A DNA stretch of 64,000 nt from the IMG/VR virus record IMGVR_UViG_3300017788_004205, positions 1 to 64,000 of that record. One strand, given 5' to 3'. The DNA is from a virus. Positions 1 through 64,000 of the stretch are shown one piece after another. Numbering within the stretch: position 1 is the first letter of the stretch; the number at the start of each line of letters is the position of its first letter. The position numbers and the translations under genes are program-made. The notes below the pieces were generated by a model. That model made no database searches. It was given only the letters and a program-made list of their open reading frames with translations, and was not told the origin of the DNA.

Positions 1-843
1 CTAAATTATGGTAGATACATAAATGTGTTCGGATTACCAGCAATACCAGGAAAAATTTGGAAAGATGAAGAATTAAAAAATAAAACACTTCTTTTTCGAT
101 GTGAAGGTGGATTGGGTGATCAAATAGCAAATTTTCGTTTTGCTAAAGTATTTCAAGAAATGGGTGCAAGGGTTTTAATAGCATGTGCAGAAGAATTAAA
201 AGAATTATTTTCTCGTCATGGATTTATATGTATAGACAACGGTGCAGTAAATTCTGTTCATTATGATTATTGGATTCCCGCCATGTCTGCCGCTTATATT
301 TTAGGATTAGAATTTGAAGACCTCGATGGTTCACCATATATTACTGCAAACAATCCAAGCAAATTATTTTCAAAAAAAGACACAATAAAAGTTGGTATTC
401 GATGGAGTGGTAATCCACAATTTGAAGATGAACAACACAGAAGATTTCCTCCAGAGTTAATTATAGATTTACATGAAACGCCAAACACAACATTTTATTC
501 ACTTCAACGAGATGAAAATTGTGTTGATGGTCTACCATTTGCAGATATGCGTGAACAAATGAAAACATGGGATGATACAGTAAATATAATTGCTGGATTG
601 AATTTGGTAATTACATCTTGTACTTCTATTGCACATCTTGCGGGTGCTATGGGAATACCAACTTGGATAGTTACACCTATAATGCCCTATTATACATGGG
701 CAATCAATGGTGAAACTACTAAATGGTATAACTCTGTTAGATTATTTAGGCAAACTGAATATGGTAAATGGAATGATGTATTTAAATATGTTGAAAAAGA
801 ATTAAAAGAATTTTCTCAAACATTCAAGTTCACAGATATATAA
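1..843 (+). CDS. Glycosyltransferase family 9-like protein, 5' end cut by the window
   Basis: The frame is open from base 1 (L-N-Y-G-R-Y), so the gene starts before the window; the first internal start, GTG at 25, is unlikely to be real. The C-terminal half resembles the ADP-heptose/heptosyltransferase (GT9) fold: a GIRWSGNP strand-loop, then a region ending in IAGLNLVITSCTSIAHLAGA and MGIPTWIV, the usual nucleotide-sugar-binding end of this family. The early RCEGGLGDQIANFRF segment matches the N-terminal glycine loop of such enzymes. It probably transfers a sugar to a phage or host glycan; donor and acceptor cannot be read from sequence. It precedes a tail-assembly-type gene, so it may belong to a tail-fibre or surface-modification module. 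Confidence 0.7.
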   Translation, partial: LNYGRYINVFGLPAIPGKIWKDEELKNKTLLFRCEGGLGDQIANFRFAKVFQEMGARVLIACAEELKELFSRHGFICIDNGAVNSVHYDYWIPAMSAAYILGLEFEDLDGSPYITANNPSKLFSKKDTIKVGIRWSGNPQFEDEQHRRFPPELIIDLHETPNTTFYSLQRDENCVDGLPFADMREQMKTWDDTVNIIAGLNLVITSCTSIAHLAGAMGIPTWIVTPIMPYYTWAINGETTKWYNSVRLFRQTEYGKWNDVFKYVEKELKEFSQTFKFTDI

Positions 844-870
844 ACATAGTAAAAATAATATTTTTTTAAT

Positions 871-1320
871 ATGAAATACATATTAGTAGAAAATGGTGAA
901 ATTAAAACATCACCCCTTCAATTACCAAAAAACTGGAAAAATGTATCAAATTTTTATTTACTGGATAATGTAGCATTAAAAGAATATGGTTGGTATCCGC
1001 ATAGATTTGTACAAGCACAAATTCAAAATAATCAAGTTTATGATGGAAGTACATTTATGATTGAACAAGATGAAGTCGTAGAATATCAACAGGTTAGAAA
1101 TAAAACACAGCAAGAAATAAATCAAGATACAGAAGATAAATGGAATTCTATTAGAAATCAAAGAAATACATTATTATATGATTGTGATTGGACTCAATTA
1201 CCAGACTCTCCATTAACTAATGAAAAAAAACAAGAGTGGGCTACATATAGACAAGCATTAAGAGATATTACATTGCAAGTTAATCCAGATAATATTATTT
1301 GGCCTACTAAACCAATTTAA
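871..1320 (+). CDS. Tail assembly chaperone-like protein (Phage_tail_APC type)
   Basis: 149 residues. The last 60 residues have the pattern of the phage tail assembly chaperone family found with tail fibre genes: W-N-x-I-R-x-x-R-N-x-L-L, then DWTQLPDSPLT, then WATYRQALRDIT and a WP-x-KP end. The N-terminal part (YILVENGEIKTSPLQLPKNW) is typical of small proteins encoded after fibres. By family it would help fold or attach a fibre, but no fibre gene is visible beside it; the gene that precedes it is a glycosyltransferase. There is no clear Shine-Dalgarno site; the ATG follows an A/T-rich leader of 27 bases. Confidence 0.7.
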   Translation: MKYILVENGEIKTSPLQLPKNWKNVSNFYLLDNVALKEYGWYPHRFVQAQIQNNQVYDGSTFMIEQDEVVEYQQVRNKTQQEINQDTEDKWNSIRNQRNTLLYDCDWTQLPDSPLTNEKKQEWATYRQALRDITLQVNPDNIIWPTKPI

Positions 1321-1334
1321 AATAACACCATTTA

Positions 1335-1676
1335 ATGAACGAAAACATCGTTTACTTCATTTTAGACGAATATTCAAATTCCGTAAAAATAGGATATACA
1401 ACCTTAAAGGGATTAAAGAAAAGAATAGAAACTCTCCAAATCGGAACTCCAAATGAACTTAAACTATTAGGAGCAACTTGGGGAGATAAAAAAACAGAAA
1501 AGAATATTCACGAAAAATTCCATTCTTTACATATAAGAGGAGAATGGTTTGAATATACAAAAGAGATAGAAGAGTTTATAGCGGAATGCTGGGACTTTTC
1601 TATAATAGAATCTTTAGAAAAGAAACTACTTAAAAAAATAACAAATAAATCAAGCGAGGTGCAATATGGAAAATAA
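1335..1676 (+). CDS. T5orf172/MUG113-type GIY-YIG nuclease-like protein
   Basis: 113 residues. It begins with a YFILDEYSNSVKIGYT strand pair, followed by KRIETLQIGTPNELKLL, a conserved glutamate (KKTEKNIHEKF) and RGEWFEYT. This order (V-K-I-G-x-T, R-I-x-x-L-Q-x-G-x-P, E-x-x-x-H-x-x-F, GEWF) is the signature of the T5orf172/MUG113 branch of the GIY-YIG nuclease superfamily, common in phages. Its target is unknown; such proteins can be free-standing homing-type or DNA-processing enzymes. It overlaps the thioredoxin gene by 11 bases, whose ribosome site (GAGGTG) lies inside its 3' end, so the two are translationally coupled. Confidence 0.7.
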   Translation: MNENIVYFILDEYSNSVKIGYTTLKGLKKRIETLQIGTPNELKLLGATWGDKKTEKNIHEKFHSLHIRGEWFEYTKEIEEFIAECWDFSIIESLEKKLLKKITNKSSEVQYGK

Positions 1677-1953
1677 TTTTAATATCGAAGGTTTTGAAAC
1701 ATTCGAAAAGGTTATTATTGATTTTACAGCAACTTGGTGTGGGCCTTGCAATGTTTTAAGTCCAATTCTTGATGAAATCGCAAAAACAACAGATATCAAA
1801 GTTTTTAAGATTGATGTTGATGAAAATCAAGATATGGCTATTGCAAATGAAGTAAGAAGTATTCCTACAATGTTGTTCTATAAAAGAGGAGAGCTAATTA
1901 ATAGAACGACAGGAATGAAAAGAAAAGAAGAAATTATAGAAATATTTAACTAA
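1666..1953 (+). CDS. Thioredoxin
   Basis: 95 residues, a minimal thioredoxin. The active site WCGPC is at residues 24-28 after the IIDFTATW strand; the cis-proline loop is RSIPTMLFY, and the KIDVDENQDMA segment is the usual central strand and helix. It would act as a cytoplasmic disulfide reductase. In phages thioredoxins serve ribonucleotide reductase or, in T7, the polymerase; neither partner is in this window, so its use here is unknown. A GAGGTG ribosome site lies 4 bases before the ATG, inside the preceding gene. A strong terminator follows at 1957. Confidence 0.92.
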   Translation: MENNFNIEGFETFEKVIIDFTATWCGPCNVLSPILDEIAKTTDIKVFKIDVDENQDMAIANEVRSIPTMLFYKRGELINRTTGMKRKEEIIEIFN

Positions 1954-1956
1954 AAC

Positions 1957-1985
1957 AAAAAGCCCTTGAAAACAAGGGCTTTTGT
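1957..1985 (+). terminator. Rho-independent terminator after the thioredoxin gene
   Basis: AGCCCTTG, a four-base AAAA loop and CAAGGGCT form a perfect 8-bp stem flanked by A and T runs. It lies 4 bases after the thioredoxin stop and faces the end of the opposing acidic-protein gene, so it may work in both directions. Confidence 0.85.
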
Positions 1986-2023
1986 ATTTTTAATATATTA
2001 AAGCACCTTTGAAGATAATGTTA

Positions 2024-2356
2024 TTATTCTTCTTCTTCGTGACTACTTTCTTCCATTTCTTCGTCAGACTCTTCTTCTGTATCTCCTTCATTTTCAGATT
2101 CTTCATCTTCATACTCACCTTTTTCTAAATTCTCAACATGCTCAGGATGTTCTTCTTCTCCATCTGCTTTATTGAGTTTCATCATTGGAATATCAACGAT
2201 AACTTCTTTGTCGTGTTGTTCGACTTCTTCTTCGTCTTTGAAGTGCAAATGGACATCTGAATCTTCAATTTCAATTTGAACGAACTCTTCGAATGTTTTG
2301 ATTATTCTGTTATTCATATCACAGTTTTTTTTAATTTTCGGATGAAAAACACCCAT
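2024..2356 (-). CDS. Acidic small protein with a capsid-targeting-like N-terminus
   Basis: 110 residues from the ATG at 2356; a second ATG at 2317 would give 97 residues beginning MNNRIIKTFEEFVQIE. That shorter N-terminus matches the tag of the proteins at 46-64 kb (F-x-x-F then I-x-E) and resembles the T4 internal-protein leader YQEFIAE, which favours the start at 2317. The late-promoter spacing (27 bases to 2356) favours the longer form. The C-terminal half is almost entirely Glu, Asp and Ser and probably unstructured. No enzyme motif is visible. I infer an acidic protein carried in the head, comparable in character to T4 internal or scaffold-associated acidic proteins. Confidence 0.65.
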   Translation of the reverse strand: MGVFHPKIKKNCDMNNRIIKTFEEFVQIEIEDSDVHLHFKDEEEVEQHDKEVIVDIPMMKLNKADGEEEHPEHVENLEKGEYEDEESENEGDTEEESDEEMEESSHEEEE

Positions 2357-2382
2357 GTTCTAATTTACTATTAGAGTGTAAT

Positions 2383-2393
2383 TTCTATATATC
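2383..2393 (-). promoter_or_regulatory. Late-type promoter motif (GATATATAGAA)
   Basis: Read on the minus strand this is an exact copy of the recurring GATATATAGA element, 27 bases before the ATG of the acidic protein gene at 2356. Confidence 0.6.
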
Positions 2394-2449
2394 AGAAAAA
2401 AATAAAGAATTTCAAAAAAATAAAAATTAGCTTATTGTAAAAAATACAG

Positions 2450-2459
2450 GATATATAAA
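2450..2459 (+). promoter_or_regulatory. Late-type promoter motif variant (GATATATAAA)
   Basis: A variant of the recurring GATATATAGA element, 67 bases before the ATG at 2527. It is farther from its gene than the other copies, in the 170-base divergent gap 2357-2526, which otherwise holds only A/T-rich sequence. Confidence 0.4.
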
Positions 2460-2526
2460 ATAGCTATATGATAAACTGTTAAATTCCCTAAGAAAATGAT
2501 TCTAACAAATCATTTTACATATAAAA

Positions 2527-3078
2527 ATGACAGTTTATTTAAAATATTACCATAAAGCCATGAAAAAACGCATAACAGGAATAAACCAAAATGGAAACTT
2601 AAATAATTCAAATAATTCAGCTAAACCTAACTCATTTACAAAGACAGAAAATATACAAGCATCTATATTTAGCCAAATCAACCAAGAAAAACAAAAAAAT
2701 AGAGACATTATACTTAAAAGTAAATACTCAGCGGCTTTGAAGTCATCTGCTGAAAATTTCCTGATAGACCTTTTTGAAAAAATTTCAACCCTTAATGATT
2801 TTGATAATGTGGATATTGAAATACCAATTAGTGCGGCTATGGCTATAATCAGTAATATAAGCTGGCATCAGCCTACTGAAGCTCAGGTAGAATATGATTT
2901 TACGAGAGAGTGTATGGATAATGGTCTTTATGCAATTCAAGTTTTAGGAGATGGAGACTTAGACATAGAAGAAGAAAAAATTAAAATTGATGATGATAAT
3001 ATAGAGAAAGAAGATGTAGAAGATAAAGAAGGCGAGGGGGGAGAAGAAAGTGAAGAAGGAGAAAAGGGAAAAGAATAA
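2527..3078 (+). CDS. Hypothetical protein with acidic C-terminal tail
   Basis: 183 residues, not recognised. The first 60 residues are polar and Asn/Lys-rich; residues about 60-150 look folded, with a helical SSAENFLIDLFEKIS segment and DVDIEIPISAAMAIISN. The last 35 residues are nearly all Glu, Lys, Asp and Gly. No signal peptide or membrane segment. It is followed 2 bases later by the next small gene and they are probably co-transcribed. The acidic tail recalls the minus-strand neighbour at 2024-2356 but the rest is unrelated. Confidence 0.7.
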   Translation: MTVYLKYYHKAMKKRITGINQNGNLNNSNNSAKPNSFTKTENIQASIFSQINQEKQKNRDIILKSKYSAALKSSAENFLIDLFEKISTLNDFDNVDIEIPISAAMAIISNISWHQPTEAQVEYDFTRECMDNGLYAIQVLGDGDLDIEEEKIKIDDDNIEKEDVEDKEGEGGEESEEGEKGKE

Positions 3079-3080
3079 CA

Positions 3081-3287
3081 ATGAAAATTTTACTATTAAA
3101 GAATTGTAATTCCCCAGAATATCTTGAAGTAGTTAAAGAAAATGGCAAAAATCTTGTATTTGAGTCATACAAAGATATGGATGAGTGGATTTACGATATG
3201 GAACTTAATTCAGAATCTTTTACTCCTATTATTGTTGAAGAAAACAAAATAGATTTTGAGACTATATTCAGAGGAAGAAGTTTCTAA
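3081..3287 (+). CDS. Small hypothetical protein
   Basis: 68 residues, not recognised. It starts 2 bases after the preceding stop, with GGAAAAG as a weak ribosome site inside the end of that gene. The sequence (MKILLLKNCNSPEYLEVVKENG) reads as a compact alpha/beta domain with a hydrophobic first strand and acidic helices. No motif suggests a function. Its position between two other small genes and before the promoter at 3681 suggests one short transcription unit, 2527-3665. Confidence 0.7.
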   Translation: MKILLLKNCNSPEYLEVVKENGKNLVFESYKDMDEWIYDMELNSESFTPIIVEENKIDFETIFRGRSF

Positions 3288-3302
3288 AAATTAGAGTCAT
3301 AT

Positions 3303-3665
3303 ATGAATCCAAATGATATTTACACAAGACATATTGATTATGTAGCAGAAAGATGTAATTACAGAATTTCAAAATTCATCAATGTTCCAACAAAAGAATT
3401 CAACGGAGTTTGTTTTATTGCATTTGAAGGTTCTATAACAAAAGAACTTTGGAATCCTGAGAGAGATTGGAATCAGCTCATGCTCGTTATAGATGAAATT
3501 GAAAAAATAGAAGGTGTTTCTTTGAATATAATAGGAACAACTTGTGAAATCTTAAAAAAAGATGGAACTGATTCAGTTTCTTTATGTAAGCATGATGGCG
3601 GTTCTCGCTTAGACTCAGTGTATAGATGCTGTGTTGATTTTGTCAATAATGTTGCTTTGCGATAA
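3303..3665 (+). CDS. Hypothetical phage protein
   Basis: 120 residues. The segment FIAFEGSITKELWNPERDWNQ followed by a helix and a C-terminal YRCCVDFVNN looks like a small conserved protein found in many large phages, but I know no function for it. It has several cysteines (VAERCNYR, TTCEI, SLCKH, YRCC) without a regular zinc-binding spacing. Soluble, no membrane segment. It is the last gene before the TTGAAC/TATAAT promoter that drives the nuclease operon. Confidence 0.65.
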   Translation: MNPNDIYTRHIDYVAERCNYRISKFINVPTKEFNGVCFIAFEGSITKELWNPERDWNQLMLVIDEIEKIEGVSLNIIGTTCEILKKDGTDSVSLCKHDGGSRLDSVYRCCVDFVNNVALR

Positions 3666-3680
3666 TTTTTCTAATCTTTG

Positions 3681-3709
3681 TTGAACTAAATACTTTTATT
3701 TTCTATAAT
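3681..3709 (+). promoter_or_regulatory. Sigma-70-like promoter of the gp47/gp46 operon
   Basis: TTGAAC at 3681-3686, 17-base spacer, TATAAT at 3704-3709, 39 bases before the ATG at 3748. It is one of four copies with the same -35, spacer and -10. The -10 lies inside a short dyad TTCTATAATAATAGAA. Confidence 0.75.
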
Positions 3710-3747
3710 AATAGAAAGTTACCATCATAATTGAGGTTTCATTAGCC

Positions 3748-4851
3748 ATGCAGAACAAAAAAGAAACGGAAATCAAAAGAATATTTATGATTTCAGACCT
3801 TCATTTTGGGGTTCGTTCAAACAGCCCAGAATGGCTAAAAATCCAAACCGATTATTTCTACAAATACTTCATACCATTAGTAAAACAACATAAAAGAGAT
3901 GGAGATGCTTGTTTTATTCTTGGGGATATTTTTGATTCAAGACAATCTATTAACATCTTAGTTATGAATTCTTGTATTCAAGTTTTCCAAGAATTATCCA
4001 AAGTATTTGGAGAAGATGGTGTATATGTTATGGCTGGTAACCACGATTGTTGGACAAAAGATTCAGCCGAAGTTCATTCCCTTGTTTGCATTTCGGGTAT
4101 TCCGAATGTTCATGTTTACAATACCCCTGGGATAGTTCAATCCCCTCATTCCAAAATGATTCTTTTCCCATGGGGCATGCAAGTAGAAGAAGAAAAGGAA
4201 TTTTTAGAATCTACTTCTTCCGATATTCTTTTTGTCCATACAGATATAAAAGGTGCAAGATTCAATTCAAAGGTTGAAGTTGAGCATGGAAATGGAACAG
4301 AGACATATAGAAGACATAAAAAGGTATATGGTGGTCATATACATTATAGACAAAGAGTAAACGATTTTATTACCCTTATAGGCTCTCCTTATCAAATGAC
4401 GAGAACTGATATAGGGAATAGAAAGGGAGTTTACTTGCTTGACCTTGAAACAAAAGAAGAAACATTCTTTGAAAATGATTATTCACCAGAATTTATATCA
4501 GCCAACTTTGAATCTATCATAGATATGAATAGAGAAGAACTTGATTTAGTATTTTCAAATAAATTTGTTGATTTGAAAGTAGGCAAAAGATGGTTTGAAG
4601 AAGTTGATATTCCTTCATTTGTACTTTCTTTCAAAACCCAAAGGTCTATTCAATTACAAGAGATAGACGACTCTGATTCTATTGAATTAAACGAATCTCT
4701 TGATGTAGATTTCTTTGATGAAGCAACTCCAAATTTTGACATACTTACTTTAACAAAAGAACTTGTTAGTGCTTTGGAATTTGATGAAGAAACTAAAAAT
4801 AAAATAGAGAATAAGATAGCTCTATTGTATGATAAAATATCAGAAGAATAA
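3748..4851 (+). CDS. 47: Recombination endonuclease subunit gp47-like (SbcD/Mre11 family)
   Basis: 367 residues, about the length of T4 gp47. The metallophosphoesterase motifs are in order: D17-L-H19, GDIFD at 59-63, GNHD at 97-100 and GGHIH near residue 190. By family it is the Mn-dependent nuclease subunit that, with gp46, resects DNA ends for recombination-dependent replication and breaks down host DNA. The C-terminal 130 residues diverge and are rich in acidic residues. A GAGG ribosome site lies 11 bases upstream of the ATG. Unlike T4, a second phosphoesterase gene (4873-7035) separates it from gp46. Confidence 0.9.
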   Translation: MQNKKETEIKRIFMISDLHFGVRSNSPEWLKIQTDYFYKYFIPLVKQHKRDGDACFILGDIFDSRQSINILVMNSCIQVFQELSKVFGEDGVYVMAGNHDCWTKDSAEVHSLVCISGIPNVHVYNTPGIVQSPHSKMILFPWGMQVEEEKEFLESTSSDILFVHTDIKGARFNSKVEVEHGNGTETYRRHKKVYGGHIHYRQRVNDFITLIGSPYQMTRTDIGNRKGVYLLDLETKEETFFENDYSPEFISANFESIIDMNREELDLVFSNKFVDLKVGKRWFEEVDIPSFVLSFKTQRSIQLQEIDDSDSIELNESLDVDFFDEATPNFDILTLTKELVSALEFDEETKNKIENKIALLYDKISEE

Positions 4852-4872
4852 AAAATCAAAAAAAGGTATATC

Positions 4873-7035
4873 ATGTTATCTAAAAATGAATATTCACAAG
4901 CGATTGAGATTATAGAAAACGCTATCAAAAAGTCTATTGGTCTTTTTGATTCTGCGAAAGAATTTGGATTAAACCAAAATGAAATACTACATATCTTAGC
5001 GAAGATAGAAGCATCCTATGCAATAGGTTCTTTAAGTAAAGAAGATTGGGATTATTATTCTGATTTAATTGGCAAATTTGAAACCAAATCGGAAACCATA
5101 GAAGTTCCTAATGGAGCAAATGAAGAAGAAATAAACGATATAGTTCAATCTATCGTTGAACTTTACCAAACTGGTAAAAATGACAAAGACAAAAGAGTAA
5201 CATTTGAAATAGGTGGTCTTTTAGTTAGACTTAAAAATATTCTACTCGGTTCTTATAATGAGTTTATCGACTCATGTCTTCCATTTAGCCAAAGAACTGC
5301 GAGAACTTATAAAAAAGCTTTCTTTGATATGGGTGGGGAATATACTCCAGAAACCGATAATGAAGAAGAAATAGAAGAAATAACAAGTAAAATAAATCAG
5401 CTTAGCGCTTATACAAAAAATGACCCTGAGAAAAAGTTTGCTTCTGAGATAGGAAAACTTTTAGTTAGGCTTAAAGACCTACTACCAGGTTCTTATAATG
5501 AATTTGTAGATACATATCTACCATTTAGCCAAAGAAGCGCAAGAACATATGCAAGAACGTTTTTTGATATGGGTGGAACATATACACCCTACGATAAACT
5601 TGAAATTAAAAAAGACGTACAATCTTTCCTTAAAAAGGGAAAGCAAAATGTAGGGACCGATGATGGTGATGTGGATTCACTTATTTCTTTCTTAAATCCA
5701 CAAAGTATTGATTTGAACGATGATTATGATGAACGTTCAAAATGGTGGGCAGAAAGAGATGAAGAAGGTAAAATAACAAAGTATAATTATCTTATCTACA
5801 TTCAAGATTCTCCTCCGCTCAAAGGTTCTTTTACCTGTGAGCAAATGGAAGAGATTTATAGAAAATATCCTTATGTAACTCAAAATACAATTAGCAGAGA
5901 TTTTCCTTACATCACATTCACAGAATTTAAGAAAATCTTGCGTTGTTTTAACATCACAAAAGATAAACTTTTTCCTCCTCATATTGTTGAGAATTATTCT
6001 GAAGATGAACTGGCATTATTTGCATTAAAAGCAAAAGAATCAGCTGGTTACAAAAAAATGATTGAGAAAAAGTCTGAATACTTTGAAAAAAGATTCAAAG
6101 ATGTTCAAAAGAACTTGCTTGATGTTAAAACGGACAGACAATGGATTGAAGGAGTATTGGATAAATATTTCAGCGAAGAACGTCAGCGCTCTGTTGAAAC
6201 TATAAGATTTTCAGATATTCCAAAAGTATCTGAAGAAGAAAAAGCAAAGCATCCTCGTTTATTTTGTTTTATGAGCGATTTGCATATTGGAAAGTTCTAT
6301 GAACATCCAATTTACGGTAGAGGATTCAACAAAGAAATAGCAAAAGAAAGATTCGAACAGTTGGCATTTCATATTTGTAGAGAATCTGAAAAATATGAAC
6401 ATCTAACTCTTCTTTGTGGTGGTGATATAACAGAATCTATCATGGAAGATGGACTTCATCACGGCATCCACAAATACATGGATTTATTTCAAGATGACCA
6501 AATTATGTATGCTCTTGACTTGTTCCATAGTTTATTCTCAACTATTATTCAAAACACAAATTTCAAGAGTATAGAACTTTTAGGTCTTGAAGGAAACCAT
6601 GATAGAATTGGCTCTCAAAGACATGATGATAAAAATAGAACAGCCGCTAAAGTAGTCTATAGATTCCTCCAAAGAGAATGGAAAGATAAAATAGATGTTA
6701 TTTTAGCAGAAGAAGGAATAATTAATCAGAAAAGAGAAAATATTTGCATAATTTCGCATCACGGAGATGCAAATTTGGCAAAGAAAAAGGGAGATGAGCT
6801 TGTAAATCTTTTTGGAGATGGAAAAAGATTTTACCATCTTGTTATCAAAGGGCATTTTCACCATCTTGAATGTAAAGAAGGTACGAATTTCCTTAGCATA
6901 ACGCTACCTTCTATTTGTTCTGCTGATACTTATTCTATAACGGAATTTGCACAAAACTCCCAGCCAGGATTTATACTTGGTCATCAAGCAGAATTTGGAT
7001 TGGGATTTGACTTCAAAAAAATAACCTTGTTTTAA
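4873..7035 (+). CDS. Two-domain metallophosphoesterase with tandem DUF3102-like repeats
   Basis: 720 residues. Residues about 108-160 and 190-240 are near copies of one unit: EIG-x-LLVRLK, GSYNEF, LPFSQR-[ST]-ART and FDMGG-x-YTP. This resembles DUF3102, a helical, probably DNA-binding domain of phages and plasmids. Residues 467-720 form a second calcineurin-like phosphoesterase: SDLHIG (D469, H471), GGDIT, GNHD at 574-577, ISHHGD and GHFHH at 660-664. The central region (about 280-460) is not recognised. It sits in one operon between gp47 and gp46, 21 and 15 bases from its neighbours, so a role in the same DNA-end processing is likely. Whether it is a nuclease or phosphatase is unknown. Confidence 0.75.
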   Translation: MLSKNEYSQAIEIIENAIKKSIGLFDSAKEFGLNQNEILHILAKIEASYAIGSLSKEDWDYYSDLIGKFETKSETIEVPNGANEEEINDIVQSIVELYQTGKNDKDKRVTFEIGGLLVRLKNILLGSYNEFIDSCLPFSQRTARTYKKAFFDMGGEYTPETDNEEEIEEITSKINQLSAYTKNDPEKKFASEIGKLLVRLKDLLPGSYNEFVDTYLPFSQRSARTYARTFFDMGGTYTPYDKLEIKKDVQSFLKKGKQNVGTDDGDVDSLISFLNPQSIDLNDDYDERSKWWAERDEEGKITKYNYLIYIQDSPPLKGSFTCEQMEEIYRKYPYVTQNTISRDFPYITFTEFKKILRCFNITKDKLFPPHIVENYSEDELALFALKAKESAGYKKMIEKKSEYFEKRFKDVQKNLLDVKTDRQWIEGVLDKYFSEERQRSVETIRFSDIPKVSEEEKAKHPRLFCFMSDLHIGKFYEHPIYGRGFNKEIAKERFEQLAFHICRESEKYEHLTLLCGGDITESIMEDGLHHGIHKYMDLFQDDQIMYALDLFHSLFSTIIQNTNFKSIELLGLEGNHDRIGSQRHDDKNRTAAKVVYRFLQREWKDKIDVILAEEGIINQKRENICIISHHGDANLAKKKGDELVNLFGDGKRFYHLVIKGHFHHLECKEGTNFLSITLPSICSADTYSITEFAQNSQPGFILGHQAEFGLGFDFKKITLF

Positions 7036-7050
7036 TGTAAAGGCATAGAG

Positions 7051-8724
7051 ATGAAACTCACGCAAGTAAAATTTAGAAACATCAATTCCTATGGAAACAG
7101 ATGGCAAAATATTGATTTTAATCCAGATGAACCTGGGTTGTATCAAATTTGCGGTGAGAATGGGACTGGAAAATCTACTATAAGTCAAGTTCTTAAAATG
7201 GGGCTTTATGGAAGAGTTCAAGGTAAAAAAACAATAGCAAAGTGTGTTAATAGGATAAATAAGTCTGGTGAGATTTCAATTACATTTGAAACAAGACTTG
7301 GAAAGGTTGATGTTCAAAGAGGATTTTCTCCTAATTCATTTAACTTGAAAGTAGCAGGTAGCGAATATAAACAAGCTGGTGTTAAAAATGTTCAAGAATA
7401 TTTAGAAGAAAACCTAATAGGTATTCCTCAAAAAATATTCAATAATTCAATTAGTCTTTCAATCAATGATTTCAAGTCATTCTTGAATATGGGAGCGGAA
7501 GACAAAAGAGAGATTGTTGATAAAATCTTTGGTCTTGAAACAATCAACATTATGAGAAAGATGTTGAGTGAAGAGCTAAGAGAATCTAAAACATTTCTCA
7601 AAACTTGTGATGATAATATTAAATTCATCGAAGACAATATAGAAAGAGCAAATAGAGAATTGGCTATTGTTGAAGAAAAACTCCAAGAAGATAATTCTGA
7701 AAAGATAGCGCAATTAAAAGAAAAGTATGAGTCTATTCTTGCTTCTAAACTACCTTTTGAAGAAAAGAAGCAAAAAGCATCAGAGGCAAAAGAAAAACTT
7801 GATGAAGCTGAACGTAAAATCTCAAGAAACAAGCAAGAGATAAGAAGCAACATAGATTCATTAGCTAAACAAAAAAGGCTATATCAGTCAGAAAAATGCC
7901 CAACATGTGGTTCTGACCTTAAATCAGATGAACACCAACATAAGTTTCAAGAAATTCTAACTGAGGAAGAATCATATAGAGCTAAACTCAAAGAATTAGA
8001 AGATAAATCTTCTCAGGTGGATGAAAGAATGCAAAAAGCTAAAACAGCTTTAAGAGAATGCGATTCTCGTTTGATTGATATAGAATCAAAAATGCGTTCT
8101 ATCAGAACTCTTTTGAAAGAAGCTGAACAGCAAAAGGTAGATGAGCAAACAGATGGTATAAAAAGAATCATCGAGCAAAACTTCCAAAAATTGGAAGAAC
8201 TACAAGAAGAAAGGAAGAGAATTGTAAAAAAAGACAATATCAATAAATTGGTTGATGATTTGCTTGGTGATAAAGGCTTGAAAAAGTCTGTTATGGAGCA
8301 TATTGTTAAACCTATGAATGTTCAAGTGAATGCTATCTTAGCTCAGCTTGAATTGCCCTTTAAGGTGGAATTTGATGGTCAGTTTGATGCTAAACTTAAA
8401 CAGCTTTCTTATGAAATTAGCACAGATGAACTTTCAACTGGACAACTTAAAATGTTGGATTTTGCAGTGTTGCTTGCAATCATCAAAATGTTGAAAATTA
8501 AATTTCCAACTTTGAATATTTTATTTTTGGATGAAATTTTTAGTTCATTAGACCCTAATAACATATCAAGAATAGTTCATATTCTGAGAAGAATATCAAA
8601 GGAATACATGATGAACATAATGGTGATTAATCATGCTCCTTTACCAACAGAATTATTTGATTATACTATAACAACTGGGATTAAAGATAATTTCTCTAAT
8701 CTAACCGTTGAAAAATGCATGTAA
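7051..8724 (+). CDS. 46: Recombination endonuclease ATPase subunit gp46-like (SbcC/Rad50 family)
   Basis: 557 residues, close to T4 gp46. Walker A GENGTGKST is at residues 35-43; the coiled-coil arms run from about 170 to 395; the zinc-hook CPTC is at 283-286; the ABC signature is STGQLK and Walker B is ILFLDEIFSSLD near 490-500. It forms the ATP-driven, DNA-tethering partner of gp47. An AAGG site lies 9 bases before the ATG. All catalytic motifs are intact, so the complex should be functional. Confidence 0.93.
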   Translation: MKLTQVKFRNINSYGNRWQNIDFNPDEPGLYQICGENGTGKSTISQVLKMGLYGRVQGKKTIAKCVNRINKSGEISITFETRLGKVDVQRGFSPNSFNLKVAGSEYKQAGVKNVQEYLEENLIGIPQKIFNNSISLSINDFKSFLNMGAEDKREIVDKIFGLETINIMRKMLSEELRESKTFLKTCDDNIKFIEDNIERANRELAIVEEKLQEDNSEKIAQLKEKYESILASKLPFEEKKQKASEAKEKLDEAERKISRNKQEIRSNIDSLAKQKRLYQSEKCPTCGSDLKSDEHQHKFQEILTEEESYRAKLKELEDKSSQVDERMQKAKTALRECDSRLIDIESKMRSIRTLLKEAEQQKVDEQTDGIKRIIEQNFQKLEELQEERKRIVKKDNINKLVDDLLGDKGLKKSVMEHIVKPMNVQVNAILAQLELPFKVEFDGQFDAKLKQLSYEISTDELSTGQLKMLDFAVLLAIIKMLKIKFPTLNILFLDEIFSSLDPNNISRIVHILRRISKEYMMNIMVINHAPLPTELFDYTITTGIKDNFSNLTVEKCM

Positions 8725-8729
8725 TATAG

Positions 8730-8987
8730 ATGTTTTCAAGAAAACCCAAATTACATATAGAAGTATTCACATTAAAAAGCGTAGATGACTTTGGTAAAGT
8801 ATCTTATGTTGATAATGCTGAACTTTCTGGATATATAGAAGACAGCGATTTCTTACCAAGAATTGGCGATGTATTAGTCTACAAAAAAACTCACTATAAA
8901 GTTGATAGAGTTATTATAGACTATGAGAAAAAAACATTATCTATTCTTTTGAGCGAATCAAGAGTGGATGTGAAAATCCAAAAATAA
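8730..8987 (+). CDS. Small hypothetical protein
   Basis: 85 residues, not recognised. The pattern is beta-rich: LHIEVFTLKS, ELSGYIEDSDFLPRIGDVLVYKKTHYKVDRVIIDYEKKTLSILL. The run IGDVLVYKKTHYKVDRVIID looks like a small beta-barrel (SH3- or OB-like) fold. It starts 5 bases after gp46 and ends 10 bases before the gp15-like gene, so it lies between a DNA-processing and a tail gene. Probably co-transcribed with both; function not inferable. Confidence 0.7.
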   Translation: MFSRKPKLHIEVFTLKSVDDFGKVSYVDNAELSGYIEDSDFLPRIGDVLVYKKTHYKVDRVIIDYEKKTLSILLSESRVDVKIQK

Positions 8988-8997
8988 ATAATCCCAT

Positions 8998-10251
8998 ATG
9001 AACGGCATTCCTACGCCAGTACAAGCGATAGAGGGTATAAGTCACAAATACAATTATGATAATATATTTATACGAACAGTTATTGCTGGGGTTATCAATA
9101 TCTTAAATGATAGAGTTTTCTTACTTTACAGACTATCAGATACCGAAACTAAAACACACTATGTCCCGTTTTATTATTCAATGACTGGTGATGAAAGGGC
9201 TCTCCAAGATTTTTATCTAAACTGGAACGATTGCGTTCAACCTAAAACTGTTGATGGTAACATTGATGTTTTACCAAGGGGTATGGTAAAAATGAATGCT
9301 GTTAGTATAAATACAGCTTCTCTTACAAATTATCATGTTCGTGGAGATTTTGTTAGAGAAAATGCAAATAATCAACTAACCACATATAGTGCAAAACTTC
9401 ACTCTATTCCCATAAAAATGACCTTTGAGGTTGAGATTCAATCCGATACACTCGAAGATTCTTGGAAAATATGGGAAAAGGTCATAGAAGTATTTTGGCC
9501 AACTGTTGCTTCTTCTGTCAGGTGGAATTATGTTAGAATTCCATTTCAAATAGGATTCCCAGCAGATTTTCCTTCTGAGAAACTTTATCAATGGTCATTT
9601 GGAGCGATAAATGCTTCAAATGTTAATATAAACATGAAATTTTCTCTTGATTTAGAGACATATTATCCGATATTTGATAAAAATAGCGAACTCTTCAAAG
9701 GTCAATCGATTACAGGATTTACATCATCAGATGAGCTTTATTTAGATGAAAATGGTCAATTATTAGCAAAACCAAAGATTTTAGAGATAAATCTACCATT
9801 ACCAGGTAGTCTTGGAGGTTCTTCATATGAAGTTGGTAAGATTTATTGGGGTCTTACTTTTGACCCAACCCTTCCAAATCAAAGTGGCTTCTCAGTCGCA
9901 TTAAAAAATATCGGGAACTCAAAAAGCACTGGTAATCCTGTTTTTAAGGTTCTGAATTTTTATACTGATACAACAGATTCATCATCTGTACATACATTAA
10001 CTGAAAATACTTCTATAAACTACTCAAAAATATTTGACGGTAGTGCATATATAGCAGAAGACCAAGTTGTTGGAACAACAGTTGCAACAGAACCAAATAA
10101 TGGTCAAGACTATTCGATATATACAATTGCAACCCCAGTTGAAGACAGAGCCAATATTTCTATGAAAAATAGTAAAGATTTATCAGGTTTAATAGAGGCA
10201 AACTCATCAATTCTTGAAAATATTACAAAAAATCTTGATGATGAGGCATAA
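8998..10251 (+). CDS. Tail sheath stabilisation/terminator protein, gp15-like
   Basis: 417 residues, longer than T4 gp15 (about 270). Residues about 90-220 follow the order of the gp15 family: an R-G-x-V-K-M-N strand, Y-x-A-K-L-H-S-I-P-I-K-M-T-F-E-V-E-I, a helix (DSWKIWEKVIEVFWP), R-I-P-F-Q-I-G-F-P, and a closing SLDLETYYPIF strand. By family it caps the tail tube and sheath at the neck. The C-terminal 180 residues (from about 240) are an Asn/Ser/Thr-rich extension with no counterpart I know, perhaps an added beta domain exposed on the tail. The identification rests on pattern, not on a search. Confidence 0.55.
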   Translation: MNGIPTPVQAIEGISHKYNYDNIFIRTVIAGVINILNDRVFLLYRLSDTETKTHYVPFYYSMTGDERALQDFYLNWNDCVQPKTVDGNIDVLPRGMVKMNAVSINTASLTNYHVRGDFVRENANNQLTTYSAKLHSIPIKMTFEVEIQSDTLEDSWKIWEKVIEVFWPTVASSVRWNYVRIPFQIGFPADFPSEKLYQWSFGAINASNVNINMKFSLDLETYYPIFDKNSELFKGQSITGFTSSDELYLDENGQLLAKPKILEINLPLPGSLGGSSYEVGKIYWGLTFDPTLPNQSGFSVALKNIGNSKSTGNPVFKVLNFYTDTTDSSSVHTLTENTSINYSKIFDGSAYIAEDQVVGTTVATEPNNGQDYSIYTIATPVEDRANISMKNSKDLSGLIEANSSILENITKNLDDEA

Positions 10252-10267
10252 AAACAAATACAATCTT

Positions 10268-10277
10268 GATATATAGA
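10268..10277 (+). promoter_or_regulatory. Late-type promoter motif (GATATATAGA)
   Basis: Exact copy of the recurring element, about 50 bases before the ATG at 10329 of the large repeat protein. Confidence 0.6.
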
Positions 10278-10328
10278 TAACAAATCAAATATATACACAT
10301 TGTATATTAAAAATAACGGTTAGGCAAA

Positions 10329-13300
10329 ATGGCCACCTTAAAGAATAGAATCGAAACATTAAAAAACCGCACATCAGATTTGGCAGTTCGTCAAATTTGT
10401 GAAAGCGTACTTGAGTTGACAGACCACGTCCCAACTCGTAATCTAAGTGCTTTAATCAGAGAACGCTTAAAAGAGCTTGATAGCCAAGACGCTCATTCAC
10501 AGCGTTTTCTTATTTCAGAAAAGCGACTTGCTCGCTTGGAAGATATGGGAATTTCCCGAGCATTAGATAGAATTAAATTAACTGGTGTTTGGGAACATAA
10601 TCCAAGAATTCAATACATACTTGAATGGTATGAAAAGAATCAGATTATGAAAGTTCCTGACTTTTTGATTGCAGAGCAATTCATTGCACAGATGACACCA
10701 TTCTGCTATGACCCTTCAATCAATGAAGCGATTGAAGTTGTTCGTAATATTCAAAAAGCTTTGGAAGAAGATATAGCAGTATCTACTACAATTCATTTGC
10801 TTGAAAATTCAAGAGCTTCTAAATTTTATTCACCTTTGATTACAAATTTGAGAGAATATCTTGAAAATAAGTCACAATCAATGCGTTCAGTTGTAATTTC
10901 TGAAATGGAAACATACGCTTATGAGCCTGTTGTTCGTGAATTGCAAAACAAGCTTAAAGTTTTTGAATCCAACTCAAATACATCTAAATTCCATATCACT
11001 GCAACTTCATCTGATTATTTGGTGAACTCTGTATATTCTTTTGTTTTAGTTGAAAGAAATGCAGATTATTTTGCAATCGATGGTAATTTCTTTAAGAAAG
11101 TGGGTGAAAACATCACACATCTTTCAACAGAAGCGATGGCTCGCATCAATCAAAAGTTTGTTGAATTGAACACACTTTTAACAGAAGAGCATGTATCGGT
11201 TGACCGTGAAAAAATCAGCTACAGTTATGGAAATAACACTATGCAAATTCGCATAGATGATAAATCCGTATCATATAATGGTAAGCCTCTTAAAATTCAA
11301 GAAGTAAATAATAAACTTGTAGAAGCAGGCGTATTTAGATGGAATCAGCAAAATGACTTGAATAAGTTTAATTCTTTATTTGAGCATGTTGATACTCTTT
11401 GTGAAATTGATTTTGCAAAAGTAATTTCATCTAAGAATCATGCTGGTATTCAAGCAACTATTATGAGATTAGGTGGTTCTGTGACTGTTATTAAGAACAA
11501 TCCTATCATGAATGAAAATAAAGTATTTACAGGATTGAATGGAACTCAAGCTCGTAATATTATTTTAGAATTTTTGAATTATGATATATCAGAAAGTTTG
11601 GTTGAATTTTTATCCTCCGAAAATAGAGCAATCAATCAGATTGAAAACGAAAGAAGAGAAATTTTGAATCAAATTGATGAATGTGAACGCAATATCTTAA
11701 AAATCGAAGAAGCTCAGCAAGATATTATGGTATCTGGCTCAGATGAAATTTCAGCTATTAAGAGCGAATTAGCATTTGAAGTAGCAAGATTGAAAGAACT
11801 TTATGCTAACAAAACAACTGAACTAAATAAACTTAGAACCTTTGAAGATAAAGGTGACGATTTTTTTTCGGATGATGAGCTAAAAAGCTCCAAAAAAGGT
11901 AAAGGAACATCAGCTTATGTCCAACAAGCACCTGAGCGTGATTATGGTATAGGTGATTTAGTAATCATTGATGGTAAAGATGGTAGAATCGTTGGTTTGG
12001 ACTCTGTTCAAAATAAAGCAACTGTTCTATTGAAAAGTGGTGATTCTGTAAGTGCGGAATTTTCAGACTTGGAATTAAAAGTTGAAGAATCTTACCTTTA
12101 CGAAGGAAAAAAGTCTAAAGGCTCCAAGGGTGTTTCCACTTTTACACAACAGACTCCTGAAAGAGCCTTCAATATCGGCGATATGGTAGATGTAGCGGAT
12201 AAGGGTGTTGGTAAAGTTACTGGTATTGATTCAGCAGAAAAGATAGCAACAGTAATGTTTACAAGTGGAATCCAATCAAAGGTTACATTTCCAGAGATGA
12301 GACTTGCTTCTGAAGAAGAAATCGAAAAAGAAGAAGAATATTCAGAAGAAACAAGTTCTTACGGTAAGAAAAAAACACAAACTACTTATGTTCAAGAAGC
12401 ACCTCAAATCGATTTTCGAGTAGGTGAGACTGTAAATGTAATTGGTAAAGGTTTAGCTAAAATTACAGCGATAGATTCTATCCGTCACGTTGCAATCGTT
12501 ATGTTGCAAAATGGTCAGCAATCAGAAGAGGAATTTTCAAATCTTCGTTCTATGACTTCTGAAATAGAAAACAAAGAAGAAGAAAACTATACTTACGGTA
12601 TATCATTAGGTAGTATGCCTAATGTTAGTGAACAACCTCTTGAATCTAATCAATTAATCGAAGATGAAGAATATCAAGATGAAGATGAAGAATTCGATGA
12701 AGATGATGATTATGAAGGCGAATATGAAGATAGATTTGAAGAAGATGAAGAAGATTATGATGAAACTAAATTTGATGATTTTGAGCCAAGCAAAAAAGAT
12801 ATTGCAATAGCAAATCGCTGGGCTGAATTATCTAAGATTTATGATAAAGATGGTAAAATCAAACCATTTAGTTTGTATGACAAAGAGGACGATGATGATT
12901 ATATCCCTGAAAACTCAGAAGTTTATGAAGATGGATGGGCACCTGAGGGTAAAGAGGAAGATGAATCTACAATCTCAAATTCATATGAACAAGAACCATC
13001 AGATAATGTTTTATCTCATGAATATGATGAAGAAAAGTTTAACGATGAAGATGAAGAAGACGAAGAAGATATGAAGTTTGTCGACAGAAGATTCGAATAT
13101 GATGAAGATGATGAAGATGAAACTAAATTTGATGATTTTGAGCCAAGTAAAAAAGATATTGCCTTGGCAAATCGTTGGGCTAAACTTTCAAAAGTATTCA
13201 AAGATAATCTGGAATTGAGTGATTTATACGATGACGATGAAGATTATATTGAAGAAGGCGCAAATGACTTTAATGAAGAAGATATAAACTCATCTAATGA

Positions 13301-13682
13301 TGTTTTTGAAGAAGAATATGAAGAATATGTTGACGAAAGAGAATATGAAGAAATGGCTGAGGATTCAGTTGAAGAAAACCACCATAAACTTCAAGTAAAT
13401 TCAAAAGATGCTCTTTTGGCAAAAGATAAAGATTCTGATTATGTTTTTTATGATGATGAATTAGATTTGCCAGACTTTAATTTACCAAAACCTCAGTATG
13501 TTGGAAATAAAGTAAAAGCATATATTCACGATGATTATGAAGACTCTATTTTGTCTAACAAAGAAATTCTTATAGATGAAAGTTATTACTACAATACAGG
13601 GATTGATGAAGCCCTCGAAGTAGAAATAGATGGAATAATCAATTTTATCCCAAAGAAATTCATAAGAATAATAGAAAAATAA
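10329..13682 (+). CDS. Large multidomain protein with three KOW/SH3-like repeats and acidic repeats
   Basis: 1117 residues, not recognised as a whole. Residues 1-420 are helical to mixed; about 430-510 is a coiled coil (ENERREILNQIDECERN). Three SH3/KOW-like units follow: IGDLVIIDGKDGRIVGLDS, IGDMVDVADKGVGKVTGIDS and VGETVNVIGKGLAKITAIDS, each ending in a V-x-[FL]-x-[SN]-G strand, between about 535 and 745. The next 330 residues are extremely acidic and contain two copies of ETKFDDFEPSKKDIA with NRWA, encoded by near-identical DNA from 12759 and 13116. A fourth SH3-like segment (VGNKVKAYIHDDYED) ends the protein. Late promoter upstream, so probably a virion or assembly protein; the acidic part could act like a scaffold or DNA mimic. 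Confidence 0.7.
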   Translation: MATLKNRIETLKNRTSDLAVRQICESVLELTDHVPTRNLSALIRERLKELDSQDAHSQRFLISEKRLARLEDMGISRALDRIKLTGVWEHNPRIQYILEWYEKNQIMKVPDFLIAEQFIAQMTPFCYDPSINEAIEVVRNIQKALEEDIAVSTTIHLLENSRASKFYSPLITNLREYLENKSQSMRSVVISEMETYAYEPVVRELQNKLKVFESNSNTSKFHITATSSDYLVNSVYSFVLVERNADYFAIDGNFFKKVGENITHLSTEAMARINQKFVELNTLLTEEHVSVDREKISYSYGNNTMQIRIDDKSVSYNGKPLKIQEVNNKLVEAGVFRWNQQNDLNKFNSLFEHVDTLCEIDFAKVISSKNHAGIQATIMRLGGSVTVIKNNPIMNENKVFTGLNGTQARNIILEFLNYDISESLVEFLSSENRAINQIENERREILNQIDECERNILKIEEAQQDIMVSGSDEISAIKSELAFEVARLKELYANKTTELNKLRTFEDKGDDFFSDDELKSSKKGKGTSAYVQQAPERDYGIGDLVIIDGKDGRIVGLDSVQNKATVLLKSGDSVSAEFSDLELKVEESYLYEGKKSKGSKGVSTFTQQTPERAFNIGDMVDVADKGVGKVTGIDSAEKIATVMFTSGIQSKVTFPEMRLASEEEIEKEEEYSEETSSYGKKKTQTTYVQEAPQIDFRVGETVNVIGKGLAKITAIDSIRHVAIVMLQNGQQSEEEFSNLRSMTSEIENKEEENYTYGISLGSMPNVSEQPLESNQLIEDEEYQDEDEEFDEDDDYEGEYEDRFEEDEEDYDETKFDDFEPSKKDIAIANRWAELSKIYDKDGKIKPFSLYDKEDDDDYIPENSEVYEDGWAPEGKEEDESTISNSYEQEPSDNVLSHEYDEEKFNDEDEEDEEDMKFVDRRFEYDEDDEDETKFDDFEPSKKDIALANRWAKLSKVFKDNLELSDLYDDDEDYIEEGANDFNEEDINSSNDVFEEEYEEYVDEREYEEMAEDSVEENHHKLQVNSKDALLAKDKDSDYVFYDDELDLPDFNLPKPQYVGNKVKAYIHDDYEDSILSNKEILIDESYYYNTGIDEALEVEIDGIINFIPKKFIRIIEK
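12759..13200 (+). repeat. Internal near-identical repeat in the acidic region
   Basis: The segment starting at 12759 (about 80 bases encoding ETKFDDFEPSKKDIA and an NRWA-x-LSK helix) recurs from 13116, 357 bases later and in frame, with only scattered base changes. The surrounding GAAGAT-rich sequence is also repetitive. Confidence 0.7.
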
Positions 13683-13696
13683 AAAACATATTCAAA

Positions 13697-13972
13697 ATGT
13701 TAACTTTTAATGAATATAAGGATGAAAAAAATAAAGCACTATTAGAAGATGCAACCGAGGATGTTTTTGTAACTCCTGATAGAACACAATCAATTAGTGC
13801 TATAAATATGGCAATAGGTCAAATTCAACCAATAGTGACGAATTTGATGGATGTAGCGACAAAATTAGATGCGGCTAATGTAAATAGCTCAAAATTAAAG
13901 ACTATGTCTAAAAGTTTAGAGAATTACATAAACCAGTTAAAAGATGCAGCATCTAAGCCTCTAAGTGCCTAA
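13697..13972 (+). CDS. Small protein with capsid-targeting-like N-terminus
   Basis: 91 residues. The N-terminus LTFNEYKDEKNKALLE fits the window's recurring tag: aromatic-x-x-aromatic (FNEY) and then L-x-E at the end of a charged helix, as in T4 internal proteins before prohead-protease cleavage. The remainder is a simple amphipathic helical protein (INMAIGQIQPIVTNLMDVATKLDAANVNSS is helical and neutral). It starts 14 bases after the acidic repeat protein and both probably share the late promoter at 10268. I infer a small internal head protein; no enzymatic motif is visible. Confidence 0.65.
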   Translation: MLTFNEYKDEKNKALLEDATEDVFVTPDRTQSISAINMAIGQIQPIVTNLMDVATKLDAANVNSSKLKTMSKSLENYINQLKDAASKPLSA

Positions 13973-13988
13973 AATACGTTTTAAAAAT

Positions 13989-14035
13989 AAAAGGAAAAGA
14001 CTTCGTCTTAAAAACGAACTTTTTTCCTTTTTTTT
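13989..14035 (+). terminator. Terminator before the gp55-like gene
   Basis: AAAAGGAAAA pairs with TTTTTTCCTTTT around a small GAC-TTCG-TC inner hairpin, ending in a long T run. It separates the 13697 gene from the sigma-factor gene. Confidence 0.65.
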
Positions 14036-14042
14036 CTATAAT
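14014..14042 (+). promoter_or_regulatory. Weak sigma-70-like promoter before the late sigma factor gene
   Basis: TATAAT at 14037-14042 with ACGAAC 17 bases upstream, an imperfect form of the TTGAAC element seen elsewhere. The -10 lies in the dyad TTCTATAATATTAGAA, much as at 3702. It overlaps the terminator, 36 bases before the ATG at 14079. Confidence 0.45.
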
Positions 14043-14078
14043 ATTAGAAGAACTTATAATTAAAAATAAGCATTTAAA

Positions 14079-14423
14079 ATGGCAAACTATGTTAGCAATA
14101 AAGAACTTTTGAAAGAAATCATAGAGTCTAAAAAAAGAGATGAATTAACCCCAAGAGCGGTTGAGCTCATTTGTAAAATGTCTCAGGAAATGTCAAAGGT
14201 TTTGAAGTATAAATACCCAGAAGATAGAGAAGATTGTATTGCTTCTGGCATAGCAGATGTTATCAAACACTGGAGAAATTTCAATCCAGAAAGGTCTGAA
14301 AATGTATTTGCTTATTATACACAAGTTATAAAAAATGGAATGGCAAAAACTTGGAATTTAATCCATCAACAAAAAGATAGTGATTTTATTTCGATAGATG
14401 ACGATATATTCCGTAATATTTAA
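14079..14423 (+). CDS. 55: Late-transcription sigma factor, gp55-like
   Basis: 114 residues, shorter than T4 gp55 (185). The core matches sigma region 2 as it appears in T4-type late factors: DCIASGIADVIKHWRNFNPE, then NVFAYYTQVIKNGMAKTWN. In T4 the gp55 protein replaces the host sigma and, with gp33 and the sliding clamp, directs RNA polymerase to a short TATAAATA promoter. This protein lacks most of the C-terminal region of T4 gp55. The recurring GATATATAGA motif in this genome is the obvious candidate target. The gene itself has a sigma-70-like promoter rather than the late motif, as expected for a factor needed before late genes are read. Confidence 0.75.
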   Translation: MANYVSNKELLKEIIESKKRDELTPRAVELICKMSQEMSKVLKYKYPEDREDCIASGIADVIKHWRNFNPERSENVFAYYTQVIKNGMAKTWNLIHQQKDSDFISIDDDIFRNI

Positions 14424-14426
14424 GAT

Positions 14427-14759
14427 ATGATAAACCCTTTTTCTTCTTTTGGTTTTAACTTAGTGCATAATGATATAAAGAATGAAATTTCTTCATATTT
14501 GCAAACACATGAACCTCCAATTGAACATCAAATTATGAGATGTTTGATGTCATTTTGTGATGTTGATATTAACAAAATTAGAATTTTGAAGAGTATAGAT
14601 AATAATCAAGAAAGAATATTGATAATCACACCAGAATTTAATCTATCAGAAAATTTTTTTAATAATTTGAATGAAATCATGACAAAATTTACCTATAATT
14701 TTGTTGAAAAATGTCATATAAATTCAGTAAAAGAAATACATTTCCACTATTCAAAATAA
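14427..14759 (+). CDS. Hypothetical protein
   Basis: 110 residues, not recognised. It starts 3 bases after the gp55-like stop, so the two are almost certainly co-transcribed and may be translationally coupled. Sequence alternates helices and short strands (ERILIITPEFNLSENFFNNLNEIM, VKEIHFHY). Its size is similar to T4 gp33, the partner of gp55, but I see no sequence feature that supports that identity. Confidence 0.65.
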   Translation: MINPFSSFGFNLVHNDIKNEISSYLQTHEPPIEHQIMRCLMSFCDVDINKIRILKSIDNNQERILIITPEFNLSENFFNNLNEIMTKFTYNFVEKCHINSVKEIHFHYSK

Positions 14760-14840
14760 ATTTCCCAAACCCTCAAAATAACCCGTTTCTGTTTTCAATT
14801 TATTGCTATATAACTGAGCATTAAACATAATATAACAGTT

Positions 14841-15050
14841 ATGAGAACACAAGAAAAACACATCGAAAGAGAATTTGAAGATTTTACAAAAGAAGAAAAA
14901 ATGGTTGTTTTAGCACTTTACATAAATCACCCATTTCCACAAAGTCCTGAACAAATTCGTAAAACTATCTATAGAAATGGCTGGGAAGAACTAAGTGAAG
15001 AAGAATTAAATCAACTTAGAATAACATTAGTTCAAGCCAAATACAATTAA
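14841..15050 (+). CDS. Small hypothetical protein
   Basis: 69 residues, helical, highly charged (EREFEDFTKEEKMVVLALYINHPFP). The middle QSPEQIRKTIYRNGWEELSEEELNQL looks like a small helical bundle and could be a DNA- or protein-binding unit, but nothing identifies it. A TATAAC hexamer at 14809 lies 32 bases upstream without a good -35 partner. No Shine-Dalgarno site. Confidence 0.65.
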   Translation: MRTQEKHIEREFEDFTKEEKMVVLALYINHPFPQSPEQIRKTIYRNGWEELSEEELNQLRITLVQAKYN

Positions 15051-15075
15051 TTTTTTAATTTCTAACGAGGTTATC

Positions 15076-15423
15076 GTGAATTACAGCGTAGAATCCTTGA
15101 TTGAATCAAGAATGAAACTTGCAGAACTCAGAAACTCTTTAAGGGTTTTTAGAGCGAATTTAGACTCATCTAAATTCAAAATTGAAAAGCACGCTATTGA
15201 TTCCAATGATGGTAATTATGGAAAGAATGCAGAAGAACGAGAAAGGTTCTTAAAAAACGCATTACTTGAGTCTGATAATTATGTTGATTTGGAAAATAGA
15301 GTTATTTCTTTACAAAATGAAATTGAGCTCGAAGAAGCTAAAATTGACTGTCTTAGAGATTTAAGACGGGAAATTGAGATGCAACAGAAAGAGAGAATGA
15401 TAGATTCTGGCGTTTCTGTATAA
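15076..15423 (+). CDS. Coiled-coil hypothetical protein, GTG start
   Basis: 115 residues, almost wholly helical and charged, with heptad-like runs (ENRVISLQNEIELEEAKIDCLRD). The start is GTG at 15076, chosen because GAGG lies 7 bases upstream and no in-frame ATG follows until residue 11. No domain is recognised. It probably forms a coiled-coil dimer. Confidence 0.7.
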   Translation: MNYSVESLIESRMKLAELRNSLRVFRANLDSSKFKIEKHAIDSNDGNYGKNAEERERFLKNALLESDNYVDLENRVISLQNEIELEEAKIDCLRDLRREIEMQQKERMIDSGVSV

Positions 15424-15440
15424 ATTTGCTTTTATTTTCT

Positions 15441-15450
15441 GATATATACA
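15441..15450 (+). promoter_or_regulatory. Late-type promoter motif (GATATATACA)
   Basis: Close copy of the recurring element, 30 bases before the ATG at 15481. Confidence 0.55.
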
Positions 15451-15480
15451 TTTTCAAACACTTAAAATAATTGTATTGAT

Positions 15481-15852
15481 ATGGAACAGTGGATACCTTT
15501 ATTGCTTCAATTGCAAGCTCAAACCCAACTTTGGCATTGGCAAACTAATCACTATGCATCACATGTTGCATTAGGCGGTTACTATGAATCTATCCAAGAA
15601 TTGACTGATAAATTCGTAGAAGTTACCAAAGGTAAAAATCCAAAAGGCGAAATGCCTGCTTTGCAGACAGCTCCTATTGAAATTAAAGGAATCGTTGGCG
15701 TTGAATTGGAAGCTCAATATACTATATGGGCTAAACAACTTTGCGATTGGGCATGCTCTAAAGAAATCACAGAACAACCTGATATTCAAGATATTATCTT
15801 GGACATGATTAATGAGACAAATAGATTAGTTTATTTGTTAAGACTTAAATAA
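15481..15852 (+). CDS. DUF5856-family protein (ferritin-like helical fold)
   Basis: 123 residues, all helical. The N-terminal LLQLQAQTQLWHWQTNHYASHVALGGYYE resembles the first helices of Dps/ferritin-like proteins (W-H-W, H-x-A-L-G-x-Y-Y-E, then D-K-F) and matches DUF5856 proteins common in large phages. Their role is not known to me; the H/E pattern could bind metal, but the full ferritin ligand set is not obvious. It has its own late-type promoter and a strong terminator, so it is a single-gene unit, which suggests a protein made in quantity. Confidence 0.65.
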   Translation: MEQWIPLLLQLQAQTQLWHWQTNHYASHVALGGYYESIQELTDKFVEVTKGKNPKGEMPALQTAPIEIKGIVGVELEAQYTIWAKQLCDWACSKEITEQPDIQDIILDMINETNRLVYLLRLK

Positions 15853-15870
15853 GAAAACTAATTAGTATTC

Positions 15871-15902
15871 AAAGCCTGAGAATAATCTTCTCGGGCTTTT
15901 TT
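15871..15902 (+). terminator. Rho-independent terminator
   Basis: AAAGCCTGAGAA and TTCTCGGGCTTT form a 12-bp stem with one G-T pair around a TAATC loop, followed by a T run; it ends the DUF5856 gene. Confidence 0.9.
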
Positions 15903-15918
15903 TGTTTGTTAAAAATCC

Positions 15919-15930
15919 GAATATATAAGA
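15919..15930 (+). promoter_or_regulatory. Late-type promoter motif variant (GAATATATAAGA)
   Basis: A diverged form of the recurring element, 22 bases before the ATG at 15952. Confidence 0.4.
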
Positions 15931-15951
15931 ATACAATACAAAAAGGTTTTT

Positions 15952-18555
15952 ATGTCTGCTGATTATACATCCCAAATAAAAGAAAATACAAAGTCTTTAA
16001 TTGAATTAGCTGAGAATTCTCAGGAATTAAATGTCTTTTTCCAAAAGAATGCTATTGAAAAGGCTGTTCAAATTGGAGATTATTCTCTCCCAGATTTATC
16101 AGGTACAAATTCAATAAGTGCTTTACAGAATTTAAGTTCTTTGATAGAAGAATTAGATTCAAATTTCAAAGAAATTAATCCTTCTGTTGAAGGAGCTAAA
16201 GTTCCTATTGTTCCAAACAATTTAGATTCTATAACTCCTAATGAGTTATTAGATGCTTTAATACAACTTCAACAAACTGTAACAGATATAAACTCTCAAC
16301 AGGTGATTCCAGATGATTTGGATTCTGTTTTATTCTGTCCTCCTGATGCTCCACCTCCTCCACAAGTTACTTTTGAAGATTTTAAGAAATTGTGCGAAGA
16401 AGCTGCTCCTCCACCTGAACCAAGCAAAAAATTAGAAACTCCTCCAAGTCCAGATTTGGGGGAAGCATTCAAAGACATAGATTCTTTACCTGAAGATAAT
16501 GCAGGAGACTTAGAAGATAGAAATAAACAACTTGATGGGGCTATAAAGGCATTAGAGAATTTAGATGCTTATGGTAGTCCTACTGATTCTATAAACGATG
16601 AATTGGCTAAGTCTGATATAGGAAAGCTTCTTGTTGATTTCTCAAATAAATTGAGAGATAATTTAGGTACTAACTTAAAAGATGAAAATGGAAATCCTTT
16701 AGTTCCAAATTCTGCATCTGGAATTGGTAATTATGGTAGTGGGTTAAATCAAGCGGATATAGATAATTTGCGTAATTCCATAAATAATTCAGATTTGGAT
16801 GGTTTGAATGCAGTTCCTCCAAAACCCGAAGAAAAGGTAGCTATTGATTGTGTTAAAATAATGAAACCAATCATAGAAGAATCTCAAAAAAAAGGAGAAA
16901 GATTTGGAGCTATAAAAACAGAAATAGCGGATATTAAACAAGAAGCAAATATAGGCAAGGTATTTCTTGCTTTTTGGAATACTGTTGGTCAGATATTAAA
17001 TGATACTAAATTCAAAGCTTTAAATGATTTGACAAAAATACTAAATCAAAAACAAAAAGAAAAAGACGATACCCCATTTTATAACATTATAAAGATAAAT
17101 AGACTGGAATCTGAAATAAGTGAAATAAGAAAAAAACAATCAATTCTCATTAAAACATATACGAATGAAAAGGTATTACTTGCCTCTGAATTTCTTGATG
17201 CTAATCTTAAAAAACTGGTAATAGAATTAAGTATAGAAGTTGATATAAAATTTGAAGACTATAAATCTCCAAAGTTTTTATATGATAAAACTAAGTCTTC
17301 TCAAAAATCAGATAGAAGGCTTCAAAAAATTCAAGATAAATTAACGAATTCTATAAAGAAAATAGATGTAGCAAACCCCGAAAGCGTAGAAGAAATAAAA
17401 AAACTACAATCTGAATCTGATAAGGAATACAATGATGAAATTTCAAATACAATAAAGAAAGTTGAAGAGTTGGCTCTTGGTTGGGCTATAAACACTTTGG
17501 CTTCTGGTGGTTCAAGACTTGACTATATTAAGAAGAAAGAATCTGAAAATAAATCAACTCTCACTTCTTTATATGAACCAAAGGCAAAGAAATTAGATGA
17601 TTTGCAAAAGGAAGAAGCCGAAATTCAGGAATACTTAGACAACTTAAATACTAACATAAAAGAAAGTCTAAAAGAGCAAGGTTGTGAGTTGCCTGAAATA
17701 AATATTCCAATCGATGAAGCGGGTGGTAATGTTAATTTCAAAGGTATTCCGATGGATGCAAGTAAGAGTCCTAATATATTTGATATTAGGTGGTGGAGGA
17801 AATTCTGCGCTCTTGCTACACTTGTTAATTTAGCACCTTTGTTTTGGCCAGTTGGTTTAATCCTTCCAACAATACCAAAACCCTTATTTATACCATGTCC
17901 AATTATATGGCAACCTTTAGTTGTTTTTAATACTCCTATTGCTTTGATTGTTATTTTGATAGGACAATGTGGGGTATTGCCTTCTCCATTTGTTTTTGTA
18001 TTAAATACTGGGCCTTTTCCATTAGGCCCACTCAATCCTAAGTCTGCTTGGTTTCCTGTTGCTATACGCCCTATGTGTAAGATTAAAGATAATCCTACAA
18101 GTGAAAAATTACCAGGAGCACCTGAGCTTTCTGTTCCTTTGGCTAAGCCAGCGGATATTCAAAAACAAACAGATTCTCTAAAAACTAAAATAAGTGATAA
18201 CAATAAAAAAATTGAAGAGAATAACAATCAAACAAAACTTCTTTCAAATAACTTAAATAATCCTGATAACAAAAAGAATGTAGATAGACTCGTAAAGGAA
18301 AACGCTAATTTATTACAAAGTAATGTTAAACTACAAGCAAAAATAGTAGAACTTTCAACTGTTTTTGAAATTAGTAAAACTCAAACAACTAAGATTGAAC
18401 TTGACCCAAAAATAACAGCGTTGATGCCACTGTATAAAGATGATTTACCTACATGGGAAAGATTGAGTATAACAAACATACCATTCCTTTTATTTTTAAC
18501 TCAATGGTGTGCTGCTGGAAAAAATGGTGGTGGATTCCTGAGAGACCCGATTTAA
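15952..18555 (+). CDS. Large probable virion protein with a hydrophobic proline-rich core
   Basis: 867 residues, function not recognised. Residues 1-200 include a short Pro-rich linker (CPPDAPPPPQ) and acidic helices; about 330-560 is coiled coil. Around residues 605-720 lies a long hydrophobic, Pro- and Trp-rich stretch (LAPLFWPVGLILPTIPKP, PSPFVFVLNTGPFPLGPLNP) which could insert in a membrane or pack in a tail core. A further coiled coil (about 745-815) and a conserved-looking end follow. An AGG site and a late-type motif precede the start. By length, coiled coils and hydrophobic core it could be a tail or baseplate protein; I cannot decide which. Confidence 0.7.
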   Translation: MSADYTSQIKENTKSLIELAENSQELNVFFQKNAIEKAVQIGDYSLPDLSGTNSISALQNLSSLIEELDSNFKEINPSVEGAKVPIVPNNLDSITPNELLDALIQLQQTVTDINSQQVIPDDLDSVLFCPPDAPPPPQVTFEDFKKLCEEAAPPPEPSKKLETPPSPDLGEAFKDIDSLPEDNAGDLEDRNKQLDGAIKALENLDAYGSPTDSINDELAKSDIGKLLVDFSNKLRDNLGTNLKDENGNPLVPNSASGIGNYGSGLNQADIDNLRNSINNSDLDGLNAVPPKPEEKVAIDCVKIMKPIIEESQKKGERFGAIKTEIADIKQEANIGKVFLAFWNTVGQILNDTKFKALNDLTKILNQKQKEKDDTPFYNIIKINRLESEISEIRKKQSILIKTYTNEKVLLASEFLDANLKKLVIELSIEVDIKFEDYKSPKFLYDKTKSSQKSDRRLQKIQDKLTNSIKKIDVANPESVEEIKKLQSESDKEYNDEISNTIKKVEELALGWAINTLASGGSRLDYIKKKESENKSTLTSLYEPKAKKLDDLQKEEAEIQEYLDNLNTNIKESLKEQGCELPEINIPIDEAGGNVNFKGIPMDASKSPNIFDIRWWRKFCALATLVNLAPLFWPVGLILPTIPKPLFIPCPIIWQPLVVFNTPIALIVILIGQCGVLPSPFVFVLNTGPFPLGPLNPKSAWFPVAIRPMCKIKDNPTSEKLPGAPELSVPLAKPADIQKQTDSLKTKISDNNKKIEENNNQTKLLSNNLNNPDNKKNVDRLVKENANLLQSNVKLQAKIVELSTVFEISKTQTTKIELDPKITALMPLYKDDLPTWERLSITNIPFLLFLTQWCAAGKNGGGFLRDPI

Positions 18556-18607
18556 TATTTTAATATCTTGATATTTTAAAAAAATAACAAAAAAAGATAT
18601 TATTTGT

Positions 18608-18617
18608 GATATATAGA
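18608..18617 (+). promoter_or_regulatory. Late-type promoter motif (GATATATAGA)
   Basis: Exact copy of the recurring element, 30 bases before the ATG at 18647. Confidence 0.6.
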
Positions 18618-18646
18618 AGTAAGAGCAAAAAATAAAATGAGAAATT

Positions 18647-18901
18647 ATGGAAATGAAAAGCGTTCAAGACATGAAGAAACTTGCTTCTTCTGGTAAAGGT
18701 AAAACAGAAGATTATACACCTCCAAAATATTTGGTTCAACCACACGAAGGTGATGAAATGTATCCATTTGTGGAGAAAGAATACCTTAAATCTAAAAAGG
18801 AATCTGAAAAATCAGGTAGCCCATTTATCACAACTTCATATAAGAAATTTGTTGAAAGACAGAAGAAGAACATCGCTTCTTCTCAGAAAAAGGGAGAGTA
18901 A
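18647..18901 (+). CDS. Small basic hypothetical protein
   Basis: 84 residues, lysine- and serine-rich, with two predicted helices at the ends (VQDMKKLASS; YKKFVERQKKNIASSQKK) and a Pro/Tyr-rich middle (YTPPKYLVQPHEGDEMYPF). The basic, simple composition would suit a small DNA-associated or virion protein. It has its own late-type promoter and a perfect terminator, so it is expressed alone. Not recognised. Confidence 0.7.
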   Translation: MEMKSVQDMKKLASSGKGKTEDYTPPKYLVQPHEGDEMYPFVEKEYLKSKKESEKSGSPFITTSYKKFVERQKKNIASSQKKGE

Positions 18902-18929
18902 AGTTTTAATATTTCATAGGGTTTATTAG

Positions 18930-18960
18930 CCTGAGTAGTCTTTCGACTACTCAGGTTTTT
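18930..18960 (+). terminator. Strong hairpin terminator between convergent genes
   Basis: CCTGAGTAGTC, loop TTTC and GACTACTCAGG form a perfect 11-bp stem followed by TTTTTT on the plus strand. It sits between the plus-strand 84-residue gene and the end of the minus-strand IF-3 gene, whose stop is at 18960-18962, and probably serves both. Confidence 0.9.
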
Positions 18961-19478
18961 TATGGGAAAAGAGTGCATTGAATGGCATTTTTTTCTGACT
19001 TCACGCCAGATGTATTTTTATAAGATTCTTTAAGTTGATTTAATATATATTCCATTTTCTTGGAACCTAAATCATATTTAACAGTTTCTCTTCCCTTTAA
19101 AATAACTTTAACTAAAACATTATCACCTTGCTTCAAGAATTTTTGAACCATGCTTATTTTAGTTTTTAAGTCATTTTCACTGATAGCTATAGAAAATCTA
19201 ACTTCTTTTGTACTCTTTTTTTCTTTGGAATTTTTTTGTTCTATTTTCTCTCTTTTATATTTCCACTTTCCATAATCAATAAGTTTAATTACGGGAGGAT
19301 TTGCTTCTGGTGATATTTCAACCAAATCTAATTCCATAGATTCAGCTTTTTCTAAAGCTTCTTGTATAGACATAATTCCTAATTGGGAACCTTCTTCATC
19401 AACAACTCTTACCGTTTGGGATGTGATTTTTTGGTTTATCCTTGGTTCGGGGGTTTTAGTCTGTGGTTTTGTGTTCAT
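18960..19478 (-). CDS. infC: Translation initiation factor IF-3 homologue
   Basis: 172 residues, the size of bacterial IF-3. Both domains are present: an N-terminal RINQKITSQTVRVVDEEGSQ with MSIQEALEKAESMELDLVEIS and NPPVIKLIDYGKWKYKREK, then the C-terminal ribosome-binding domain KEVRFSIAISENDLKTK, VQKFLKQGDNVLVKVILKGRE. Bacterial IF-3 binds the 30S subunit, checks start-codon pairing and prevents subunit joining. The gene is the last of a minus-strand tail-gene operon, 25 bases after the 921-residue gene. A complete factor on a phage is unusual; it could steer initiation toward phage mRNAs, many of which here lack a Shine-Dalgarno site. That use is inference. Confidence 0.93.
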   Translation of the reverse strand: MNTKPQTKTPEPRINQKITSQTVRVVDEEGSQLGIMSIQEALEKAESMELDLVEISPEANPPVIKLIDYGKWKYKREKIEQKNSKEKKSTKEVRFSIAISENDLKTKISMVQKFLKQGDNVLVKVILKGRETVKYDLGSKKMEYILNQLKESYKNTSGVKSEKNAIQCTLFP

Positions 19479-19503
19479 GATTTTGATTAAAGATAGTTAA
19501 AAA

Positions 19504-22269
19504 TTAACTGTATAATTTAGCAAGACTGCTTTTAATTTCATTTGCAATTTGTCTTCCTATTATTCTTGCTTGCGCTTCGCTTATACCTGAAGATTCGCTC
19601 GGTATAGAAACTCCACCTCCGCCACCTGCTTCACCTTCTCCAGCTGGAGACATCTCTGGTGTTGCTTGTGCTGGTGTTTCAGTAGCTGTAGGAGTCTCTG
19701 GGGTTTGTGGAACTGCCTGTGAACTCATTATATCACCTAAGTTACTTATAGAACCTGATAGCTTCTGACTAAGTGGTTCTAAATTAACTTCATTCATCAT
19801 CAGTTCGGATTCAATAGCCATATTGGTTGTTTCAGGAATTTCAGAACTTTGAATTTTTGAAATAGCAGATGATAATTCTGGACTTTTTTGAGCTTGATTT
19901 TTTATGAGTATATCTTCCATTCCAGTACCAAATGGCATAAGTTCACTCGGAGGCATAGGAAGAGCTTGAGTAGCACCTGCACCCATCCCCATTTCCCCAA
20001 ATAAATTCATGTCTTTGAACATTTCTAAAGAAGTAAAACTTAGTTCAGGCGGTGGAGTCAACCCACCTTCTGCTTTTATAGCAGGAGGCATAGGTGGTAA
20101 TAACTCTCCTCCAAATGGGATTGCTTCATTTGCCATCGCACCTAAATTTTGAGGCATAGCCATTCCTTCTTTTGAAGTAATAGTTGCTGGCATAGGTGGT
20201 AAAGGAGGTACCACGATTCCTTGTGGACTGGTTGGAGATGTTGGTGCTGGTTTTGCACTTTGAGAAGCTCTGTTTTTTAATATATTTCTCATGATATCTT
20301 CAAATGTCTCAACTGGCTCTATAGCTTCTAATGCTGGTGCGTTTATATTTGCAATAGCTTCTGTTGGAGCTGGAACATTACCAGCTACTTCTTTTATCTC
20401 AGCTGTTGCAGTAACAACAGGGGGCATCGCACCAGTCGTTTCAAAATTAAATAAACTTTCAACTGGGGTTTCTGTACCAATTGTTCCTAATTCTGGTATA
20501 GAAGGCATAGGAATAGCTTGAGGAGGCATAGGCATTTGTTCTGCTCCGACCACCATCTGAGGAGGCATAGGCATAGCACCAGTAGTTTCAAAATTAAATA
20601 AACTTTCAACTGGTGTTTCTATCCCCATTCCAGCTATCATTGGAGGCGGAATTAAAGTAGGAGCTGTGGCTTGTTGAGTTAATATTTGAGTTGCTTCTAC
20701 TCCCGCTGTTGTAGGTGCAATAGGAAACGTTTTAGGTAAAACACCTCCCGTTAGAGCTTCAAATGAAAATGGAACCGTAGGAGGCATTTGTGGGGCTATT
20801 GGAGGCACTTTAACTTCTGCTGTTGTGGTAGCAGTAGGAGGAGTAGCTCCCGCTTCTGTTGGGGGCATGACTCCTGCTGGAAAAAGCCCACTTAAATCTT
20901 CTATTAGAGCTGGGGGTTGAACTAATCCTCCTTTAACTTCTACTCCTGCTTTTGGAGTAGGTGCTATTTCAGAGGGAATTAAGTTTTCTTCAAGCTCTTC
21001 TTCTTCTGGTTCTACCGCTCGACCATAAGCCATTTGGAACAATTCAGCTAAACTCTTTCTCTCTTTATCACCTTCTTTTGTCGGAGGTATTTGAGTTTGT
21101 AAATTTGTTGCTGTTGTTTCAGCTAAAGTTGTAGTAGCTTCTTCTGGCTTTTCTTCTCCTCCTCCAAATATTGAACTGAAAAATCCAGAAATTCCACCAC
21201 CTTGTTCTTCAGCTTCTTCTGTTGGTGGAGTAGGAGTTTCAAAATTTCTTAATTCTGTTTCGGTTATACCAAACGGTATCTCTTCCTCTTCTTCTTCTCC
21301 GCCACCAAATAAAGATGAAAATGTTGATTTAATACCTCCAAAAATATTCTCTACACCAATTGGAGATTCTGAAAATCCTTCTTCTTCGAAACCTACGAAC
21401 TCTTCTGGTAAAAATTCAGATATTCCAGTTTGAACAGCTTTTAACTCACCTTCCCCGAAGTTAGAAACTGAACTCATGAATTGCTCTGGTAAAAAAGATT
21501 CACTTTGAGCTTTTTCTGGAATTGAATACATGTTTTCATAAAAATCAGCAAATCCTTGTAAAAAAGGTTCGCCCATAGCTCCTGCTTGTTGTTCTTCGGC
21601 TCCTTGCATTTTAGGTGCCATAACATTCAAATCGGTTGTTATGTTTTCTTTTACTTTTTGTATTCCTTGTTCAACTTTCTTCAAAGATTCTTCATCTATA
21701 CCTAAATTTAACTTCGATTCTGTTGGTAGATTATTCAAATCTTCTTTTATGACGCTAACTTCATCTGCTATTTTTTCAACATTTGACAACCATTTTGACG
21801 ACCATTCAAAAGTAGATATAGTCTTAAAATCATTAACCAAATTTGAAAGCTTATCGATGTCAAACTGTTGAGTCGTTATCTGAGCAGTTTGTGGAGTTTG
21901 TGGAGTTTCTTTAGGGGTACTTATTTTATCAAGAACTCCTTCCAGATTTGACATTACTGATGTTAAATTACCAACAGTTTCTTCAGAAACCATACCTTCT
22001 GCTGGTGCGCCTTCTAATTTTGCTATTTCTGGTATTGTAGGAAGATTAGTAGTAAGAGTTCCACTCAAAGAAGCTTTTATGTTTTGAGCTTCTTTTGTGG
22101 CTTGATTGAGTACTTCCTTTTCTATCTTCTGAGCATCAGTAATTGAAATGGACATAACAGAAGAAAGAATATCGTCAACAGATGTTTCTATTGACTTATT
22201 TTCTTCTTCCATAGTTTTTGATATTATCTCATCTGATTGAATGAGATTATCTATTAATTTATCGTCCAT
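19504..22269 (-). CDS. Large low-complexity tail protein, tape-measure candidate
   Basis: 921 residues. The first 260 are helical and polar; the middle holds repeated FS-[ST]-[IL]-FGGGEE units and Pro/Ala/Met-rich segments, including two copies of ETPVESLFNFETTGAM; the end is helical (SEAQARIIGRQIANEI). It is not recognisable by family. The case for a tape measure is position: it follows a gp26-like gene and an overlapping small frame that look like frameshifted tail chaperones, overlapping the latter by 16 bases. Against it, the Pro-rich middle is poor for a continuous tape helix and no membrane segment is evident. It could instead be a baseplate or tail-tip protein. Confidence 0.6.
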   Translation of the reverse strand: MDDKLIDNLIQSDEIISKTMEEENKSIETSVDDILSSVMSISITDAQKIEKEVLNQATKEAQNIKASLSGTLTTNLPTIPEIAKLEGAPAEGMVSEETVGNLTSVMSNLEGVLDKISTPKETPQTPQTAQITTQQFDIDKLSNLVNDFKTISTFEWSSKWLSNVEKIADEVSVIKEDLNNLPTESKLNLGIDEESLKKVEQGIQKVKENITTDLNVMAPKMQGAEEQQAGAMGEPFLQGFADFYENMYSIPEKAQSESFLPEQFMSSVSNFGEGELKAVQTGISEFLPEEFVGFEEEGFSESPIGVENIFGGIKSTFSSLFGGGEEEEEEIPFGITETELRNFETPTPPTEEAEEQGGGISGFFSSIFGGGEEKPEEATTTLAETTATNLQTQIPPTKEGDKERKSLAELFQMAYGRAVEPEEEELEENLIPSEIAPTPKAGVEVKGGLVQPPALIEDLSGLFPAGVMPPTEAGATPPTATTTAEVKVPPIAPQMPPTVPFSFEALTGGVLPKTFPIAPTTAGVEATQILTQQATAPTLIPPPMIAGMGIETPVESLFNFETTGAMPMPPQMVVGAEQMPMPPQAIPMPSIPELGTIGTETPVESLFNFETTGAMPPVVTATAEIKEVAGNVPAPTEAIANINAPALEAIEPVETFEDIMRNILKNRASQSAKPAPTSPTSPQGIVVPPLPPMPATITSKEGMAMPQNLGAMANEAIPFGGELLPPMPPAIKAEGGLTPPPELSFTSLEMFKDMNLFGEMGMGAGATQALPMPPSELMPFGTGMEDILIKNQAQKSPELSSAISKIQSSEIPETTNMAIESELMMNEVNLEPLSQKLSGSISNLGDIMSSQAVPQTPETPTATETPAQATPEMSPAGEGEAGGGGGVSIPSESSGISEAQARIIGRQIANEIKSSLAKLYS

Positions 22270-22556
22270 TTATCTGGGCTTACATTTTTATTTATTTCAA
22301 AGATTTTTCCAACGTTCATATTTGGATTATCTCGTTTTGACCTTGCTTCTTTAATCACTTCATACCATTGAATTGTTTTCTCAATGATGGTTTCATATCT
22401 CCAATACGGTAATTCTTCAAGTTCACTTATACTGAATCCTTGTCGTATAAGAGTATAAAGGTTGTCTTCAAGTCTATCGAGTGATACTTTGTAAGTCTGG
22501 AATAAAGAGAGACTTAATTCCTCCTCGAAAGGAACTTGGGGCAGTGACCTCGGCAC
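22254..22556 (-). CDS. Small tail chaperone frame, probably expressed by frameshift from the gp26-like gene
   Basis: The frame is open from about 22604 and ends at 22254; the only local start is GTG at 22556 with no ribosome site, 83 bases inside the preceding gene. Its C-terminal part (IRQGFSISELEELPYWRYETI) looks like the small helical domains encoded between tail-hub and tape-measure genes. A TCTCTC run at 22512-22507 with GAGGAGG at 22526-22520 would allow a -2 slip that re-pairs CTC with CTC. This would join residues 1-335 of the gp26-like protein to 84 residues of this frame, as in tail chaperones of phages Mu and lambda. Free translation from GTG cannot be excluded. Confidence 0.55.
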   Translation of the reverse strand: MPRSLPQVPFEEELSLSLFQTYKVSLDRLEDNLYTLIRQGFSISELEELPYWRYETIIEKTIQWYEVIKEARSKRDNPNMNVGKIFEINKNVSPDKWTIN

Positions 22557-23511
22557 CGCACTTTGAACATTTATGTCTAATTCTTGAAACAGTAGATTTT
22601 TTAATCATATCTACTATTCTGACAAATGCTGCAAATTGTGATGTAGTCCAAGTCAAAGAATCTTCGGACTGTGATTCGTAAAAATCTTCGGTTATAGACA
22701 TCCAATTATCCATGATGTATGGAGCAATAGTAGCAAATGCCTTATCGTAAGATTTTCTTTGTCTGATTTTACTTGTGATGTATTTCTGAACAAATGCTCT
22801 CATTCCGATTGAAGGTAAGGTTAAACCAACATCTGATTGCATAGGGTCATTAAATTTAACTTGAAATATTTTTGCTTCTGGGTTGTAATACTTCATAAGT
22901 TCTTCATTAAATGTAAAGAACTCAAAGTCTGACCATTTTAGTGTTTTTTCATCACTATTTCCACATGAACATGAAATATTGCTTACGATTCTTGATTCAC
23001 CATTTTTGAATGTAGCATCTCTAACATGAAGTATAACTGATAGTTTATCAATATCTTTAAGGTTCTTAAAAGAAGGCGACATATTTGGAACATTAAATCT
23101 GACAAGATTTTCCAAAATATAATCGAAAGCATCATTTAATTCAAGTGGGTTTGTATCATCAACAGTCGAAAAGTGTCGGATGATTGATACTGTCGCAGGT
23201 TTGATAAGAAGTCTTGAACCTTCTGGGTAAAATGACCCTTGAGTTGGTAAAGATTCCATAGGAACTTCATACCAACCTATGTCGAAATTCTGATGAACAC
23301 TTCTAACAGCAACATTCTCAGGATTAAAATCATTTTGAACCATTTGAGCAGGTTCTGGTGCTGAAATTGGTTCTTCTTTTTTTTCTTTTGGCTTTGGAGG
23401 TGGAATATTACTGGTTGGTAATGCCTGCTCTTCTCCAACTTCTCTAACGGAGTTAAATTGGCTATCACGAGCCTCCATAATTTTTCTTGCTTCATCATCA
23501 CTTATAGGCAT
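22474..23511 (-). CDS. Baseplate hub assembly protein, gp26-like (T4_baseplate type)
   Basis: 345 residues. Residues 1-75 are a polar, Pro-rich leader. From about 80, WYEVPMESLPTQGSFYPEGS, LLIKPATVSIIRHFS and NDAFDYILENLV follow the pattern of the T4 gp26-like hub proteins. A cysteine set CSCGN near 185 and CSKCG near 320 suggests one zinc site, known in several hub-assembly proteins. By family it helps assemble the central baseplate hub. It is first in the minus-strand operon with two late-type motifs upstream, and its end overlaps a second frame that may be fused by frameshifting. Confidence 0.55.
   Translation of the reverse strand: MPISDDEARKIMEARDSQFNSVREVGEEQALPTSNIPPPKPKEKKEEPISAPEPAQMVQNDFNPENVAVRSVHQNFDIGWYEVPMESLPTQGSFYPEGSRLLIKPATVSIIRHFSTVDDTNPLELNDAFDYILENLVRFNVPNMSPSFKNLKDIDKLSVILHVRDATFKNGESRIVSNISCSCGNSDEKTLKWSDFEFFTFNEELMKYYNPEAKIFQVKFNDPMQSDVGLTLPSIGMRAFVQKYITSKIRQRKSYDKAFATIAPYIMDNWMSITEDFYESQSEDSLTWTTSQFAAFVRIVDMIKKSTVSRIRHKCSKCGAEVTAPSSFRGGIKSLFIPDLQSITR
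22507..22526 (-). promoter_or_regulatory. Candidate -2 programmed frameshift site
   Basis: On the minus strand GAGGAGG is followed after 7 bases by TCTCTC, with ten bases between the purine run and the slipping CTC codon. The zero frame reads AAG TCT CTC TTT; a -2 slip of the CTC tRNA re-pairs perfectly on CTC and enters the small frame ending at 22254. Spacing suits a Shine-Dalgarno-type stimulator. Confidence 0.5.
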
Positions 23512-23548
23512 AAAATCCTCTTATTTTGTTTTTGTTGATAATAGTTTT

Positions 23549-23558
23549 TGTATATATC
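23549..23558 (-). promoter_or_regulatory. Late-type promoter motif (GATATATACA)
   Basis: Minus-strand copy 38 bases before the ATG at 23511 of the tail operon. Confidence 0.55.
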
Positions 23559-23626
23559 GCTTTTTGGAAATACCCCCATTTTTCATAAATAAAACTCCTA
23601 AAATATTTATGTTTTACCTTTGAATC

Positions 23627-23636
23627 AGTATATATC
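23627..23636 (-). promoter_or_regulatory. Second late-type motif for the minus tail operon (GATATATACT)
   Basis: Another minus-strand copy about 115 bases before the same gene. The 271-base divergent gap 23512-23782 holds this, the motif at 23549, the plus-strand motif at 23739 and no recognisable gene. Confidence 0.45.
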
Positions 23637-23738
23637 AGACAATAAATGAATAGCGATAGTTTACCCTTCAATATAGTCTAAAATAATATTTAAGTTTGAA
23701 TAATTTTTAAGTTTTAATGGGGTTTTAATTATTTTTTA

Positions 23739-23748
23739 GATATATAGA
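23739..23748 (+). promoter_or_regulatory. Late-type promoter motif (GATATATAGA)
   Basis: Exact copy, 35 bases before the ATG at 23783 of the collagen-like fibre gene. Confidence 0.6.
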
Positions 23749-23782
23749 CTTAATCATTTCAAATAAATATCAAAACTATAAA

Positions 23783-25783
23783 ATGGCTGGAGCACAAGGA
23801 CCCCAAGGGCCGATAGGAAATCAAGGAGCATCGATTGCAGGTTCGCAAGGGCCGACTGGTATAGGACTGCAAGGAGTACCTGGTAGTCAAGGAAATCAAG
23901 GTTCCGTTGGAACCCAAGGTAATCAGGGTAATTCTGGCCCTCAAGGAGTTCAAGGTAACCAAGGCAATCAAGGTACCCAAGGCATCCAAGGTAATCAAGG
24001 AAATCAAGGCAATCAAGGTAACCAAGGCTCTCAGGGAGCTCAAGGTGTTCAAGGCGTACAAGGCCCACAAGGAACTCAAGGAATACGTGGAATTCAAGGA
24101 ACTCAAGGGAATACTGGTGGGACTGGGAACCAAGGTAGAACTGGTATACAAGGCCCTCAAGGATTTCAAGGCCCGAAAGGAGACCAAGGAGTTCAAGGAA
24201 CCCAAGGAACTCAAGGTGTTCAAGGTATAATTGGTACTCAAGGTGTTCAAGGTGGAAGTGGAGGTCAAGGAACTGTTGGTAGACAGGGTAATCAAGGTAA
24301 TCAAGGTTCTCAAGGAACTGGAGACCAAGGTGTTCAAGGTAATCAAGGTAACCAAGGTAGACAAGGTAATCAAGGAAATCAGGGTAACCAAGGTAACCAA
24401 GGAACGGGTGCTCAAGGTAATCAAGGAAATCAGGGCAATCAAGGAAATCAGGGTAATCAAGGAAATCAAGGAACAGGCGCTCAAGGTAATCAAGGTGACC
24501 AAGGAAACCAAGGCAATCAAGGCCCTCTCGGTAACCAAGGGCCAAAAGGAACTCAAGGTAACCAAGGAAATCAAGGCAATCAAGGTAATCAAGGTAATCA
24601 AGGAAACACAGGATTAGGAAACCAAGGTAACCAAGGCAATCAAGGTAGACAAGGCAACCAAGGCAATCAAGGTAATCAAGGCCCGCAAGGAAGTCAAGGT
24701 AACCAAGGCAATCAAGGCGCAAGTGGAGCTCAGGGTAATCAAGGCAATCAAGGTAATCAAGGCCCGCAGGGAAGTCAAGGTAATCAAGGAAATCAAGGTG
24801 CAAGTGGAGCTCAGGGTAACCAAGGCAATCAAGGTAGACAAGGCAATCAAGGAAATCAAGGGCCTCAGGGTAACCAAGGGAATCAAGGCTCACAAGGACC
24901 TCAGGGTACTCAAGGCGTTCAAGGTATAGGTGGAGTTTTACTTGGAGTGACTACAAGTGATAATATATTATCCCCTAATAATACTATTAATGCAGGTAGA
25001 ATACTTGTTAATTCTTCTTCTTTAAATGCGGATTTAGTAATACAACCAAAGGGTTCTGGGGCAATAGTTGCTCAATTACCTGATGGCACTTCAACAGGCG
25101 GAAATAAGAGAGGTCTTAATTCTGTTGATTTACAAACAAGCAGAGCGAGTGCAACGCATGTTGCTTCAGGCACCAACTCATTTATAGCATCAGGTGAAAG
25201 AAATACAGCATCTGGGCCTTATTCTTCTGTTTTAGGTGGTTATTCTAATGTATCATCTGGTGATTATTCTGTTGGTTTAGGTGGTCTTTCAAATACAGCA
25301 TCTGGTGATTATTCAGCTACAATAGGCTCTGGGGCTAATGCTCTTAACTATGGAGAATTTACACATGCTTCTGGTTCATTTGCAACAAATGGAGATGCTC
25401 AAAGTTCTTGGTTGATATATAGAGGGACGACAGTTGGTTTAACATCCAATATTTTGTATTTGGATGGAATTTCAGAAACAGCTTCATTACCTAATGATAC
25501 AACTTGGTTTGTTACATGCTATGTTGTAGCAAGAAGAACTGATGCAAATGGTGAATCGTCTGGTGGTAAATTTGAATTTGTGATAGACAGAGGGGCAACA
25601 GCAGGTACAACTGCACTTGCTGGCTCTGTTGTAGAAACTATCATCCATAAAGATGATAACACTTGGACTATAACTGCAACTGCAAATACAACATATGGAG
25701 GCCCGCAAATTATAGCATCGGGAGCTTCAGCTAAAACTATTAACTGGGTGGTTTATGCACATGTTGTTCAGGTAACTGGATAA
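23783..25783 (+). CDS. Collagen-like trimeric fibre protein
   Basis: 666 residues. Residues about 5-385 are uninterrupted Gly-x-y triplets, mostly G-N-Q and G-x-Q, a phage-type collagen stalk. Asn/Gln/Thr replace the proline that is typical of animal collagen. After it come a short beta segment and YadA-head-like repeats (ASGPYSSVLGGYSNVSSGD, GDYSVGLGGLSNTASGD, GDYSATIGSGAN), then a C-terminal beta domain of about 150 residues that probably binds a receptor or caps the trimer. It would be a virion fibre or decoration. It has a late-type promoter and is followed 20 bases later by a small SH3-like protein gene. The stalk contains an 81-base tandem duplication. Confidence 0.85.
   Translation: MAGAQGPQGPIGNQGASIAGSQGPTGIGLQGVPGSQGNQGSVGTQGNQGNSGPQGVQGNQGNQGTQGIQGNQGNQGNQGNQGSQGAQGVQGVQGPQGTQGIRGIQGTQGNTGGTGNQGRTGIQGPQGFQGPKGDQGVQGTQGTQGVQGIIGTQGVQGGSGGQGTVGRQGNQGNQGSQGTGDQGVQGNQGNQGRQGNQGNQGNQGNQGTGAQGNQGNQGNQGNQGNQGNQGTGAQGNQGDQGNQGNQGPLGNQGPKGTQGNQGNQGNQGNQGNQGNTGLGNQGNQGNQGRQGNQGNQGNQGPQGSQGNQGNQGASGAQGNQGNQGNQGPQGSQGNQGNQGASGAQGNQGNQGRQGNQGNQGPQGNQGNQGSQGPQGTQGVQGIGGVLLGVTTSDNILSPNNTINAGRILVNSSSLNADLVIQPKGSGAIVAQLPDGTSTGGNKRGLNSVDLQTSRASATHVASGTNSFIASGERNTASGPYSSVLGGYSNVSSGDYSVGLGGLSNTASGDYSATIGSGANALNYGEFTHASGSFATNGDAQSSWLIYRGTTVGLTSNILYLDGISETASLPNDTTWFVTCYVVARRTDANGESSGGKFEFVIDRGATAGTTALAGSVVETIIHKDDNTWTITATANTTYGGPQIIASGASAKTINWVVYAHVVQVTG
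24661..24823 (+). repeat. 81-base tandem duplication in the collagen stalk
   Basis: Two copies of a 27-residue unit (ending S-G-A-Q) lie exactly 81 bases apart: CCCGCA at 24682 recurs at 24763 and AGTGGAGCT at 24722 recurs at 24803. Synonymous codons differ between copies. The whole stalk is a looser 9-base GGN-AAY-CAR repeat. Confidence 0.8.
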
Positions 25784-25803
25784 TAGAAAATAAATAACAT
25801 TAT

Positions 25804-26211
25804 ATGCCACAAGTAACAGGTAAAGTATCAGGAATGGGAACATCATGGAGCCCATCTGCTATATTAAATAGATATGGTTCTAATTATTCAAGGTTGAGTC
25901 ATGAAAACCCAGCTTTTGATATAGGTAGAATTAATAACAGAGGTTATCTTGAATTTCAAAAAGATAAAGAACAAAAAAGAATCCAAGCCAGATTTCAAAT
26001 AGGGGATTTTGTTGAAGCTAAGGAATATGGAACAGACGAAACAATAACAGGAAAGATTTTAAGTATACAAAATAAAGAAGATATGCTCGATACTATCTAC
26101 ATCATGCATAATGGAGAAAGAAAAAGAATTGATGTTGCAACAATAGAAAAATTAGCAGAAGCTACTTCTTCCCCAATCTTATCATTCCAAGAATTTATAC
26201 TTCTCTCATAA
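25804..26211 (+). CDS. SH3-like small protein with a tag-like C-terminus
   Basis: 135 residues. The N-terminal third is Ser/Asn-rich and extended (GMGTSWSPSAILNRYGSNY). Residues about 65-120 read as a small SH3/KOW-like barrel: FQIGDFVEAKEYG, TITGKILSIQNKED, TIYIMHNGERKRIDVATIEKL, similar in layout to the repeats of the 1117-residue protein. The last residues ILSFQEFILLS repeat the aromatic-x-x-aromatic pattern (FQEF) of the N-terminal tags elsewhere in the window, here at the C-terminus. It follows the fibre gene and may be a virion component; function unknown. Confidence 0.65.
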   Translation: MPQVTGKVSGMGTSWSPSAILNRYGSNYSRLSHENPAFDIGRINNRGYLEFQKDKEQKRIQARFQIGDFVEAKEYGTDETITGKILSIQNKEDMLDTIYIMHNGERKRIDVATIEKLAEATSSPILSFQEFILLS

Positions 26212-26225
26212 CAAAACTATAACTT

Positions 26226-26849
26226 ATGAAAATAGCGGGAATAGATTTTTCTATAAATCACCCTTCGGTTTGTGTTTACGACACTGAAACAAAAGAATGT
26301 CAGTTTTATGTTTTTCCAAAAGAAAGGACAAAGGGACATTCTAATTTAAATAATACAGAAGTTAATATTATTGATATTCAAAGGTATGATGTAGCCAATG
26401 GCTTATCATCAACGGAGAGAGAGAGACTTTCTACCTTGAATGCTATTATTCTCGCAGAAGGTATAATGAAAGCTTTACCTGATGATATAAATGCAGTTGC
26501 TCTTGAAAACTTAGCATTCTCAGCAAGTTCTAATAGACTTGCAGAAATAGCAGGGTATCAGTATATTTTTAGAGAAAGACTAACGAACAGATATGGAACT
26601 AATAATTTGTATTTCTTTGCGGCTATGAGCGTTAAAGCAAAGGCTGGTAGCGGAAAGTTCGATAAAAACCAAATGATTGAAAAGTTCTTAGATAGAGAAT
26701 TTACTGGCGTATCTTTGAAAATACAGGATAAATTAGAATCAGAAACTCAATTTTTCAAGAAAACAAAAAATTGGATAAAGCCGATTGATGATATAGCGGA
26801 CTCATTTTGGATTGCAAAATGTTTACAATTTGTTTTAGAAAGTAATTGA
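26226..26849 (+). CDS. RuvC-like Holliday junction resolvase
   Basis: 207 residues. The RNase H-fold motifs of RuvC are visible: GIDFSINHPSV with the first aspartate (D7), the glutamate in VALENLAF (about 96) and the C-terminal PIDDIADSFWIAK with two aspartates. By family it resolves four-way junctions and branched DNA before packaging. T4 uses the unrelated endonuclease VII for this, so this would be a non-orthologous replacement, as in many other large phages. It starts 14 bases after the preceding gene and lacks a clear ribosome site. Confidence 0.8.
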   Translation: MKIAGIDFSINHPSVCVYDTETKECQFYVFPKERTKGHSNLNNTEVNIIDIQRYDVANGLSSTERERLSTLNAIILAEGIMKALPDDINAVALENLAFSASSNRLAEIAGYQYIFRERLTNRYGTNNLYFFAAMSVKAKAGSGKFDKNQMIEKFLDREFTGVSLKIQDKLESETQFFKKTKNWIKPIDDIADSFWIAKCLQFVLESN

Positions 26850-26855
26850 TATTCA

Positions 26856-27704
26856 TTACTTAAAGAATATACTTTCTTCTGTTTTGTAGAAATTATTAAA
26901 TATAACAGACAGCTCTTCGTATCTTTTTTCTTTTAGCATTCCAATTACTATATCTGTATGGTATTCTGGATTTATCCAATCGGGTATATTTCCAACCCAC
27001 ATCCCAAATTTTTCTTTCCAATAATCAAGACCTTTTCTATAATAATCATTTATAGATGCTGTGCTCACCGTTGACTCTATATTATAGTCTATTTGTTCAA
27101 TTAGCTTATGTGAATCTACAACATCAGCGGAAAGCCAATATGGAGTATGATAACCAGCTAATGTTATTCTGAATGTTAAATCTAAATGTTCCCAACAATT
27201 TTGATAGTATTCATCGAAATACCCTGCTTTCTCAAAAACAGAACGGTGAAATAATTGAAAGCATCCTCCAGCATAAGAATATAAAGCAAGTCCTCTATCT
27301 CCATAAACCAATCTTGGTTTTGGAGCGACTCTACCTTCATTCCAATTATCATTTCCATGTAAATCATAGTTTAGATGCAATAACCCACTATCATTAGCAA
27401 CTTCAATATAACGGTCGAATACCTTAGGGTCAATGATTTTCATATCATTTTCCATAAGAAAAATCCATTCTGTATTGAAACTCAAAAGATATTGAATAGC
27501 ATTATTTTTACTTCTTGCTATTTTTCTATTGACAGGATGCTGTATAACCACCATATCATCTCTATATTCCGATGCATCGTAAGGAGCACCATCATTAACA
27601 ACAACAAAGGGAATCTTTTTATTGTATGGTATATGAGAAATGCACTCTCTAAATCTTGGTATATTATTATGAGTTAATAGACCTATACTATATTTTGAAA
27701 TCAT
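26856..27704 (-). CDS. Family 2 (GT-A) glycosyltransferase
   Basis: 282 residues. It has the GT2 layout: an N-terminal SIGLLTHNNIPRFRECI strand and helix, FVVVNDGAP, NNAIQYLL, the metal-binding WIFLMENDMKII in place of the usual D-x-D, an acceptor-side GGCFQLFHRSVFEKAGYFDE and CWEHLDLTFRI with the catalytic acidic cluster. Complete domain, no membrane segment. It may glycosylate a virion or host component. It is a single minus-strand gene between plus-strand units; a weak TATAAC -10 lies upstream without a convincing -35. Confidence 0.8.
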   Translation of the reverse strand: MISKYSIGLLTHNNIPRFRECISHIPYNKKIPFVVVNDGAPYDASEYRDDMVVIQHPVNRKIARSKNNAIQYLLSFNTEWIFLMENDMKIIDPKVFDRYIEVANDSGLLHLNYDLHGNDNWNEGRVAPKPRLVYGDRGLALYSYAGGCFQLFHRSVFEKAGYFDEYYQNCWEHLDLTFRITLAGYHTPYWLSADVVDSHKLIEQIDYNIESTVSTASINDYYRKGLDYWKEKFGMWVGNIPDWINPEYHTDIVIGMLKEKRYEELSVIFNNFYKTEESIFFK

Positions 27705-27798
27705 AGTATTTACATTTTGTCAGAAAAAATAAAATCTTGTCATAGTTATAGAAAAAATGTCGGTTTAAGTTTGAAAAAAGTCAGAAAAAAATAAAAAA

Positions 27799-27827
27799 TT
27801 GAACTTGGCACAGTTTTTAACTATAAC
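27799..27827 (+). promoter_or_regulatory. Sigma-70-like promoter of the Hsp20 gene
   Basis: TTGAAC at 27799-27804, 17-base spacer, TATAAC at 27822-27827, 48 bases before the ATG at 27875. Same layout as at 3681, 37658 and 43147. Confidence 0.7.
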
Positions 27828-27874
27828 ATAATGTTCTCGAAAAGAGAACAAGAACTAAAAATAACCAAATTATT

Positions 27875-28300
27875 ATGCATGTAAATGTAGCTGAACACCT
27901 GAAAGCCATCAGAGAAGCATCTGATGCTAAAAAATGGATTGATGATATGCTTTCATCTAATCTTCTTATAGATGATGCATATTTGCGGGCAGATATAATT
28001 GAAAATGAAAAGGAATTTACCATAAATTGTGAGATTCCTGGAATTAAAAAAGAAGATATATCAATCTTTTTTGAAGATTCTTTCCTGAAAATCAAAGCAA
28101 ATTCAAGTGAAGAATTTGAAAATAAAGGAGATAGATTCATTCTTAAAGAAATTAAAAGAGGAAAATTCCAAAGGTCTTTTAAGTTGAAGGGAGAATTTAA
28201 TCCAGAGGATATTGAAGCAAAGCATGAAAATGGAATATTAACTATAAAAATCCCCAAAACAGAGAATAAGCGCAAAGAATTTTCAATAAAAATTAAATAA
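27875..28300 (+). CDS. Small heat-shock protein (Hsp20/alpha-crystallin family)
   Basis: 141 residues. The alpha-crystallin domain runs from about residue 38: YLRADIIENEKEFTINCEIPG, KKEDISIFFEDSFLKIKA, FQRSFKLKGEFNPEDIEAKHENG and GILTIKIPK, which includes the conserved A-x-x-x-N-G-[IV]-L and ends in an I-x-I/V-like tail (FSIKIK). It is an ATP-independent chaperone that would hold unfolding proteins during infection. Similar genes occur in T4-like cyanophages and other large phages. It has a sigma-70-like promoter and a perfect terminator, so it is its own early or constitutive unit. Confidence 0.9.
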   Translation: MHVNVAEHLKAIREASDAKKWIDDMLSSNLLIDDAYLRADIIENEKEFTINCEIPGIKKEDISIFFEDSFLKIKANSSEEFENKGDRFILKEIKRGKFQRSFKLKGEFNPEDIEAKHENGILTIKIPKTENKRKEFSIKIK

Positions 28301-28303
28301 AAT

Positions 28304-28333
28304 TGAAGCCCAGAGCAATCTGGGCTTTATTAT
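28304..28333 (+). terminator. Rho-independent terminator after Hsp20
   Basis: AAGCCCAGA, GNRA-type loop GCAA, TCTGGGCTT: perfect 9-bp stem followed by T-rich sequence. Confidence 0.88.
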
Positions 28334-28344
28334 TAAAAAAATTT

Positions 28345-28354
28345 GATATATAGA
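28345..28354 (+). promoter_or_regulatory. Late-type promoter motif (GATATATAGA)
   Basis: Exact copy, 22 bases before the ATG at 28376. A TTG start at 28343 would place this promoter inside the coding sequence, so the ATG is preferred. Confidence 0.6.
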
Positions 28355-28375
28355 GGTGAAATCTTAAATACCCAT

Positions 28376-29827
28376 ATGTATACTAATACGGTTTTGAACT
28401 ACACCTCGTTTTTGAACGAATCCAAATCAAGCGATGAAGTGAAAATAATAATCTTTACAAGTAGAGCAAAAGGCAGTCCAACTACAAAAGCATTCGAAAA
28501 AGTTTGCAAAGAAAGAGGGATTGAATGCTATGTTGTAGATATTAATAACGCTTTGCTTGAAAAGGTTTATAATGGTCACTTGATAATCTATCAAGGTAAA
28601 AGAATTTTAATCGACCCTGATACAACCGCTATTATACCAAGAAGAGGTGTTATTGAGAACTCACATACGCGGAGATTATTTGCACAATTAGAGAAGTCCA
28701 GATATTTCATTACAAATTCTTTGGACTCTATAAATGTTTGTGAAAATAAATATATTACTGCACAGATTTTGGAAGAGCATGGTCTCCCAGTTCCAAAATA
28801 CTCTCTTGTCCCTGATGAAACATTCTTAGACACAGCTCTTGATTTGATTGGTGGAGAATTTCCGCTTATCTTAAAACTTATATCAGGAACACAAGGAATC
28901 GGAGTTTCTATTGTTGATTCTTACGCTTCCCTTAAATCTGTCTATCAAACTATAAAAAAACTGAATAATCAAAGTGAAATTCTCATTCAACAAAAGATAG
29001 ATTCTGATTATGACATTAGAATTCAAACTTTGGTTAAGAAGTTTAATCCCATCAAAGAAAAGAAAAACAATAAGATTGTTTTAGGTTCTATGATGAGAAA
29101 AAAAATAAAGGGTGATTTTAGAACTAATTATTCTCTTGGGGGAGAAGTCAATAAGTATGAATTGGATGAAAATGATAAATCAGATAAAGAACTATTAAAC
29201 CTCGCATTTGAAGCTACAACAGCAGTTGGTTGCCATTGGTCGGGTGTAGACATCATCATAGATAAAAAGACTAAAAAGCCTTATATCCTTGAAGTTAATT
29301 CATCACCAGGAACTGAAGGTATATCAAAAGTTTTAGGTGAACCGATTGTATCAAAAATTGTAGATTATGTAATAGACAAATCAAATTGGTCATACTATAA
29401 TCTTGAAGTTGGTTATCTCGAACAGATTGAGATTCCTGGGTTGGGTGCTATGGTTGCTAAATTCGATACTGGAAATAGCTCAAAATCATGCAGTATTCAT
29501 GCAGACAAAATTGAAGAAAAGGATGGTAAGTTAATTTGGACTGTTCTTGGAAAAACATTTGTCAATGATATAATAGACTATTCAAAAACAGAAGTGGGGC
29601 ATATAATTCATAATCGTCCTATCATTAAATTAGATATTACATTTAATGATGTTTTGATTAAAAATGTTAAAGTATCTCCAACAAATAGAAAGACAAAAAC
29701 TACTCCATTATTGATGAATAGGGCATTTATGAGAAGAGTGGGTATAGTTGTGAATGCAAATAAAGCATTTGTTATAACAGATGAACCAGATGATTTTGAC
29801 CCTAAAGCAGATTCATTTAAGAAGTAA
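28376..29827 (+). CDS. RimK-like ATP-grasp ligase fused to a RimB-type retropepsin-like domain, with a packaging-type tag
   Basis: 483 residues from the ATG at 28376. The N-terminus LNYTSFLNE matches the window's [FY]-x-x-[FY]...L-x-E tag. Residues about 22-340 are a RimK-type ATP-grasp enzyme: preATP region, FPLILKLISGTQGIGVSI, HWSGVDIIIDKKTKKPYILEVNSSPGTEG. RimK enzymes add glutamate (or related amino acids) to protein C-termini, classically ribosomal protein S6. Residues about 345-475 match the RimK-associated retropepsin-like protease (RimB type), with catalytic KFDTGNSS (D364-T-G). The fusion could both add and trim such tails. If the tag is real, the enzyme is delivered with the DNA and could modify host ribosomes at once; that is inference. 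Confidence 0.82.
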   Translation: MYTNTVLNYTSFLNESKSSDEVKIIIFTSRAKGSPTTKAFEKVCKERGIECYVVDINNALLEKVYNGHLIIYQGKRILIDPDTTAIIPRRGVIENSHTRRLFAQLEKSRYFITNSLDSINVCENKYITAQILEEHGLPVPKYSLVPDETFLDTALDLIGGEFPLILKLISGTQGIGVSIVDSYASLKSVYQTIKKLNNQSEILIQQKIDSDYDIRIQTLVKKFNPIKEKKNNKIVLGSMMRKKIKGDFRTNYSLGGEVNKYELDENDKSDKELLNLAFEATTAVGCHWSGVDIIIDKKTKKPYILEVNSSPGTEGISKVLGEPIVSKIVDYVIDKSNWSYYNLEVGYLEQIEIPGLGAMVAKFDTGNSSKSCSIHADKIEEKDGKLIWTVLGKTFVNDIIDYSKTEVGHIIHNRPIIKLDITFNDVLIKNVKVSPTNRKTKTTPLLMNRAFMRRVGIVVNANKAFVITDEPDDFDPKADSFKK

Positions 29828-31256
29828 TTCTCCAATCTTGTATGTAATTGAGAGTATTTTTAGCTCTTGTGATGGCTACATAATGAAGATTTTGTTCTTG
29901 AATCTTTTCCCATTCTAAAAATGCGTTTTTAAGTGGCATCATATCAGGCATGATTATATGCACATTTTCCGCTTCTAAACCTTTAGATTTATGAGCAGTC
30001 ATAAGAGTTATACCGCTTTGAGCATCTTCACAAAAAAGAGATTTTACCTTTTCTTTAACATCATCTACCGTATTGCAACCTTCAATCAAAGTCTCACAAG
30101 CAGTGATTATATCTTTCATATAAAGTAAGTTTATTTCAGATTCTTCTTCATCGCTCTCTTTTGCTCGTTCAAATTGATTCCACATGATTTTAATAGCAGA
30201 ATGTAAGTTTGAAGCTCTTGTTCCTTCCAGTCTTTTAATTATTCTTTCACCTATATCTACACCTTTGATTTGAACTTTTTTTCCTTGTGATAGTAATTGC
30301 AGAGCCAAGGATATAATAGGTGAGTTTGTTCTACATAAAATAAAATCTCCATCTTTTATATCTCTTGTAGAAGCGGATTGATTGACTTTTCCTTCTGGAG
30401 AATTCTCAGAAAATTCTATGCTTGGGACTATTTTTTGAGCCCATTTTACAACTTCCTTTGAGCATCTATAACTAATACTAAGAGGTAAAAGTTTTGTATT
30501 TGGGATTTGACACATTTTCTTGAATGATTCATCATCAGCTCCACTGAAACCATAAATAGATTGATTTCTATCTCCAACTGCTATGATTCTGCCCCCTTCC
30601 CCCTTCATTTTCATAAGAAGTTGAATTTGGCATAATGATAAATCTTGACATTCATCAACTAAAATGAGAGAATATTCTGATACTTTAATATCTTCCAATG
30701 CTGGAATATAAATCATATCGGTAAAATCAATAATATCTCTCCTAAAATTCATGTGTTTTATAACGGTAAATGCATCATAAATCAATTCATCAGTTGCAGG
30801 TAACATGTGTTTTAATGCTATTTGTTTTGCGGTTATAACATCTTCGCACATATTAAACCTAAACAAACTTACAAGAGATGTGATAATGTCTATGTATTTA
30901 TTGAGGTCTTGTTTTTTTCTTAATTCAAGAATATCAGAAATATCTTTGATAACCCTTTTCATTTTATTTGTATCTAATTTTGCTCCTCTGTATGCCCTCT
31001 TAATCTGTTCTAAGCCAAAAGAATGCACGGTTTTAACTTCTATTCCGTTTGGAACCCTTTTAACCATTTCATCTGCTATATGCTTATTAAAAGCTATGAA
31101 AATAATGTCTTTTTGACCTTTTGATAGCAATTTCATTGATTCTATGAGCGTTGTGGTCTTCCCAGAACCTGCAACAGCTTCAATGACAGCATTTTCATTC
31201 GAGTTCTTTATATGCTCAAATATAGCTTCTTGGTATTTACTTGGTTTGAATGACAT
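29817..31256 (-). CDS. UvrD/PcrA-like superfamily 1 DNA helicase
   Basis: 479 residues from the ATG at 31256; an upstream start at 31298 would add only a hydrophobic, atypical 14 residues. Motifs in order: KYQEAIFEHI (Q motif), AVAGSGKTT at 27-35 (Walker A), LVDECQDLS near 200 (motif II), VGDRNQSIYGFSGAD (motif III), LMTAHKSKGLE and YVAITRAKN (motifs V and VI). It is a 3'-5' type SF1A helicase shorter than UvrD, likely acting in recombination or replication, and different from T4 Dda. It converges on the ATP-grasp gene with an 11-base overlap at the 3' ends. Confidence 0.9.
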   Translation of the reverse strand: MSFKPSKYQEAIFEHIKNSNENAVIEAVAGSGKTTTLIESMKLLSKGQKDIIFIAFNKHIADEMVKRVPNGIEVKTVHSFGLEQIKRAYRGAKLDTNKMKRVIKDISDILELRKKQDLNKYIDIITSLVSLFRFNMCEDVITAKQIALKHMLPATDELIYDAFTVIKHMNFRRDIIDFTDMIYIPALEDIKVSEYSLILVDECQDLSLCQIQLLMKMKGEGGRIIAVGDRNQSIYGFSGADDESFKKMCQIPNTKLLPLSISYRCSKEVVKWAQKIVPSIEFSENSPEGKVNQSASTRDIKDGDFILCRTNSPIISLALQLLSQGKKVQIKGVDIGERIIKRLEGTRASNLHSAIKIMWNQFERAKESDEEESEINLLYMKDIITACETLIEGCNTVDDVKEKVKSLFCEDAQSGITLMTAHKSKGLEAENVHIIMPDMMPLKNAFLEWEKIQEQNLHYVAITRAKNTLNYIQDWRITS

Positions 31257-31309
31257 ATTAATTTTTAAGTTAATGAAAAAATATAAAAAATTCAACAAAT
31301 TTTTTTAAT

Positions 31310-31319
31310 GATATATAAT
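31310..31319 (+). promoter_or_regulatory. Late-type promoter motif variant (GATATATAAT)
   Basis: Variant copy, 30 bases before the ATG at 31349. Confidence 0.5.
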
Positions 31320-31348
31320 GATAGAGTAAAACTACAATCTAAATATAT

Positions 31349-31693
31349 ATGAGTAGAATAATAACTCTTTATGACCATGATGAAATAAACCCAGTAACCA
31401 GAAAAGTTATACACGGTCTTGAGCCTCGAGGTTGGTATACTCTCGATATTGAATACTCATATAATTTTACCGCTGGGGTAGAGATGCTTCTTTGGCAAGT
31501 TGTAGGAACTCAACATACCTTTAAGGTAGATGCTCTACTGATTGATGAAATCCACGGAGATAATATTAAAGAACATTTTATAAAAGCATTAGAAAAATTA
31601 GCTGAGCATTATCACAATTGGCAACAATTCGGTTATCCAGAACAATGGAGAGCCAAATATACGAAAATTTTCGGAGAAAGAATAAAATCTTGA
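31349..31693 (+). CDS. Hypothetical protein
   Basis: 114 residues, not recognised. Aromatic-rich: EPRGWYTLDIEYSYNFTAG, LLWQVVGTQHTF, then a helical C-terminus (NIKEHFIKALEKLAEHYHNWQ). No catalytic motif, signal or membrane segment. It has a late-type motif upstream and opens the baseplate-type module 31.3-37.7 kb, so a virion or assembly role is plausible. Confidence 0.65.
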   Translation: MSRIITLYDHDEINPVTRKVIHGLEPRGWYTLDIEYSYNFTAGVEMLLWQVVGTQHTFKVDALLIDEIHGDNIKEHFIKALEKLAEHYHNWQQFGYPEQWRAKYTKIFGERIKS

Positions 31694-31721
31694 TTTCAAA
31701 CTTTAATATAAAGGAAACTTT

Positions 31722-32645
31722 ATGAGCTTCACACCAACAAATGTAGGACAAGGTGGCGGAATGCCAGACATCCAAGTAAAAATGGTTCCATCAGCAGGTG
31801 GACTTGGTAATTACGAATCACAAGGCGTAGATAGAGCAGTAACGATAGGTCAAGATGGCAGACCGATTGGTAATGTTCAATACACTCCCCCGTTTGACCT
31901 TTTAACAGAAGAAAACAGACATATTATTGAACAAAGAAAAAGACAAAAAGAAGCCGAAAAAAGAAAACGCGAGGAAAAAAATAATCCTCCGAAGCCTATG
32001 ATAAATGATGAAGAAAAATTGAAAATTGCAAATGCAGAGATTGTAGGAAGAGAATTTCAATATATCGTTCAAGATAAATTTGGTCAAACAGTTTCAGTTG
32101 TTTCTTGTTCACTTAAAGAGGGTGATATAGAACTTACAATGAGTGATGACCATGCTGTTTTACTGAATAATTTAGAATCGGAATTTTTACCTATTTCAAG
32201 AAAACCTCTAATCGAAGACTCTTCAATTGAAACTGAAGAAATAGATGCTTCTGCCACAATTCAAGTAAAAGAAACGAAACAAATACAACAGTCTCCAAAA
32301 ACAGTAGTTCAGAATATTACCTTAAACAATAGTTTGCCAGATAGTCCACTGAGAGCTCTTTTATCTTCGAGAAAAAAGAATGAAACTCCTATTTCTATTG
32401 ATTTGAAGATTGATTTGGTTAAAAAAGACTTTTTTAAGATTATAGATGAATCATATGATAATGCTCTTGATTATGTTGTTGAGCACGTTATGAGCGGAAT
32501 AACCCTTGAAAAAGTAAAGGATGCTGTTCGTTATCAGCTTGAATTATACTATAAAAGTGAAGGAAGACAACTCACAAACGATGAGTTTGAAAAAAATGAG
32601 ATATATAAAGAACCTGACACTATTATTTTAGAAAAGAGCGAATAA
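31722..32645 (+). CDS. Hypothetical protein, possible assembly factor
   Basis: 307 residues, not recognised. The first 65 residues are Gly/Pro-rich and extended; residues 66-90 are a very basic, charged helix (EQRKRQKEAEKRKREEK); a small beta domain follows (EFQYIVQDKFGQTVSVVSCS); a Ser/Thr-rich linker leads to a helical C-terminal domain from about 215. A good AAAGGA ribosome site lies 7 bases before the ATG. It sits at the head of genes resembling baseplate parts, so I infer a structural or assembly role without specific evidence. Confidence 0.65.
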   Translation: MSFTPTNVGQGGGMPDIQVKMVPSAGGLGNYESQGVDRAVTIGQDGRPIGNVQYTPPFDLLTEENRHIIEQRKRQKEAEKRKREEKNNPPKPMINDEEKLKIANAEIVGREFQYIVQDKFGQTVSVVSCSLKEGDIELTMSDDHAVLLNNLESEFLPISRKPLIEDSSIETEEIDASATIQVKETKQIQQSPKTVVQNITLNNSLPDSPLRALLSSRKKNETPISIDLKIDLVKKDFFKIIDESYDNALDYVVEHVMSGITLEKVKDAVRYQLELYYKSEGRQLTNDEFEKNEIYKEPDTIILEKSE

Positions 32646-32658
32646 TAATTTTTAAGAA

Positions 32659-33150
32659 ATGAATCATTTAGAACAATTTACAGAACTTAAACCATCTCAG
32701 ATTCTTTATTCTTGTGATGAGTTTACTATTCATGAAGAATCAAACTCCAAAACTCTTAGATTTAAGAAGAGCTATGGGAGATTTTTACCATATGTTGTTA
32801 AGAATGGAATAATAGAAGCAATATTATTACCAAAAGAATCTGACGGTTTAGCTACATATGAAAATGAATCAATTAACCAACTAACAGATGTTATAGAGCA
32901 TTGTAAAAAATTAGGTTGGAATGTAGCAGAAGATAATTTCACACACCTTGGATTTTGGAGAGTAAGTCCCTTTATCGATTCATCAGAGTGCGTTTGGGGA
33001 TTGGATGTAGATGCTTGTGAAAATTCAAGTTCTATTTTATCGGACTCTAACTTTGTTGTTCTTCCTATAAGCGCTTTAGTAAACATAGGAGATGCAATAG
33101 CTGGAGCTTCTGCTTTGAAGCTTCTTCTAAAAATGAATAAACAGCCTTAA
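32659..33150 (+). CDS. Hypothetical protein
   Basis: 163 residues, not recognised. Mixed alpha/beta, with several Trp and Cys residues (LGWNVAEDNF, GFWRVSPF, ECVWGLDVDACENS) and a hydrophobic C-terminal helix (ISALVNIGDAIAGASALKLLL). No transmembrane segment is likely. It is 13 bases after the 307-residue gene and 10 before the next, so it is part of one operon. Confidence 0.65.
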   Translation: MNHLEQFTELKPSQILYSCDEFTIHEESNSKTLRFKKSYGRFLPYVVKNGIIEAILLPKESDGLATYENESINQLTDVIEHCKKLGWNVAEDNFTHLGFWRVSPFIDSSECVWGLDVDACENSSSILSDSNFVVLPISALVNIGDAIAGASALKLLLKMNKQP

Positions 33151-33160
33151 ATTTATTTAT

Positions 33161-33520
33161 ATGATAATAGAAGATTTTTCAAATAACAACAAAGGAGATG
33201 TTTCGGTAGTAATAACTATTGAAGAAGGAAACTTAAAAACTATAAAGAAAAGGTTTAGAGGTTTGAATGTTGATTATTTAGATGTTATAAAAATAGCAAA
33301 TGATTTAGGCTACGATATAAGCGGAACAATCTCAGATGCGGCTTACTTCATACTTTGTCGTGAAATAGAAAGACTTTTAGTTGAAAAATTGCTTGATAAT
33401 CAAAAAGATGTTGTGTATATAGTTCCTAAATATACACCTGACATCAAAAGAACAGTAAGAGAAATCTTAAAAAGAAACGACATACAAGCGGAACTTGTCG
33501 TAGGTCTTTTGATGATTTAA
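33161..33520 (+). CDS. Hypothetical protein
   Basis: 119 residues, not recognised. The N-terminal part is beta-rich (DVSVVITIEEGNLKTIKKRF), the rest helical with a charged middle (FILCREIERLLVEKLLDNQKD). The end VREILKRNDIQAELVVGLLMI is hydrophobic. It lies 16 bases before the large tail-tube-junction candidate. Small partner proteins commonly precede baseplate genes, but nothing identifies this one. Confidence 0.65.
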   Translation: MIIEDFSNNNKGDVSVVITIEEGNLKTIKKRFRGLNVDYLDVIKIANDLGYDISGTISDAAYFILCREIERLLVEKLLDNQKDVVYIVPKYTPDIKRTVREILKRNDIQAELVVGLLMI

Positions 33521-33536
33521 AAATAAAAATACGAAT

Positions 33537-35534
33537 TTGAGCGAATTTAGATTCTATAGCTTTAATAATGGTAAAACAAACCCAACTACTGATACAGCTA
33601 ATCTTGCTAACATAAAATCTGGGGTTGATAAACAAGCCGCATTAGCACAAGCGTCTACAACCGCTCAAGGAACGGATAATAATATACCAGCTAATGCTCA
33701 AAGTGGCGTTAGACCTACTACTCCTTCTCCTGCTTCTACTGCCAATAACGGGGTACCTGTAAAAGTAGATTTAGACCGCATTATACCAGAAGGGACGAAA
33801 CAAGATTTCAAAGAAGTAGGGACAACAGTAAACGTTCCTAATCCGATTACTGGAACACCAGCTGAGATTACAACAAAAGGGACCCCTTCGATAATTAATG
33901 ACTATTGGCTCGTTTATTATCATTCTACGTCAGGAATAAGCGATAGTGAAAGAACTGTCACAAATTTGGGAAAAGAGAGCAAATACAAGGGTCTTTCTAA
34001 TCATGAAAACTATAAAGACCCAACTACAAGTAAAATTATTGAAGTTTTTAACGGACAGGATGGAAAAAGTATATTTGCAATGCCCGAGAAAAAATATACA
34101 TATTCTGATTTTTTGTATCTAAAAAATTATCACCCATATAATAATAATAGATTGATAACACTTAGAAGATTTTTAGTTCCTGTGTATGATAATTGTAGAA
34201 CCGCAATTCAAACTAATAATAAAGAAGATGAAAGATTTAGAACTCCGATTTCTAAGGCAATTAGTTATTTAGGTACAAGTGAAAATAAATTATCAACCTT
34301 AACTAATTTTACAGTAACTATAAAAACAAAAGATGTTACTGGTAATTTGAGTGATAAGCCTACAATGGTAGGTGCATCTGAATTTGCTAATTTGAAAGCA
34401 TTTGTAGGTAATGATAAAAATGAATATGACCAAACTTCATTTGGATATGCTTTAATGGCTGCTATGAGTGGAGCTAATACTGAAGATGTTATTGAAAAAT
34501 GGAATACGGCTATGAACTTATGGGAAACTGGGCCTTATACAGACTTAATTTATGGACCTGTTAATGTTATAACTGGAGCCAAAGTTAGAGATAGAGGGCT
34601 TACTTATACACATGCACTCAATTTAAATTTTGAATACTCTACAAAATATATTGAAAGAATAAATCCAAAAGCAGCTATACTTGATATAGTAGCAAATATG
34701 TTATCTATGTCATATCATCATGCTAATTTTTTTGGAGGAGAAAATAGATTTCAGTTTGATAAAACAAATTTTGCATTTTTGAATAATGAGAAGCAGGTTG
34801 AATTTTTGAAAGCGCTTGGGCAAGGGGGTGAGTCTGAGGCTTTAAAAAAATATGCAGACTCTTTGGGAGAAAGTGGTAAAAATGTTTTAGGTGAGGCTAA
34901 GAAATTGGTAGATGCCTTTTCAAGCGGAGAAGGTATGAAATCAGAAGCGGTTCAAAACCTTGTTAAAAATGCTCAAAAAATAGCAACGGCCCTACACCCA
35001 GGTCTTCAAAAATTAAATAAAACAGTAACTGAAGGAACTAAATCTACTCTAAATGGCTCTCCAACTGGAGAGTGGCATCTTCAGGTAGGTAACCCATTTG
35101 CTCCGATTATGATGCTTGGGAATCTTTGGTGTACAAGTGCTACATTTACTTTTAATGATGACTTGTCGGCTGATGACTTTCCAACAGAACTAAAAGTTGC
35201 AATTAAACTTGAATATGGTAGACAGAGAGATTCCTCGGATATACAATCAATGTTCAATGCAGGTGGTGGTAGAATATATTATCCATATAAAGATAAAGAA
35301 GATGCAAATATTTCTTCTACATTTTACAATACAGAATACATTTACAATGATAAACCATCAGAAAACAAAGATTCTCGTAATCAGCAAACAGTAACAAAGG
35401 AAAATACTCAGATTAGTGGTTTACCTGGTGTTGATAATTACGGAAGTGTAGGAAAATTAGCATCTAAAACAAATACTTCAAACGTAGCTTTGGAAACAAA
35501 TCAAATGCAAAATCAAAGTAAAACAAATCCATAA
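33537..35534 (+). CDS. Baseplate tail-tube junction candidate (gp48/gp54-like), TTG start
   Basis: 665 residues from TTG at 33537, chosen because no ATG occurs in frame for over 100 residues and the N-terminus (SEFRFYSFNNG) is sensible. The C-terminal domain is telling: TGEWHLQVGNPFAPIMMLGN, CTSATFTFNDDLSADDFP and ELKVAIKLEYGRQRD-x-x-[DE]-I-Q-S-M-F-N, the kind of tube-like beta domain seen in large tail-tube initiator proteins of contractile phages. Upstream (about 330-400) SFGYALMAAMS and YTHALNLNFEYSTKYIERINP also fit. The Ser/Thr/Asn-rich first 100 residues are probably flexible. The call is by pattern and position before the gp53-like and gp27-like genes. Confidence 0.5.
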   Translation: MSEFRFYSFNNGKTNPTTDTANLANIKSGVDKQAALAQASTTAQGTDNNIPANAQSGVRPTTPSPASTANNGVPVKVDLDRIIPEGTKQDFKEVGTTVNVPNPITGTPAEITTKGTPSIINDYWLVYYHSTSGISDSERTVTNLGKESKYKGLSNHENYKDPTTSKIIEVFNGQDGKSIFAMPEKKYTYSDFLYLKNYHPYNNNRLITLRRFLVPVYDNCRTAIQTNNKEDERFRTPISKAISYLGTSENKLSTLTNFTVTIKTKDVTGNLSDKPTMVGASEFANLKAFVGNDKNEYDQTSFGYALMAAMSGANTEDVIEKWNTAMNLWETGPYTDLIYGPVNVITGAKVRDRGLTYTHALNLNFEYSTKYIERINPKAAILDIVANMLSMSYHHANFFGGENRFQFDKTNFAFLNNEKQVEFLKALGQGGESEALKKYADSLGESGKNVLGEAKKLVDAFSSGEGMKSEAVQNLVKNAQKIATALHPGLQKLNKTVTEGTKSTLNGSPTGEWHLQVGNPFAPIMMLGNLWCTSATFTFNDDLSADDFPTELKVAIKLEYGRQRDSSDIQSMFNAGGGRIYYPYKDKEDANISSTFYNTEYIYNDKPSENKDSRNQQTVTKENTQISGLPGVDNYGSVGKLASKTNTSNVALETNQMQNQSKTNP

Positions 35535-35551
35535 AAATAAAATGTATATCA

Positions 35552-36166
35552 ATGGCATTGAATTTTAAACATATATCAGAAAAACTTGAAATGGAAAAAA
35601 ACGGAGAAAAGATAGTTGACTTGACTACCCGTTCGTATAAACAAATAGAAAACTCGGATTACATTAAAAGATTTATTGTTGATAATAAGTTAGTAATGCG
35701 ACCAGATTTACTTTCAAATGAAATAAATGGTGACTTAGACTTTACAACTCTACTTAAAACAAATATGATATCAAACCCATTTACTTTAGATGTTGATGAT
35801 ATTATATTATTAAGAAAAGGAGGAGATACGCTTTATATTGCACCGAGAAACTTAGAAGCAGAAAATAAAAATGATGTTAGAAGTTTTTATGTAAATCCAG
35901 ATAAAGTTTCAGAGCCTGACCCTAAGATTGAAAAAATAAAAAAGAAATTCGAAGATTTACAAAAAATGGGAGCAGAAGCAAAATCACCATCTAAAAATAA
36001 TCTACCTCCAAATTTCAATGAGTTTGGAACAGGTGAAGTTGAAATAATAGGAAATAAGGTTAGATTCGCCCCAGGGGTAGCCAGAAATAGTTCAGAGTGC
36101 TCCACTGAACCTATAAGCAAAGCATCATTAATTAGTCAAATTTTGAAGAATAAGTTAAATAGTTAA
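35552..36166 (+). CDS. Possible baseplate wedge protein, gp53/LysM-like
   Basis: 204 residues. The segment RSYKQIENSDYIKRFIVDNKL followed by MRPDLLSNEINGD, LLKTNMISNPFTLDVDDIILL is the general plan of a LysM-like wedge protein such as T4 gp53 (a state-then-place motif ending in a V-x-D-x-[IV] strand). The C-terminal 70 residues are Pro/Lys-rich and less ordered. It starts 17 bases after the preceding structural gene and ends one base before the gp27-like gene, so the three are co-transcribed. Similarity is weak. Confidence 0.4.
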   Translation: MALNFKHISEKLEMEKNGEKIVDLTTRSYKQIENSDYIKRFIVDNKLVMRPDLLSNEINGDLDFTTLLKTNMISNPFTLDVDDIILLRKGGDTLYIAPRNLEAENKNDVRSFYVNPDKVSEPDPKIEKIKKKFEDLQKMGAEAKSPSKNNLPPNFNEFGTGEVEIIGNKVRFAPGVARNSSECSTEPISKASLISQILKNKLNS

Positions 36167-36167
36167 T

Positions 36168-37655
36168 ATGGCATACGAAAAAACCAAGATTAGAACGGTA
36201 TCTGACCCTACAATTATTTTGCAGGATATGATAGCTGAGCAAAAGATGGTATCCGTCCAATATGGTGATAAATATGAAGCATCATCATATGTGGGTAGAG
36301 ATTTTCCATTAATAAAGTTTAGAGACAGAACTATAAATATTGAAGAAGTTCAAAGTTTTGAAATAGATTGTTCCAATTTTTTACCTATAATTTACCTAAA
36401 ACTTTCTATTACAGACAGAAAGTTTTTAGGGGAGTATATCCCAAAAGATGGAGATATTATTTCTATTTACATGAGGAGTCAAAATGATGTCTACAAACCT
36501 GTTAGGAACGATTATTTGATAACACATGTAGATACAAATGCTCTTGATGGTTCAGATTATGCAACGGAATATTATGTAACTGGTATATTAAATATAAAAA
36601 ATATATGGGTAGAAAAAAATACAGCTATGAAGGGTAAATCTATTGATGTTATTAGAAAGGTTGCAGATGAACTTGACCTTGGATTTGCTACAAATGTAGA
36701 GGGAGAGATGGATGATGAAATGGTTTGGATTTGCGATTGGAAATCATATAAAGATTTTTTACTCCATATAACAGAACATTCTTGGAAGAATGAAAAAACT
36801 TTTTATAGAGTTTTTATAGATATTTACTACTATGTAAATTTTATTGAGGTCGAAAAGCAATTAGACATAACAAAAGAATTTGATGAATCATTAGCAATAA
36901 TGGAAAAAACTCCGCTTATTCAACACGGGGACCCAATTTTGAAAATAGACGAACAAGTTAATGAAATGAATCCTTTGACTCTAACAAATTTTACAAACTT
37001 AAAATCAACATCCTTCGGTATTACGAAATATGAAATGGTCAATAATTCTTCACATATCTCATATTCGGAGGGCTATGGTAAAAAAATGTATTATTATGAC
37101 CATTACTTAAAAACAATAGAAGATGTGAATCAAATAGATTTTAATCCATTGTATACAGATGGAACAGCCGATTCTAAGCTCCGTCTCCGTGGATTAAAAG
37201 ATGAAGATATAGAAAAAAGACACTTAAAAAATACTTGGTATGGGATACAATATTCTCTCCCACAAGGAAATGTTCATAAGAATTTTGCACAAGCTTATTT
37301 TCAAAATAAGGTAAATACCATAGAACTTGAAAAAATGTATATCGATGTTAAAACATATACATGGAATCCCGCAATCATTAAGATGGAAAGAATACCTCTT
37401 TTTATCTTTGAAGAGGGAGTACAATTAACGGATGGTGCGGCATTTATGGATGAAGAAGAATTAAAGAAAAATCAAGAAGAACCGCCTCTGAATCCTATAT
37501 CTAATACATTAACTACGATAAATAGATTTTTAAGTGGATTTTATTTGGTTGATAGTTTTAAGATAATATATGATTTTACAAATAGAAAAAATGTTTGTGA
37601 ATTTAGACTTACAAGAAGAGAATGGGGAGTCCCAAAGGATACAGAACTTCTATAA
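36168..37655 (+). CDS. Baseplate hub protein, gp27-like
   Basis: 495 residues. The order of elements fits a tail-hub fold: a first beta-barrel (INIEEVQSFEIDCSNFLPIIYLKLSITDR), a second (DGDIISIYMRS, YLITHVDTNALDG, YYVTGILNIKNIW), then SIDVIRKVADELDLGFATNV and ICDWKSYKDFLLHITEHSW, which is the helix-loop where hub proteins bind. A long C-terminal region follows. In T4 the gp27 trimer joins the tail tube to the gp5 spike. No spike or lysozyme domain is visible here. Assignment is by pattern and by position in the baseplate cluster. Confidence 0.5.
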   Translation: MAYEKTKIRTVSDPTIILQDMIAEQKMVSVQYGDKYEASSYVGRDFPLIKFRDRTINIEEVQSFEIDCSNFLPIIYLKLSITDRKFLGEYIPKDGDIISIYMRSQNDVYKPVRNDYLITHVDTNALDGSDYATEYYVTGILNIKNIWVEKNTAMKGKSIDVIRKVADELDLGFATNVEGEMDDEMVWICDWKSYKDFLLHITEHSWKNEKTFYRVFIDIYYYVNFIEVEKQLDITKEFDESLAIMEKTPLIQHGDPILKIDEQVNEMNPLTLTNFTNLKSTSFGITKYEMVNNSSHISYSEGYGKKMYYYDHYLKTIEDVNQIDFNPLYTDGTADSKLRLRGLKDEDIEKRHLKNTWYGIQYSLPQGNVHKNFAQAYFQNKVNTIELEKMYIDVKTYTWNPAIIKMERIPLFIFEEGVQLTDGAAFMDEEELKKNQEEPPLNPISNTLTTINRFLSGFYLVDSFKIIYDFTNRKNVCEFRLTRREWGVPKDTELL

Positions 37656-37657
37656 AA

Positions 37658-37686
37658 TTGAACAATTTTCTAATTTTTTCTATAAT
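37658..37686 (+). promoter_or_regulatory. Sigma-70-like promoter of the GT2 gene
   Basis: TTGAAC at 37658-37663, 17-base spacer, TATAAT at 37681-37686, 38 bases before the ATG at 37724. A GATATATTTT sequence at 37692 might be a diverged late-type motif. Confidence 0.75.
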
Positions 37687-37723
37687 ATTAAGATATATTT
37701 TCTGTATTTTTTAATTGAAAGCC

Positions 37724-38965
37724 ATGGATTCAAGAAGAGGTTTACCGATTTTAGCTCTCTTTCAAAAAGAAGGAGAGACGATAGAAATAAAAACCCGAGA
37801 CATAGGAGCTTGGGAACCCTTAGATTTTGATATTAGAAGATTTACGACTGATGATAATGTATATGAGATTTTTGCAGATATAAGACCTCAGGTTATAGTT
37901 TCGGTAGGAAAAGATGAAGAGTGGAAAGGTTTGATGACTTTACCTTTTGAAGAAAGAAGAAAATGGATATCCTTTGACCCTGATACAAACCCCGTTGAAA
38001 TAGGAGAAGCCGCATATAGAGTCTTCATCAATGCCGCAACCTCAAGAAGTGATAAAACTCCACTTATTAGCATTTTCACACCTGTATACAGAACAGGTGA
38101 AAAACTCATGCGCCCTTTTAATTCACTCATAAACAGCATATACAAAAATTGGGAGTGGATTATTTTTGATGATTCTGATGATAATAATGAAACATGGGAT
38201 ATGTTGGTGGAATTATCCAATAAAGACCAAAGAATTAAAATCTTTAGAGGAAGAAGAAATAGTGGTAGAGTTGGAGAAACGAAATTTTATGCCGCAAATC
38301 TCTGTCAAGGGCAAGTTGTTCTTGAACTTGACCATGATGATGAATTAACAGAAAATGCACTTGAATGGATTGCGAAAGCCTATAAAAAGTATCCAGATGC
38401 TGGTTTTTATTATACAGATTGTACAGAAATCTATGAAGAAAATGGAAAATCTGTTATCTATGGAGAAGGCTTTGCTATGGGATATGGTTCATATAAAGTT
38501 GATTGGTATAAAGGAAGGTCTTATTTAACTCATATTTCATGTAATATAAACCCAAGAACAATTCGTCATATTGTAGGCGTTCCGAATCACATTAGAGCTT
38601 GGAGAGCTGATGTTTACAAAGATATTTTAGGTCATAGCACTTTGCTTGGAGTTTGCGATGATTATGAAATTATTATTCGAACATTCTTAAAAACAAAATT
38701 TGTTAGAATTGCTCAGATGGGATACATTCAATGGATGAATGCGGGCGGAGATAATACACAAAATTATAGAAGGCAAGAAATACAAAGACTTGTTAGATTT
38801 ATCAGACAGCGTTATGATAGAGAAATTCACGAACGCTTTGTTGAACTTGGAGTTCATGATGATGCTTGGTCTGATGAATTAGGTTGGTGTGCTAATTTGT
38901 GGACAGATAAACCTAAACAAGAAAATTTAGTTAACTATGTATTCGACCCACTTTCAGAAGAATGA
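37724..38965 (+). CDS. Family 2 glycosyltransferase with phage-specific N-terminal domain
   Basis: 413 residues from ATG at 37724 (a TTG lies 9 bases earlier). Residues about 1-110 form a leader (RPQVIVSVGKDEEW, LPFEERRKWISFD) which I have seen described in phage GT2 enzymes. The catalytic GT-A domain follows: TPLISIFTPVYRTG, WEWIIFDDSDDN, RRNSGRVGETKFYAANLCQG, the D-x-D ELDHDDELT and YYTDCTEIYEENG, then GVCDDYEIIIR and a Q-W-x-N acceptor region. It is complete and soluble. It is under a sigma-70-like promoter, so it may be made early and act on host surface or nucleotide glycans rather than on virions; that is inference. Confidence 0.85.
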   Translation: MDSRRGLPILALFQKEGETIEIKTRDIGAWEPLDFDIRRFTTDDNVYEIFADIRPQVIVSVGKDEEWKGLMTLPFEERRKWISFDPDTNPVEIGEAAYRVFINAATSRSDKTPLISIFTPVYRTGEKLMRPFNSLINSIYKNWEWIIFDDSDDNNETWDMLVELSNKDQRIKIFRGRRNSGRVGETKFYAANLCQGQVVLELDHDDELTENALEWIAKAYKKYPDAGFYYTDCTEIYEENGKSVIYGEGFAMGYGSYKVDWYKGRSYLTHISCNINPRTIRHIVGVPNHIRAWRADVYKDILGHSTLLGVCDDYEIIIRTFLKTKFVRIAQMGYIQWMNAGGDNTQNYRRQEIQRLVRFIRQRYDREIHERFVELGVHDDAWSDELGWCANLWTDKPKQENLVNYVFDPLSEE

Positions 38966-39765
38966 TGAATTTATTCTCTAAAATATTTTCAATTTTTAGC
39001 TCTGTTCTTAAAAATAAAGAAGAAGAGCAAACTTATTCTTTTAGTTTACCCTTTTCAGGTTTTCAAAACATTAGAGAGTATGAATGTATAGGTGAGTATG
39101 AACCTCAGGCTACAATTATAGAATTAGTTCCTATTCCGAATGGAAATAAAATAGAATTTCTGCAAAGAAAAACTTATCATATACTTCCAATAGATAAGAC
39201 GATAGATAGAAGTAATGCTTCTTTTGATTTTAGTTCAGTAGAATTAGAAAATATAAAAAGAGAACTTGATAAGATTATATTTTTTGAATTAAGTGAGATG
39301 GGTAGAATAACAGCACTGACTCTATCTAAAAGAAAAGATAATATGCCAATGCTTGCTTTGTCTCACCAAACAACAAAAGATTCAATCATCTATAAAATTA
39401 AATTTGCAGATAATCTTTTAAAGGATATGAATGGCATAGGAATTAAAAATATAACTGTGTCTAATTCTATCTTTACAAAGATAAAGGATAGCATTAAAGA
39501 TGGTATGTTAGAAATAAATAAAAAAGAAGTTCAAGTACATCTCTTACCTGAATATCTTGATAAAGAAGATGAACTTTGCTTACTTCTCTCTTGTATTCAA
39601 AAAGATTCAGAAAATCCAAGTCTTATTTTTAACAAGACACCCGTTACGGTGGTCTCAAAAATTACTAAAGACAAGGTCAAATCTACAAGAATTTCATTTA
39701 GTTATGGATTACACAAATGTGGAACTAACCACAATTTCTCTTACTTAAGATTTTTTAAAACATAA
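38962..39765 (+). CDS. Hypothetical protein overlapping the GT2 gene
   Basis: 267 residues, not recognised. It starts inside an ATGA overlap with the glycosyltransferase stop, so the two are translationally coupled. An initial hydrophobic helix (LFSKIFSIFSSVL) could contact a membrane but is short. The rest is a mixed alpha/beta protein with IGEYEPQATIIELVPIPNG, TALTLSKRKDNMPMLALSHQ and VQVHLLPEYLDKEDE. Coupling suggests it works with the glycosyltransferase. Confidence 0.65.
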   Translation: MMNLFSKIFSIFSSVLKNKEEEQTYSFSLPFSGFQNIREYECIGEYEPQATIIELVPIPNGNKIEFLQRKTYHILPIDKTIDRSNASFDFSSVELENIKRELDKIIFFELSEMGRITALTLSKRKDNMPMLALSHQTTKDSIIYKIKFADNLLKDMNGIGIKNITVSNSIFTKIKDSIKDGMLEINKKEVQVHLLPEYLDKEDELCLLLSCIQKDSENPSLIFNKTPVTVVSKITKDKVKSTRISFSYGLHKCGTNHNFSYLRFFKT

Positions 39766-39775
39766 TAGAATTACA

Positions 39776-40186
39776 ATGGAACCAATCATCCCACAAAATC
39801 AAGCATCATCTGTTCCTATGCAGATAACTGACGATGTATTAAATACATTGAATGTTGATTCAAATGAACTTTCAAAAGAAGCAGAAGAAGCACTTAAACA
39901 AACTGCTATGAGAACTATTATTTATCAGATTTCTGCCAATTATAGAGAAGAACTTGAAAATCTCTTAGGTGAGGATAACATAGATGAAAATGGTCAACCT
40001 AAGGCCTTACAAGAAGCCATTATACCAAAAGAACTCTATGAGTTTATATGTAAAAACACCATAGGTATGATTCCTGATATAGAAATTGAAATTATAGAGG
40101 AATCTGAGCAAATTCAAGAAGATTCTATTGTAGCTGAAGAAGAATCAAATTCAGATGAATCAGAAAATTCTTTTGAAGAAGAATGA
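39776..40186 (+). CDS. Hypothetical acidic protein
   Basis: 136 residues, not recognised. A helical core (SKEAEEALKQTAMRTIIYQISANYREELENLLG) is followed by a very acidic, Ser/Glu-rich tail of about 35 residues. No membrane or catalytic motif. It begins 10 bases after the preceding gene. The acidic tail resembles those of other small proteins in the window (2024-2356, 2527-3078) in composition only. Confidence 0.65.
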   Translation: MEPIIPQNQASSVPMQITDDVLNTLNVDSNELSKEAEEALKQTAMRTIIYQISANYREELENLLGEDNIDENGQPKALQEAIIPKELYEFICKNTIGMIPDIEIEIIEESEQIQEDSIVAEEESNSDESENSFEEE

Positions 40187-40203
40187 CCTTTTCTTAAAAA
40201 GAA

Positions 40204-40213
40204 GATATATAGA
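40204..40213 (+). promoter_or_regulatory. Late-type promoter motif (GATATATAGA)
   Basis: Exact copy, 22 bases before the ATG at 40235. Confidence 0.6.
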
Positions 40214-40234
40214 GTAAAATAAATCACTTATACC

Positions 40235-40537
40235 ATGAAAGATGAAATATCAAATAATCAGTTCTGGGAACGGTATTTAGATATTAAAGATGGTGACATC
40301 AGACCAACTCCAAGAGATTTCGCTCTTTCAAGAAAGAATGATATAAAACATGTTGGATTTGATTATAGATTAAATGTTTTTAACAAGTCTATAAGCAATG
40401 TTATCTTGGGAGAAGAAAAAAGGTCTGTTCTTATAGGTCTTTTAGAAGTATTGGTTGATTATTTAATTGATTCTGTAAAGAATATTAAAAAGCATCATAA
40501 TTTTGCTATTTCCAAGAAATGGCGAGATTTTAACTAA
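40235..40537 (+). CDS. Small hypothetical protein
   Basis: 100 residues, not recognised. Basic and helical in the C-terminal half (VLIGLLEVLVDYLIDSVKNIKKHHN). The segment DIRPTPRDFALSRKNDIKHVGFDYRLN is polar. Exact late-type motif upstream. It precedes the DUF1599 gene by 38 bases. Confidence 0.65.
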   Translation: MKDEISNNQFWERYLDIKDGDIRPTPRDFALSRKNDIKHVGFDYRLNVFNKSISNVILGEEKRSVLIGLLEVLVDYLIDSVKNIKKHHNFAISKKWRDFN

Positions 40538-40575
40538 GTTTGTTATTCGACCATTTATATTTTGAGGTTTGTCTC

Positions 40576-41277
40576 ATGTTGCACGAAAGAAAAAATGAAG
40601 TATTCCAAGAACTCTTTGATTCTTGTTTGAATTTACAATACGGTAAAGCAAAAGATTATGCTACTAATTCCGATGCCTTATCAAATTTCAAAAGCCAAGA
40701 TGCTGAAATGTTAGGTCTAACGCCTTTTCAAAAATGGGGAGTTTATTTTGGAAAACAAGCTATGTCAATTCTTGGTGCAATTGGAAAGAATCCAAAATAT
40801 CCTTCTACAACATCCGAGCCGATAGAAGAAAGAATACAAGATGCTATTATTTATTTAGTTTTACTGAAATGCTTACTTGAAGATTCAAAGGAATCTGAAA
40901 TTTTACCAAGTGTTGATGTTTCAGATTATGTAATTAATACTGTCGTTGGTGTTAATACTTCTGAAAAAGAAGAATCTACTCCCTCAAAGGCAGATAGAAT
41001 TAGTATAGAAAAGGACTCTGAAAATAGAACCTTTAAGATAACATTTCAAGATAGAAAAGAAGCCATCACGATGGCTAATATTTTGGCATATTCTGAAAGC
41101 AATCCTTATGCTATTGTAGAATTTAAACCAGTTCGTATAATAAATAATAGGGTTGGAGAATATATAATTATTGAAAAAAGGCAATGGCTGAATGAAGAGT
41201 GGAAACCCTTCATTTCCTTAGAAGAGCCAGATTTCAACGAAACTTGGTTTCTTTATCACAAAAATTTGAAAAAGTGA
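40576..41277 (+). CDS. DUF1599 / nucleotide modification associated domain 1 protein
   Basis: 233 residues from the ATG at 40576, which has GAGG 8 bases upstream; a TTG 36 bases earlier is not needed. Residues about 10-100 carry the DUF1599 pattern: K-A-K-D-Y-x-x-x-x-D-A-L-S-N-F, LGLTPFQKWGVYFGKQAMSI and SEPIEERIQDAIIYLVLL. The family is found in phages with nucleotide-metabolism genes and is proposed to act in nucleotide modification; the reaction is not established. The C-terminal 110 residues are an added beta-rich domain (RTFKITFQDRKEAITMAN) not recognised. Confidence 0.7.
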   Translation: MLHERKNEVFQELFDSCLNLQYGKAKDYATNSDALSNFKSQDAEMLGLTPFQKWGVYFGKQAMSILGAIGKNPKYPSTTSEPIEERIQDAIIYLVLLKCLLEDSKESEILPSVDVSDYVINTVVGVNTSEKEESTPSKADRISIEKDSENRTFKITFQDRKEAITMANILAYSESNPYAIVEFKPVRIINNRVGEYIIIEKRQWLNEEWKPFISLEEPDFNETWFLYHKNLKK

Positions 41278-41285
41278 TATATACA
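41276..41285 (+). promoter_or_regulatory. Late-type promoter motif (GATATATACA)
   Basis: Close copy, 34 bases before the ATG at 41319. Confidence 0.55.
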
Positions 41286-41318
41286 TAATACAAAATAAAA
41301 TTTCATATTAAAAACACT

Positions 41319-42089
41319 ATGGCTATTACATTACAAACGATTTTGGCTACCAATTCCTTTTCTGCTTCGAGGGTTATTATCAATAATAACTTTACGGCAG
41401 TTAAAGGTTCTATTGATGCTTTGGAAGGATATTTGAGTTCTTCTACTGGTGCATTGAGTGCCACTTCTGCTTATATTGAAAGGGGCTCCAATCCTATAAA
41501 TACAGTTCTTGTGACCTGTGAAGCCTCTGGTGCTTTTTTAGGTAATCTTTCTGTTAGTGGAACAAGTGGTCTTACATCTACTTCAATTACATCTACTGCT
41601 GGAATGACGGTTACTGGTGGAGACGTTCTTTTGAGCGATTCATCTCGCAAACTTGATATTAGCGGTAAATTGGTTTTAGATGGAGAGATTGTTCATAAGG
41701 ATTTTGGAAATTCCTTCTTGGATGCTTCTGATGAAGCTTCTTATGACCCAGCGAATGTTTCTACAATCACAGTTTCACATAAGCAAGCTATTCTTTCTGT
41801 TAGCGGTATTCACTCTATTATGCTTGATTTTTCAGGTTATGATGGAACTACAAATCTTGTAAAATCATTTTCTCTTCCTGTTGGTTCAACAACTGGTCAA
41901 ACATTGGAGATTGTTGTTAAGACCGATGTTGTAAGTGGTGTTTATATGGAAAAAACGAATGTTGCAAATATGACAGGAACTCAGAAGTTATACTTTACAA
42001 ATTCACCGCATGATTATCAATCTGTTCAACTTCGTTGGACTGGAGCTGTTTGGATTATTACAAATATCCTTGGCGCTGCGATTTCTTAA
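41319..42089 (+). CDS. Probable beta-structured virion protein (fibre or decoration)
   Basis: 256 residues, Ser/Thr/Gly-rich and low in charge. It opens with LQTILATNSFSASRVIINNNF, resembling the leader of phage fibre or whisker-like proteins, followed by alternating beta runs (LSVSGTSGLTSTSITSTAGMTVTGG and DISGKLVLDGEIVHKD). The C-terminus (HDYQSVQLRWTGAVWII) looks like the closing strands of a trimeric beta domain. It has a late-type promoter and a strong terminator and so is its own late unit. I infer a structural protein; which structure is unknown. Confidence 0.6.
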   Translation: MAITLQTILATNSFSASRVIINNNFTAVKGSIDALEGYLSSSTGALSATSAYIERGSNPINTVLVTCEASGAFLGNLSVSGTSGLTSTSITSTAGMTVTGGDVLLSDSSRKLDISGKLVLDGEIVHKDFGNSFLDASDEASYDPANVSTITVSHKQAILSVSGIHSIMLDFSGYDGTTNLVKSFSLPVGSTTGQTLEIVVKTDVVSGVYMEKTNVANMTGTQKLYFTNSPHDYQSVQLRWTGAVWIITNILGAAIS

Positions 42090-42108
42090 AATTCACTCTA
42101 AATTGAAA

Positions 42109-42139
42109 ATAAAAAGCCCGATTTCTCGGGCTTTTTCTT
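42109..42139 (+). terminator. Bidirectional terminator between convergent genes
   Basis: AAAAAGCCCGA, loop TTTC, TCGGGCTTTTT: 11-bp stem with A and T runs on both sides, between the plus-strand structural gene and the minus-strand gene ending at 42154. Confidence 0.9.
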
Positions 42140-42153
42140 TTTATTTAATTTTT

Positions 42154-42480
42154 TCACTTAAAACAATATGCTATTCCTATTTTAACATCGGATGTATCAT
42201 TTAATACTTCAATTAATCTTAATGTTTTAAATTCTTGTGTTCCACTCAATATTATCAAATCGCCTTCTTTTATTCTATGAGGGCTCCTCCAAGCTATTCT
42301 TACCCGCATTATACCATCTTCGGAAGAACTTTTCATTCTATCCAAAATGGTGCAATATTCAGAATCTTTGAATGAAGAAAAATCATGTCTTTTTCTAATT
42401 CTATCTGGAATTTCTTCTCGAAATTCTATTATTTTTTTAGGTTGTTTTTTTCTAAACAGTCTCCTAAAAAATGTAAACAT
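42154..42480 (-). CDS. Small basic hypothetical protein
   Basis: 108 residues, not recognised. A basic N-terminal helix (FFRRLFRKKQPKK) precedes a beta-rich domain: GIMRVRIAWRSPHRIKEGDLIILSG and FKTLRLIEVLND, which reads as a small barrel. It starts one base before the upstream gene's end and is in a minus-strand pair with 42482-42676. Possibly nucleic-acid binding by charge; not established. Confidence 0.65.
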   Translation of the reverse strand: MFTFFRRLFRKKQPKKIIEFREEIPDRIRKRHDFSSFKDSEYCTILDRMKSSSEDGIMRVRIAWRSPHRIKEGDLIILSGTQEFKTLRLIEVLNDTSDVKIGIAYCFK

Positions 42481-42481
42481 A

Positions 42482-42676
42482 TTATTGTCCTTCTAAAACG
42501 CGTAGACTTCTAATAAACATGGAAAGTTCTTCTTCATTCAATTCTGTAATTGAATTAACATTGAATTCTGCTAATCTTTTAAGATAGTTCTTTGCAGATT
42601 GTTCTCTTAGAGCTTGTTCATCGTTTTGGATGATTCTTGAACGTACTTGTTCAGTTGTTTCTGTAAATGTTTTCAT
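42482..42676 (-). CDS. Small helical hypothetical protein
   Basis: 64 residues, helical and charged (TTEQVRSRIIQNDEQALREQ, ITELNEEELSMFIRSLRVLEG). Minus-strand late-type motif 23 bases upstream. Followed after one base by the 108-residue gene, so the two are co-transcribed. Function unknown. Confidence 0.65.
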   Translation of the reverse strand: MKTFTETTEQVRSRIIQNDEQALREQSAKNYLKRLAEFNVNSITELNEEELSMFIRSLRVLEGQ

Positions 42677-42698
42677 AGTGGATTACATTTTAATTTTA

Positions 42699-42708
42699 AC
42701 TATATATC
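42699..42708 (-). promoter_or_regulatory. Late-type promoter motif (GATATATAGT)
   Basis: Minus-strand copy 23 bases before the ATG at 42676. Confidence 0.55.
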
Positions 42709-42719
42709 ACAAAATGAAT

Positions 42720-43103
42720 TTATGATTTCCTATTTTGTTGATTTTCAATCTCTTTATTTAAATTTTCATAAGTTGTAAAGAGTCTTTTCCACTCTTCTCT
42801 TATTACTTTTTTTACAAATTCCGCCAAAGTTTCTCTTACTGCGAGGTTATTTGAGAGAATTGCTCTTAAAAGAAGACTTTGATTTGCAAAATCAAGTGTA
42901 TCTTCATCTAATATAATAGACTTCTTTTTAGGCTTTTTTACTTCTTTTTTTTCTTGCGCTAACTGCTCATCATATGAAGCATTCAGCCTTTCTGCTACCT
43001 GTTTGAAGACTTCTTCTTCTTCTTTGTTTAAGATAGTTTCTTCTATTTCCTTGAAAATCTTTTGTGTGAAACCTTTTTTAAGTCTTATACCTGCTTGACT
43101 CAT
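42720..43103 (-). CDS. Helical hypothetical protein
   Basis: 127 residues, almost entirely helical, with a basic N-terminus, an acidic helix (FKEIEETILNKEEEEVFKQV), a Lys-rich linker (KKEVKKPKKKS) and two further helices. No domain recognised. It is divergently placed against the gp4-like gene; the 138-base gap contains the promoter at 43147 on the plus strand. Confidence 0.65.
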   Translation of the reverse strand: MSQAGIRLKKGFTQKIFKEIEETILNKEEEEVFKQVAERLNASYDEQLAQEKKEVKKPKKKSIILDEDTLDFANQSLLLRAILSNNLAVRETLAEFVKKVIREEWKRLFTTYENLNKEIENQQNRKS

Positions 43104-43146
43104 TTTTTTAAGTTTATTTTTGATAAAATAACTGAATTATCAGTTT

Positions 43147-43175
43147 TTGAACTTAGTTTTTTTTATGACTATAAT
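43147..43175 (+). promoter_or_regulatory. Sigma-70-like promoter of the head gene cluster
   Basis: TTGAAC at 43147-43152, 17-base spacer, TATAAT at 43170-43175, 67 bases before the ATG at 43242. Same layout as the other three copies. Confidence 0.72.
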
Positions 43176-43241
43176 GTATATGTTAAATAAGTAATTTAAT
43201 TGTACCAATATATATTCAAAAATTAATTTTTGTTCTAATAA

Positions 43242-43733
43242 ATGAAAGATATTAAAAAATTAAAACCTAATAATAATGGCCCATTTAGACAAGGTTATTA
43301 TAAGGTAAATAATCCTCAAAAATATGCAGGAGACCCAAGAGTTGTTATTTATCGTTCTTCTTGGGAAAGAAAATTCATGATTTTATGTGATTTAAGTCCC
43401 CAAATAGTTAGATGGGGCTCTGAGCCTGTTCAAATAAAGTATTTAAGCCCTATTGACAATAAAATGCACAATTACAATGTAGATTTCTTTATAGAAGTCC
43501 TTGATAATGAAGGAAAAAGGATGAAATACATTGTTGAGATAAAACCAAGTTCTCAAATTTCAAGAGAACCTATTTTAGAAGGCAAAGTAACTGAAAAGAA
43601 GCTTCAAAGACATGCTGAATTAACAAAAATGTATCATGTCAATAAAGCAAAGCAAATAGCGGCTATGAAATGGGCATTAGATAGAAACATGAAATATGTT
43701 GTCCTAACAGAAGAAAATTGGCCGTTTAAATAA
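43242..43733 (+). CDS. 4: Head completion nuclease, gp4-like (TnsA-type fold)
   Basis: 163 residues, close to T4 gp4 (about 150). The restriction-endonuclease-like catalytic set is visible: E42 in SSWERKF, D81 in YNVDFFIEV and the E99-x-K101 of IVEIKPS. In T4 the protein completes the head after packaging and is needed for infectivity; the TnsA-like nuclease site is established for the family. A C-terminal helix (AKQIAAMKWALDRN) and VVLTEENWP end as in relatives. It lies before the portal gene, as head genes do in T4-like phages. Confidence 0.82.
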   Translation: MKDIKKLKPNNNGPFRQGYYKVNNPQKYAGDPRVVIYRSSWERKFMILCDLSPQIVRWGSEPVQIKYLSPIDNKMHNYNVDFFIEVLDNEGKRMKYIVEIKPSSQISREPILEGKVTEKKLQRHAELTKMYHVNKAKQIAAMKWALDRNMKYVVLTEENWPFK

Positions 43734-43749
43734 ATTTTGGTAAAATTTT

Positions 43750-44373
43750 ATGTTTCAAACCATTACAGAAGCGGTCGATACCTTAAAAAAAGGATATAAA
43801 GAAGCAAGAGAAGTCTTAGGCGAAGAAGTGCAAGAGTGGTTTAGGCAAAAGTATCTTTTGCAAAAGCAACCAATAGAAGATAAACTTTACACAGTTCCAA
43901 GTTTAATTCCAAGAGGAAAGATTTATTTTGGAGTCTATGATTTCAAAGGAAAGTCTGAGAAGGGCTTTTATGATGTATTTCCACTTGTATTTCATATAAG
44001 CACAGCTCCTTATAAAAATATTGATTTTAGGCTTGGAGGTCTAAATTTGAATTATTATGATAATATCAAGAGAGCTGTCTTTATAGATGCTATTTCGACC
44101 TTTTTTCAAAACTACATAGAAGAAAATAAGAAGCGTTTAGAAGTCAAAGATTTAACTCAATATTCAGTTGAAGGAATGAATGAATTTTTAAACGGATATA
44201 TAGGAGAACTGGGTTTTAGATACAGAAAAAATAGAGAATCATACATCTGGTCTCAATTCAGACCTTCTACTGTTTTACCGATAGATTATGAAGATTGGAA
44301 GTGGTTACCTCTTTTAACTCCAACGGGAGTTTCTGGTCAAACTCTATCGAAAATACAATCAAGTAGTTACTAA
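43750..44373 (+). CDS. Head or wedge protein, possibly gp2 (DNA end protector)-like
   Basis: 207 residues. The central motif LIPRGKIYFGVYDFKG, YDVFPLVFHIS, GGLNLNYYDNIKRAVFIDAI (Y-D-x-F-P-L-x, then G-L-N-[LF]-x-Y) recurs in T4-superfamily phages next to the gp4 gene, where it has been labelled DNA end protector gp2; I am not certain of that label. It ends FRPSTVLPIDYEDWKWLP. The position between a gp4-like gene (16 bases) and the portal gene (17 bases) supports a head or head-tail role. Confidence 0.45.
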   Translation: MFQTITEAVDTLKKGYKEAREVLGEEVQEWFRQKYLLQKQPIEDKLYTVPSLIPRGKIYFGVYDFKGKSEKGFYDVFPLVFHISTAPYKNIDFRLGGLNLNYYDNIKRAVFIDAISTFFQNYIEENKKRLEVKDLTQYSVEGMNEFLNGYIGELGFRYRKNRESYIWSQFRPSTVLPIDYEDWKWLPLLTPTGVSGQTLSKIQSSSY

Positions 44374-44390
44374 TTATACAAGATAATATT

Positions 44391-46040
44391 ATGGCAGGAT
44401 TTGTATCAAAAGAATCAAATAGAACATACGGTTTCACATCTGGAACCGCAGATAGTGTTCGTAAACTCTCTTCATTCGGGATGTATTATGACGATTTGAT
44501 TATCCAAAGGCGACAAGCGGCTGGTGAAACAGAAACAAATATGGGCGGTTCTGGTGCAATCGGTCATTCTGTTTATGGTGGATATGGTTCTGCTCAATGG
44601 GACCAAAGACTTCTTGCGGCTATGGCTATGCAAGATATTGGAGGCATAAAGGCATTAGCCATCTACGACTCTAATTATGTTTCAAAAAGAGATTTCCTCC
44701 GTTCATTTTCTTTGAATGATGAGATTGTTGAGATTTTAGATACTATTGCTGATGAAGCTATTGTATATGACGATAAAAATTGGTTTTGTTATCCAGATAC
44801 AAGAGGTTTGGAGAGTGTTTTAAGTGACAGTAAAAAAGAAGAAGTAGTTGATGCAATCCACGAAGAGTTTAAGAAGCTCTATGTGAAATTTGGATTTAAC
44901 AATAACACAAAAGCTTGGAACCTTTTTAGACAGTATCTTATAGATGGTTTCTTGGCTTTTGAAATTGTAACTGATGAAGAAGGCGAAGATGTTATAGCCT
45001 TGAATAAATTAGACCCATCTACTGTTGAATTATCAACAATCTTAGGTGAAGATGGCCAAGAGTATGTTGTTTGGTTGCAAAAAGTTGGAAATGATAATGA
45101 ACAAAGGATTATTTATGATTCTTCTTTGATTTATATAGCATATGCTCAAAATCTTCAAATGGATAGGGTTTCTTATGTAGAAAGACTTGTGAGACCTCTT
45201 AATCTTTTGAGATTGATTGAAAATTCAAAGGTGATGTGGCATATCATGTATGCTCAATTTAGAATGAAAATGACTATTCCTATTGGAAGCAACTCTCCTC
45301 AAAAAGCAAAACAAGAATTATCAGAAATCTTAAATCATTATAAAGAAGAAATATTCTTTAATGATGCAGATGGTACTCTTAGCATTAATGGTCGTCCTTC
45401 TATCCCATTCTTCAAGCATTTCATGTTTCCATCAAAAGATGGCAACTCTCCAAATGTTGAGGTAATTGGTGGTCAAGGTGGGCCTGATTTGTCAAATCCA
45501 GACTTTCTTAAATATTTTGAGATGAAATTAAGAAGAGCATCTAAAATTCCTATGTCAAGATTCGGTGAGGGTGGGGGAACATTCTCTACTGCGGCAGAAG
45601 GAATCCAAAGAGATGAAGTTCGTTTTTCTAATTTCGTTAATAGATTGCGTTCTGGATTCCAAGAAATCATGCTAAAACCTTTGGTTTTACAGATTATTAT
45701 GAAATATCCTGAATTTCAAGGAGACCATCTTTTTAAGTCAAGCATAGGTATAAAGTTCAATAGAGACAATAGTTTTGAGACAGCAAGAAAAGTTGAGGTT
45801 ATGAAAAACCGAGTTGATACTATAACTTCTTTATTGGGAGTTCCAAAAACAAAGGATGATTCTTACTTTGACCTTGATTTTGCTATGGAAAACTTCATGA
45901 ACATGACTCGTGATGAACTAAAAGAAAACAAGTCAATGCTCAAAGAAAAGGAAAAGAAATCGGGCGACCAACCAGGTGACCAACCTGTTGATACGGAAGA
46001 AGGCGGAGGAGAAGCATCAACAGAAGCACCAGCTCTATAA
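44391..46040 (+). CDS. 20: Portal vertex protein, gp20-like
   Basis: 549 residues, close to T4 gp20 (524). Family landmarks: NEQRIIYDSSLIYIAY, VMWHIMYAQFRMKMTIPIG, GRPSIPFFKHFMFPSKDG, NVEVIGGQGGPDLSNPDFLKYFEMKL and KIPMSRFGEGGGTFSTAAEG then RDEVRFSNFVNRL, the T4-type portal core; the C-terminus is acidic and Gly-rich. It forms the dodecamer at the head vertex through which DNA is packaged. In T4 the portal is followed by scaffold, protease and capsid genes; here a long run of tagged proteins follows instead. Confidence 0.9.
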   Translation: MAGFVSKESNRTYGFTSGTADSVRKLSSFGMYYDDLIIQRRQAAGETETNMGGSGAIGHSVYGGYGSAQWDQRLLAAMAMQDIGGIKALAIYDSNYVSKRDFLRSFSLNDEIVEILDTIADEAIVYDDKNWFCYPDTRGLESVLSDSKKEEVVDAIHEEFKKLYVKFGFNNNTKAWNLFRQYLIDGFLAFEIVTDEEGEDVIALNKLDPSTVELSTILGEDGQEYVVWLQKVGNDNEQRIIYDSSLIYIAYAQNLQMDRVSYVERLVRPLNLLRLIENSKVMWHIMYAQFRMKMTIPIGSNSPQKAKQELSEILNHYKEEIFFNDADGTLSINGRPSIPFFKHFMFPSKDGNSPNVEVIGGQGGPDLSNPDFLKYFEMKLRRASKIPMSRFGEGGGTFSTAAEGIQRDEVRFSNFVNRLRSGFQEIMLKPLVLQIIMKYPEFQGDHLFKSSIGIKFNRDNSFETARKVEVMKNRVDTITSLLGVPKTKDDSYFDLDFAMENFMNMTRDELKENKSMLKEKEKKSGDQPGDQPVDTEEGGGEASTEAPAL

Positions 46041-46079
46041 AATTAACCCGAGGATTAAACAATAATCTTCGGGTTAATT
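46041..46079 (+). terminator. Long hairpin after the portal gene
   Basis: AATTAACCCGAGGATT pairs with AATCTTCGGGTTAATT (16 bp, one G-T pair) around a 7-base loop. There is little T run after it, so it may be a weak terminator or an mRNA-end structure. Confidence 0.6.
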
Positions 46080-46110
46080 CATAATACTCTATTTTACAGG
46101 GCTTATGCTT

Positions 46111-46120
46111 GATATATAGA
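46111..46120 (+). promoter_or_regulatory. Late-type promoter motif (GATATATAGA) of the tagged-protein array
   Basis: Exact copy, 32 bases before the ATG at 46152, the first gene of the array. Confidence 0.6.
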
Positions 46121-46151
46121 GATAGTTACAAAACATAAAAAATAATATTTT

Positions 46152-46616
46152 ATGAAAATCTTCGAGGAATACAAAAAAGACAAAGTGCATGAAGCCAAAG
46201 TATATGCTGGCGAACCTTTAAAAGAGGACATGGAAACTATCAAAAAGCATATAAATTCAGTCATTTTGAAGCCTTATAAGGTAAAAGCAGAGATATTTTC
46301 ACTGCATAGAGATTTTGGCGATTCTCAAACATTCATATCTAATCCCATAAGTGGAGCAGGTTTAGGTATATTCGGCCCAGCTATTGAGTATGTTCAATTA
46401 AATTTGGTTGTATCCAATCTGCCAAATAAATCAAATGCAAAAGAAATTGAGTTTTTGATTCGCTATACAACAAAAAGCAATTTGAATAACTCATTCCCAA
46501 GCGGTAAATATATTTTACAGGATGGGGTTATACAATTTGTAAGTTCAGAGGAAAACAAGCCTATTGAAGAAGTGGGTGAATCTAAATTTGCGGTTTCAAG
46601 CCACGATGAAATATAA
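46152..46616 (+). CDS. Tagged probable internal head protein
   Basis: 154 residues. The N-terminus MKIFEEYKKDKVHE shows the tag: F-x-x-Y and then V-x-E, close to the T4 internal-protein leader (MKTYQEFIAE). The remainder is mixed beta (VKAEIFSLHRDFGDS, EYVQLNLVVSNLPN, EIEFLIRYTTKSN). No catalytic motif is visible. First gene of the array after the portal, under an exact late-type motif. Inferred to be packaged in the head and cleaved after E14. Confidence 0.7.
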   Translation: MKIFEEYKKDKVHEAKVYAGEPLKEDMETIKKHINSVILKPYKVKAEIFSLHRDFGDSQTFISNPISGAGLGIFGPAIEYVQLNLVVSNLPNKSNAKEIEFLIRYTTKSNLNNSFPSGKYILQDGVIQFVSSEENKPIEEVGESKFAVSSHDEI

Positions 46617-46628
46617 TTTTTTTATAAA

Positions 46629-48947
46629 ATGAGATATTCTAACATACACGAATCATTTTTTGACTTTTTGAGATTTGTATCAGACGATGAAGAAAAGAGA
46701 ATCATCCAAAGAGTGGATGAATACTTAAATAACAATCCTGATTTTACTTATGATATGGAGTTCAATCTTCCAGGTCTTTGTCCAATAGAAAGAATTGCAC
46801 AATCATTAGTAATCAATGAAGGAAAGCTTAGAAAGGTTTTGAAGAATGTAGCTAAAAAAACAAATAGTATAGGCATAGCATCAGTTAGTTCAAAAGTATG
46901 GTCTGGTGATGTTCTTATATCTCTTAGTTTAGATGGTAACTTTAAGTTGAAAGGAAGTTCTTATAAGAGAAGTGTAGTAAGAGAATCATCAAATGATTCA
47001 ATTTCTGATTCAGGTGCTTATTTGAATGAATCATTTCTTTCGGCTCTTAAAAAAACTTTTGGATTTGGGACTTCAATAGATAAAGAAGAATTAGATAATG
47101 CGGCATTGGAAGTTGTAAAATTTCTTTATGATAGACCAGTTTATGACTATCATAAGAAAAGTGCTACTCCTGGGTTGATTTTCCTTTCTTTATTGTCTGA
47201 GGATAAATATACAAGTATTCCTTTCAAAACATTAGAGGAACTATTCAAATCAGATGTTTTAGATAACTGTGAAGTTATTAAGTTCAAATATAAAGATATC
47301 GAAGGCCCTCTTGTGGTATTTGGAAAGCCAGAACTAAGTAGAAAAGAATACCTTGTAGAGCACACAGCAGATTTCACAGAAATGCTTCTCATAAAAGAAA
47401 TTCAAAGAAAACTTATAGAAAAAGGGTTCTTAAATGATTATAATGATGACTTTAGAAGAAGAAAAAGTTCAATATCAGGAGAACTCAGTAAAGCTACTAT
47501 AACAGCTATATTGAATTTCCAAGATAAGTATAAAATTCCAACCGTAAGAAGAGGTGATATAAATATAGAGACGCTTCGTAAACTTGGGGTTAACCTTTCA
47601 TTCTTGGGTATTGACTTAAATATAAGTGAAACACCATTAATTGAAAAGTTGAAAAAAGAAGCAGAGTCTATCGGTCTTTCTCTTGCATCAAAAACATCAA
47701 GTCAACCAAAAATCACATCAATTGATGCTCCAATCTATACAGAAGATGGTTCCGATGATTATGATGATTCTTATTCTGAATACTCTTCACCAGAAGAAGT
47801 TCAGACTTCATCGGTTGATGATGAAACACAACAACCAACTCAAAGAATAATACAAACTGCATCACAACAATCAACTGGAGGTCAAACTCCGCAATTTACT
47901 GTTGGTGGAATTGCAGAAAGTGGAGTGATTGTAGATAGATTATTGAACGAATGGGATATTGTTAAAAGTTATGTTGATTCTGTTCAGAACATGAATATAA
48001 AAACTGAAACTTCTATGTTATTGATGTCAGCTATTGGAGATAATTCTAAACTATCTGAATCAACTAAAAAAGAAGTTCTCTCAAAAGTTCTTTATTTCAT
48101 GTTACAAGGTAAGGGGGGTTTCTTCCAAAATGTGGGAGGATTTGATAAGTTTCAAGGTGATTTGAATTCTTTGGTAAGAATAGATTGGATAGGACTTAGA
48201 AGTAAATTAATTTCCTATATCAATAATCCAGAAAATGTCGCAAAGGATAAAACACAAGGAAAAGAAATTTCAGATTCGTTAAAAGTAGAGCTTCAAGCTA
48301 TTCTTTCTAATTATGGTATAACTCCTACATCATCATTTTCAAGTTTCACTTCTTTTGCAAAAAGAAAGGAAGAAATGGGTTCTACTACAACCCCTTTTGT
48401 GAATCCAGATTTAGATGACGATGACGATGATGATGAAATAGAAATTTCTACAGATATTGCTCCTGAGCCTCCTGTTGTTCCTTCTCAAAAAATAGAAAAT
48501 GAATCTGACCCACGACAAGATAAGATAAAGGTAGATTTTATCGTATCTAAATTGATGGATAAAAATATGTTTGATTTCTATAATTCATTGACTAAAGAAA
48601 TAAAAAATAAAGAGAAGATAAAATCTAAAGGAATGGCTCCTACTCTAAGACTTGCTATAAATAAGATATTTGGAGAGCAATCGAAATTAGAATCTATCCA
48701 GAAAGAATCTATTATTTCTGAGTTGTTAGATATGTTACTTAAAAATGATAGTCTTTTCTCCAAAAATATGGGAAAGGCTCCTTTCATAAAGAAATTCTTC
48801 ACTACAAATGAACTTGATAAGTTTAATCAAGTTGATTATAAGAATCTCAGCTCAACTTTGATAGATTTTATTCTTTTCTCCGAAATAGAAGTAGCGAATG
48901 AAATCACAGCTAAACTAAACAGTTTATATGCTAAATATAGTAGTTAA
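46629..48947 (+). CDS. Large tagged protein with a peptidoglycan-binding-like domain
   Basis: 772 residues. The N-terminus is aromatic-rich (SNIHESFFDFLRF) without the usual tag spacing, but [LIV]-x-E sites recur soon after (SLVINEGK about 80, GAYLNESF about 138). Residues about 265-330 (LIKEIQRKLIEKGFLND, SKATITAILNFQDKYKIPTV, INIETLRKLG) form a PG_binding_1-like unit. The rest is helical, with two related segments (LLNEWDIVKSYVDSV; VSKLMDKNMFDFYNSLTKE) each followed by a helical repeat, separated by an acidic linker. No membrane segment is clear. Its end overlaps the peptidase gene by 20 bases. Probably a packaged structural protein or enzyme carrier. Confidence 0.65.
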   Translation: MRYSNIHESFFDFLRFVSDDEEKRIIQRVDEYLNNNPDFTYDMEFNLPGLCPIERIAQSLVINEGKLRKVLKNVAKKTNSIGIASVSSKVWSGDVLISLSLDGNFKLKGSSYKRSVVRESSNDSISDSGAYLNESFLSALKKTFGFGTSIDKEELDNAALEVVKFLYDRPVYDYHKKSATPGLIFLSLLSEDKYTSIPFKTLEELFKSDVLDNCEVIKFKYKDIEGPLVVFGKPELSRKEYLVEHTADFTEMLLIKEIQRKLIEKGFLNDYNDDFRRRKSSISGELSKATITAILNFQDKYKIPTVRRGDINIETLRKLGVNLSFLGIDLNISETPLIEKLKKEAESIGLSLASKTSSQPKITSIDAPIYTEDGSDDYDDSYSEYSSPEEVQTSSVDDETQQPTQRIIQTASQQSTGGQTPQFTVGGIAESGVIVDRLLNEWDIVKSYVDSVQNMNIKTETSMLLMSAIGDNSKLSESTKKEVLSKVLYFMLQGKGGFFQNVGGFDKFQGDLNSLVRIDWIGLRSKLISYINNPENVAKDKTQGKEISDSLKVELQAILSNYGITPTSSFSSFTSFAKRKEEMGSTTTPFVNPDLDDDDDDDEIEISTDIAPEPPVVPSQKIENESDPRQDKIKVDFIVSKLMDKNMFDFYNSLTKEIKNKEKIKSKGMAPTLRLAINKIFGEQSKLESIQKESIISELLDMLLKNDSLFSKNMGKAPFIKKFFTTNELDKFNQVDYKNLSSTLIDFILFSEIEVANEITAKLNSLYAKYSS

Positions 48948-49881
48948 AAAACCAAGAGATGTAGTTGATTATATTAGAAATGCTTCTACTGTAAAGGAAC
49001 GTTCTGATATTATTAAATATGTTAGTTCTAATTTTTTATCATACAAGACAGCAAGCGGAGAAATTCCGTTGAAGCTCGGGGATAAGAATCAAGATATTCA
49101 AGTTATCCAAAGTATTCTTGTAGGTTTGAATTTCTTAAAAGAAGAAGATTTAACAGGAGTTCTTGATGCTACTACAATGAAAGCTATAAAAAGATTGGGT
49201 TCACAATTCAAAATAGCTGTTGATGTTAATGCGCCTTTATCGAAGTCTATAATAGATTTATTTCTTAGGATGGAATATGGTCAGGATTACACACCTGGCA
49301 TGAAAGATATTCCAAAAGAAGCATATGCTGATAAATATAATTGGCCATCGAGACCAAGTGGACATAATCCACTTAAATACTCAGAAATTCAAAATATATT
49401 TGGAAAGATTGAATATGTTCCAACACATGGAAGATATATCAAGATAACAAATAACTTTATAAATGATAATATCATAAGTATAGAGATACCACAATTAGCT
49501 AAGATTGCAAATCCAAGAGGAACCAAAGTTAAATGTCATAGATTGATTGCAAATCAACTTAAAGCTCTTTGGGAGACTTGGGAAAAGGTTGGTCTTTTGA
49601 ATAGAGTTAAAACATATAATGGTCTTTTTGTCCAAAGATTTATGACTGGTACAAATAATACAAAATTAAGCTATCATTCATACGGAATCGCATTTGATAT
49701 AAATGCTGGAACAAATGGATATGGAGTAAATCCACCTGCTATTGGAGAAAAAGGTTCACTTAGAGAGCTTGTTCCTTATGCTATGGATTTAGGCTTTTTC
49801 TGGGGTGGTCATTTTAGAGGAAATAAAGATGGTATGCATTTCGAAGTATGCAAAATATTGAATCCAAATATTGTTGTTTAA
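48928..49881 (+). CDS. Peptidoglycan-binding and M15 (VanY-like) peptidase
   Basis: 317 residues. Residues about 48-110 are a PG_binding_1-like domain (LKLGDKNQDIQVIQSILVGL, GVLDATTMKAIKRLG). Residues about 195-317 match the M15 D-Ala-D-Ala carboxypeptidase/endolysin fold: SYHSYGIAFDIN with the zinc H-x6-D, and GMHFEV with the second H-x-E. It would cleave stem peptides in the cell wall. Its N-terminus aligns with the next protein only after that protein's tag, so it lacks the packaging leader. The ATG lies within the end of the preceding gene (20-base overlap). Confidence 0.82.
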   Translation: MLNIVVKKPRDVVDYIRNASTVKERSDIIKYVSSNFLSYKTASGEIPLKLGDKNQDIQVIQSILVGLNFLKEEDLTGVLDATTMKAIKRLGSQFKIAVDVNAPLSKSIIDLFLRMEYGQDYTPGMKDIPKEAYADKYNWPSRPSGHNPLKYSEIQNIFGKIEYVPTHGRYIKITNNFINDNIISIEIPQLAKIANPRGTKVKCHRLIANQLKALWETWEKVGLLNRVKTYNGLFVQRFMTGTNNTKLSYHSYGIAFDINAGTNGYGVNPPAIGEKGSLRELVPYAMDLGFFWGGHFRGNKDGMHFEVCKILNPNIVV

Positions 49882-49885
49882 TTTT

Positions 49886-50863
49886 ATGGAAAATAGAAGA
49901 ATACTTACATATGACAAATTCAATTTAAATGAAGTTCTAATAACAGGGCCAGAACAAGCTATTTCTATTATTTCCGCTGAGTCTGATAAGAGTGCTAAAA
50001 AGAGAATAATAAAAGAAATAGCGCAAGAATATTTCTCAGATGATTTGATTTTTGGTAGAACCCAACTTTCTTTGAATTCTCAAAGCCAAGATGTTTCTGT
50101 TTTACAAACAATACTTAAATCTCTCGGGTATTTGAAAAAGCATATAGTAGATGCGAAGATAGACCAAGAAACAATGATTGCAGTCCAATCGTTTGCAAAA
50201 GGTTTCGGGATTTCAGTTGATGTAAATCAGCCAATACCAGCTGATGTTATTAGAATACTAACAGAATTTGATTCTGCAAAGTATGATGAGATAGAAGCAA
50301 AAGAAACTCCTAAAAAAGAAATACAACAACCCTCGACTCCAACAACACTTTCTATCGTTATGCCACAATCTTCTGTTAATAGAGGAGAAGGTGCTAACTA
50401 TGGTGTTAATTTTCCAGACCAAAAATATGAGAATAAATATAAATTCTCCATTCAGTATAGTAAAGCAAAAGATGGTGAAAAAAATGTTTCTCCAAATTTT
50501 AAGGTAAAAGATTTTGCCTGTAAAGATGGCTCCGATGTTATACTTATAAACCCTTATTTAATTGAGCTTCTTGAAAAAATAAGAGCTCATTTTGGAAAGT
50601 CTTTGAACATAAATTCTGGATATAGAACCCCTCCATATAATAGAAAAATAGGAGGCGCTGGTATTTCTCAGCATATGTTTGGAAATGCAGCTGATTTTAG
50701 GATAGATGGAGTAACCCCTCTTCAAATATGTACATGGTTAAATACTTTTCATACAGGAGGCATAGGTCTTTATGTCACAAAAAACTTTACTCATGTAGAT
50801 GTTAGAAATGTTATTGGAACTGAAAAAGCCACATGGTCTAAACCGAAGAGCGTAAAGTTTTAA
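49886..50863 (+). CDS. Tagged peptidoglycan-binding and M15 peptidase paralogue
   Basis: 325 residues from the ATG at 49886 (a TTG 15 bases earlier overlaps the upstream stop). The tag is RILTYDKFNLNE, Y-x-x-F then L-x-E, with predicted cleavage after E16. Residues about 55-130 are PG_binding_1-like (QSQDVSVLQTILKSLGYLK, DQETMIAVQSFAK), paralogous to the preceding protein. The C-terminal domain is another M15-type peptidase: NSGYRTPPYNRKIGGAGISQ, SQHMFGNAADFRIDG with H-x6-D, and FTHVDVRN with H-x-D. I infer a wall-degrading enzyme released from the capsid on infection. Confidence 0.82.
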   Translation: MENRRILTYDKFNLNEVLITGPEQAISIISAESDKSAKKRIIKEIAQEYFSDDLIFGRTQLSLNSQSQDVSVLQTILKSLGYLKKHIVDAKIDQETMIAVQSFAKGFGISVDVNQPIPADVIRILTEFDSAKYDEIEAKETPKKEIQQPSTPTTLSIVMPQSSVNRGEGANYGVNFPDQKYENKYKFSIQYSKAKDGEKNVSPNFKVKDFACKDGSDVILINPYLIELLEKIRAHFGKSLNINSGYRTPPYNRKIGGAGISQHMFGNAADFRIDGVTPLQICTWLNTFHTGGIGLYVTKNFTHVDVRNVIGTEKATWSKPKSVKF

Positions 50864-50880
50864 TAAACAAATAATAATAA

Positions 50881-50889
50881 GATATATAT
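50881..50889 (+). promoter_or_regulatory. Late-type promoter motif (GATATATAT)
   Basis: It overlaps an in-frame ATG at 50888. A TTG at 50915 with AAAGGA upstream is 25 bases after the motif, the usual spacing, so the TTG is the likelier start. Confidence 0.5.
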
Positions 50890-50914
50890 GATACATAACA
50901 TAAAAGGAAATACA

Positions 50915-52141
50915 TTGAATACAGTAGACCCTATACTTTCTTTTAGAGACTTTATTACTTCCCAGAAGAGTCCGATTGGTCATTCTCATACTCTTATTGC
51001 AAATGAGTATATTCCAGTTGCTGAATCACTTTTAGAAAGTACCTTTATTCAATTGAATGAGGCACAAAAATGTATCTTAGAATTCATAAAAGAAAACAAA
51101 TTGAACCCTGAAAAGTGGATTTTGCTAAACGAAGATGATTATTACCAACGAGTTCAAGATTGGTTTAGTGAGAACTTTTTTAATCCTACTGAAAAGATTA
51201 TCAGTGGAGCTATTGAGTGGGTTAAAATATATGGTTCAAATTTGACAAATGCTGTTAGCGCTGTTGTTTCTAAATTTATGGAAAGCGTAAAAAATATTTG
51301 GGAAACAGTAAAAATAGATACAAACTCATGGTATCTTGGAAATAAATCTCTCAAAAGACAAGTTACAATGAGTATAAATCAGCAGTTCGGTGCAGTTGGT
51401 GAGTCATTAAATGAAAACTCTGAGGATTTTATATCGGAACTAACAAAAGAATCAAGTCAGCTTAACAATATGTTTGTAGAATCTGTTAAGAACATAGTAG
51501 AAGGAGAGTCTTTTGCTTCAAAGGTAACCATGTCTATAAATAAAATGCTGAATGAATCTAATAGCTATAATTATTCTTTTAATTCATCTTTGAATGGTAC
51601 AATTTCAGAACTTTTACCTAATGCTATAAAAGAAGGTGTTTTGAATGTAGAGCAATTTCCAATAGCATCTAAAAAAGGAAATATTAAAAGATTTGATGAG
51701 CATAATTCTGTTAATGAAGCATTTGAATTTATTGATAACTTTTTTAACTGGTGTGTATCAAAACTTGAAGTGCTTCCTCCATTTAGTTGGTTGAAAGAAT
51801 GGATGAATGAATTGGAAATTAAAAATAACTTAAACCAAACTCTTGAAGGTGCAAGTGCTTTTTTAACAAAATACTTTGGCATCCCAGGCCCTTATCAGTT
51901 TGAGAAATTAGACCCAATTTATTCTGTTATAATCACAGGATTGATAGACTTTGGTAAATATCAATTAGTCAATAAAGTTCTAACTGCCATTTTACCGTTT
52001 ATACCTATTGTTGGGCCTATTCTTTCGTTTATGCTTACTATTTATGGCTTCTTCATATTAGCTCAAATTATTTTTGAGCTTATTGAAAGTTTTAATGGTG
52101 GTGGAGATGAAACTTCAACTGAACCTCAACCTACAAATTAA
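50915..52141 (+). CDS. Tagged protein with C-terminal membrane segments
   Basis: 408 residues from TTG at 50915 (417 from ATG at 50888). TTG is preferred because the late-type motif overlaps the ATG, AAAGGA lies 6 bases before the TTG, and the resulting N-terminus NTVDPILSFRDFITS puts the F-x-x-F tag near the start. L-x-E sites follow (FIQLNEAQ, ILLNEDD). Two imperfect helical repeats occur (QVTMSINQQFGAVGES; KVTMSINKMLNES). Near the C-terminus two hydrophobic segments (LTAILPFIPIVGPILSFMLT, YGFFILAQIIFELIESF) make a hairpin. I infer a packaged protein that inserts into the host membrane. Confidence 0.68.
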   Translation: MNTVDPILSFRDFITSQKSPIGHSHTLIANEYIPVAESLLESTFIQLNEAQKCILEFIKENKLNPEKWILLNEDDYYQRVQDWFSENFFNPTEKIISGAIEWVKIYGSNLTNAVSAVVSKFMESVKNIWETVKIDTNSWYLGNKSLKRQVTMSINQQFGAVGESLNENSEDFISELTKESSQLNNMFVESVKNIVEGESFASKVTMSINKMLNESNSYNYSFNSSLNGTISELLPNAIKEGVLNVEQFPIASKKGNIKRFDEHNSVNEAFEFIDNFFNWCVSKLEVLPPFSWLKEWMNELEIKNNLNQTLEGASAFLTKYFGIPGPYQFEKLDPIYSVIITGLIDFGKYQLVNKVLTAILPFIPIVGPILSFMLTIYGFFILAQIIFELIESFNGGGDETSTEPQPTN

Positions 52142-52152
52142 TATTTTGATGT

Positions 52153-54093
52153 ATGATTACTAAATTTAACCAATATCAAAAACTTTTAGAAGATGAAATG
52201 ATTCAACCTATGTCTGCTGGTTCAGGTGGAAGTTGGATTGAAAAAGAATCTTTGAATAAAGGAGCCATTTCTGGTTACTTTGCCCGTAAAGCTAAGGCAA
52301 AGGCTGATTCTACTGTTACTACTCCAGAAGTGAAAGATGAAAAAACTGTTGTTGATGTTAAAACAGAAGAACAAATTCAAAACTATAGTCAACTATTAAC
52401 AGATACTCCAATCTTGAATATGTCAGCAAAGGCATATGCAAGTTTGAATGGTTTAACTCAAGATGGTAAAGAACTTGATTTAGAATTAGATGGAGATTTA
52501 ACAGAAGAAAGTGCTATGATTGATATTGCATATAAGTATTATATCAAGAATATCACAGATATTATTATGGATGTGCAAGACGCTCCAACTAATTATATGG
52601 TCGAAGAAGTTAGCCAAGATGTTCTGGTAAAACTAAATAATAACCCTATAACTATCGGGACTTTGATTGGGGGTGCTTTGACAGAATGGTTTGCGTCTAA
52701 GCAACCTATAAATAATTTGAATAGTTCTTTGGAATCGGCATATATTAGTCCAAAAGAAGGGTTGAGAGAATCATTTGGAATAGAAATGTATCCACTGAAT
52801 GAAAATTCTGGAAGAAGTGTAAAATTCATAACAAACCTTGTAAATAAATATCAAAAATTAGAAAAAGGAAGCGGTGTTACATCATCTTTAACTAAAGGTA
52901 AATTCGGTTCTGCTTTTTCTGGTTATACTCCAGTTTCAAGAAAATCTGGAATGAATTTAAGTTCTACTTTAGGTTCAGGTTCAGCTACAATGTCAAATCC
53001 TTCAGTAACAAGAGCTATTAATACTAAGATTCCAAAATCTTTGGATGATGTTAAGGATGTTGCAAATAAATTGTCCGCTGGAGGTAAAACCCCTAAAGCT
53101 GGTTTTTTGAAAGCCGCTGAAAACGCAATCAAGAACAGAACTTCAAACATAAACAGCAAGATACTTTCAGCCAAAAGTTTATTCAAATCGAATGTTATCT
53201 CTAAAACAATTGGACTCGTTTCTCTTTTTTATCTACCGAGCTTTGTTATGAATAAAGTTTTGGGTGAGTGGATGCGCTTTTTTGATTCTCCAAAAACAGG
53301 TGAAGAAAATGCAATAGACTTCTTAATGGCATTTGAAGAAGATATGGTATCAAGAGGATATTCTCCATTCAAAACCTATAATAAGATTTACAAAGATTAT
53401 CAATTTAATATTGATAAATATGGAAATAATTTCAAAGAAATAGTAGTTGGATGGTGTGAAAGTTTATACAATGCTAAAATCATAGATAATCAAATTTTTG
53501 ATATTTGTCAGCGCCAAATAAAAAGTGATGTTTTTGAAATATATATAAAAGAAAGCTCATATATTTCAAAAGAACTTTCTTCTTATTTAGAAAACAAATG
53601 GCAAAACAACATAACATTTCCTACTCCAACTTTAACAACATTTTCTACTATTGTGTTGTTTATTAGTTTATTGGAAAGATTTGAAGACCAATTTTATGAA
53701 GGTAAAATTCCTATTCAATTGCCTAAAGAACTTTCTGATATTAAAAGGTTCGATAAAGATGGAAATGAAAGAAATTATCTAACCATCGGAGATTCTGGTC
53801 AAGATGTTGTTATACTTCAAGATATGCTTAAAATGCTTGGATTGTATAGAGGAGAATCTGACGGAGTATATGATGAAGAAATTTCAAATCTAATTGAGGA
53901 TGTAAAGCAAAGAGCAAAGGTTTCAAACCCTGATGTTATAGTTGATGGTAATGCAGATAATGAAGCATTAGAATACATAGAAAAATTCCTCATTCTTAAA
54001 TCTGAAAAGGTTCAAGGAAATATTGGGGGCAGAATAAGCTCTCAAAAACAAGAACTGCGCTCTCAAGTCGCGAAGTCTCTTGATAATCGATAA
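52153..54093 (+). CDS. Large tagged protein with membrane segments and peptidoglycan-binding-like domain
   Basis: 646 residues. The tag is ITKFNQYQKLLE: F-x-x-Y then L-x-E. Residues about 220-330 are a Ser/Gly-rich low-complexity region. Two hydrophobic segments follow, near 352-370 (KTIGLVSLFYLPSFVMNKVL) and about 495-510 (LTTFSTIVLFISLLERF). The C-terminal domain (LTIGDSGQDVVILQDMLKML, then DEEISNLIEDVKQR) is PG_binding_1-like. The order of hydrophobic helix then peptidoglycan-binding domain matches the A-family proteins at 54118, 56342 and 61099, of which this may be a distant member. Confidence 0.68.
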   Translation: MITKFNQYQKLLEDEMIQPMSAGSGGSWIEKESLNKGAISGYFARKAKAKADSTVTTPEVKDEKTVVDVKTEEQIQNYSQLLTDTPILNMSAKAYASLNGLTQDGKELDLELDGDLTEESAMIDIAYKYYIKNITDIIMDVQDAPTNYMVEEVSQDVLVKLNNNPITIGTLIGGALTEWFASKQPINNLNSSLESAYISPKEGLRESFGIEMYPLNENSGRSVKFITNLVNKYQKLEKGSGVTSSLTKGKFGSAFSGYTPVSRKSGMNLSSTLGSGSATMSNPSVTRAINTKIPKSLDDVKDVANKLSAGGKTPKAGFLKAAENAIKNRTSNINSKILSAKSLFKSNVISKTIGLVSLFYLPSFVMNKVLGEWMRFFDSPKTGEENAIDFLMAFEEDMVSRGYSPFKTYNKIYKDYQFNIDKYGNNFKEIVVGWCESLYNAKIIDNQIFDICQRQIKSDVFEIYIKESSYISKELSSYLENKWQNNITFPTPTLTTFSTIVLFISLLERFEDQFYEGKIPIQLPKELSDIKRFDKDGNERNYLTIGDSGQDVVILQDMLKMLGLYRGESDGVYDEEISNLIEDVKQRAKVSNPDVIVDGNADNEALEYIEKFLILKSEKVQGNIGGRISSQKQELRSQVAKSLDNR

Positions 54094-54117
54094 TAATACA
54101 AAAAAACCAAAAAAGTT

Positions 54118-55572
54118 ATGCTGTTCAAAGGATTTTTACCAAATGTCAATCAGATACAGAAAGTAAATGAAAATGACAACAAAGACTTCTCAAAAGATGT
54201 TCAATTTTACAATGAAAGCTTTGATGGAGGTATTTTTAGAAAAAAAGCACAAGCCACATTAAATGAACTTACCCCTTATAATCTTTTGAGGGGCTTAGAG
54301 ATAGATACAGATTCTAAAGTTTATGCTAAACTTGCAGAAGATATGCCTACTTGTAAAGATGTTTTTGCTGAAAGTTCTGCTGAAAAACCTGTTGTTTCTC
54401 AAATTTTGATTACTCAATTAGATAAAGTTTCTGAAATGATAACACAGGTTAAGTCTGTTAATCCTGATTCTGAAGAATTTGATGCAATAGTATCCGCATC
54501 AAAGGATAAAATTAATATTCAAAAATTAAAAGCTATATTTAAAAGCATAAAGGATTTCGAAGGAGCAAGTGGAAATGTTGATTTTATAACATCACTGATT
54601 GTTGAATTAAAGAAAAAAATGCAAGGAGATAAAACTCCCCTTAAAGCAAAGGTATATGATGTTATAGATTCTAAAAATCTTGAAGAAATTGGATATGAAG
54701 ACATGACTACGAAATCCGTTAATTGGTTATCAGATGGAGGCGATATTGGGACTATGTTGTCTGATATGGATGCTATCCACAGAATAACCGCTTTCTTTGA
54801 GCTTTTAACTCCTCTTTTAAATATTAAAGGATTTGGATATATTCAATACAAAGAGAATAATGTTTACGATTATTTGAAATCTGGTTTAGACCTTGTAAAT
54901 ATTCTTTTAAACATCAAACTACCAGAAACAAGTTTTCAACAATATTCGGATTTGATTAAAGATATTGGTGCTAAAATTATAGCACCTGAAATAGATTTGC
55001 TTACAAGTAAATATGCAAAAAGCATTTATTTCCCAACTATTCAAACTCTTTATGTTTCTCTTTTATCTCTCTATACATTGAAAGTTATTAGTTCAAGTAT
55101 AACTTCTGTTGAAAAGAAAGAAGAAATAGCAAAAAAGGAAGAGGAAACAAAGAAAGCTGAGATGGCTAAAGAAGTTACTGCAAGCCAAGTTAACAGTAGC
55201 ATTAAAGCAATAGATACCTTGGATAAATCTGGATTCTTTACAAGTAAAAAAATATTTTACACTACACCAAAGAAAAAATATACTCCAGAAGAAAAGAAAA
55301 TGATTCCACAAATAAAGGAGTTTGTTACTACTCTCGGTTTAGTAAAAGACGCTGATGATAGTTGGAAAAAGGAAGAAAAATTCGATTCAATTCTTTCAGA
55401 TGCAGTTAAGAATTTCCAAGGTTCTATTCAAATAGATAAAAAAATATTAGCTGTTGATGGTAAAATAGGGCCAAACACAAGAAATGCAATGTTGGCTTAT
55501 TTAGAAGCTCTTAAGATGAAAACGGGAGTTGTTGCTTCCACTGATGTAAAAAAAACTAATCAGAGTACCTAA
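54118..55572 (+). CDS. A-family tagged protein: membrane helix and C-terminal peptidoglycan-binding-like domain
   Basis: 484 residues. The N-terminus lacks the aromatic pair but has VNQIQKVNE and further N-E sites (VQFYNESF, ATLNELTP). A central helical region includes DIGTMLSDMDAIHRITAFFELL, comparable to the same position in the 56342 and 61099 proteins. The hydrophobic segment FPTIQTLYVSLLSLYTLKVIS lies near residue 305-325, then a charged helix (KKEEIAKKEEETKKAEMAKE) and a PG_binding_1-like domain (MIPQIKEFVTTLGLV, FDSILSDAVKNFQ, DGKIGPNTRNAM). I infer a protein anchored in the inner membrane with its peptidoglycan domain in the wall. Confidence 0.68.
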   Translation: MLFKGFLPNVNQIQKVNENDNKDFSKDVQFYNESFDGGIFRKKAQATLNELTPYNLLRGLEIDTDSKVYAKLAEDMPTCKDVFAESSAEKPVVSQILITQLDKVSEMITQVKSVNPDSEEFDAIVSASKDKINIQKLKAIFKSIKDFEGASGNVDFITSLIVELKKKMQGDKTPLKAKVYDVIDSKNLEEIGYEDMTTKSVNWLSDGGDIGTMLSDMDAIHRITAFFELLTPLLNIKGFGYIQYKENNVYDYLKSGLDLVNILLNIKLPETSFQQYSDLIKDIGAKIIAPEIDLLTSKYAKSIYFPTIQTLYVSLLSLYTLKVISSSITSVEKKEEIAKKEEETKKAEMAKEVTASQVNSSIKAIDTLDKSGFFTSKKIFYTTPKKKYTPEEKKMIPQIKEFVTTLGLVKDADDSWKKEEKFDSILSDAVKNFQGSIQIDKKILAVDGKIGPNTRNAMLAYLEALKMKTGVVASTDVKKTNQST

Positions 55573-55602
55573 TCTCTAATAAAGAATTTTAAGAGAAGGT
55601 TA

Positions 55603-55630
55603 GCGGGTGTGTTTTACAACACATTTTAAA
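55603..55630 (+). other. Small hairpin in the 78-base gap before the ankyrin gene
   Basis: TGTGTT, loop TTAC, AACACA: 6-bp perfect stem followed by TTTTAAATT. Possibly a weak terminator; no recognisable promoter motif is seen in the gap. Confidence 0.4.
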
Positions 55631-55650
55631 TTAAAAAAACAAAAAGACAA

Positions 55651-56274
55651 ATGAAAATTCGCAATTTCAACGACTTTATATTAAATGAACAATCACTTTT
55701 TGAAGAAGGTGTTAAATCATCTAATCCTGAATTAACATCTAAGTTAGTTCAACTATTGGATGAAAAAAGTGAAGATGTAAATACAATCAAAGGATTGATT
55801 AACAGAGGTGCTGATATTAACGCAGTTGATACAGAAAAAGGAGCGAGCGTTCTTCATTTTGCGGCTATGCTGAACAGTGTAGATTTGGTGGACTTTTGCT
55901 TGAAAAAGGGAATCCCTGTTGATGTTAAAAGTAAAGCTAAAGCCACGCCTCTTCATTGGGCATGCACCAATAAAGCTTTAGAAGCTGTTCAATTCCTTAT
56001 AAAAAATGGAGCAGATGTAGAGGCTGTAGATGAAAATGGGATGACAGCATTGCATCATGCTTCTTATACGAATTCGATTGCAGTTGCAAAATATCTTGTT
56101 TCAATTGGAGCAAATCCAAATGCGGAAGATAAAAATGGTAAAACTCCTATTGAATTAGCAATGGAAGAAAAAGCAAAAGGGACCGTTAAAGCCCTTTCTT
56201 CTTCTGTTGATTTTTCTAACTTTGAATTTGAAGGAAAAGTTTATGATTTTTCAAAACTTATACCTCAAACTTAA
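55651..56274 (+). CDS. Tagged ankyrin-repeat protein
   Basis: 207 residues. The tag is textbook for the window: IRNFNDFILNE, F-x-x-F then L-x-E. Residues about 45-175 are four ankyrin repeats: NRGADINAVDTEKGASVLHFAA, KKGIPVDVKSKAKATPLHWAC, KNGADVEAVDENGMTALHHAS and SIGANPNAEDKNGKTPIELAM. The C-terminus (FEFEGKVYDFSKLIP) is a short added segment. Ankyrin repeats bind other proteins. With a capsid tag, this protein would enter the host with the DNA and could bind a host factor or defence protein; the target is unknown. Confidence 0.85.
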   Translation: MKIRNFNDFILNEQSLFEEGVKSSNPELTSKLVQLLDEKSEDVNTIKGLINRGADINAVDTEKGASVLHFAAMLNSVDLVDFCLKKGIPVDVKSKAKATPLHWACTNKALEAVQFLIKNGADVEAVDENGMTALHHASYTNSIAVAKYLVSIGANPNAEDKNGKTPIELAMEEKAKGTVKALSSSVDFSNFEFEGKVYDFSKLIPQT

Positions 56275-56306
56275 TGCTTAAAATTGAAAAAGGAATTTCA
56301 ATTTTC

Positions 56307-56316
56307 GATATATACT
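56307..56316 (+). promoter_or_regulatory. Late-type promoter motif (GATATATACT)
   Basis: Close copy, 26 bases before the ATG at 56342. Confidence 0.55.
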
Positions 56317-56341
56317 AAGAGATAAAAAATACAAGTAAATC

Positions 56342-57829
56342 ATGCTATTTAGAAACTTAAATTTTGACAAAAAAGCCCAAAATATATCAGAAGGAAATTT
56401 TATTTCTGCTGATTTTCTGGGGATTTTTGATAGTGATGCAAAATCTAAACTCGCAAATCTTACAATAGATAAGATGTTTGAGGGGTTAGATTTAGAAAAA
56501 AGTGCAGAATTGCATGATTTTATTGAAGCATACGCCCCTTCTTTGAAAGCACAGCCTGCTACAAGCACAACTCCTTCTATAACCGATGCTATGGGATTGC
56601 AAAATTCTAAAAAAAGTGTTTTCGAGCTTATTAACTCTCAATTACACTATATGCAATTAAGATTAGAAGGTGTAGAAAGGGAACTTGATAAATTTTACAA
56701 AGACATTGAAACAGCTTATAGTAAAACAATATCCAAAGAAGAATTAGAAGGTTCTGTATCTGGTTTTACAAGCCCAGAAAATATAGCATCTATAATACCT
56801 AAGATTAATTCTATTGTAGAAGAAGCGATAAAAACAGGTCTTGTAAATTTTGAAAATTCAAGCACAAAGCAAGCATTTTTAACTCTGCATAAGTTAAAAA
56901 TTAGCAGTTATATTTTTGCATTAAGAGAGAATATATTAAATGATGCTAAAAATGTTAGCATTTTACCACTATACAGAAAAATAGATTCTCTTGATTTAGA
57001 AGAAATCACAGCAGAAAACGCGATGCTTTCTGAAATAAAGTCTTATATGGACAATCCTCTTGATATATCGGGGATGTATAAATCATTTGACCCAATCGCA
57101 AGAATTTCAGCTTTCTTGGAAGAATCGTTGATGCAATACGAATATGGTATTGACTTGAGGAAAACATTTGGCTCGAATTATACGGAAACATTCAATAATT
57201 CAGAGGCATTGTCAACAGGAGTTTTAAGAAAGTTTGTGAAGACAATAGATATTAGTGTTTTTGAGCCATTACAAGAACTCTTGTATGATGTTGCTCTTAC
57301 ACTTATCCAAAGAGTTTATGCCCAAAATACTGATGAAGATGATAAGAATATATTTGTTCCTTCTCTTCAGTTCATGTATCTTTCTATGATTTCTCTTCTT
57401 GCATTTAAGCTTATTGATTATAATCTTAAAGTTAAAACAGCTTCTATCCAAAGAGAAGAAAGAATCAAAGCTGAACAACAAGCGGCAGTTGTTGAAGACA
57501 AGAAATCAAGAGCGATGAAATTATATGATACATACAAGCAATTGAATGCTTTGAACTTCTTCAAAAAGGGCGGTCTTGTTTACAAGAAAGAATCAAATAG
57601 AATGCTTCCAGAGATTGTTAAGTTGATTAATAACTTCTTTGTTTATGCAGGAGACCTTGATAAATCTAAATTAGATAGTCCTACTTTTGATGATATGACT
57701 TATCAAGCTGTGTTGAAGTTTCAAACAGAAACTGAATGCAATCTCAAAGACGGCAAAATAGGAAATGAAACAAGAGGAAGAATGCAGGGAATTGCAGAAG
57801 CAACAGCATCATCTTATAGCATTGTGTAA
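56342..57829 (+). CDS. A-family tagged protein: membrane helix and peptidoglycan-binding-like domain
   Basis: 495 residues, clear paralogue of the protein at 61099. Shared N-terminus: I-S-E (likely cleavage after E17) then GNFISADFLGIFDSDAKSKL and LTIDKMFEGLDLE. Shared centre: NVSILPLYRKIDSLDLEEIT and SFDPIARISAFLEESLMQYEYG. Shared hydrophobic segment: KNIFVPSLQFMYLSMISLLA with FKLIDYNLKV, near residues 337-365, then a charged helix and a PG_binding_1-like end (MLPEIVKLINNFF, YQAVLKFQTE, DGKIGNETR). It has its own late-type motif. Inferred packaged protein, membrane-inserted with a wall-binding tail. Confidence 0.7.
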   Translation: MLFRNLNFDKKAQNISEGNFISADFLGIFDSDAKSKLANLTIDKMFEGLDLEKSAELHDFIEAYAPSLKAQPATSTTPSITDAMGLQNSKKSVFELINSQLHYMQLRLEGVERELDKFYKDIETAYSKTISKEELEGSVSGFTSPENIASIIPKINSIVEEAIKTGLVNFENSSTKQAFLTLHKLKISSYIFALRENILNDAKNVSILPLYRKIDSLDLEEITAENAMLSEIKSYMDNPLDISGMYKSFDPIARISAFLEESLMQYEYGIDLRKTFGSNYTETFNNSEALSTGVLRKFVKTIDISVFEPLQELLYDVALTLIQRVYAQNTDEDDKNIFVPSLQFMYLSMISLLAFKLIDYNLKVKTASIQREERIKAEQQAAVVEDKKSRAMKLYDTYKQLNALNFFKKGGLVYKKESNRMLPEIVKLINNFFVYAGDLDKSKLDSPTFDDMTYQAVLKFQTETECNLKDGKIGNETRGRMQGIAEATASSYSIV

Positions 57830-57862
57830 TTCTCAAATATCCAGAAAAAAATAAATAGTCTT

Positions 57863-58780
57863 ATGGAAAATAAAGTATTTAAATATCTGAATTTTATAGA
57901 ACCTAAGGAACCATCAAGTATATCATTTTATGATAATCTCAATGAGTCCAATATTTATAATACAGAATCCTATAAATGGGCATATAAAGATATTAATTTA
58001 GAAAATTTTGATACAAAATACACCAGTATTTTCTACAATTCCCTTTCTAAGCTCCTCTACGGTGAGTCTGGTAAACCAGAAGAGCCTAAATTCGGGCCAG
58101 GGTATGAACAGAGTAAGTCTAAATTGGAAAAAACACAAAAGCTTTTTTCTCTTATATGGAACAATGCAAAAAGCGCAATCAATAAACTTTTACAGGATAA
58201 TAAAACTATTTTTCCTAAAAGTATAATAGATGAAATTAGCAAATTAGAATATAATTTACCAAAAGATTTTACAAGTTCGGATTATATATTCGATAGACTT
58301 AAAAATAATAATCTGGATGGTTTCCCAGAAAACTTAAAGTCTAAAATTAACAAAATTCAGATAAATACTAATGAACTGAAAAATTATTCTATTGGTATTT
58401 ATGAATCAGTTACAAATAGCAATAAAGATAATTTTAACAAAAATATATCAACAACATTAGGCAATGACGTTAAGAATATAGTAGAAAAGTTGAAGAAAGT
58501 CTATTTTCCAAATCTTCAAAATTACTCTTCGATAGAAAGTGAAATGAAGGATACTTTCTCATCATTATATGTTGATTGTTACCTTTATACTTTATCAAAC
58601 TCTATCTTCAATTATAAGAAAGGTTCTTCTGATATCGTTAAAAAACAAGATGCTTCTACTGAAGTTAAAAAAACAGTTTCGCGTAAGTCGAGTGGAGCAA
58701 CTAAAAGAGAACAAGCATCTTCTAAACAATTATCAAAGGATGATTGGACAAATATATTGAAGAAAAGGGGATTACTTTAA
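57863..58780 (+). CDS. Tagged helical protein of the array
   Basis: 305 residues. The N-terminus VFKYLNFIEPKE has F-x-Y and aromatic residues, with a stronger L-x-E at DNLNESN near residue 30. Residues about 50-110 (SIFYNSLSKLLYGESGKPEEPKFG) align in style with the LNTVIYGTSDKQKNTGSPVD region of the 58808 protein, suggesting distant relation to the B family. Mostly helical; no membrane segment and no wall-binding domain. The C-terminus is basic and Ser-rich (TVSRKSSGATKREQASSKQ). Function unknown. Confidence 0.62.
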   Translation: MENKVFKYLNFIEPKEPSSISFYDNLNESNIYNTESYKWAYKDINLENFDTKYTSIFYNSLSKLLYGESGKPEEPKFGPGYEQSKSKLEKTQKLFSLIWNNAKSAINKLLQDNKTIFPKSIIDEISKLEYNLPKDFTSSDYIFDRLKNNNLDGFPENLKSKINKIQINTNELKNYSIGIYESVTNSNKDNFNKNISTTLGNDVKNIVEKLKKVYFPNLQNYSSIESEMKDTFSSLYVDCYLYTLSNSIFNYKKGSSDIVKKQDASTEVKKTVSRKSSGATKREQASSKQLSKDDWTNILKKRGLL

Positions 58781-58807
58781 TTCAAAAATTAAAAATAAAA
58801 AAATATC

Positions 58808-59932
58808 ATGATAATAGAATTTTCTAAATTCGCATCTTTGAAAGAAAATGTAACAGTTAACACTAATTTTTTATTTGAAGATATGTTTGATGAAAAAAGT
58901 CAATCGGAAAACATATCTAAAAACGCAGAAGTTATATCTAAAAATGTTATAGATAGTTCTTTATCTCTCAAGGATAATATAAAGAACTTTTTATACAATA
59001 AATTAAATACAGTTATTTACGGAACATCCGATAAACAAAAAAACACAGGCTCTCCTGTGGATTATATAGTAACTAATAGTGAAAAGCTCATAGATTATGC
59101 TGTTGAAATACAAACAACTGGAACTTATTCGACATTTTGGAGAAGCACTATGGGATATTTTGGAACATTTGCTATTGCAGTCGCTACGGCTTGGTATTTA
59201 TGGAAAAAAAGAAGTGCTTATAAAAAGGCTTTACAGTATATTATTAAACCAGAAGTTGAGGCTGAATTTATACAAAAGACCGAAACATCTGGTGTGCTTA
59301 AATTAAAAAAGGATGTTGAGAATTATAAAAGAGGTCAAGAGTTGTTCAGAGAAACTAATGGCAAGTTTTATGTTCTTCTACCTTTAGGTAGTAAAGAATA
59401 TCTAAAATTTGGTTACGATAAAACTCTAACCAGACCTATGAAGGATATTCTATTAGATGAATGGAAGAATTTACCATTAAAAACACCTTCTACTTCTACA
59501 ATAAAGAAAGTTGGGATATTTTTATCAAGAGTATCACAACCTCAAGCTTTGGCTACTGCTGGAGCTACAATATCACTACCATTTATATGGGAAAATTTGA
59601 ATGTTTTATGGGATTGGTTTATGAGCAATGTTAAGTCAGATGAACCTGGCTATAAGACATTTGTAGAACTTGGGACTGTAATAAATAATAGAGAACAGTA
59701 TATTGAGAAGTTTTATCAATCTTTGATTGAAACTCCAGCCTTTGATAAGGATTTGGATTTGCCATATAATGTTATTACCTCAATTTCTAATTTCGATAAA
59801 TTAGGTATAGATAATCCCGATAAAATTGGATATGCTGTATGTAGATTAATAGCACAAGCAACATTTGAATATCAAAAAGGAACAGCAGTTTCTACGATAT
59901 ATTCAGCCGTATCAAATGAATTAAAAGCATAA
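58808..59932 (+). CDS. B-family tagged membrane protein
   Basis: 374 residues. Tag IIEFSKFASLKE: F-x-x-F then L-x-E. LNTVIYGTSDKQKNTGSP matches in layout the V-x-YG-K/T segment of the 59939 and 62526 proteins. A transmembrane helix lies near residues 118-138 (MGYFGTFAIAVATAWYLW, followed by KKR), with a second hydrophobic stretch near 240-265 (ALATAGATISLPFIWENLNV). The C-terminal NPDKIGYAVCRLIAQATFEYQ resembles the B-family GY-[LI]-FTY signature. I infer a packaged, membrane-inserted protein working with the A family. Confidence 0.65.
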   Translation: MIIEFSKFASLKENVTVNTNFLFEDMFDEKSQSENISKNAEVISKNVIDSSLSLKDNIKNFLYNKLNTVIYGTSDKQKNTGSPVDYIVTNSEKLIDYAVEIQTTGTYSTFWRSTMGYFGTFAIAVATAWYLWKKRSAYKKALQYIIKPEVEAEFIQKTETSGVLKLKKDVENYKRGQELFRETNGKFYVLLPLGSKEYLKFGYDKTLTRPMKDILLDEWKNLPLKTPSTSTIKKVGIFLSRVSQPQALATAGATISLPFIWENLNVLWDWFMSNVKSDEPGYKTFVELGTVINNREQYIEKFYQSLIETPAFDKDLDLPYNVITSISNFDKLGIDNPDKIGYAVCRLIAQATFEYQKGTAVSTIYSAVSNELKA

Positions 59933-59938
59933 AATAGG

Positions 59939-61084
59939 ATGATAACTAATTATAGCGATTTTGTATTAAACGAAGGTTATACTAATCCTCAAAAGGTTTA
60001 TACAATAGATAAGATAAAACTTAGAACTCAGGGTGAGTATTTAGCTAATCCTTCTCTTATAGATGAAGATATAGCTAAGTTTAGAAACTTATCGGAACTC
60101 ATAAATTTAGATGATATTTTAAGAAAAAAAGATTATAGTAAATATTCATCCGCACTAAAAGAATTTATCAAAACGAAAGCATATAATAAGTTAGTAGAGG
60201 TAATGTATGGTAAGGGATATAATAATCCAGAAAAAGATTCTACAGAAATAATAGTAGGATTAGACCCATCTTCAATGGCTTCTGCTATGAAATATGGCTC
60301 TACTCCAAAAACTATTAAAATGACTCGCGGAGAATACTTCAAAAAAGTTTGGGCAAGAGTTGATGAATATTGTGATAATTCTGTTGAATTTTTACAAAAA
60401 GGCATAATAGAAGATACATTAGGGGATTTTGTAGATTATAGTAAAAACATACTTTTAATAATACTCGCGGCTGTTATTATCTATTTCGGGGCAAAGGCTA
60501 TGGCAGTAGGAGCATCTGGAGTTGTAACTTTTGCGTCATCTACCACAGGTCTTTCTGCTATACGTAACATAATATTAAATGCAGGAGTTAAGTCAATGCC
60601 CTTTGTTGAAAAGTGCTCCTTGGCTATACAGAGACTTGTATCTAATCCTAAAACTTGGATGAGTTTAGCATCATGGGAAATATTTGATGCGGCTCCTAAA
60701 ATAATAGAAATGTTTTCGTCTAATGATGCTGACGTTTTGCTACAACTCGATGAAGAACATATTTTAGAAAAACTCTCAGAAAAAAACAAAAAAGTACAGA
60801 TAGCAAAAATCAAGAAAGCATTGGAAGAGCATTCTGACTTCAATGTTAAACCATTTTTAGACGGCCCAGTTCAAGTATGGCAAGATGCATTTCAAAGGAT
60901 GCCAGGGTGGGAAGCATGGTCTCAAAAAGAAGGTAAATCTATAAACAACAATCCACAAAATCTTGGTTATATATTTACATATTACATAGCTTTATACGCA
61001 TATCAATTTCAACTATTTATTTGGAAATACAATTATCTGCTAACATTAAAAGAAGGTAGAGATGTTGATTTTTCAAAACTTTAA
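59939..61084 (+). CDS. B-family tagged membrane protein
   Basis: 381 residues. Tag ITNYSDFVLNE, Y-x-x-F then L-x-E. LVEVMYGKGYNNPEKDST is paralogous to IEVFFGKDYLKKPGFNPEKDTT in the 62526 protein, and both continue to a W-x-x-x-D-x-x-C-x-x-[SA]-V-E segment (WARVDEYCDNSVEF). A strong membrane helix is near residues 168-186 (NILLIILAAVIIYFGAKAMA). The C-terminus RMPGWEAW and LGYIFTYYIALYAYQF repeats as MPGWSKSTW and IGYLFTYWISYYSY in the paralogue. I infer a pore- or conduit-like packaged protein. Confidence 0.7.
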   Translation: MITNYSDFVLNEGYTNPQKVYTIDKIKLRTQGEYLANPSLIDEDIAKFRNLSELINLDDILRKKDYSKYSSALKEFIKTKAYNKLVEVMYGKGYNNPEKDSTEIIVGLDPSSMASAMKYGSTPKTIKMTRGEYFKKVWARVDEYCDNSVEFLQKGIIEDTLGDFVDYSKNILLIILAAVIIYFGAKAMAVGASGVVTFASSTTGLSAIRNIILNAGVKSMPFVEKCSLAIQRLVSNPKTWMSLASWEIFDAAPKIIEMFSSNDADVLLQLDEEHILEKLSEKNKKVQIAKIKKALEEHSDFNVKPFLDGPVQVWQDAFQRMPGWEAWSQKEGKSINNNPQNLGYIFTYYIALYAYQFQLFIWKYNYLLTLKEGRDVDFSKL

Positions 61085-61098
61085 AATAAGAACTAACA

Positions 61099-62523
61099 AT
61101 GCTCTACAGACCTATCCATCCAAATAAAAAAGAAGATATTAACAGAGTAGATGAGAGTAATTTTATCTCTTCTGATATGTTAGGTATATTTGATTCAGAT
61201 GCAAGAGTTAAATTAAGTGCTCTCACAATAGATAAATTATTTGAAGGATTAGATATAGATAATTCAAATGAAATTCATAGTTTCATTACTTCATTTGCTC
61301 CTTCCTTATCAAAAGTTATGGGAGTTTATAGTTCAGAGTCTAACTATGCATTCGAGATTCTAAAGGCTCAACTGATGTATATGCAAACTATTTTGCAAGA
61401 TGTTGAGAATGATATAGATTCTTTTTACAAGAATGTAATTAATGTTCACAAAAGCTATACAGACGGCCAAACAATAGAAACTCTTGTTGCTAAGTATAGC
61501 AATCCAAATAGTGTTGGTTCTATTTTCCCTGAGGTTGAAAAAATAGTTAAACAAGCAAAGAAATCAGGAGTTGATTTTAATAACCCAAGAGTTAAAGAAA
61601 CATTCAAAACTCTTCAAAAGTTGAATGTTAGCACTTATATTAGTCAAACCCTAAGTTCAATTGAAGTTTCAGCTTCAAATGTAAGTTTGCTTCCTCTTTA
61701 CAAGAAGATAGATGGAATGAATTTAGAAGAAATCACGGGAGATAATGCAATCGCTCCTCAAAACAAGAGTCATTTGTTTTTAACTCTTGATTTCAATTCT
61801 ATGTATACTTCTTTAGACCCAATTGCAAGACTGGGAGCTTTCTTTGAAGAAACTTTATTGCAATATCCATTCGGAAGACAATTAAAGAAGAATTTCGGAG
61901 ACGAGTATGAGTATTTTGATACTATTGAACATAGCATGTCTGCTATAAAACAATTTGTTCCTTCGGTTGATTATACTGTATTTGAACCGATGAAAGAAAT
62001 GCTTTATGAAATTAGTGCTTTATTGGTAAATCGAGTGTTTTCAATGCACCCAGAAGAAGATTCTAAGAATATATTCGTTCCTTCTTTTCAAGTTATGTGG
62101 GTGAGTATATTATCTCTTTTAGCTTTAAGACTCATTAACTTTAATGTTAGAGTTTCAAATGTTATTACTCAAAAAAAGGAAGAGAAAAAAGAACTAAAAT
62201 CCGAAAAAGCATCTGAATTAACTCAAGCTTATGAAACTCTAAAGCAACAAAACTTCTTTACAGACAAAATTACCTATAAAGAAGGTGATGCGACAATGAA
62301 TCCAGAGATAATCAAAAATATAAATAATATCTTAGTTAAGTTGACAATACTTCCAGATTCTAAGATTAATTCTACGCAGTATGATAGTCAAACAGCGGAA
62401 GCTATTAGAACACTTCAAATGAATCATTCTGCTGAATTTGTTGATGGGAAGATAGGTCAAGAAACAAAAGAAATTATGGAAAAGATTATCAATCACATAC
62501 AAAATAAATATAAAATGTCTTGA
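61099..62523 (+). CDS. A-family tagged protein: membrane helix and peptidoglycan-binding-like domain
   Basis: 474 residues, paralogue of the 56342 protein along its length: V-D-E then SNFISSDMLGIFDSDARVKL and LTIDKLFEGLDID; NVSLLPLYKKIDGMNLEEIT; SLDPIARLGAFFEETLLQYP; hydrophobic KNIFVPSFQVMWVSILSLLA with LRLINFNVRV; then a PG_binding_1-like end (MNPEIIKNINNILVKL, SQTAEAIRTLQMNHS, DGKIGQETKEIM). The pair A (61099) then B (62526) repeats the earlier A and B genes, pointing to block duplication. Confidence 0.7.
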   Translation: MLYRPIHPNKKEDINRVDESNFISSDMLGIFDSDARVKLSALTIDKLFEGLDIDNSNEIHSFITSFAPSLSKVMGVYSSESNYAFEILKAQLMYMQTILQDVENDIDSFYKNVINVHKSYTDGQTIETLVAKYSNPNSVGSIFPEVEKIVKQAKKSGVDFNNPRVKETFKTLQKLNVSTYISQTLSSIEVSASNVSLLPLYKKIDGMNLEEITGDNAIAPQNKSHLFLTLDFNSMYTSLDPIARLGAFFEETLLQYPFGRQLKKNFGDEYEYFDTIEHSMSAIKQFVPSVDYTVFEPMKEMLYEISALLVNRVFSMHPEEDSKNIFVPSFQVMWVSILSLLALRLINFNVRVSNVITQKKEEKKELKSEKASELTQAYETLKQQNFFTDKITYKEGDATMNPEIIKNINNILVKLTILPDSKINSTQYDSQTAEAIRTLQMNHSAEFVDGKIGQETKEIMEKIINHIQNKYKMS

Positions 62524-62525
62524 AA

Positions 62526-63620
62526 ATGGAAAACAAAAAAAGAATACTCAATTTTCAGAATTTTGTAATCAATGAAAGTTCATTACATGAGTCTAATACA
62601 GTAGATATCCCAGATTCAGAAATTTCAAAGATTCTTGATAGAGATATGACAACATATCTAAAAGGTCGTATGTGGGAAAAAAGTATTGAAGTTTTTTTTG
62701 GTAAAGATTATCTTAAAAAACCAGGTTTCAATCCAGAGAAAGATACTACTCCTATTACCGTAGATAATTGGATTTCAGGCAATGTATCGATTGATGCTGG
62801 TGGGTTTTTTAGAGATTCTTGGCAAGAGACTGACCAATTTTGCAATAGAGCAGTTGAGCTTGTAAAGACAGGTGAGTTATCAGATTTCTTAGGTAAAATT
62901 GCAGTCCCAGCTGGTTGGGCTGGAATAACCGCTGCAACAGTAGCGGGTCTTATAGCTATTGGTGGGATTGCTATTCCAAGTGCTACTATTGCTTCTGGCT
63001 TTATAGGAGCGACAGGAGGATTAGGATGGGGTGCAATAGCAATTAACACATCTGCGCTTGGTTCATTAGCTCTTAATTTAGCCCCTTTATTTTCGGATAA
63101 TCCAAAGATTGACCCAAGTCTTCAAAGAATAGCAAAGATGGTTATTAACAAAGAAGAAACTATAAAAGAATTTCAAAATGCTTTACAAGAACATTCTGAT
63201 TTTGAAGCAGATTGGGGTCTTGATAATTGGTTATCAGGAATAGATGAGATGCCAGGATGGTCAAAAAGCACTTGGAAAGAAAAAGGAGCAGATAATATAG
63301 GCTATCTCTTTACTTATTGGATTTCTTATTATTCTTATATTTACTTAAAAACAAAATTTGGAGCTTCTGTTGCTCAGGCTATAAAAAACTTTGAACAGGG
63401 TGGCGGTTCTGTTAAATTGATTGATAAGCCATTTGAAATCAATCAAAAAACATCAATAGAGCCCATTTCTAAGCCTTCTGAGGGGACTTCAGGTTCTACT
63501 CCTATAAATTCTCAAGTTCAAGCACAAGGAAGCCCTGTGGCGACCGCAGATGCCTCAAATTGGGTTAAAAAGAGAGAAGTTACCGTCAATGACGAAGTTC
63601 TTTCAAAATATGGATTCTGA
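62526..63620 (+). CDS. B-family tagged protein with a long hydrophobic region
   Basis: 364 residues from the ATG at 62526; a TTG two codons earlier overlaps the preceding stop. Tag ILNFQNFVINE, F-x-x-F then I-x-E. The B-family YG/FG-K segment and WQETDQFCNRAVEL follow. Residues about 130-195 are a long Gly/Ala/Ile-rich hydrophobic region (GITAATVAGLIAIGGIAIPS onwards), enough for two or three membrane passes. The MPGWSKSTW and IGYLFTYWISYYSY signature is near 245-280. The C-terminal 80 residues are Ser/Gly/Pro-rich and flexible. Inferred membrane-inserted packaged protein. Confidence 0.7.
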   Translation: MENKKRILNFQNFVINESSLHESNTVDIPDSEISKILDRDMTTYLKGRMWEKSIEVFFGKDYLKKPGFNPEKDTTPITVDNWISGNVSIDAGGFFRDSWQETDQFCNRAVELVKTGELSDFLGKIAVPAGWAGITAATVAGLIAIGGIAIPSATIASGFIGATGGLGWGAIAINTSALGSLALNLAPLFSDNPKIDPSLQRIAKMVINKEETIKEFQNALQEHSDFEADWGLDNWLSGIDEMPGWSKSTWKEKGADNIGYLFTYWISYYSYIYLKTKFGASVAQAIKNFEQGGGSVKLIDKPFEINQKTSIEPISKPSEGTSGSTPINSQVQAQGSPVATADASNWVKKREVTVNDEVLSKYGF

Positions 63621-63672
63621 TACATTAAAACTTATTTTTTTAACATTATTCGTAATGTAGGTTTTAATTTTA

Positions 63673-63682
63673 GATATATAGA
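63673..63682 (+). promoter_or_regulatory. Late-type promoter motif (GATATATAGA)
   Basis: Exact copy, 24 bases before the GTG at 63706. Confidence 0.6.
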
Positions 63683-63705
63683 GTAAATCAAAATTTTGAA
63701 AAAGC

Positions 63706-64000
63706 GTGATTACAAAGTTCGACATATATTCAAATAATAAACTGAATGAGATAGCTGGTATTTATGATGGTTATTATGGGACAACTCTAAAAGATTTTAG
63801 AATGTCCGATTTATACCAAATTACAGCTCTTTCGGCTCAATCTACCATTGAAATCTTCAATGGTAATGATACATTTCAAACCGCACTTCTTCCTACATCT
63901 TCACTTTGGAATATGATTGATGTTGGTTATAAATCATGTACTACTGGTATGCTTTCCTTACTTAAAGCAAATTTCAAGAAATCTGATATAGAAGCGTTTG
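63706..64000 (+). CDS. Tagged protein continuing past the window end
   Basis: At least 98 residues, open to the last base. The start is GTG at 63706, 24 bases after an exact late-type motif; the encoded N-terminus ITKFDIYSNNKLNE carries the array tag, F-x-x-Y then L-x-E, with predicted cleavage before I-A-G. The visible remainder (YDGYYGTTLKDFRMSDLYQ, TTGMLSLLKANFKKSD) is not recognised. It shows that the array of packaged-type proteins extends beyond this window. Confidence 0.65.
   Translation, partial: MITKFDIYSNNKLNEIAGIYDGYYGTTLKDFRMSDLYQITALSAQSTIEIFNGNDTFQTALLPTSSLWNMIDVGYKSCTTGMLSLLKANFKKSDIEAF

Follow-up and report, generated by a model that had tools for sequence, protein, structure and literature searches.

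A phage-borne initiation factor IF-3 of a separate lineage, encoded last in a putative late tail operon of a large phage with a probable Bacteroidota host

Why does a phage encode translation initiation factor IF-3, and what would the protein do at the end of a group of tail-region genes? The question is raised by the window, a stretch of 64,000 nucleotides (positions 1 to 64,000 of IMG/VR record IMGVR_UViG_3300017788_004205). It carries an infC-like gene of 172 aa at 18960..19478 on the minus strand, which starts with ATG and has no Shine-Dalgarno (SD) site upstream. The initial annotation described a full two-domain IF-3 of 172 residues, and the ORF translation and profile searches confirmed it. 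The product matched Pfam IF3_N (3.8e-29; 101 bits, cut-off 26.9) and IF3_C (1.2e-17; 64 bits, cut-off 34.8), PHROG 9787 'translation initiation factor' (3.1e-39) and the infC profile TIGR00168 (151 bits, cut-off 60), and these matches are far beyond chance. An AF2 model with a mean pLDDT of 84.2 has the two-domain fold and linker of solved IF-3 structures (5lms_X, TM 0.72; 1tig, TMt 0.86), and its top solved-structure matches are IF-3 throughout, several of them 30S-bound. The pTM is 0.49, so the arrangement of the two domains relative to each other is uncertain.

The virus record has 86,812 bases, and IMG/VR classes it as lacking end repeats or as probably fragmentary. A relative with the same gene order measures 199.9 kb, by which the record is a fragment of a larger phage. 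The gene order around IF-3 is shared by the contigs L004 (65.7 kb), L005 (124 kb) and L006 (199.9 kb). L005 and L006 have 1 difference in 16,504 bases, which leaves three lineages in total, including that of the window. IF-3 is kept in all three contigs bearing its flanks; these relatives were found via IF-3 or its neighbours, and every search gave the same three contigs, so the sample is small and partly circular. The 114-aa and 207-aa genes near IF-3, used as queries, likewise returned these three and no others. Contamination by a bacterial contig was ruled out, because three other records have IF-3 amid identically ordered phage genes and the cellular setting infC-rpmI-rplT is missing: neither rpmI nor rplT lies beside the window gene.

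The wider relationship of the phage was read from its portal and helicase. The portal (T4 gp20 type) is nearest to that of LR756500 (462 kb; 38.9% identity), and so is the UvsW helicase (43.3%); the next-nearest for both are records of 634-735 kb and Prevotella Lak phages. These two proteins place the phage beside the huge Bacteroidota phages of the Mahaphage/Lak type, and the host is probably a member of the Bacteroidota. By their size and source, and not by any label of their records, these accessions presumably correspond to the huge-phage clade of PMC7162821.

IF-3 is the last of four ORFs in a minus-strand run (23511-22474, 22556-22254, 22269-19504 and 19478-18960). The first gene, at 22474..23511 (-), encodes a conserved tail-region protein of 345 aa (phrog_36717, function unknown). 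A 100-aa ORF at 22254..22556 (-) overlaps its end by 83 nt in another frame, an arrangement common to relatives. A Pro-rich protein of 921 aa without a family, encoded at 19504..22269 (-), comes directly before IF-3, as it does in L004 and L005/L006, and 25 nt separate its end from the IF-3 start. Profile searches, Pfam and PHROG among them, matched no family for the 100-aa and 921-aa ORFs, and structure prediction of the 345-aa protein from three sequences gave a pLDDT of only 41. A homologue of the 345-aa protein stands directly behind a tail-sheath gene in LR756502 and LR745206. The initial description of IF-3 as the last gene of a minus-strand tail cluster is thus correct for the gene order; the word 'tail' is reasonable for the first gene, and the two middle ORFs have no family to carry it. 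Below IF-3, a strong hairpin (18928..18957; -20 kcal/mol, z -7.4) lies between the convergent ends of IF-3 and an 84-aa gene. Its U-run is on the side of the convergent plus-strand gene, so the hairpin is a terminator of that gene and may serve both.

The unit is probably expressed late. A promoter-like motif, GATATATAC, precedes the unit at 23550..23558 (-), at -47 relative to its first gene. L004 and L006 also have it at -47 of the 345-aa gene, so that three lineages share the position, and no copy adjoins IF-3. Across the window, 18 of 94 ORFs have GATATAT upstream, mostly between -30 and -61, against 0.83 expected from dinucleotide shuffles and 5 on the reverse strand. The GATATATA motif was found via enriched 7-mers on the same data and was not predicted beforehand; its recurrence at -47 in L004 and L006 checks it in part. 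T4 late promoters have the consensus TATAAATA. The phage-wide form of the present motif is GATATATA[GC]A, unlike that of T4, and a T4-type TATAAAT late promoter was absent upstream of the ORFs (0/94). A gp55-like late sigma factor of 114 aa is encoded at 14079..14423 (+) (phrog_234, 2.9e-15; Sigma70_r2 at the cut-off), and it is strongly conserved, with 83-94% identity within the clade. Together, the -47 motif in three lineages and the sigma factor gene make late expression of the unit likely. The simplest reading is one late operon that ends with IF-3, in which case IF-3 itself would be a late product.

The place of IF-3 in this unit is specific to the window clade. The 345-aa gene was present in all 10 records searched, and IF-3 follows it in the window clade only (in none of six relatives whose tail region was read). 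LR756500, LR756501 and LR756504 also encode IF-3, which lies elsewhere (IF-3 and tail gene at 57 vs 178 kb, 50 vs 603 kb and 110 vs 161 kb, respectively). No IF-3 was found in LR756502, LR745206, Lak-C1 and Lak-B1 (0/4; two Lak records searched), or in 15 portal-kin contigs of 29-256 kb, each perhaps a fragment, searched out of the 80 loci listed. The portal recurs at 82-85% identity in 11 contigs; the two longest (29 and 30 kb) of the 8 short ones were searched and end before the IF-3 place. Co-production with tail proteins could mean that IF-3 is packaged, or that it binds RNA or DNA during assembly and does not act in translation. The last place in a tail unit agrees with such a role, and packaging has been suggested for phage bS21 in a part of PMC9723584. 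We consider it very improbable, since the sister huge phages have IF-3 far from the tail gene and residues that contact the 30S subunit, such as Tyr75, are kept.

IF-3 identity among the three lineages is 61-63%. The dN/dS values for the three pairs are 0.27, 0.21 and 0.15, with dS of 1.1-1.8, near or above saturation, so the ratios are rough. Judged by these ratios, the window IF-3 is under purifying selection. Two trees were built, the first with 35 rows and the second with 32 after the long branches L032, L038 and L043 had been removed. Eight of 26 genome-scan loci entered the trees, Bacteroidota were represented by three Bacteroidales only, and Planctomycetota took too large a share, an effect of the query-derived peptide patterns with which the genomes had been scanned. 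The window clade (100/99) stands on its own stem of about 1.4 changes per site. It groups loosely with two Rak2-like phages, Kaldavass and Vibrio phage 2.275.O (81/91; 85/92; not starred), where long branches may attract each other. The IF-3s of LR756500, LR756501 and LR756504 group with Bacteroidales IF-3 (100/99).

In AU tests, with groups named after the tree was seen, one clade of the window proteins with the three huge-phage rows received p 0.017, which disfavours an acquisition shared with the sister huge phages. Joining the window clade and the three huge-phage rows with Bacteroidales gave p 0.196, and placing the window clade with Planctomycetota or Anoxybacillus gave p 0.382 and p 0.080. 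The window IF-3 may thus have an old Bacteroidota origin. Among the hosts sampled, the phylogeny against host and phage homologues that the initial annotation had called for revealed no very recent host copy in decay; a dN/dS of 0.15-0.27 and the long separate stem rule this out. These huge phages, which a section of PMC7162821 reports, resemble the window phage in carrying a full IF-3 and belong to the same phage group by portal and UvsW. Their IF-3s differ from the window's in grouping with Bacteroidota IF-3 and in lying far from the tail gene, so that neither the acquisition nor the position is the same. This points to more than one gain of IF-3, or to its relocation, among close huge-phage lineages.

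Several 'phage' IF-3 records look like bacterial chromosome DNA (Enterococcus, Listeria, Staphylococcus and the fecal MT83xxxx scaffolds), and the IF-3 of MT837394 is 91% identical to a Phocaeicola IF-3. Some of these records stand as tree rows, and nothing was drawn from their labels. Phage IF-3 counts from such collections need cleaning.

The window clade (3 rows) was compared with 16 cellular IF-3 rows. It retains Arg14, Asn16, Asp52, Pro62-Pro63, Tyr70, Lys72, Tyr75, Lys94-Glu95, Asp106, Phe117, Gly121 and Gly132-Arg133, and the CTD of the window protein has a net charge of +7. With cellular infC it has fold, domains and core residues in common. It differs in having no rpmI/rplT neighbour, an altered hairpin tip, no C-terminal tail and a linker two residues shorter than in the cellular product. 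Among platform and codon-region residues, Tyr75, Arg133 and a basic residue at 131 are kept, position 99 is Ser, as in Anoxybacillus, and position 168 is Asn. Tyr75 is a fidelity residue that contacts the platform, according to a passage of PMC5037330.

One reading of this conservation is a plain dosage supplement: the phage protein would do precisely the work of host IF-3 without favouring phage mRNAs, and would be kept because host IF-3 becomes limiting or degraded late in infection. The conserved fold and core residues and the purifying selection agree with it, as does a protein of 172 aa without extra domains or an N-terminal extension. It is possible but rather unlikely in our view: three phages share one departure from all 16 cellular rows at the hairpin tip and C-terminal tail, and a long distance separates their lineage from the cellular IF-3s sampled, both of which suggest specialisation.

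At the hairpin tip, Gly167-Arg/Lys168 is replaced by Lys-Asn in 3/3 window-clade rows, so that residue 168 is Asn in all three and Arg or Lys in 16/16 cellular rows; the short cellular tail beyond Pro176 is missing in the same 3/3 rows. Asn168 and the missing tail could alter IF-3 activity. The basic charge has moved by one residue and is not lost, and Asn168 also occurs in the otherwise ordinary IF-3s of LR756500, LR756511 and Kaldavass, so an alteration is claimed here and not a loss of function. These changes could also point to host shut-off, in which the variant would compete with the host's own IF-3 on the 30S subunit and block or mis-set initiation on host mRNAs. In part of PMC5037330, Arg159 of Thermus thermophilus is placed near the start codon and the anticodon stem loop, and by alignment and numbering it would correspond to Arg168 of Escherichia coli, the very residue changed here along with the absent tail. 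Shut-off is nevertheless improbable, because a place in a late operon fits early shut-off poorly, the charge is preserved, and ordinary phage IF-3s share Asn168.

The initial annotation had noted that many genes lack a clear SD site, that several start with GTG or TTG, and that the phage IF-3 could favour such leaders and starts. The 4-base SD core is absent from 75/92 upstream regions in the window, which bears out the first remark for most genes, but 17/92 have one against 4.4 expected; SD is thus a minority mode in the window and not absent. Non-ATG starts number 16/93 with the longest frame taken, but only 3/80 in the strict sense (ORF of at least 100 aa, no ATG in the next 25 codons). Strict cases amount to 3/80 and 4/36 in the window clade and to 0-2 of 30-38 elsewhere. 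The IF-3 gene itself has ATG in the window and GTG with AGGAA upstream in L004 and L005/L006.

The proposed tie between IF-3 and such leaders or starts found no support in the comparison of relatives. SD-bearing genes are 4/38, 1/35 and 1/32 in huge-phage relatives without IF-3 and 0/35, 3/30 and 3/36 in those with it; the window clade is richer (14/80 and 8/36). IF-3-less kin are equally SD-poor, so IF-3 is not required for SD-poor mRNAs, and non-ATG starts in the strict sense are rare in all sets. The comparison does not support IF-3 as a cause or companion of SD loss and suggests that IF-3 does not track it. SD frequency at ATG-start ORFs was also set against internal ATGs in nine sets, with uncorrected p values and 40-57 kb of each relative read. 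An excess was found in the window-clade records G000 (13/68 vs 39/482, p 0.006) and G001 (11/44 vs 25/251, p 0.008), and L004 gave 2/15 vs 6/81 (p 0.36). No excess was found in LR756500 (0/35), LR756501 (3/34), LR756504 (2/39), LR756502 (4/34), LR745206 (1/35) and Lak-B1 (1/29). About one gene in five in the window clade keeps a real SD site, and the huge-phage kin are without such an excess. This minority may reflect a host whose anti-SD is less hidden, or a group of genes under special regulation.

According to sections of PMC9976891, SD poverty characterises Bacteroidia hosts, in whose ribosomes the anti-SD is hidden, and with 30S subunits of Flavobacterium johnsoniae an SD-less mRNA formed complexes in a strictly IF3-dependent manner. 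This dependence keeps a softer form of the SD-less-leader idea alive. We lean, by somewhat better than even, towards a functional IF-3 of old capture in a late tail operon, acting on the host 30S subunit for phage late mRNAs. This lineage of large Bacteroidota phages would have acquired IF-3 in the distant past and fixed it at the end of the operon, which the late sigma factor would read from the GATATATA-type promoter before the first gene, so that the production of IF-3 would coincide with the bulk demand for virion proteins. The protein would bind the host 30S subunit as cellular IF-3 does. With IF-3 on the 30S pool raised or replaced, subunits would stay available for further rounds, and phage late mRNAs would be helped to initiate; most of these lack an SD and are proposed to be IF-3-dependent on ribosomes of this type. 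At the level of sequence, the identity, both domains, selection, fixed place, promoter-like motif and late sigma gene are established, and late timing, 30S binding and an effect on phage mRNAs are probable extensions of them. The SD enrichment of the clade, unlike a typical Bacteroidia-adapted phage, speaks against this explanation, as do the equally SD-poor kin that lack IF-3 and the changed hairpin tip and tail.

Phage IF-3 genes and their general role are already published. Redirected initiation was proposed for huge-phage IF1/IF3 in 2020 (in part of PMC7162821), and passages of other papers report IF-3 in CBB, Rak2, 121Q and others (PMC5259590), in few group 2.2 jumbo phages, such as the Atu_ph07 protein AUZ94813.1 (PMC7824862), and in a Sinorhizobium phage (PMC11242549). 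The Rak2/CBB/121Q-like and Atu_ph07-like jumbo phages resemble the window phage in bearing a full IF-3 but belong to other phage groups with other hosts, and their IF-3 neighbours are Clp or protease, S21 and L7/L12-like genes, unlike those in the window. Kaldavass does have a virion structural gene three genes downstream of IF-3. The literature search found no paper testing a phage IF-3, although such work may still exist. What is new is the separate lineage, the late-operon setting and the altered C-terminal hairpin and tail. The window IF-3 is thus a true, selected, phage-borne protein of a known kind in a separate lineage, a test bed rather than something categorically new. Its gene belongs to a defined unit behind a candidate late promoter, and SD-less initiation in the probable host group depends on IF-3, which makes the question of why phages carry IF-3 testable.

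Phage bS21 is a close parallel in Bacteroidetes phages. According to parts of PMC9723584, it lies in the virion cluster and is expressed late. Like the window IF-3, it is initiation-related, is encoded on the reverse strand among structural genes and has a proposed late action on Bacteroidetes ribosomes. It is a different protein, and no S21 was found in four window-clade records (G000-G003, fragments); the same fragments held no IF-1, and the scanned stretches of the clade's fragment records held no tRNA. A bolder form of the preferred explanation is a late translational switch, in which an IF-3 of separate acquisition, specialised by remodelling of the hairpin that faces the codon and produced together with the tail proteins, would take over the Bacteroidota 30S subunit, favour the mostly SD-less late messages of the phage and replace, in this clade, the bS21 role of other Bacteroidota phages. 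We regard this form as unlikely.

The neighbourhood offers some further observations. The overlap DNA of the 345-aa and 100-aa ORFs is almost frozen across three lineages (window 22254-22556 / 22474-23511 (-); L004 4356-5598; L005 4531-5767). An overlapping ORF in another frame also follows the 345-aa gene in LR756502, LR745206, Lak-C1 and LR756504. The two ORFs are candidates for a tail chaperone pair made by frameshifting or dual coding; the overlap in the window, L004 and L005 showed no canonical -1 slippery heptamer in the right phase. L005/L006 carry additional convergent genes (L005 8507-10186 (-)) between IF-3 and the conserved gene that follows; these are absent from the window and, judged by eye, look like a methyltransferase and glycosyltransferases. 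A RuvC-like resolvase is encoded at 26226-26849 (+) (phrog_159, 1e-11), near a collagen-like fibre gene at 23783-25783.

Follow-up and report, generated by a model that had tools for sequence, protein, structure and literature searches.

The fifteen genes that follow the portal gene in this phage very likely make up an island of cargo genes belonging to a jumbo/mega T4-type phage, and the short leaders on most of their products are very likely (probability about 0.88) a T4-type head-packaging tag. Targeting and cleavage are inferred by analogy with T4 genetics, as no virion proteomics exist for the clade. The 64,000-nt stretch analyzed here (the window) lies inside a fragmentary phage record of 86,812 bp (G000). 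A T4-type portal protein gp20 gene (44391 to 46040, + strand; Pfam Portal_T4, E = 5e-68) sits directly upstream of the array. Its product is 83 to 85% identical to the portals of L010 to L013, 85% identical to that of a 200-kb relative (G001), and 39% identical to that of the 462-kb phage LR756500. The host of the window phage is likely a member of the Bacteroidota. An earlier note, made without database searches, had described fifteen consecutive genes and quoted a series of N-terminal peptides. Both statements held: all fifteen genes exist, head to tail on the + strand from 46152 to past the window end, and every quoted peptide is present.

We defined the full motif as [FY]xx[FYW]x0-10[LIV]xE, starting at residues 3 to 12. 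It occurs in nine of the fifteen array genes (46152, 49886, 52153, 54118, 55651, 58808, 59939, 62526, and 63706) and in the next gene after them, 64997. The claim that most array genes carry the tag thus held as 9/15, the other six being incomplete or leaderless. Across the record, 15/91 N-termini match. Stretches taken from inside these 91 proteins predict 0.8 matches (P = 9e-12) and shuffled N-termini predict 1.9 (maximum, 7 in 1,000 shuffles), so the enrichment is not due to chance and the proposed comparison with shuffled controls bore the motif out. Matches are concentrated in the array (10/16 versus 5/75 in the rest of the record; P = 3e-6). The earlier note would have considered its reading refuted had the motif been equally common on other phage proteins, which was not the case, with only 2/51 upstream genes matching. 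N-termini were also enriched in G001 (23/216 versus 4.2 expected) and in a 256-kb sister phage, G006 (27/316 versus 6.3 expected), where the exact T4 heptad alone was found at 23/316 N-termini (0.8 expected; P = 7e-18). The residue at the predicted P1′ position was S, A, or G in 30/64 (background 20%; P = 2e-6), and that at P2 was N in 35/64 (background 6%). The motif is short: with a looser core, chance would account for ~3 of 25 hits, and the proteins matching it include a thioredoxin and an SSB-like protein. A de novo ZOOPS motif search overfitted (free mixture weight, 0.93 to 0.98), and position-restricted counts were used instead.

Among the genes with the full motif (a slash marks the predicted cut), array gene 1 (46152 to 46616; leader MKIFEEYKKDKVHE/A) matches in position the small post-portal gene of sister phages, which bears a capsid-targeting sequence (CTS; MKTFEQFISE), and T4 gp67/68. 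Gene 4 (49886 to 50863; leader MENRRILTYDKFNLNE/V) encodes a PG_binding_1 domain and an M15 peptidase (Pfam Peptidase_M15_3, 5e-22), and its true start is likely 49886 rather than a TTG at 49871. Gene 6 (52153 to 54093; leader MITKFNQYQKLLE/D) ends in a PG_binding_1 domain (residues 548 to 591), as does gene 7 (54118 to 55572), an A-family member whose leader is not kept in orthologues, a later [FA][IL]NE/S being common to them. Gene 8 (55651 to 56274; leader MKIRNFNDFILNE/Q) encodes an ankyrin-repeat protein (Pfam Ank, 2e-27), followed in this set by gene 11 (58808 to 59932; leader MIIEFSKFASLKE/N). Two genes encode B-family proteins with a membrane-like segment: gene 12 (59939 to 61084; leader MITNYSDFVLNE/G; residues 164 to 182) and gene 14 (62526 to 63620; leader MENKKRILNFQNFVINE/S; residues 132 to 150), the latter likely starting at the ATG at 62526 and not at a TTG at 62520. 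Structure prediction for the B family reached a pLDDT of only 54 and was left unused. Gene 15 (63706 to 64000, running past the window end to 64986; leader MITKFDIYSNNKLNE/I) ends in a PG_binding_1 domain. Its leader is variable except for the aromatic pair and [LI]NE, and the predicted mature start, IAGIYDGYYG, is nearly invariant. Outside the array, an exact T4 heptad (YTSFLNE/S) is found on a RimK-like ATP-grasp protein (28376 to 29827, + strand), and a leader (MLTFNEYKDEKNKALLE/D) is found on a small protein (13697 to 13972, + strand).

The six genes without the full motif depart from it in different ways. Gene 2 (46629 to 48947; 772 amino acids) starts MRYSNIHESFFDF, with an aromatic pair and I-H-E/S, an incomplete match; the N-terminus reads Y-S-N-[IV]-x-E-S-F-F-D-F. 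Gene 3 (48928 to 49881), an M15 peptidase (Pfam Peptidase_M15_4, 2e-15) with a weak PG_binding_1 match, has no leader at all, either in G000 or in orthologues. In gene 5 (50888 to 52141; ..ILSFRDFITSQ), the aromatic half noted earlier as FRDF was confirmed without an adjacent cleavage site; orthologues keep FxxF/Y, likewise without an adjacent site, and membrane-like segments lie near the C terminus (residues 360 to 378 and 381 to 399). Gene 10 (57863 to 58780; start MENKVFKYLNFIEPKE) also has the aromatic half and no clear site. The A-family genes 9 (56342 to 57829; ..NISE/GNFISAD; membrane-like residues 337 to 355; C-terminal peptidoglycan-binding [PGB]-like domain) and 13 (61099 to 62523; ..RVDE/SNFISSD) no longer have the aromatic pair; in orthologues of gene 9, however, FKNF...[LI]NE is still present. 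The structure model of gene 13 (pLDDT 82) has residues 1 to 32 disordered, a helical domain with a membrane-like segment (residues 325 to 343) within helix 328 to 383, and a PGB domain (residues 402 to 470; PG_binding_1, 1e-5). In fold and sequence searches with the A family, known structures resembled the C-terminal PGB domain only.

The leader is separable from what follows it. M15 paralogues occur with and without it, and tagged bodies span diverse Pfam families, including ankyrin, phosphoribosyltransferase (PRTase), RimK, and FMN-reductase-like proteins. Alignment showed that the gene 4 leader ends ≤3 residues from the start of its leaderless paralogue, gene 3, and a second such boundary was seen between 83600 and the catalytic domain of gene 3. 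The tag is found genome-wide, on ~20 to 40 proteins per phage, and G006 has a second island in which 14/15 consecutive genes for small, diverse proteins are tagged. In searches of phage records, neither megablast with the array nor tblastn with two array proteins gave a match; from the latter we take the cargo bodies to be clade-specific. Genome-wide tagging, the second island, and the fused heptad tail described below go beyond the earlier note.

Comparison with T4 supplies the functional reading. T4 ipII and ipIII start with MKTYQEFIAE, and ipI starts with MKTFKEFTST...ITE. Mutagenesis of the IPIII CTS assigned targeting to residues 4 and 7 and processing to residues 8 and 10 (PMC9026906). 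The window-phage leader has the same two halves, both matching these mapped residues, so the comparison with the T4 tag drawn in the earlier note held. Mature T4 IPI* has 76 residues (PMC3012670), consistent with a cut after ITE19 of 95. As in T4 IPI, IPII, IPIII, and Alt, an N-terminal leader of 10 to 19 residues has aromatics at i and i+3 and then [LI]xE, and a conserved leader is borne by unrelated bodies in a phage group with a gp21-type protease, gp20 portal, and gp23 capsid. Unlike T4, which has four such proteins, the window's group clusters its larger set in islands and includes large multidomain, peptidoglycan-binding, and membrane-like proteins.

A gp21-like protease (PF03420), which the earlier note had suggested looking for elsewhere in the genome, was not found in the 86.8-kb record, an absence that the fragmentary state of the record would explain. 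A gp21-type S77 protease is encoded in G001 and in 7/7 sister records searched, and G001 and the sisters also encode gp23. Its S77 domain (Pfam, 3e-11) aligns with T4 gp21 (hhalign E = 1.6e-8) over the conserved GxLDHP (His) and SSRAAG (Ser) regions, whose columns are invariant. In the window's group, one gene encodes the protease together with a tail containing 5 to 14 T4-tag heptads, [YF]xx[YF][LIV][AS]E, and the 735-kb phage has them as well. Tandem runs of 10 to 14 copies occur in the G001 clade and the 636- to 735-kb phages (shuffle mean, <0.04); in the 462-kb phage the heptads are nearly gone (1 copy). T4 gp22 lacks the heptads, and hhalign detected no similarity between it and the tail (probability, 0.4%). 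The tail can only tentatively be called scaffold-like, from its position, its repeats, and the annotation of relatives. In the open-access literature searched, we found no description of tandem CTS-like heptads and no leader census for this clade.

Annotated protease-scaffold fusions, in which an S77 domain and a long tail share a single gene ahead of gp23, are known from Serratia phage BF, GAP32, PBECO4, and Tenacibaculum phage PTm1. Tandem CTS-like heptads set the window's group and the 636- to 735-kb huge phages apart from these; the PTm1 tail has other repeats. PTm1 was rejected as a further example, having no leader family, and was kept as a negative control. In the cultured Sphingobacterium phage PAU, ~20 short genes, many around the portal, protease, and capsid genes, share the leader MKTLxxLYEAKLNEA. 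PAU differs in its consensus, LxxL[YF]E (19/282 N-termini versus 0.2 expected), and in having separate protease and scaffold genes. Its leader family is found on 4/5 GenBank "internal capsid protein" entries (the basis of these labels is not stated), and LYE also occurs in the protease C terminus and in gp155. N-terminal sequencing showed that the PAU major capsid protein is shortened from 585 to 520 residues (PMC5646251), a cut ≤1 residue from LME64. Phages phiKZ and SPN3US similarly have many proteins in a giant head, some trimmed after x-E by a prohead protease (PMC10052503), but their cleavage is at A-X-E, propeptides are mostly long, ~80% of head proteins are uncleaved, and no short common leader has been reported. 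The ejection proteins of T7, P22, and N4, which form a trans-envelope conduit, resemble what is proposed for the A and B families, namely, a head-packed, membrane-like, and wall-binding role; however, these are short-tailed phages, unlike the window phage, and searches with the A family gave no match to these ejection proteins and no PDB sequence or fold match beyond the PGB domain.

The leader, its statistics, the module boundary, the protease, and the repeats are observed, whereas T4 genetics is the basis for inferring targeting and cleavage. Each cargo gene would carry a T4-type CTS, and the new protein would dock on the immature head core through the aromatic pair, [FY]xx[FY]. The S77 protease would cut at [LIV]xE, mostly [LI]NE followed by S, A, or G, and the mature cargo would stay in the head with the DNA and be ejected on infection. 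Since the protease is fused to a tail of repeated CTS-like heptads, the leader likely mimics one scaffold repeat, in our view the most likely mode of docking. Membrane-like segments (5/17 in the array versus 3/74; P = 0.005) and PGB domains in several array proteins suggest an envelope-crossing kit. Repeat-mimicry docking and an envelope role are inferences, as are ejection and envelope assembly. The inference of a sorting signal for head packaging is supported by sequence, statistics, and the protease of relatives, yet without virion proteomics it is still an inference.

The alternative that survives best concerns what the cargo does: it may be a mixed host-takeover and anti-defense set of the kind represented by T4 IPI and Alt, its members sharing no envelope function, and we cannot favor either side. 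The diverse bodies and the separate G006 island of small proteins resemble T-even ip genes. Against this, membrane-like segments, PGB domains, and M15 domains recur in the array, and PADLOC gave only marginal matches, none significant for anti-defense, although its library lists defense rather than counter-defense proteins. It is unlikely that the motif serves solely for recognition by the protease (P7, P4, P3, and P1), with head entry through other contacts and leader removal serving to activate proteins such as the M15 peptidases. The heptad does occur in the protease's own tail, perhaps for mere self-processing, and two tagged enzymes have a catalytic fold that could allow zymogen control. 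However, T4 mutagenesis separates targeting from processing residues, gene 5 and its orthologues retain the aromatics without an adjacent site, and the tagged ankyrin, PRTase, and RimK types have no zymogen reason. Very unlikely is a set of wall-penetrating tail or baseplate parts whose leader has another role. Tail lysins often contain peptidoglycan-binding and M15 domains, both of which are present here, and there is one weak tape-measure family hit; however, the array directly follows the portal, the leaders equal the CTS of T4 internal proteins, many tagged proteins (ankyrin, PRTase, and RimK) are not tail-like, and the T4 prohead protease acts inside proheads. Sorting to a phage-made intracellular compartment, comparable to the nucleus into which proteins are sorted in other jumbo phages, is also very unlikely, with no direct evidence in the window phage, no full motif on primase, helicases, or UvsW, an exact T4 CTS match, and the PAU leader on four of the five PAU proteins labeled as internal capsid proteins.

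A bolder extension of the head-packaging reading, which we would on balance not bet on as a whole, is that head loading in jumbo/mega T4-type phages follows a sequence code. The protease-scaffold would be a tandem polymer of the CTS heptad, one N-terminal copy would let any protein join the core and be freed by the same protease, and dozens would be loaded, among them membrane- and wall-binding proteins whose ejection would help DNA cross the envelope; our reservation applies to these parts jointly. The head contents of relatives of the 735-kb phage are otherwise unknown; with the leader, the head cargo of uncultured huge phages, those relatives included, can be listed from sequence alone. The question of how a T4-type CTS is recognized receives a direct and testable answer from the heptad that occurs both in cargo leaders and in the scaffold-like tail, and the wall-binding, membrane-like, ankyrin, PRTase, and RimK cargo are candidates for proteins injected into Bacteroidota hosts.

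The window covers the first 64,000 bases of an IMG/VR virus record 86,812 bp long (G+C content, 31.7%). The record encodes a T4-type portal protein at 44391 to 46040 on the plus strand (Portal_T4, E = 5e-68). Portals encoded on 11 IMG/VR contigs are 82 to 85% identical to it, many others are about 40% identical, and those of 462- to 735-kb huge phages and Prevotella Lak phages are 33 to 39% identical. Downstream, on the same strand, lie the 15 genes, named here by start coordinate, most of which the earlier note had described as sharing a short N-terminal leader. A sixteenth tagged gene follows past the window end (64997 to 65455), and close relatives (L003 to L013 and L101 to L104) have most of these genes in the same order downstream of the portal. 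The G001 (~200-kb relative) orthologue of the 772-aa protein at 46629 to 48947 (plus strand) matches only its first ~100 residues, the remainder being strongly diverged.

The leader was searched for as [FY]xx[FYW], then 0 to 10 residues, then [LIV]xE, starting at residues 3 to 12. Full-motif N-termini numbered 15 of 91 in the record, compared with an expectation of 0.8 derived from internal segments of these proteins (P = 9e-12) and 1.9 ± 1.4 among shuffled N-termini (maximum, 7 in 1000 shuffles). They were concentrated in the array (10/16, compared with 5/75 in the remainder; P = 3e-6). The earlier note had itself named an outcome that would refute the tag, an equally common motif on other phage proteins; with matches in only 2 of 51 genes in the 46 kb upstream, this is not borne out. 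The leader-tagged array is confirmed. Among 64 leaders pooled from three phages, an S, A, or G followed the predicted cut in 30 (background, 20%; P = 2e-6), and N occupied P2 in 35 (background, 6.4%). Both biases lie outside the search pattern and support a true cleavage site.

T4 ipII and ipIII start with MKTYQEFIAE, and ipI, as read from its record, with MKTFKEFTSTTTPVSTITE; cutting the 95-residue ipI product after ITE19 gives the 76 residues reported for mature IPI* (PMC3012670). Suppressor mutagenesis of T4 IPIII assigned residues 4 and 7 to targeting and residues 8 and 10 to processing (PMC9026906), exactly the aromatic-pair and [LI]xE positions of the leaders described here. In gene 50888 and its orthologues the aromatic pair is retained with no site next to it, which fits the T4 separation of targeting from processing. 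The earlier interpretation of the leader as a T4-type head-targeting and cleavage tag is supported and very likely correct (probability, roughly 0.88).

No S77 protease was found in the 86,812-bp record, which is only a fragment. G001 (199,927 bp, 85%-identical portal) encodes a 672-aa protein with an S77 domain (Pfam, 3e-11), followed by gp23 (8e-40). An alignment of this protein and its relatives matched T4 gp21 over the conserved GxLDHP and SSRAAG regions (E = 1.6e-8). Its gene precedes the portal by ~85 kb, outside the coverage of our contig. More distant sisters carry, in order, the portal, a small gene bearing a capsid-targeting sequence (CTS; KTFEQFISE in L042), the protease, and gp23, parallel to the T4 order 20-67-68-21-22-23. 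In the G001 capsid protein, LNE|SS falls at the position equivalent to LME64 of the Sphingobacterium phage PAU capsid protein; N-terminal sequencing is reported to show trimming of the PAU protein from 585 to 520 residues (PMC5646251), in agreement to within one residue.

The leader also behaves as a separable module. Over ~130 N-terminal residues, 48928 and 49886 are paralogues; the 49886 leader, MENRRILTYDKFNLNE, precedes the common region, and leaderless 48928 begins at most 3 residues from the last glutamate of that leader. This pair is also present in the relatives. Outside the window, at 83600 to 84220, a different leader, MKYIKRLELFNNHSCVNE, is joined to the 48928 catalytic domain alone. 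Across 63706 orthologues, only the aromatic pair and [LI]NE of the leader are kept, in contrast to the nearly invariant IAGIYDGYYG that comes after it. An AlphaFold model of the A family (54118, 56342, and 61099; mean pLDDT, 82) predicts residues 1 to 32 to be disordered.

Beyond the window phage, the full motif was found at 23 N-termini in G001 (4.2 expected) and a looser core at 40 (10.9 expected). In the 256-kb sister phage, exact heptads numbered 23 (0.8 expected; P = 7e-18), and at 193196 to 200277 an exact heptad or near match was present in 14 of 15 consecutive small genes; from these leaders we infer a second kind of cargo island. The full motif was absent as a leader family in PAU, where a different leader, LxxL[YF]E, occurs in 19 of 282 genes (0.2 expected) and on four of five GenBank entries labelled "internal capsid protein" (P about 1e-4; label basis unstated). 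The one labelled protein without it suggests that labels were not assigned from the leader. No leader family was found in Tenacibaculum phage PTm1, used as a negative control. The PAU protease and gp155 contain three L[YF]E-type motifs (0.33 expected), a weak parallel to the scaffold repeats. The G001 reverse complement at 181957 to 186477 (L091) encodes a family of about six small proteins whose starts resemble signal peptides (M..LIIFLF..SVFAQ..); interspersed among them are three leader-tagged paralogues, MKY[VL]KLFE[NS]WLNE.

Clear or marginal PG_binding_1 domains are present in array genes 49886, 52153, 54118, 61099, and 63706, and M15 peptidases are encoded by 48928, 49886, and, outside the window, 83600. 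Membrane-like segments are more frequent in the array region (5 of 17 genes) than elsewhere (3 of 74; P = 0.005). In A-family proteins, a helical domain and a 56-residue helix that includes a membrane-like stretch are joined to a wall-binding domain at the C terminus, a layout similar in logic to T7 and P22 ejection proteins; a search found no homology to these. An envelope-kit reading of the array remains tentative, and on balance we lean slightly against it. Further tagged proteins (ankyrin, RimK-like ATP-grasp, phosphoribosyltransferase, and FMN-reductase-like) fit a broader takeover role. The RimK-like protein (28376 to 29827, plus strand) carries the exact T4 CTS heptad and a marginal C-terminal Zn_protease match, and could be a head-packaged peptide ligase. 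Other genes in the window encode an Hsp20 small heat-shock protein (27875 to 28300, plus strand; 3e-21), a collagen-like protein (23783 to 25783, plus strand; Pfam Collagen, 9e-50) whose GNQGNQG repeats account for long antisense and alternative-frame open frames there, and a phage copy of translation initiation factor IF-3 in which the two domains are both present (18960 to 19478, minus strand; Pfam IF3_N, 4e-29; IF3_C, 1e-17). G001 has a gene that looks similar to this IF-3 gene at 92883 to 93413 of its reverse complement.

CTS-tagged internal head proteins are of a kind already known; what is new here is the scale on which they occur, their clustering in islands, the types of cargo, and the tandem CTS-like repeats of the protease-scaffold. 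Behind the S77 domain of the G001 protein, [FY]xx[FY][LIV][AS]E recurs ten times as an exact match (YSNYLAE, YTEYIAE, etc.), at intervals of 14 residues or multiples of seven. The copy number is 11 in close relatives, 5 to 7 in sister phages, and one in a 462-kb phage; it reaches 11, 11, and 14 in the 636-, 642-, and 735-kb phages, where the spacing is mostly exactly 14 residues. The 14 copies of the 735-kb phage lie in its prohead protease (L128, LR756501; 17995 to 20418), most of them in perfect 14-residue register. Shuffled sequences gave <0.04 heptads. Copies within one protein are duplication products and not independent; the heptad is retained across very divergent phages. The fusion itself is already known: in BF, GAP32, PBECO4, and PTm1, its relatives bear annotations such as "prohead core scaffold and protease"; no report of tandem CTS-like heptads was found in the open-access literature searched. 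T4 gp22 has zero heptads, and its relatedness to the fusion tail was not detectable. The T4 CTS core, YQEFIAE, is the heptad of the protease-scaffold tail, and many cargo leaders share this form (YTSFLNE, FIEFVNE, and FEQFINE). We infer that leaders may dock by mimicking the scaffold repeat, and we consider this the most interesting point to test.
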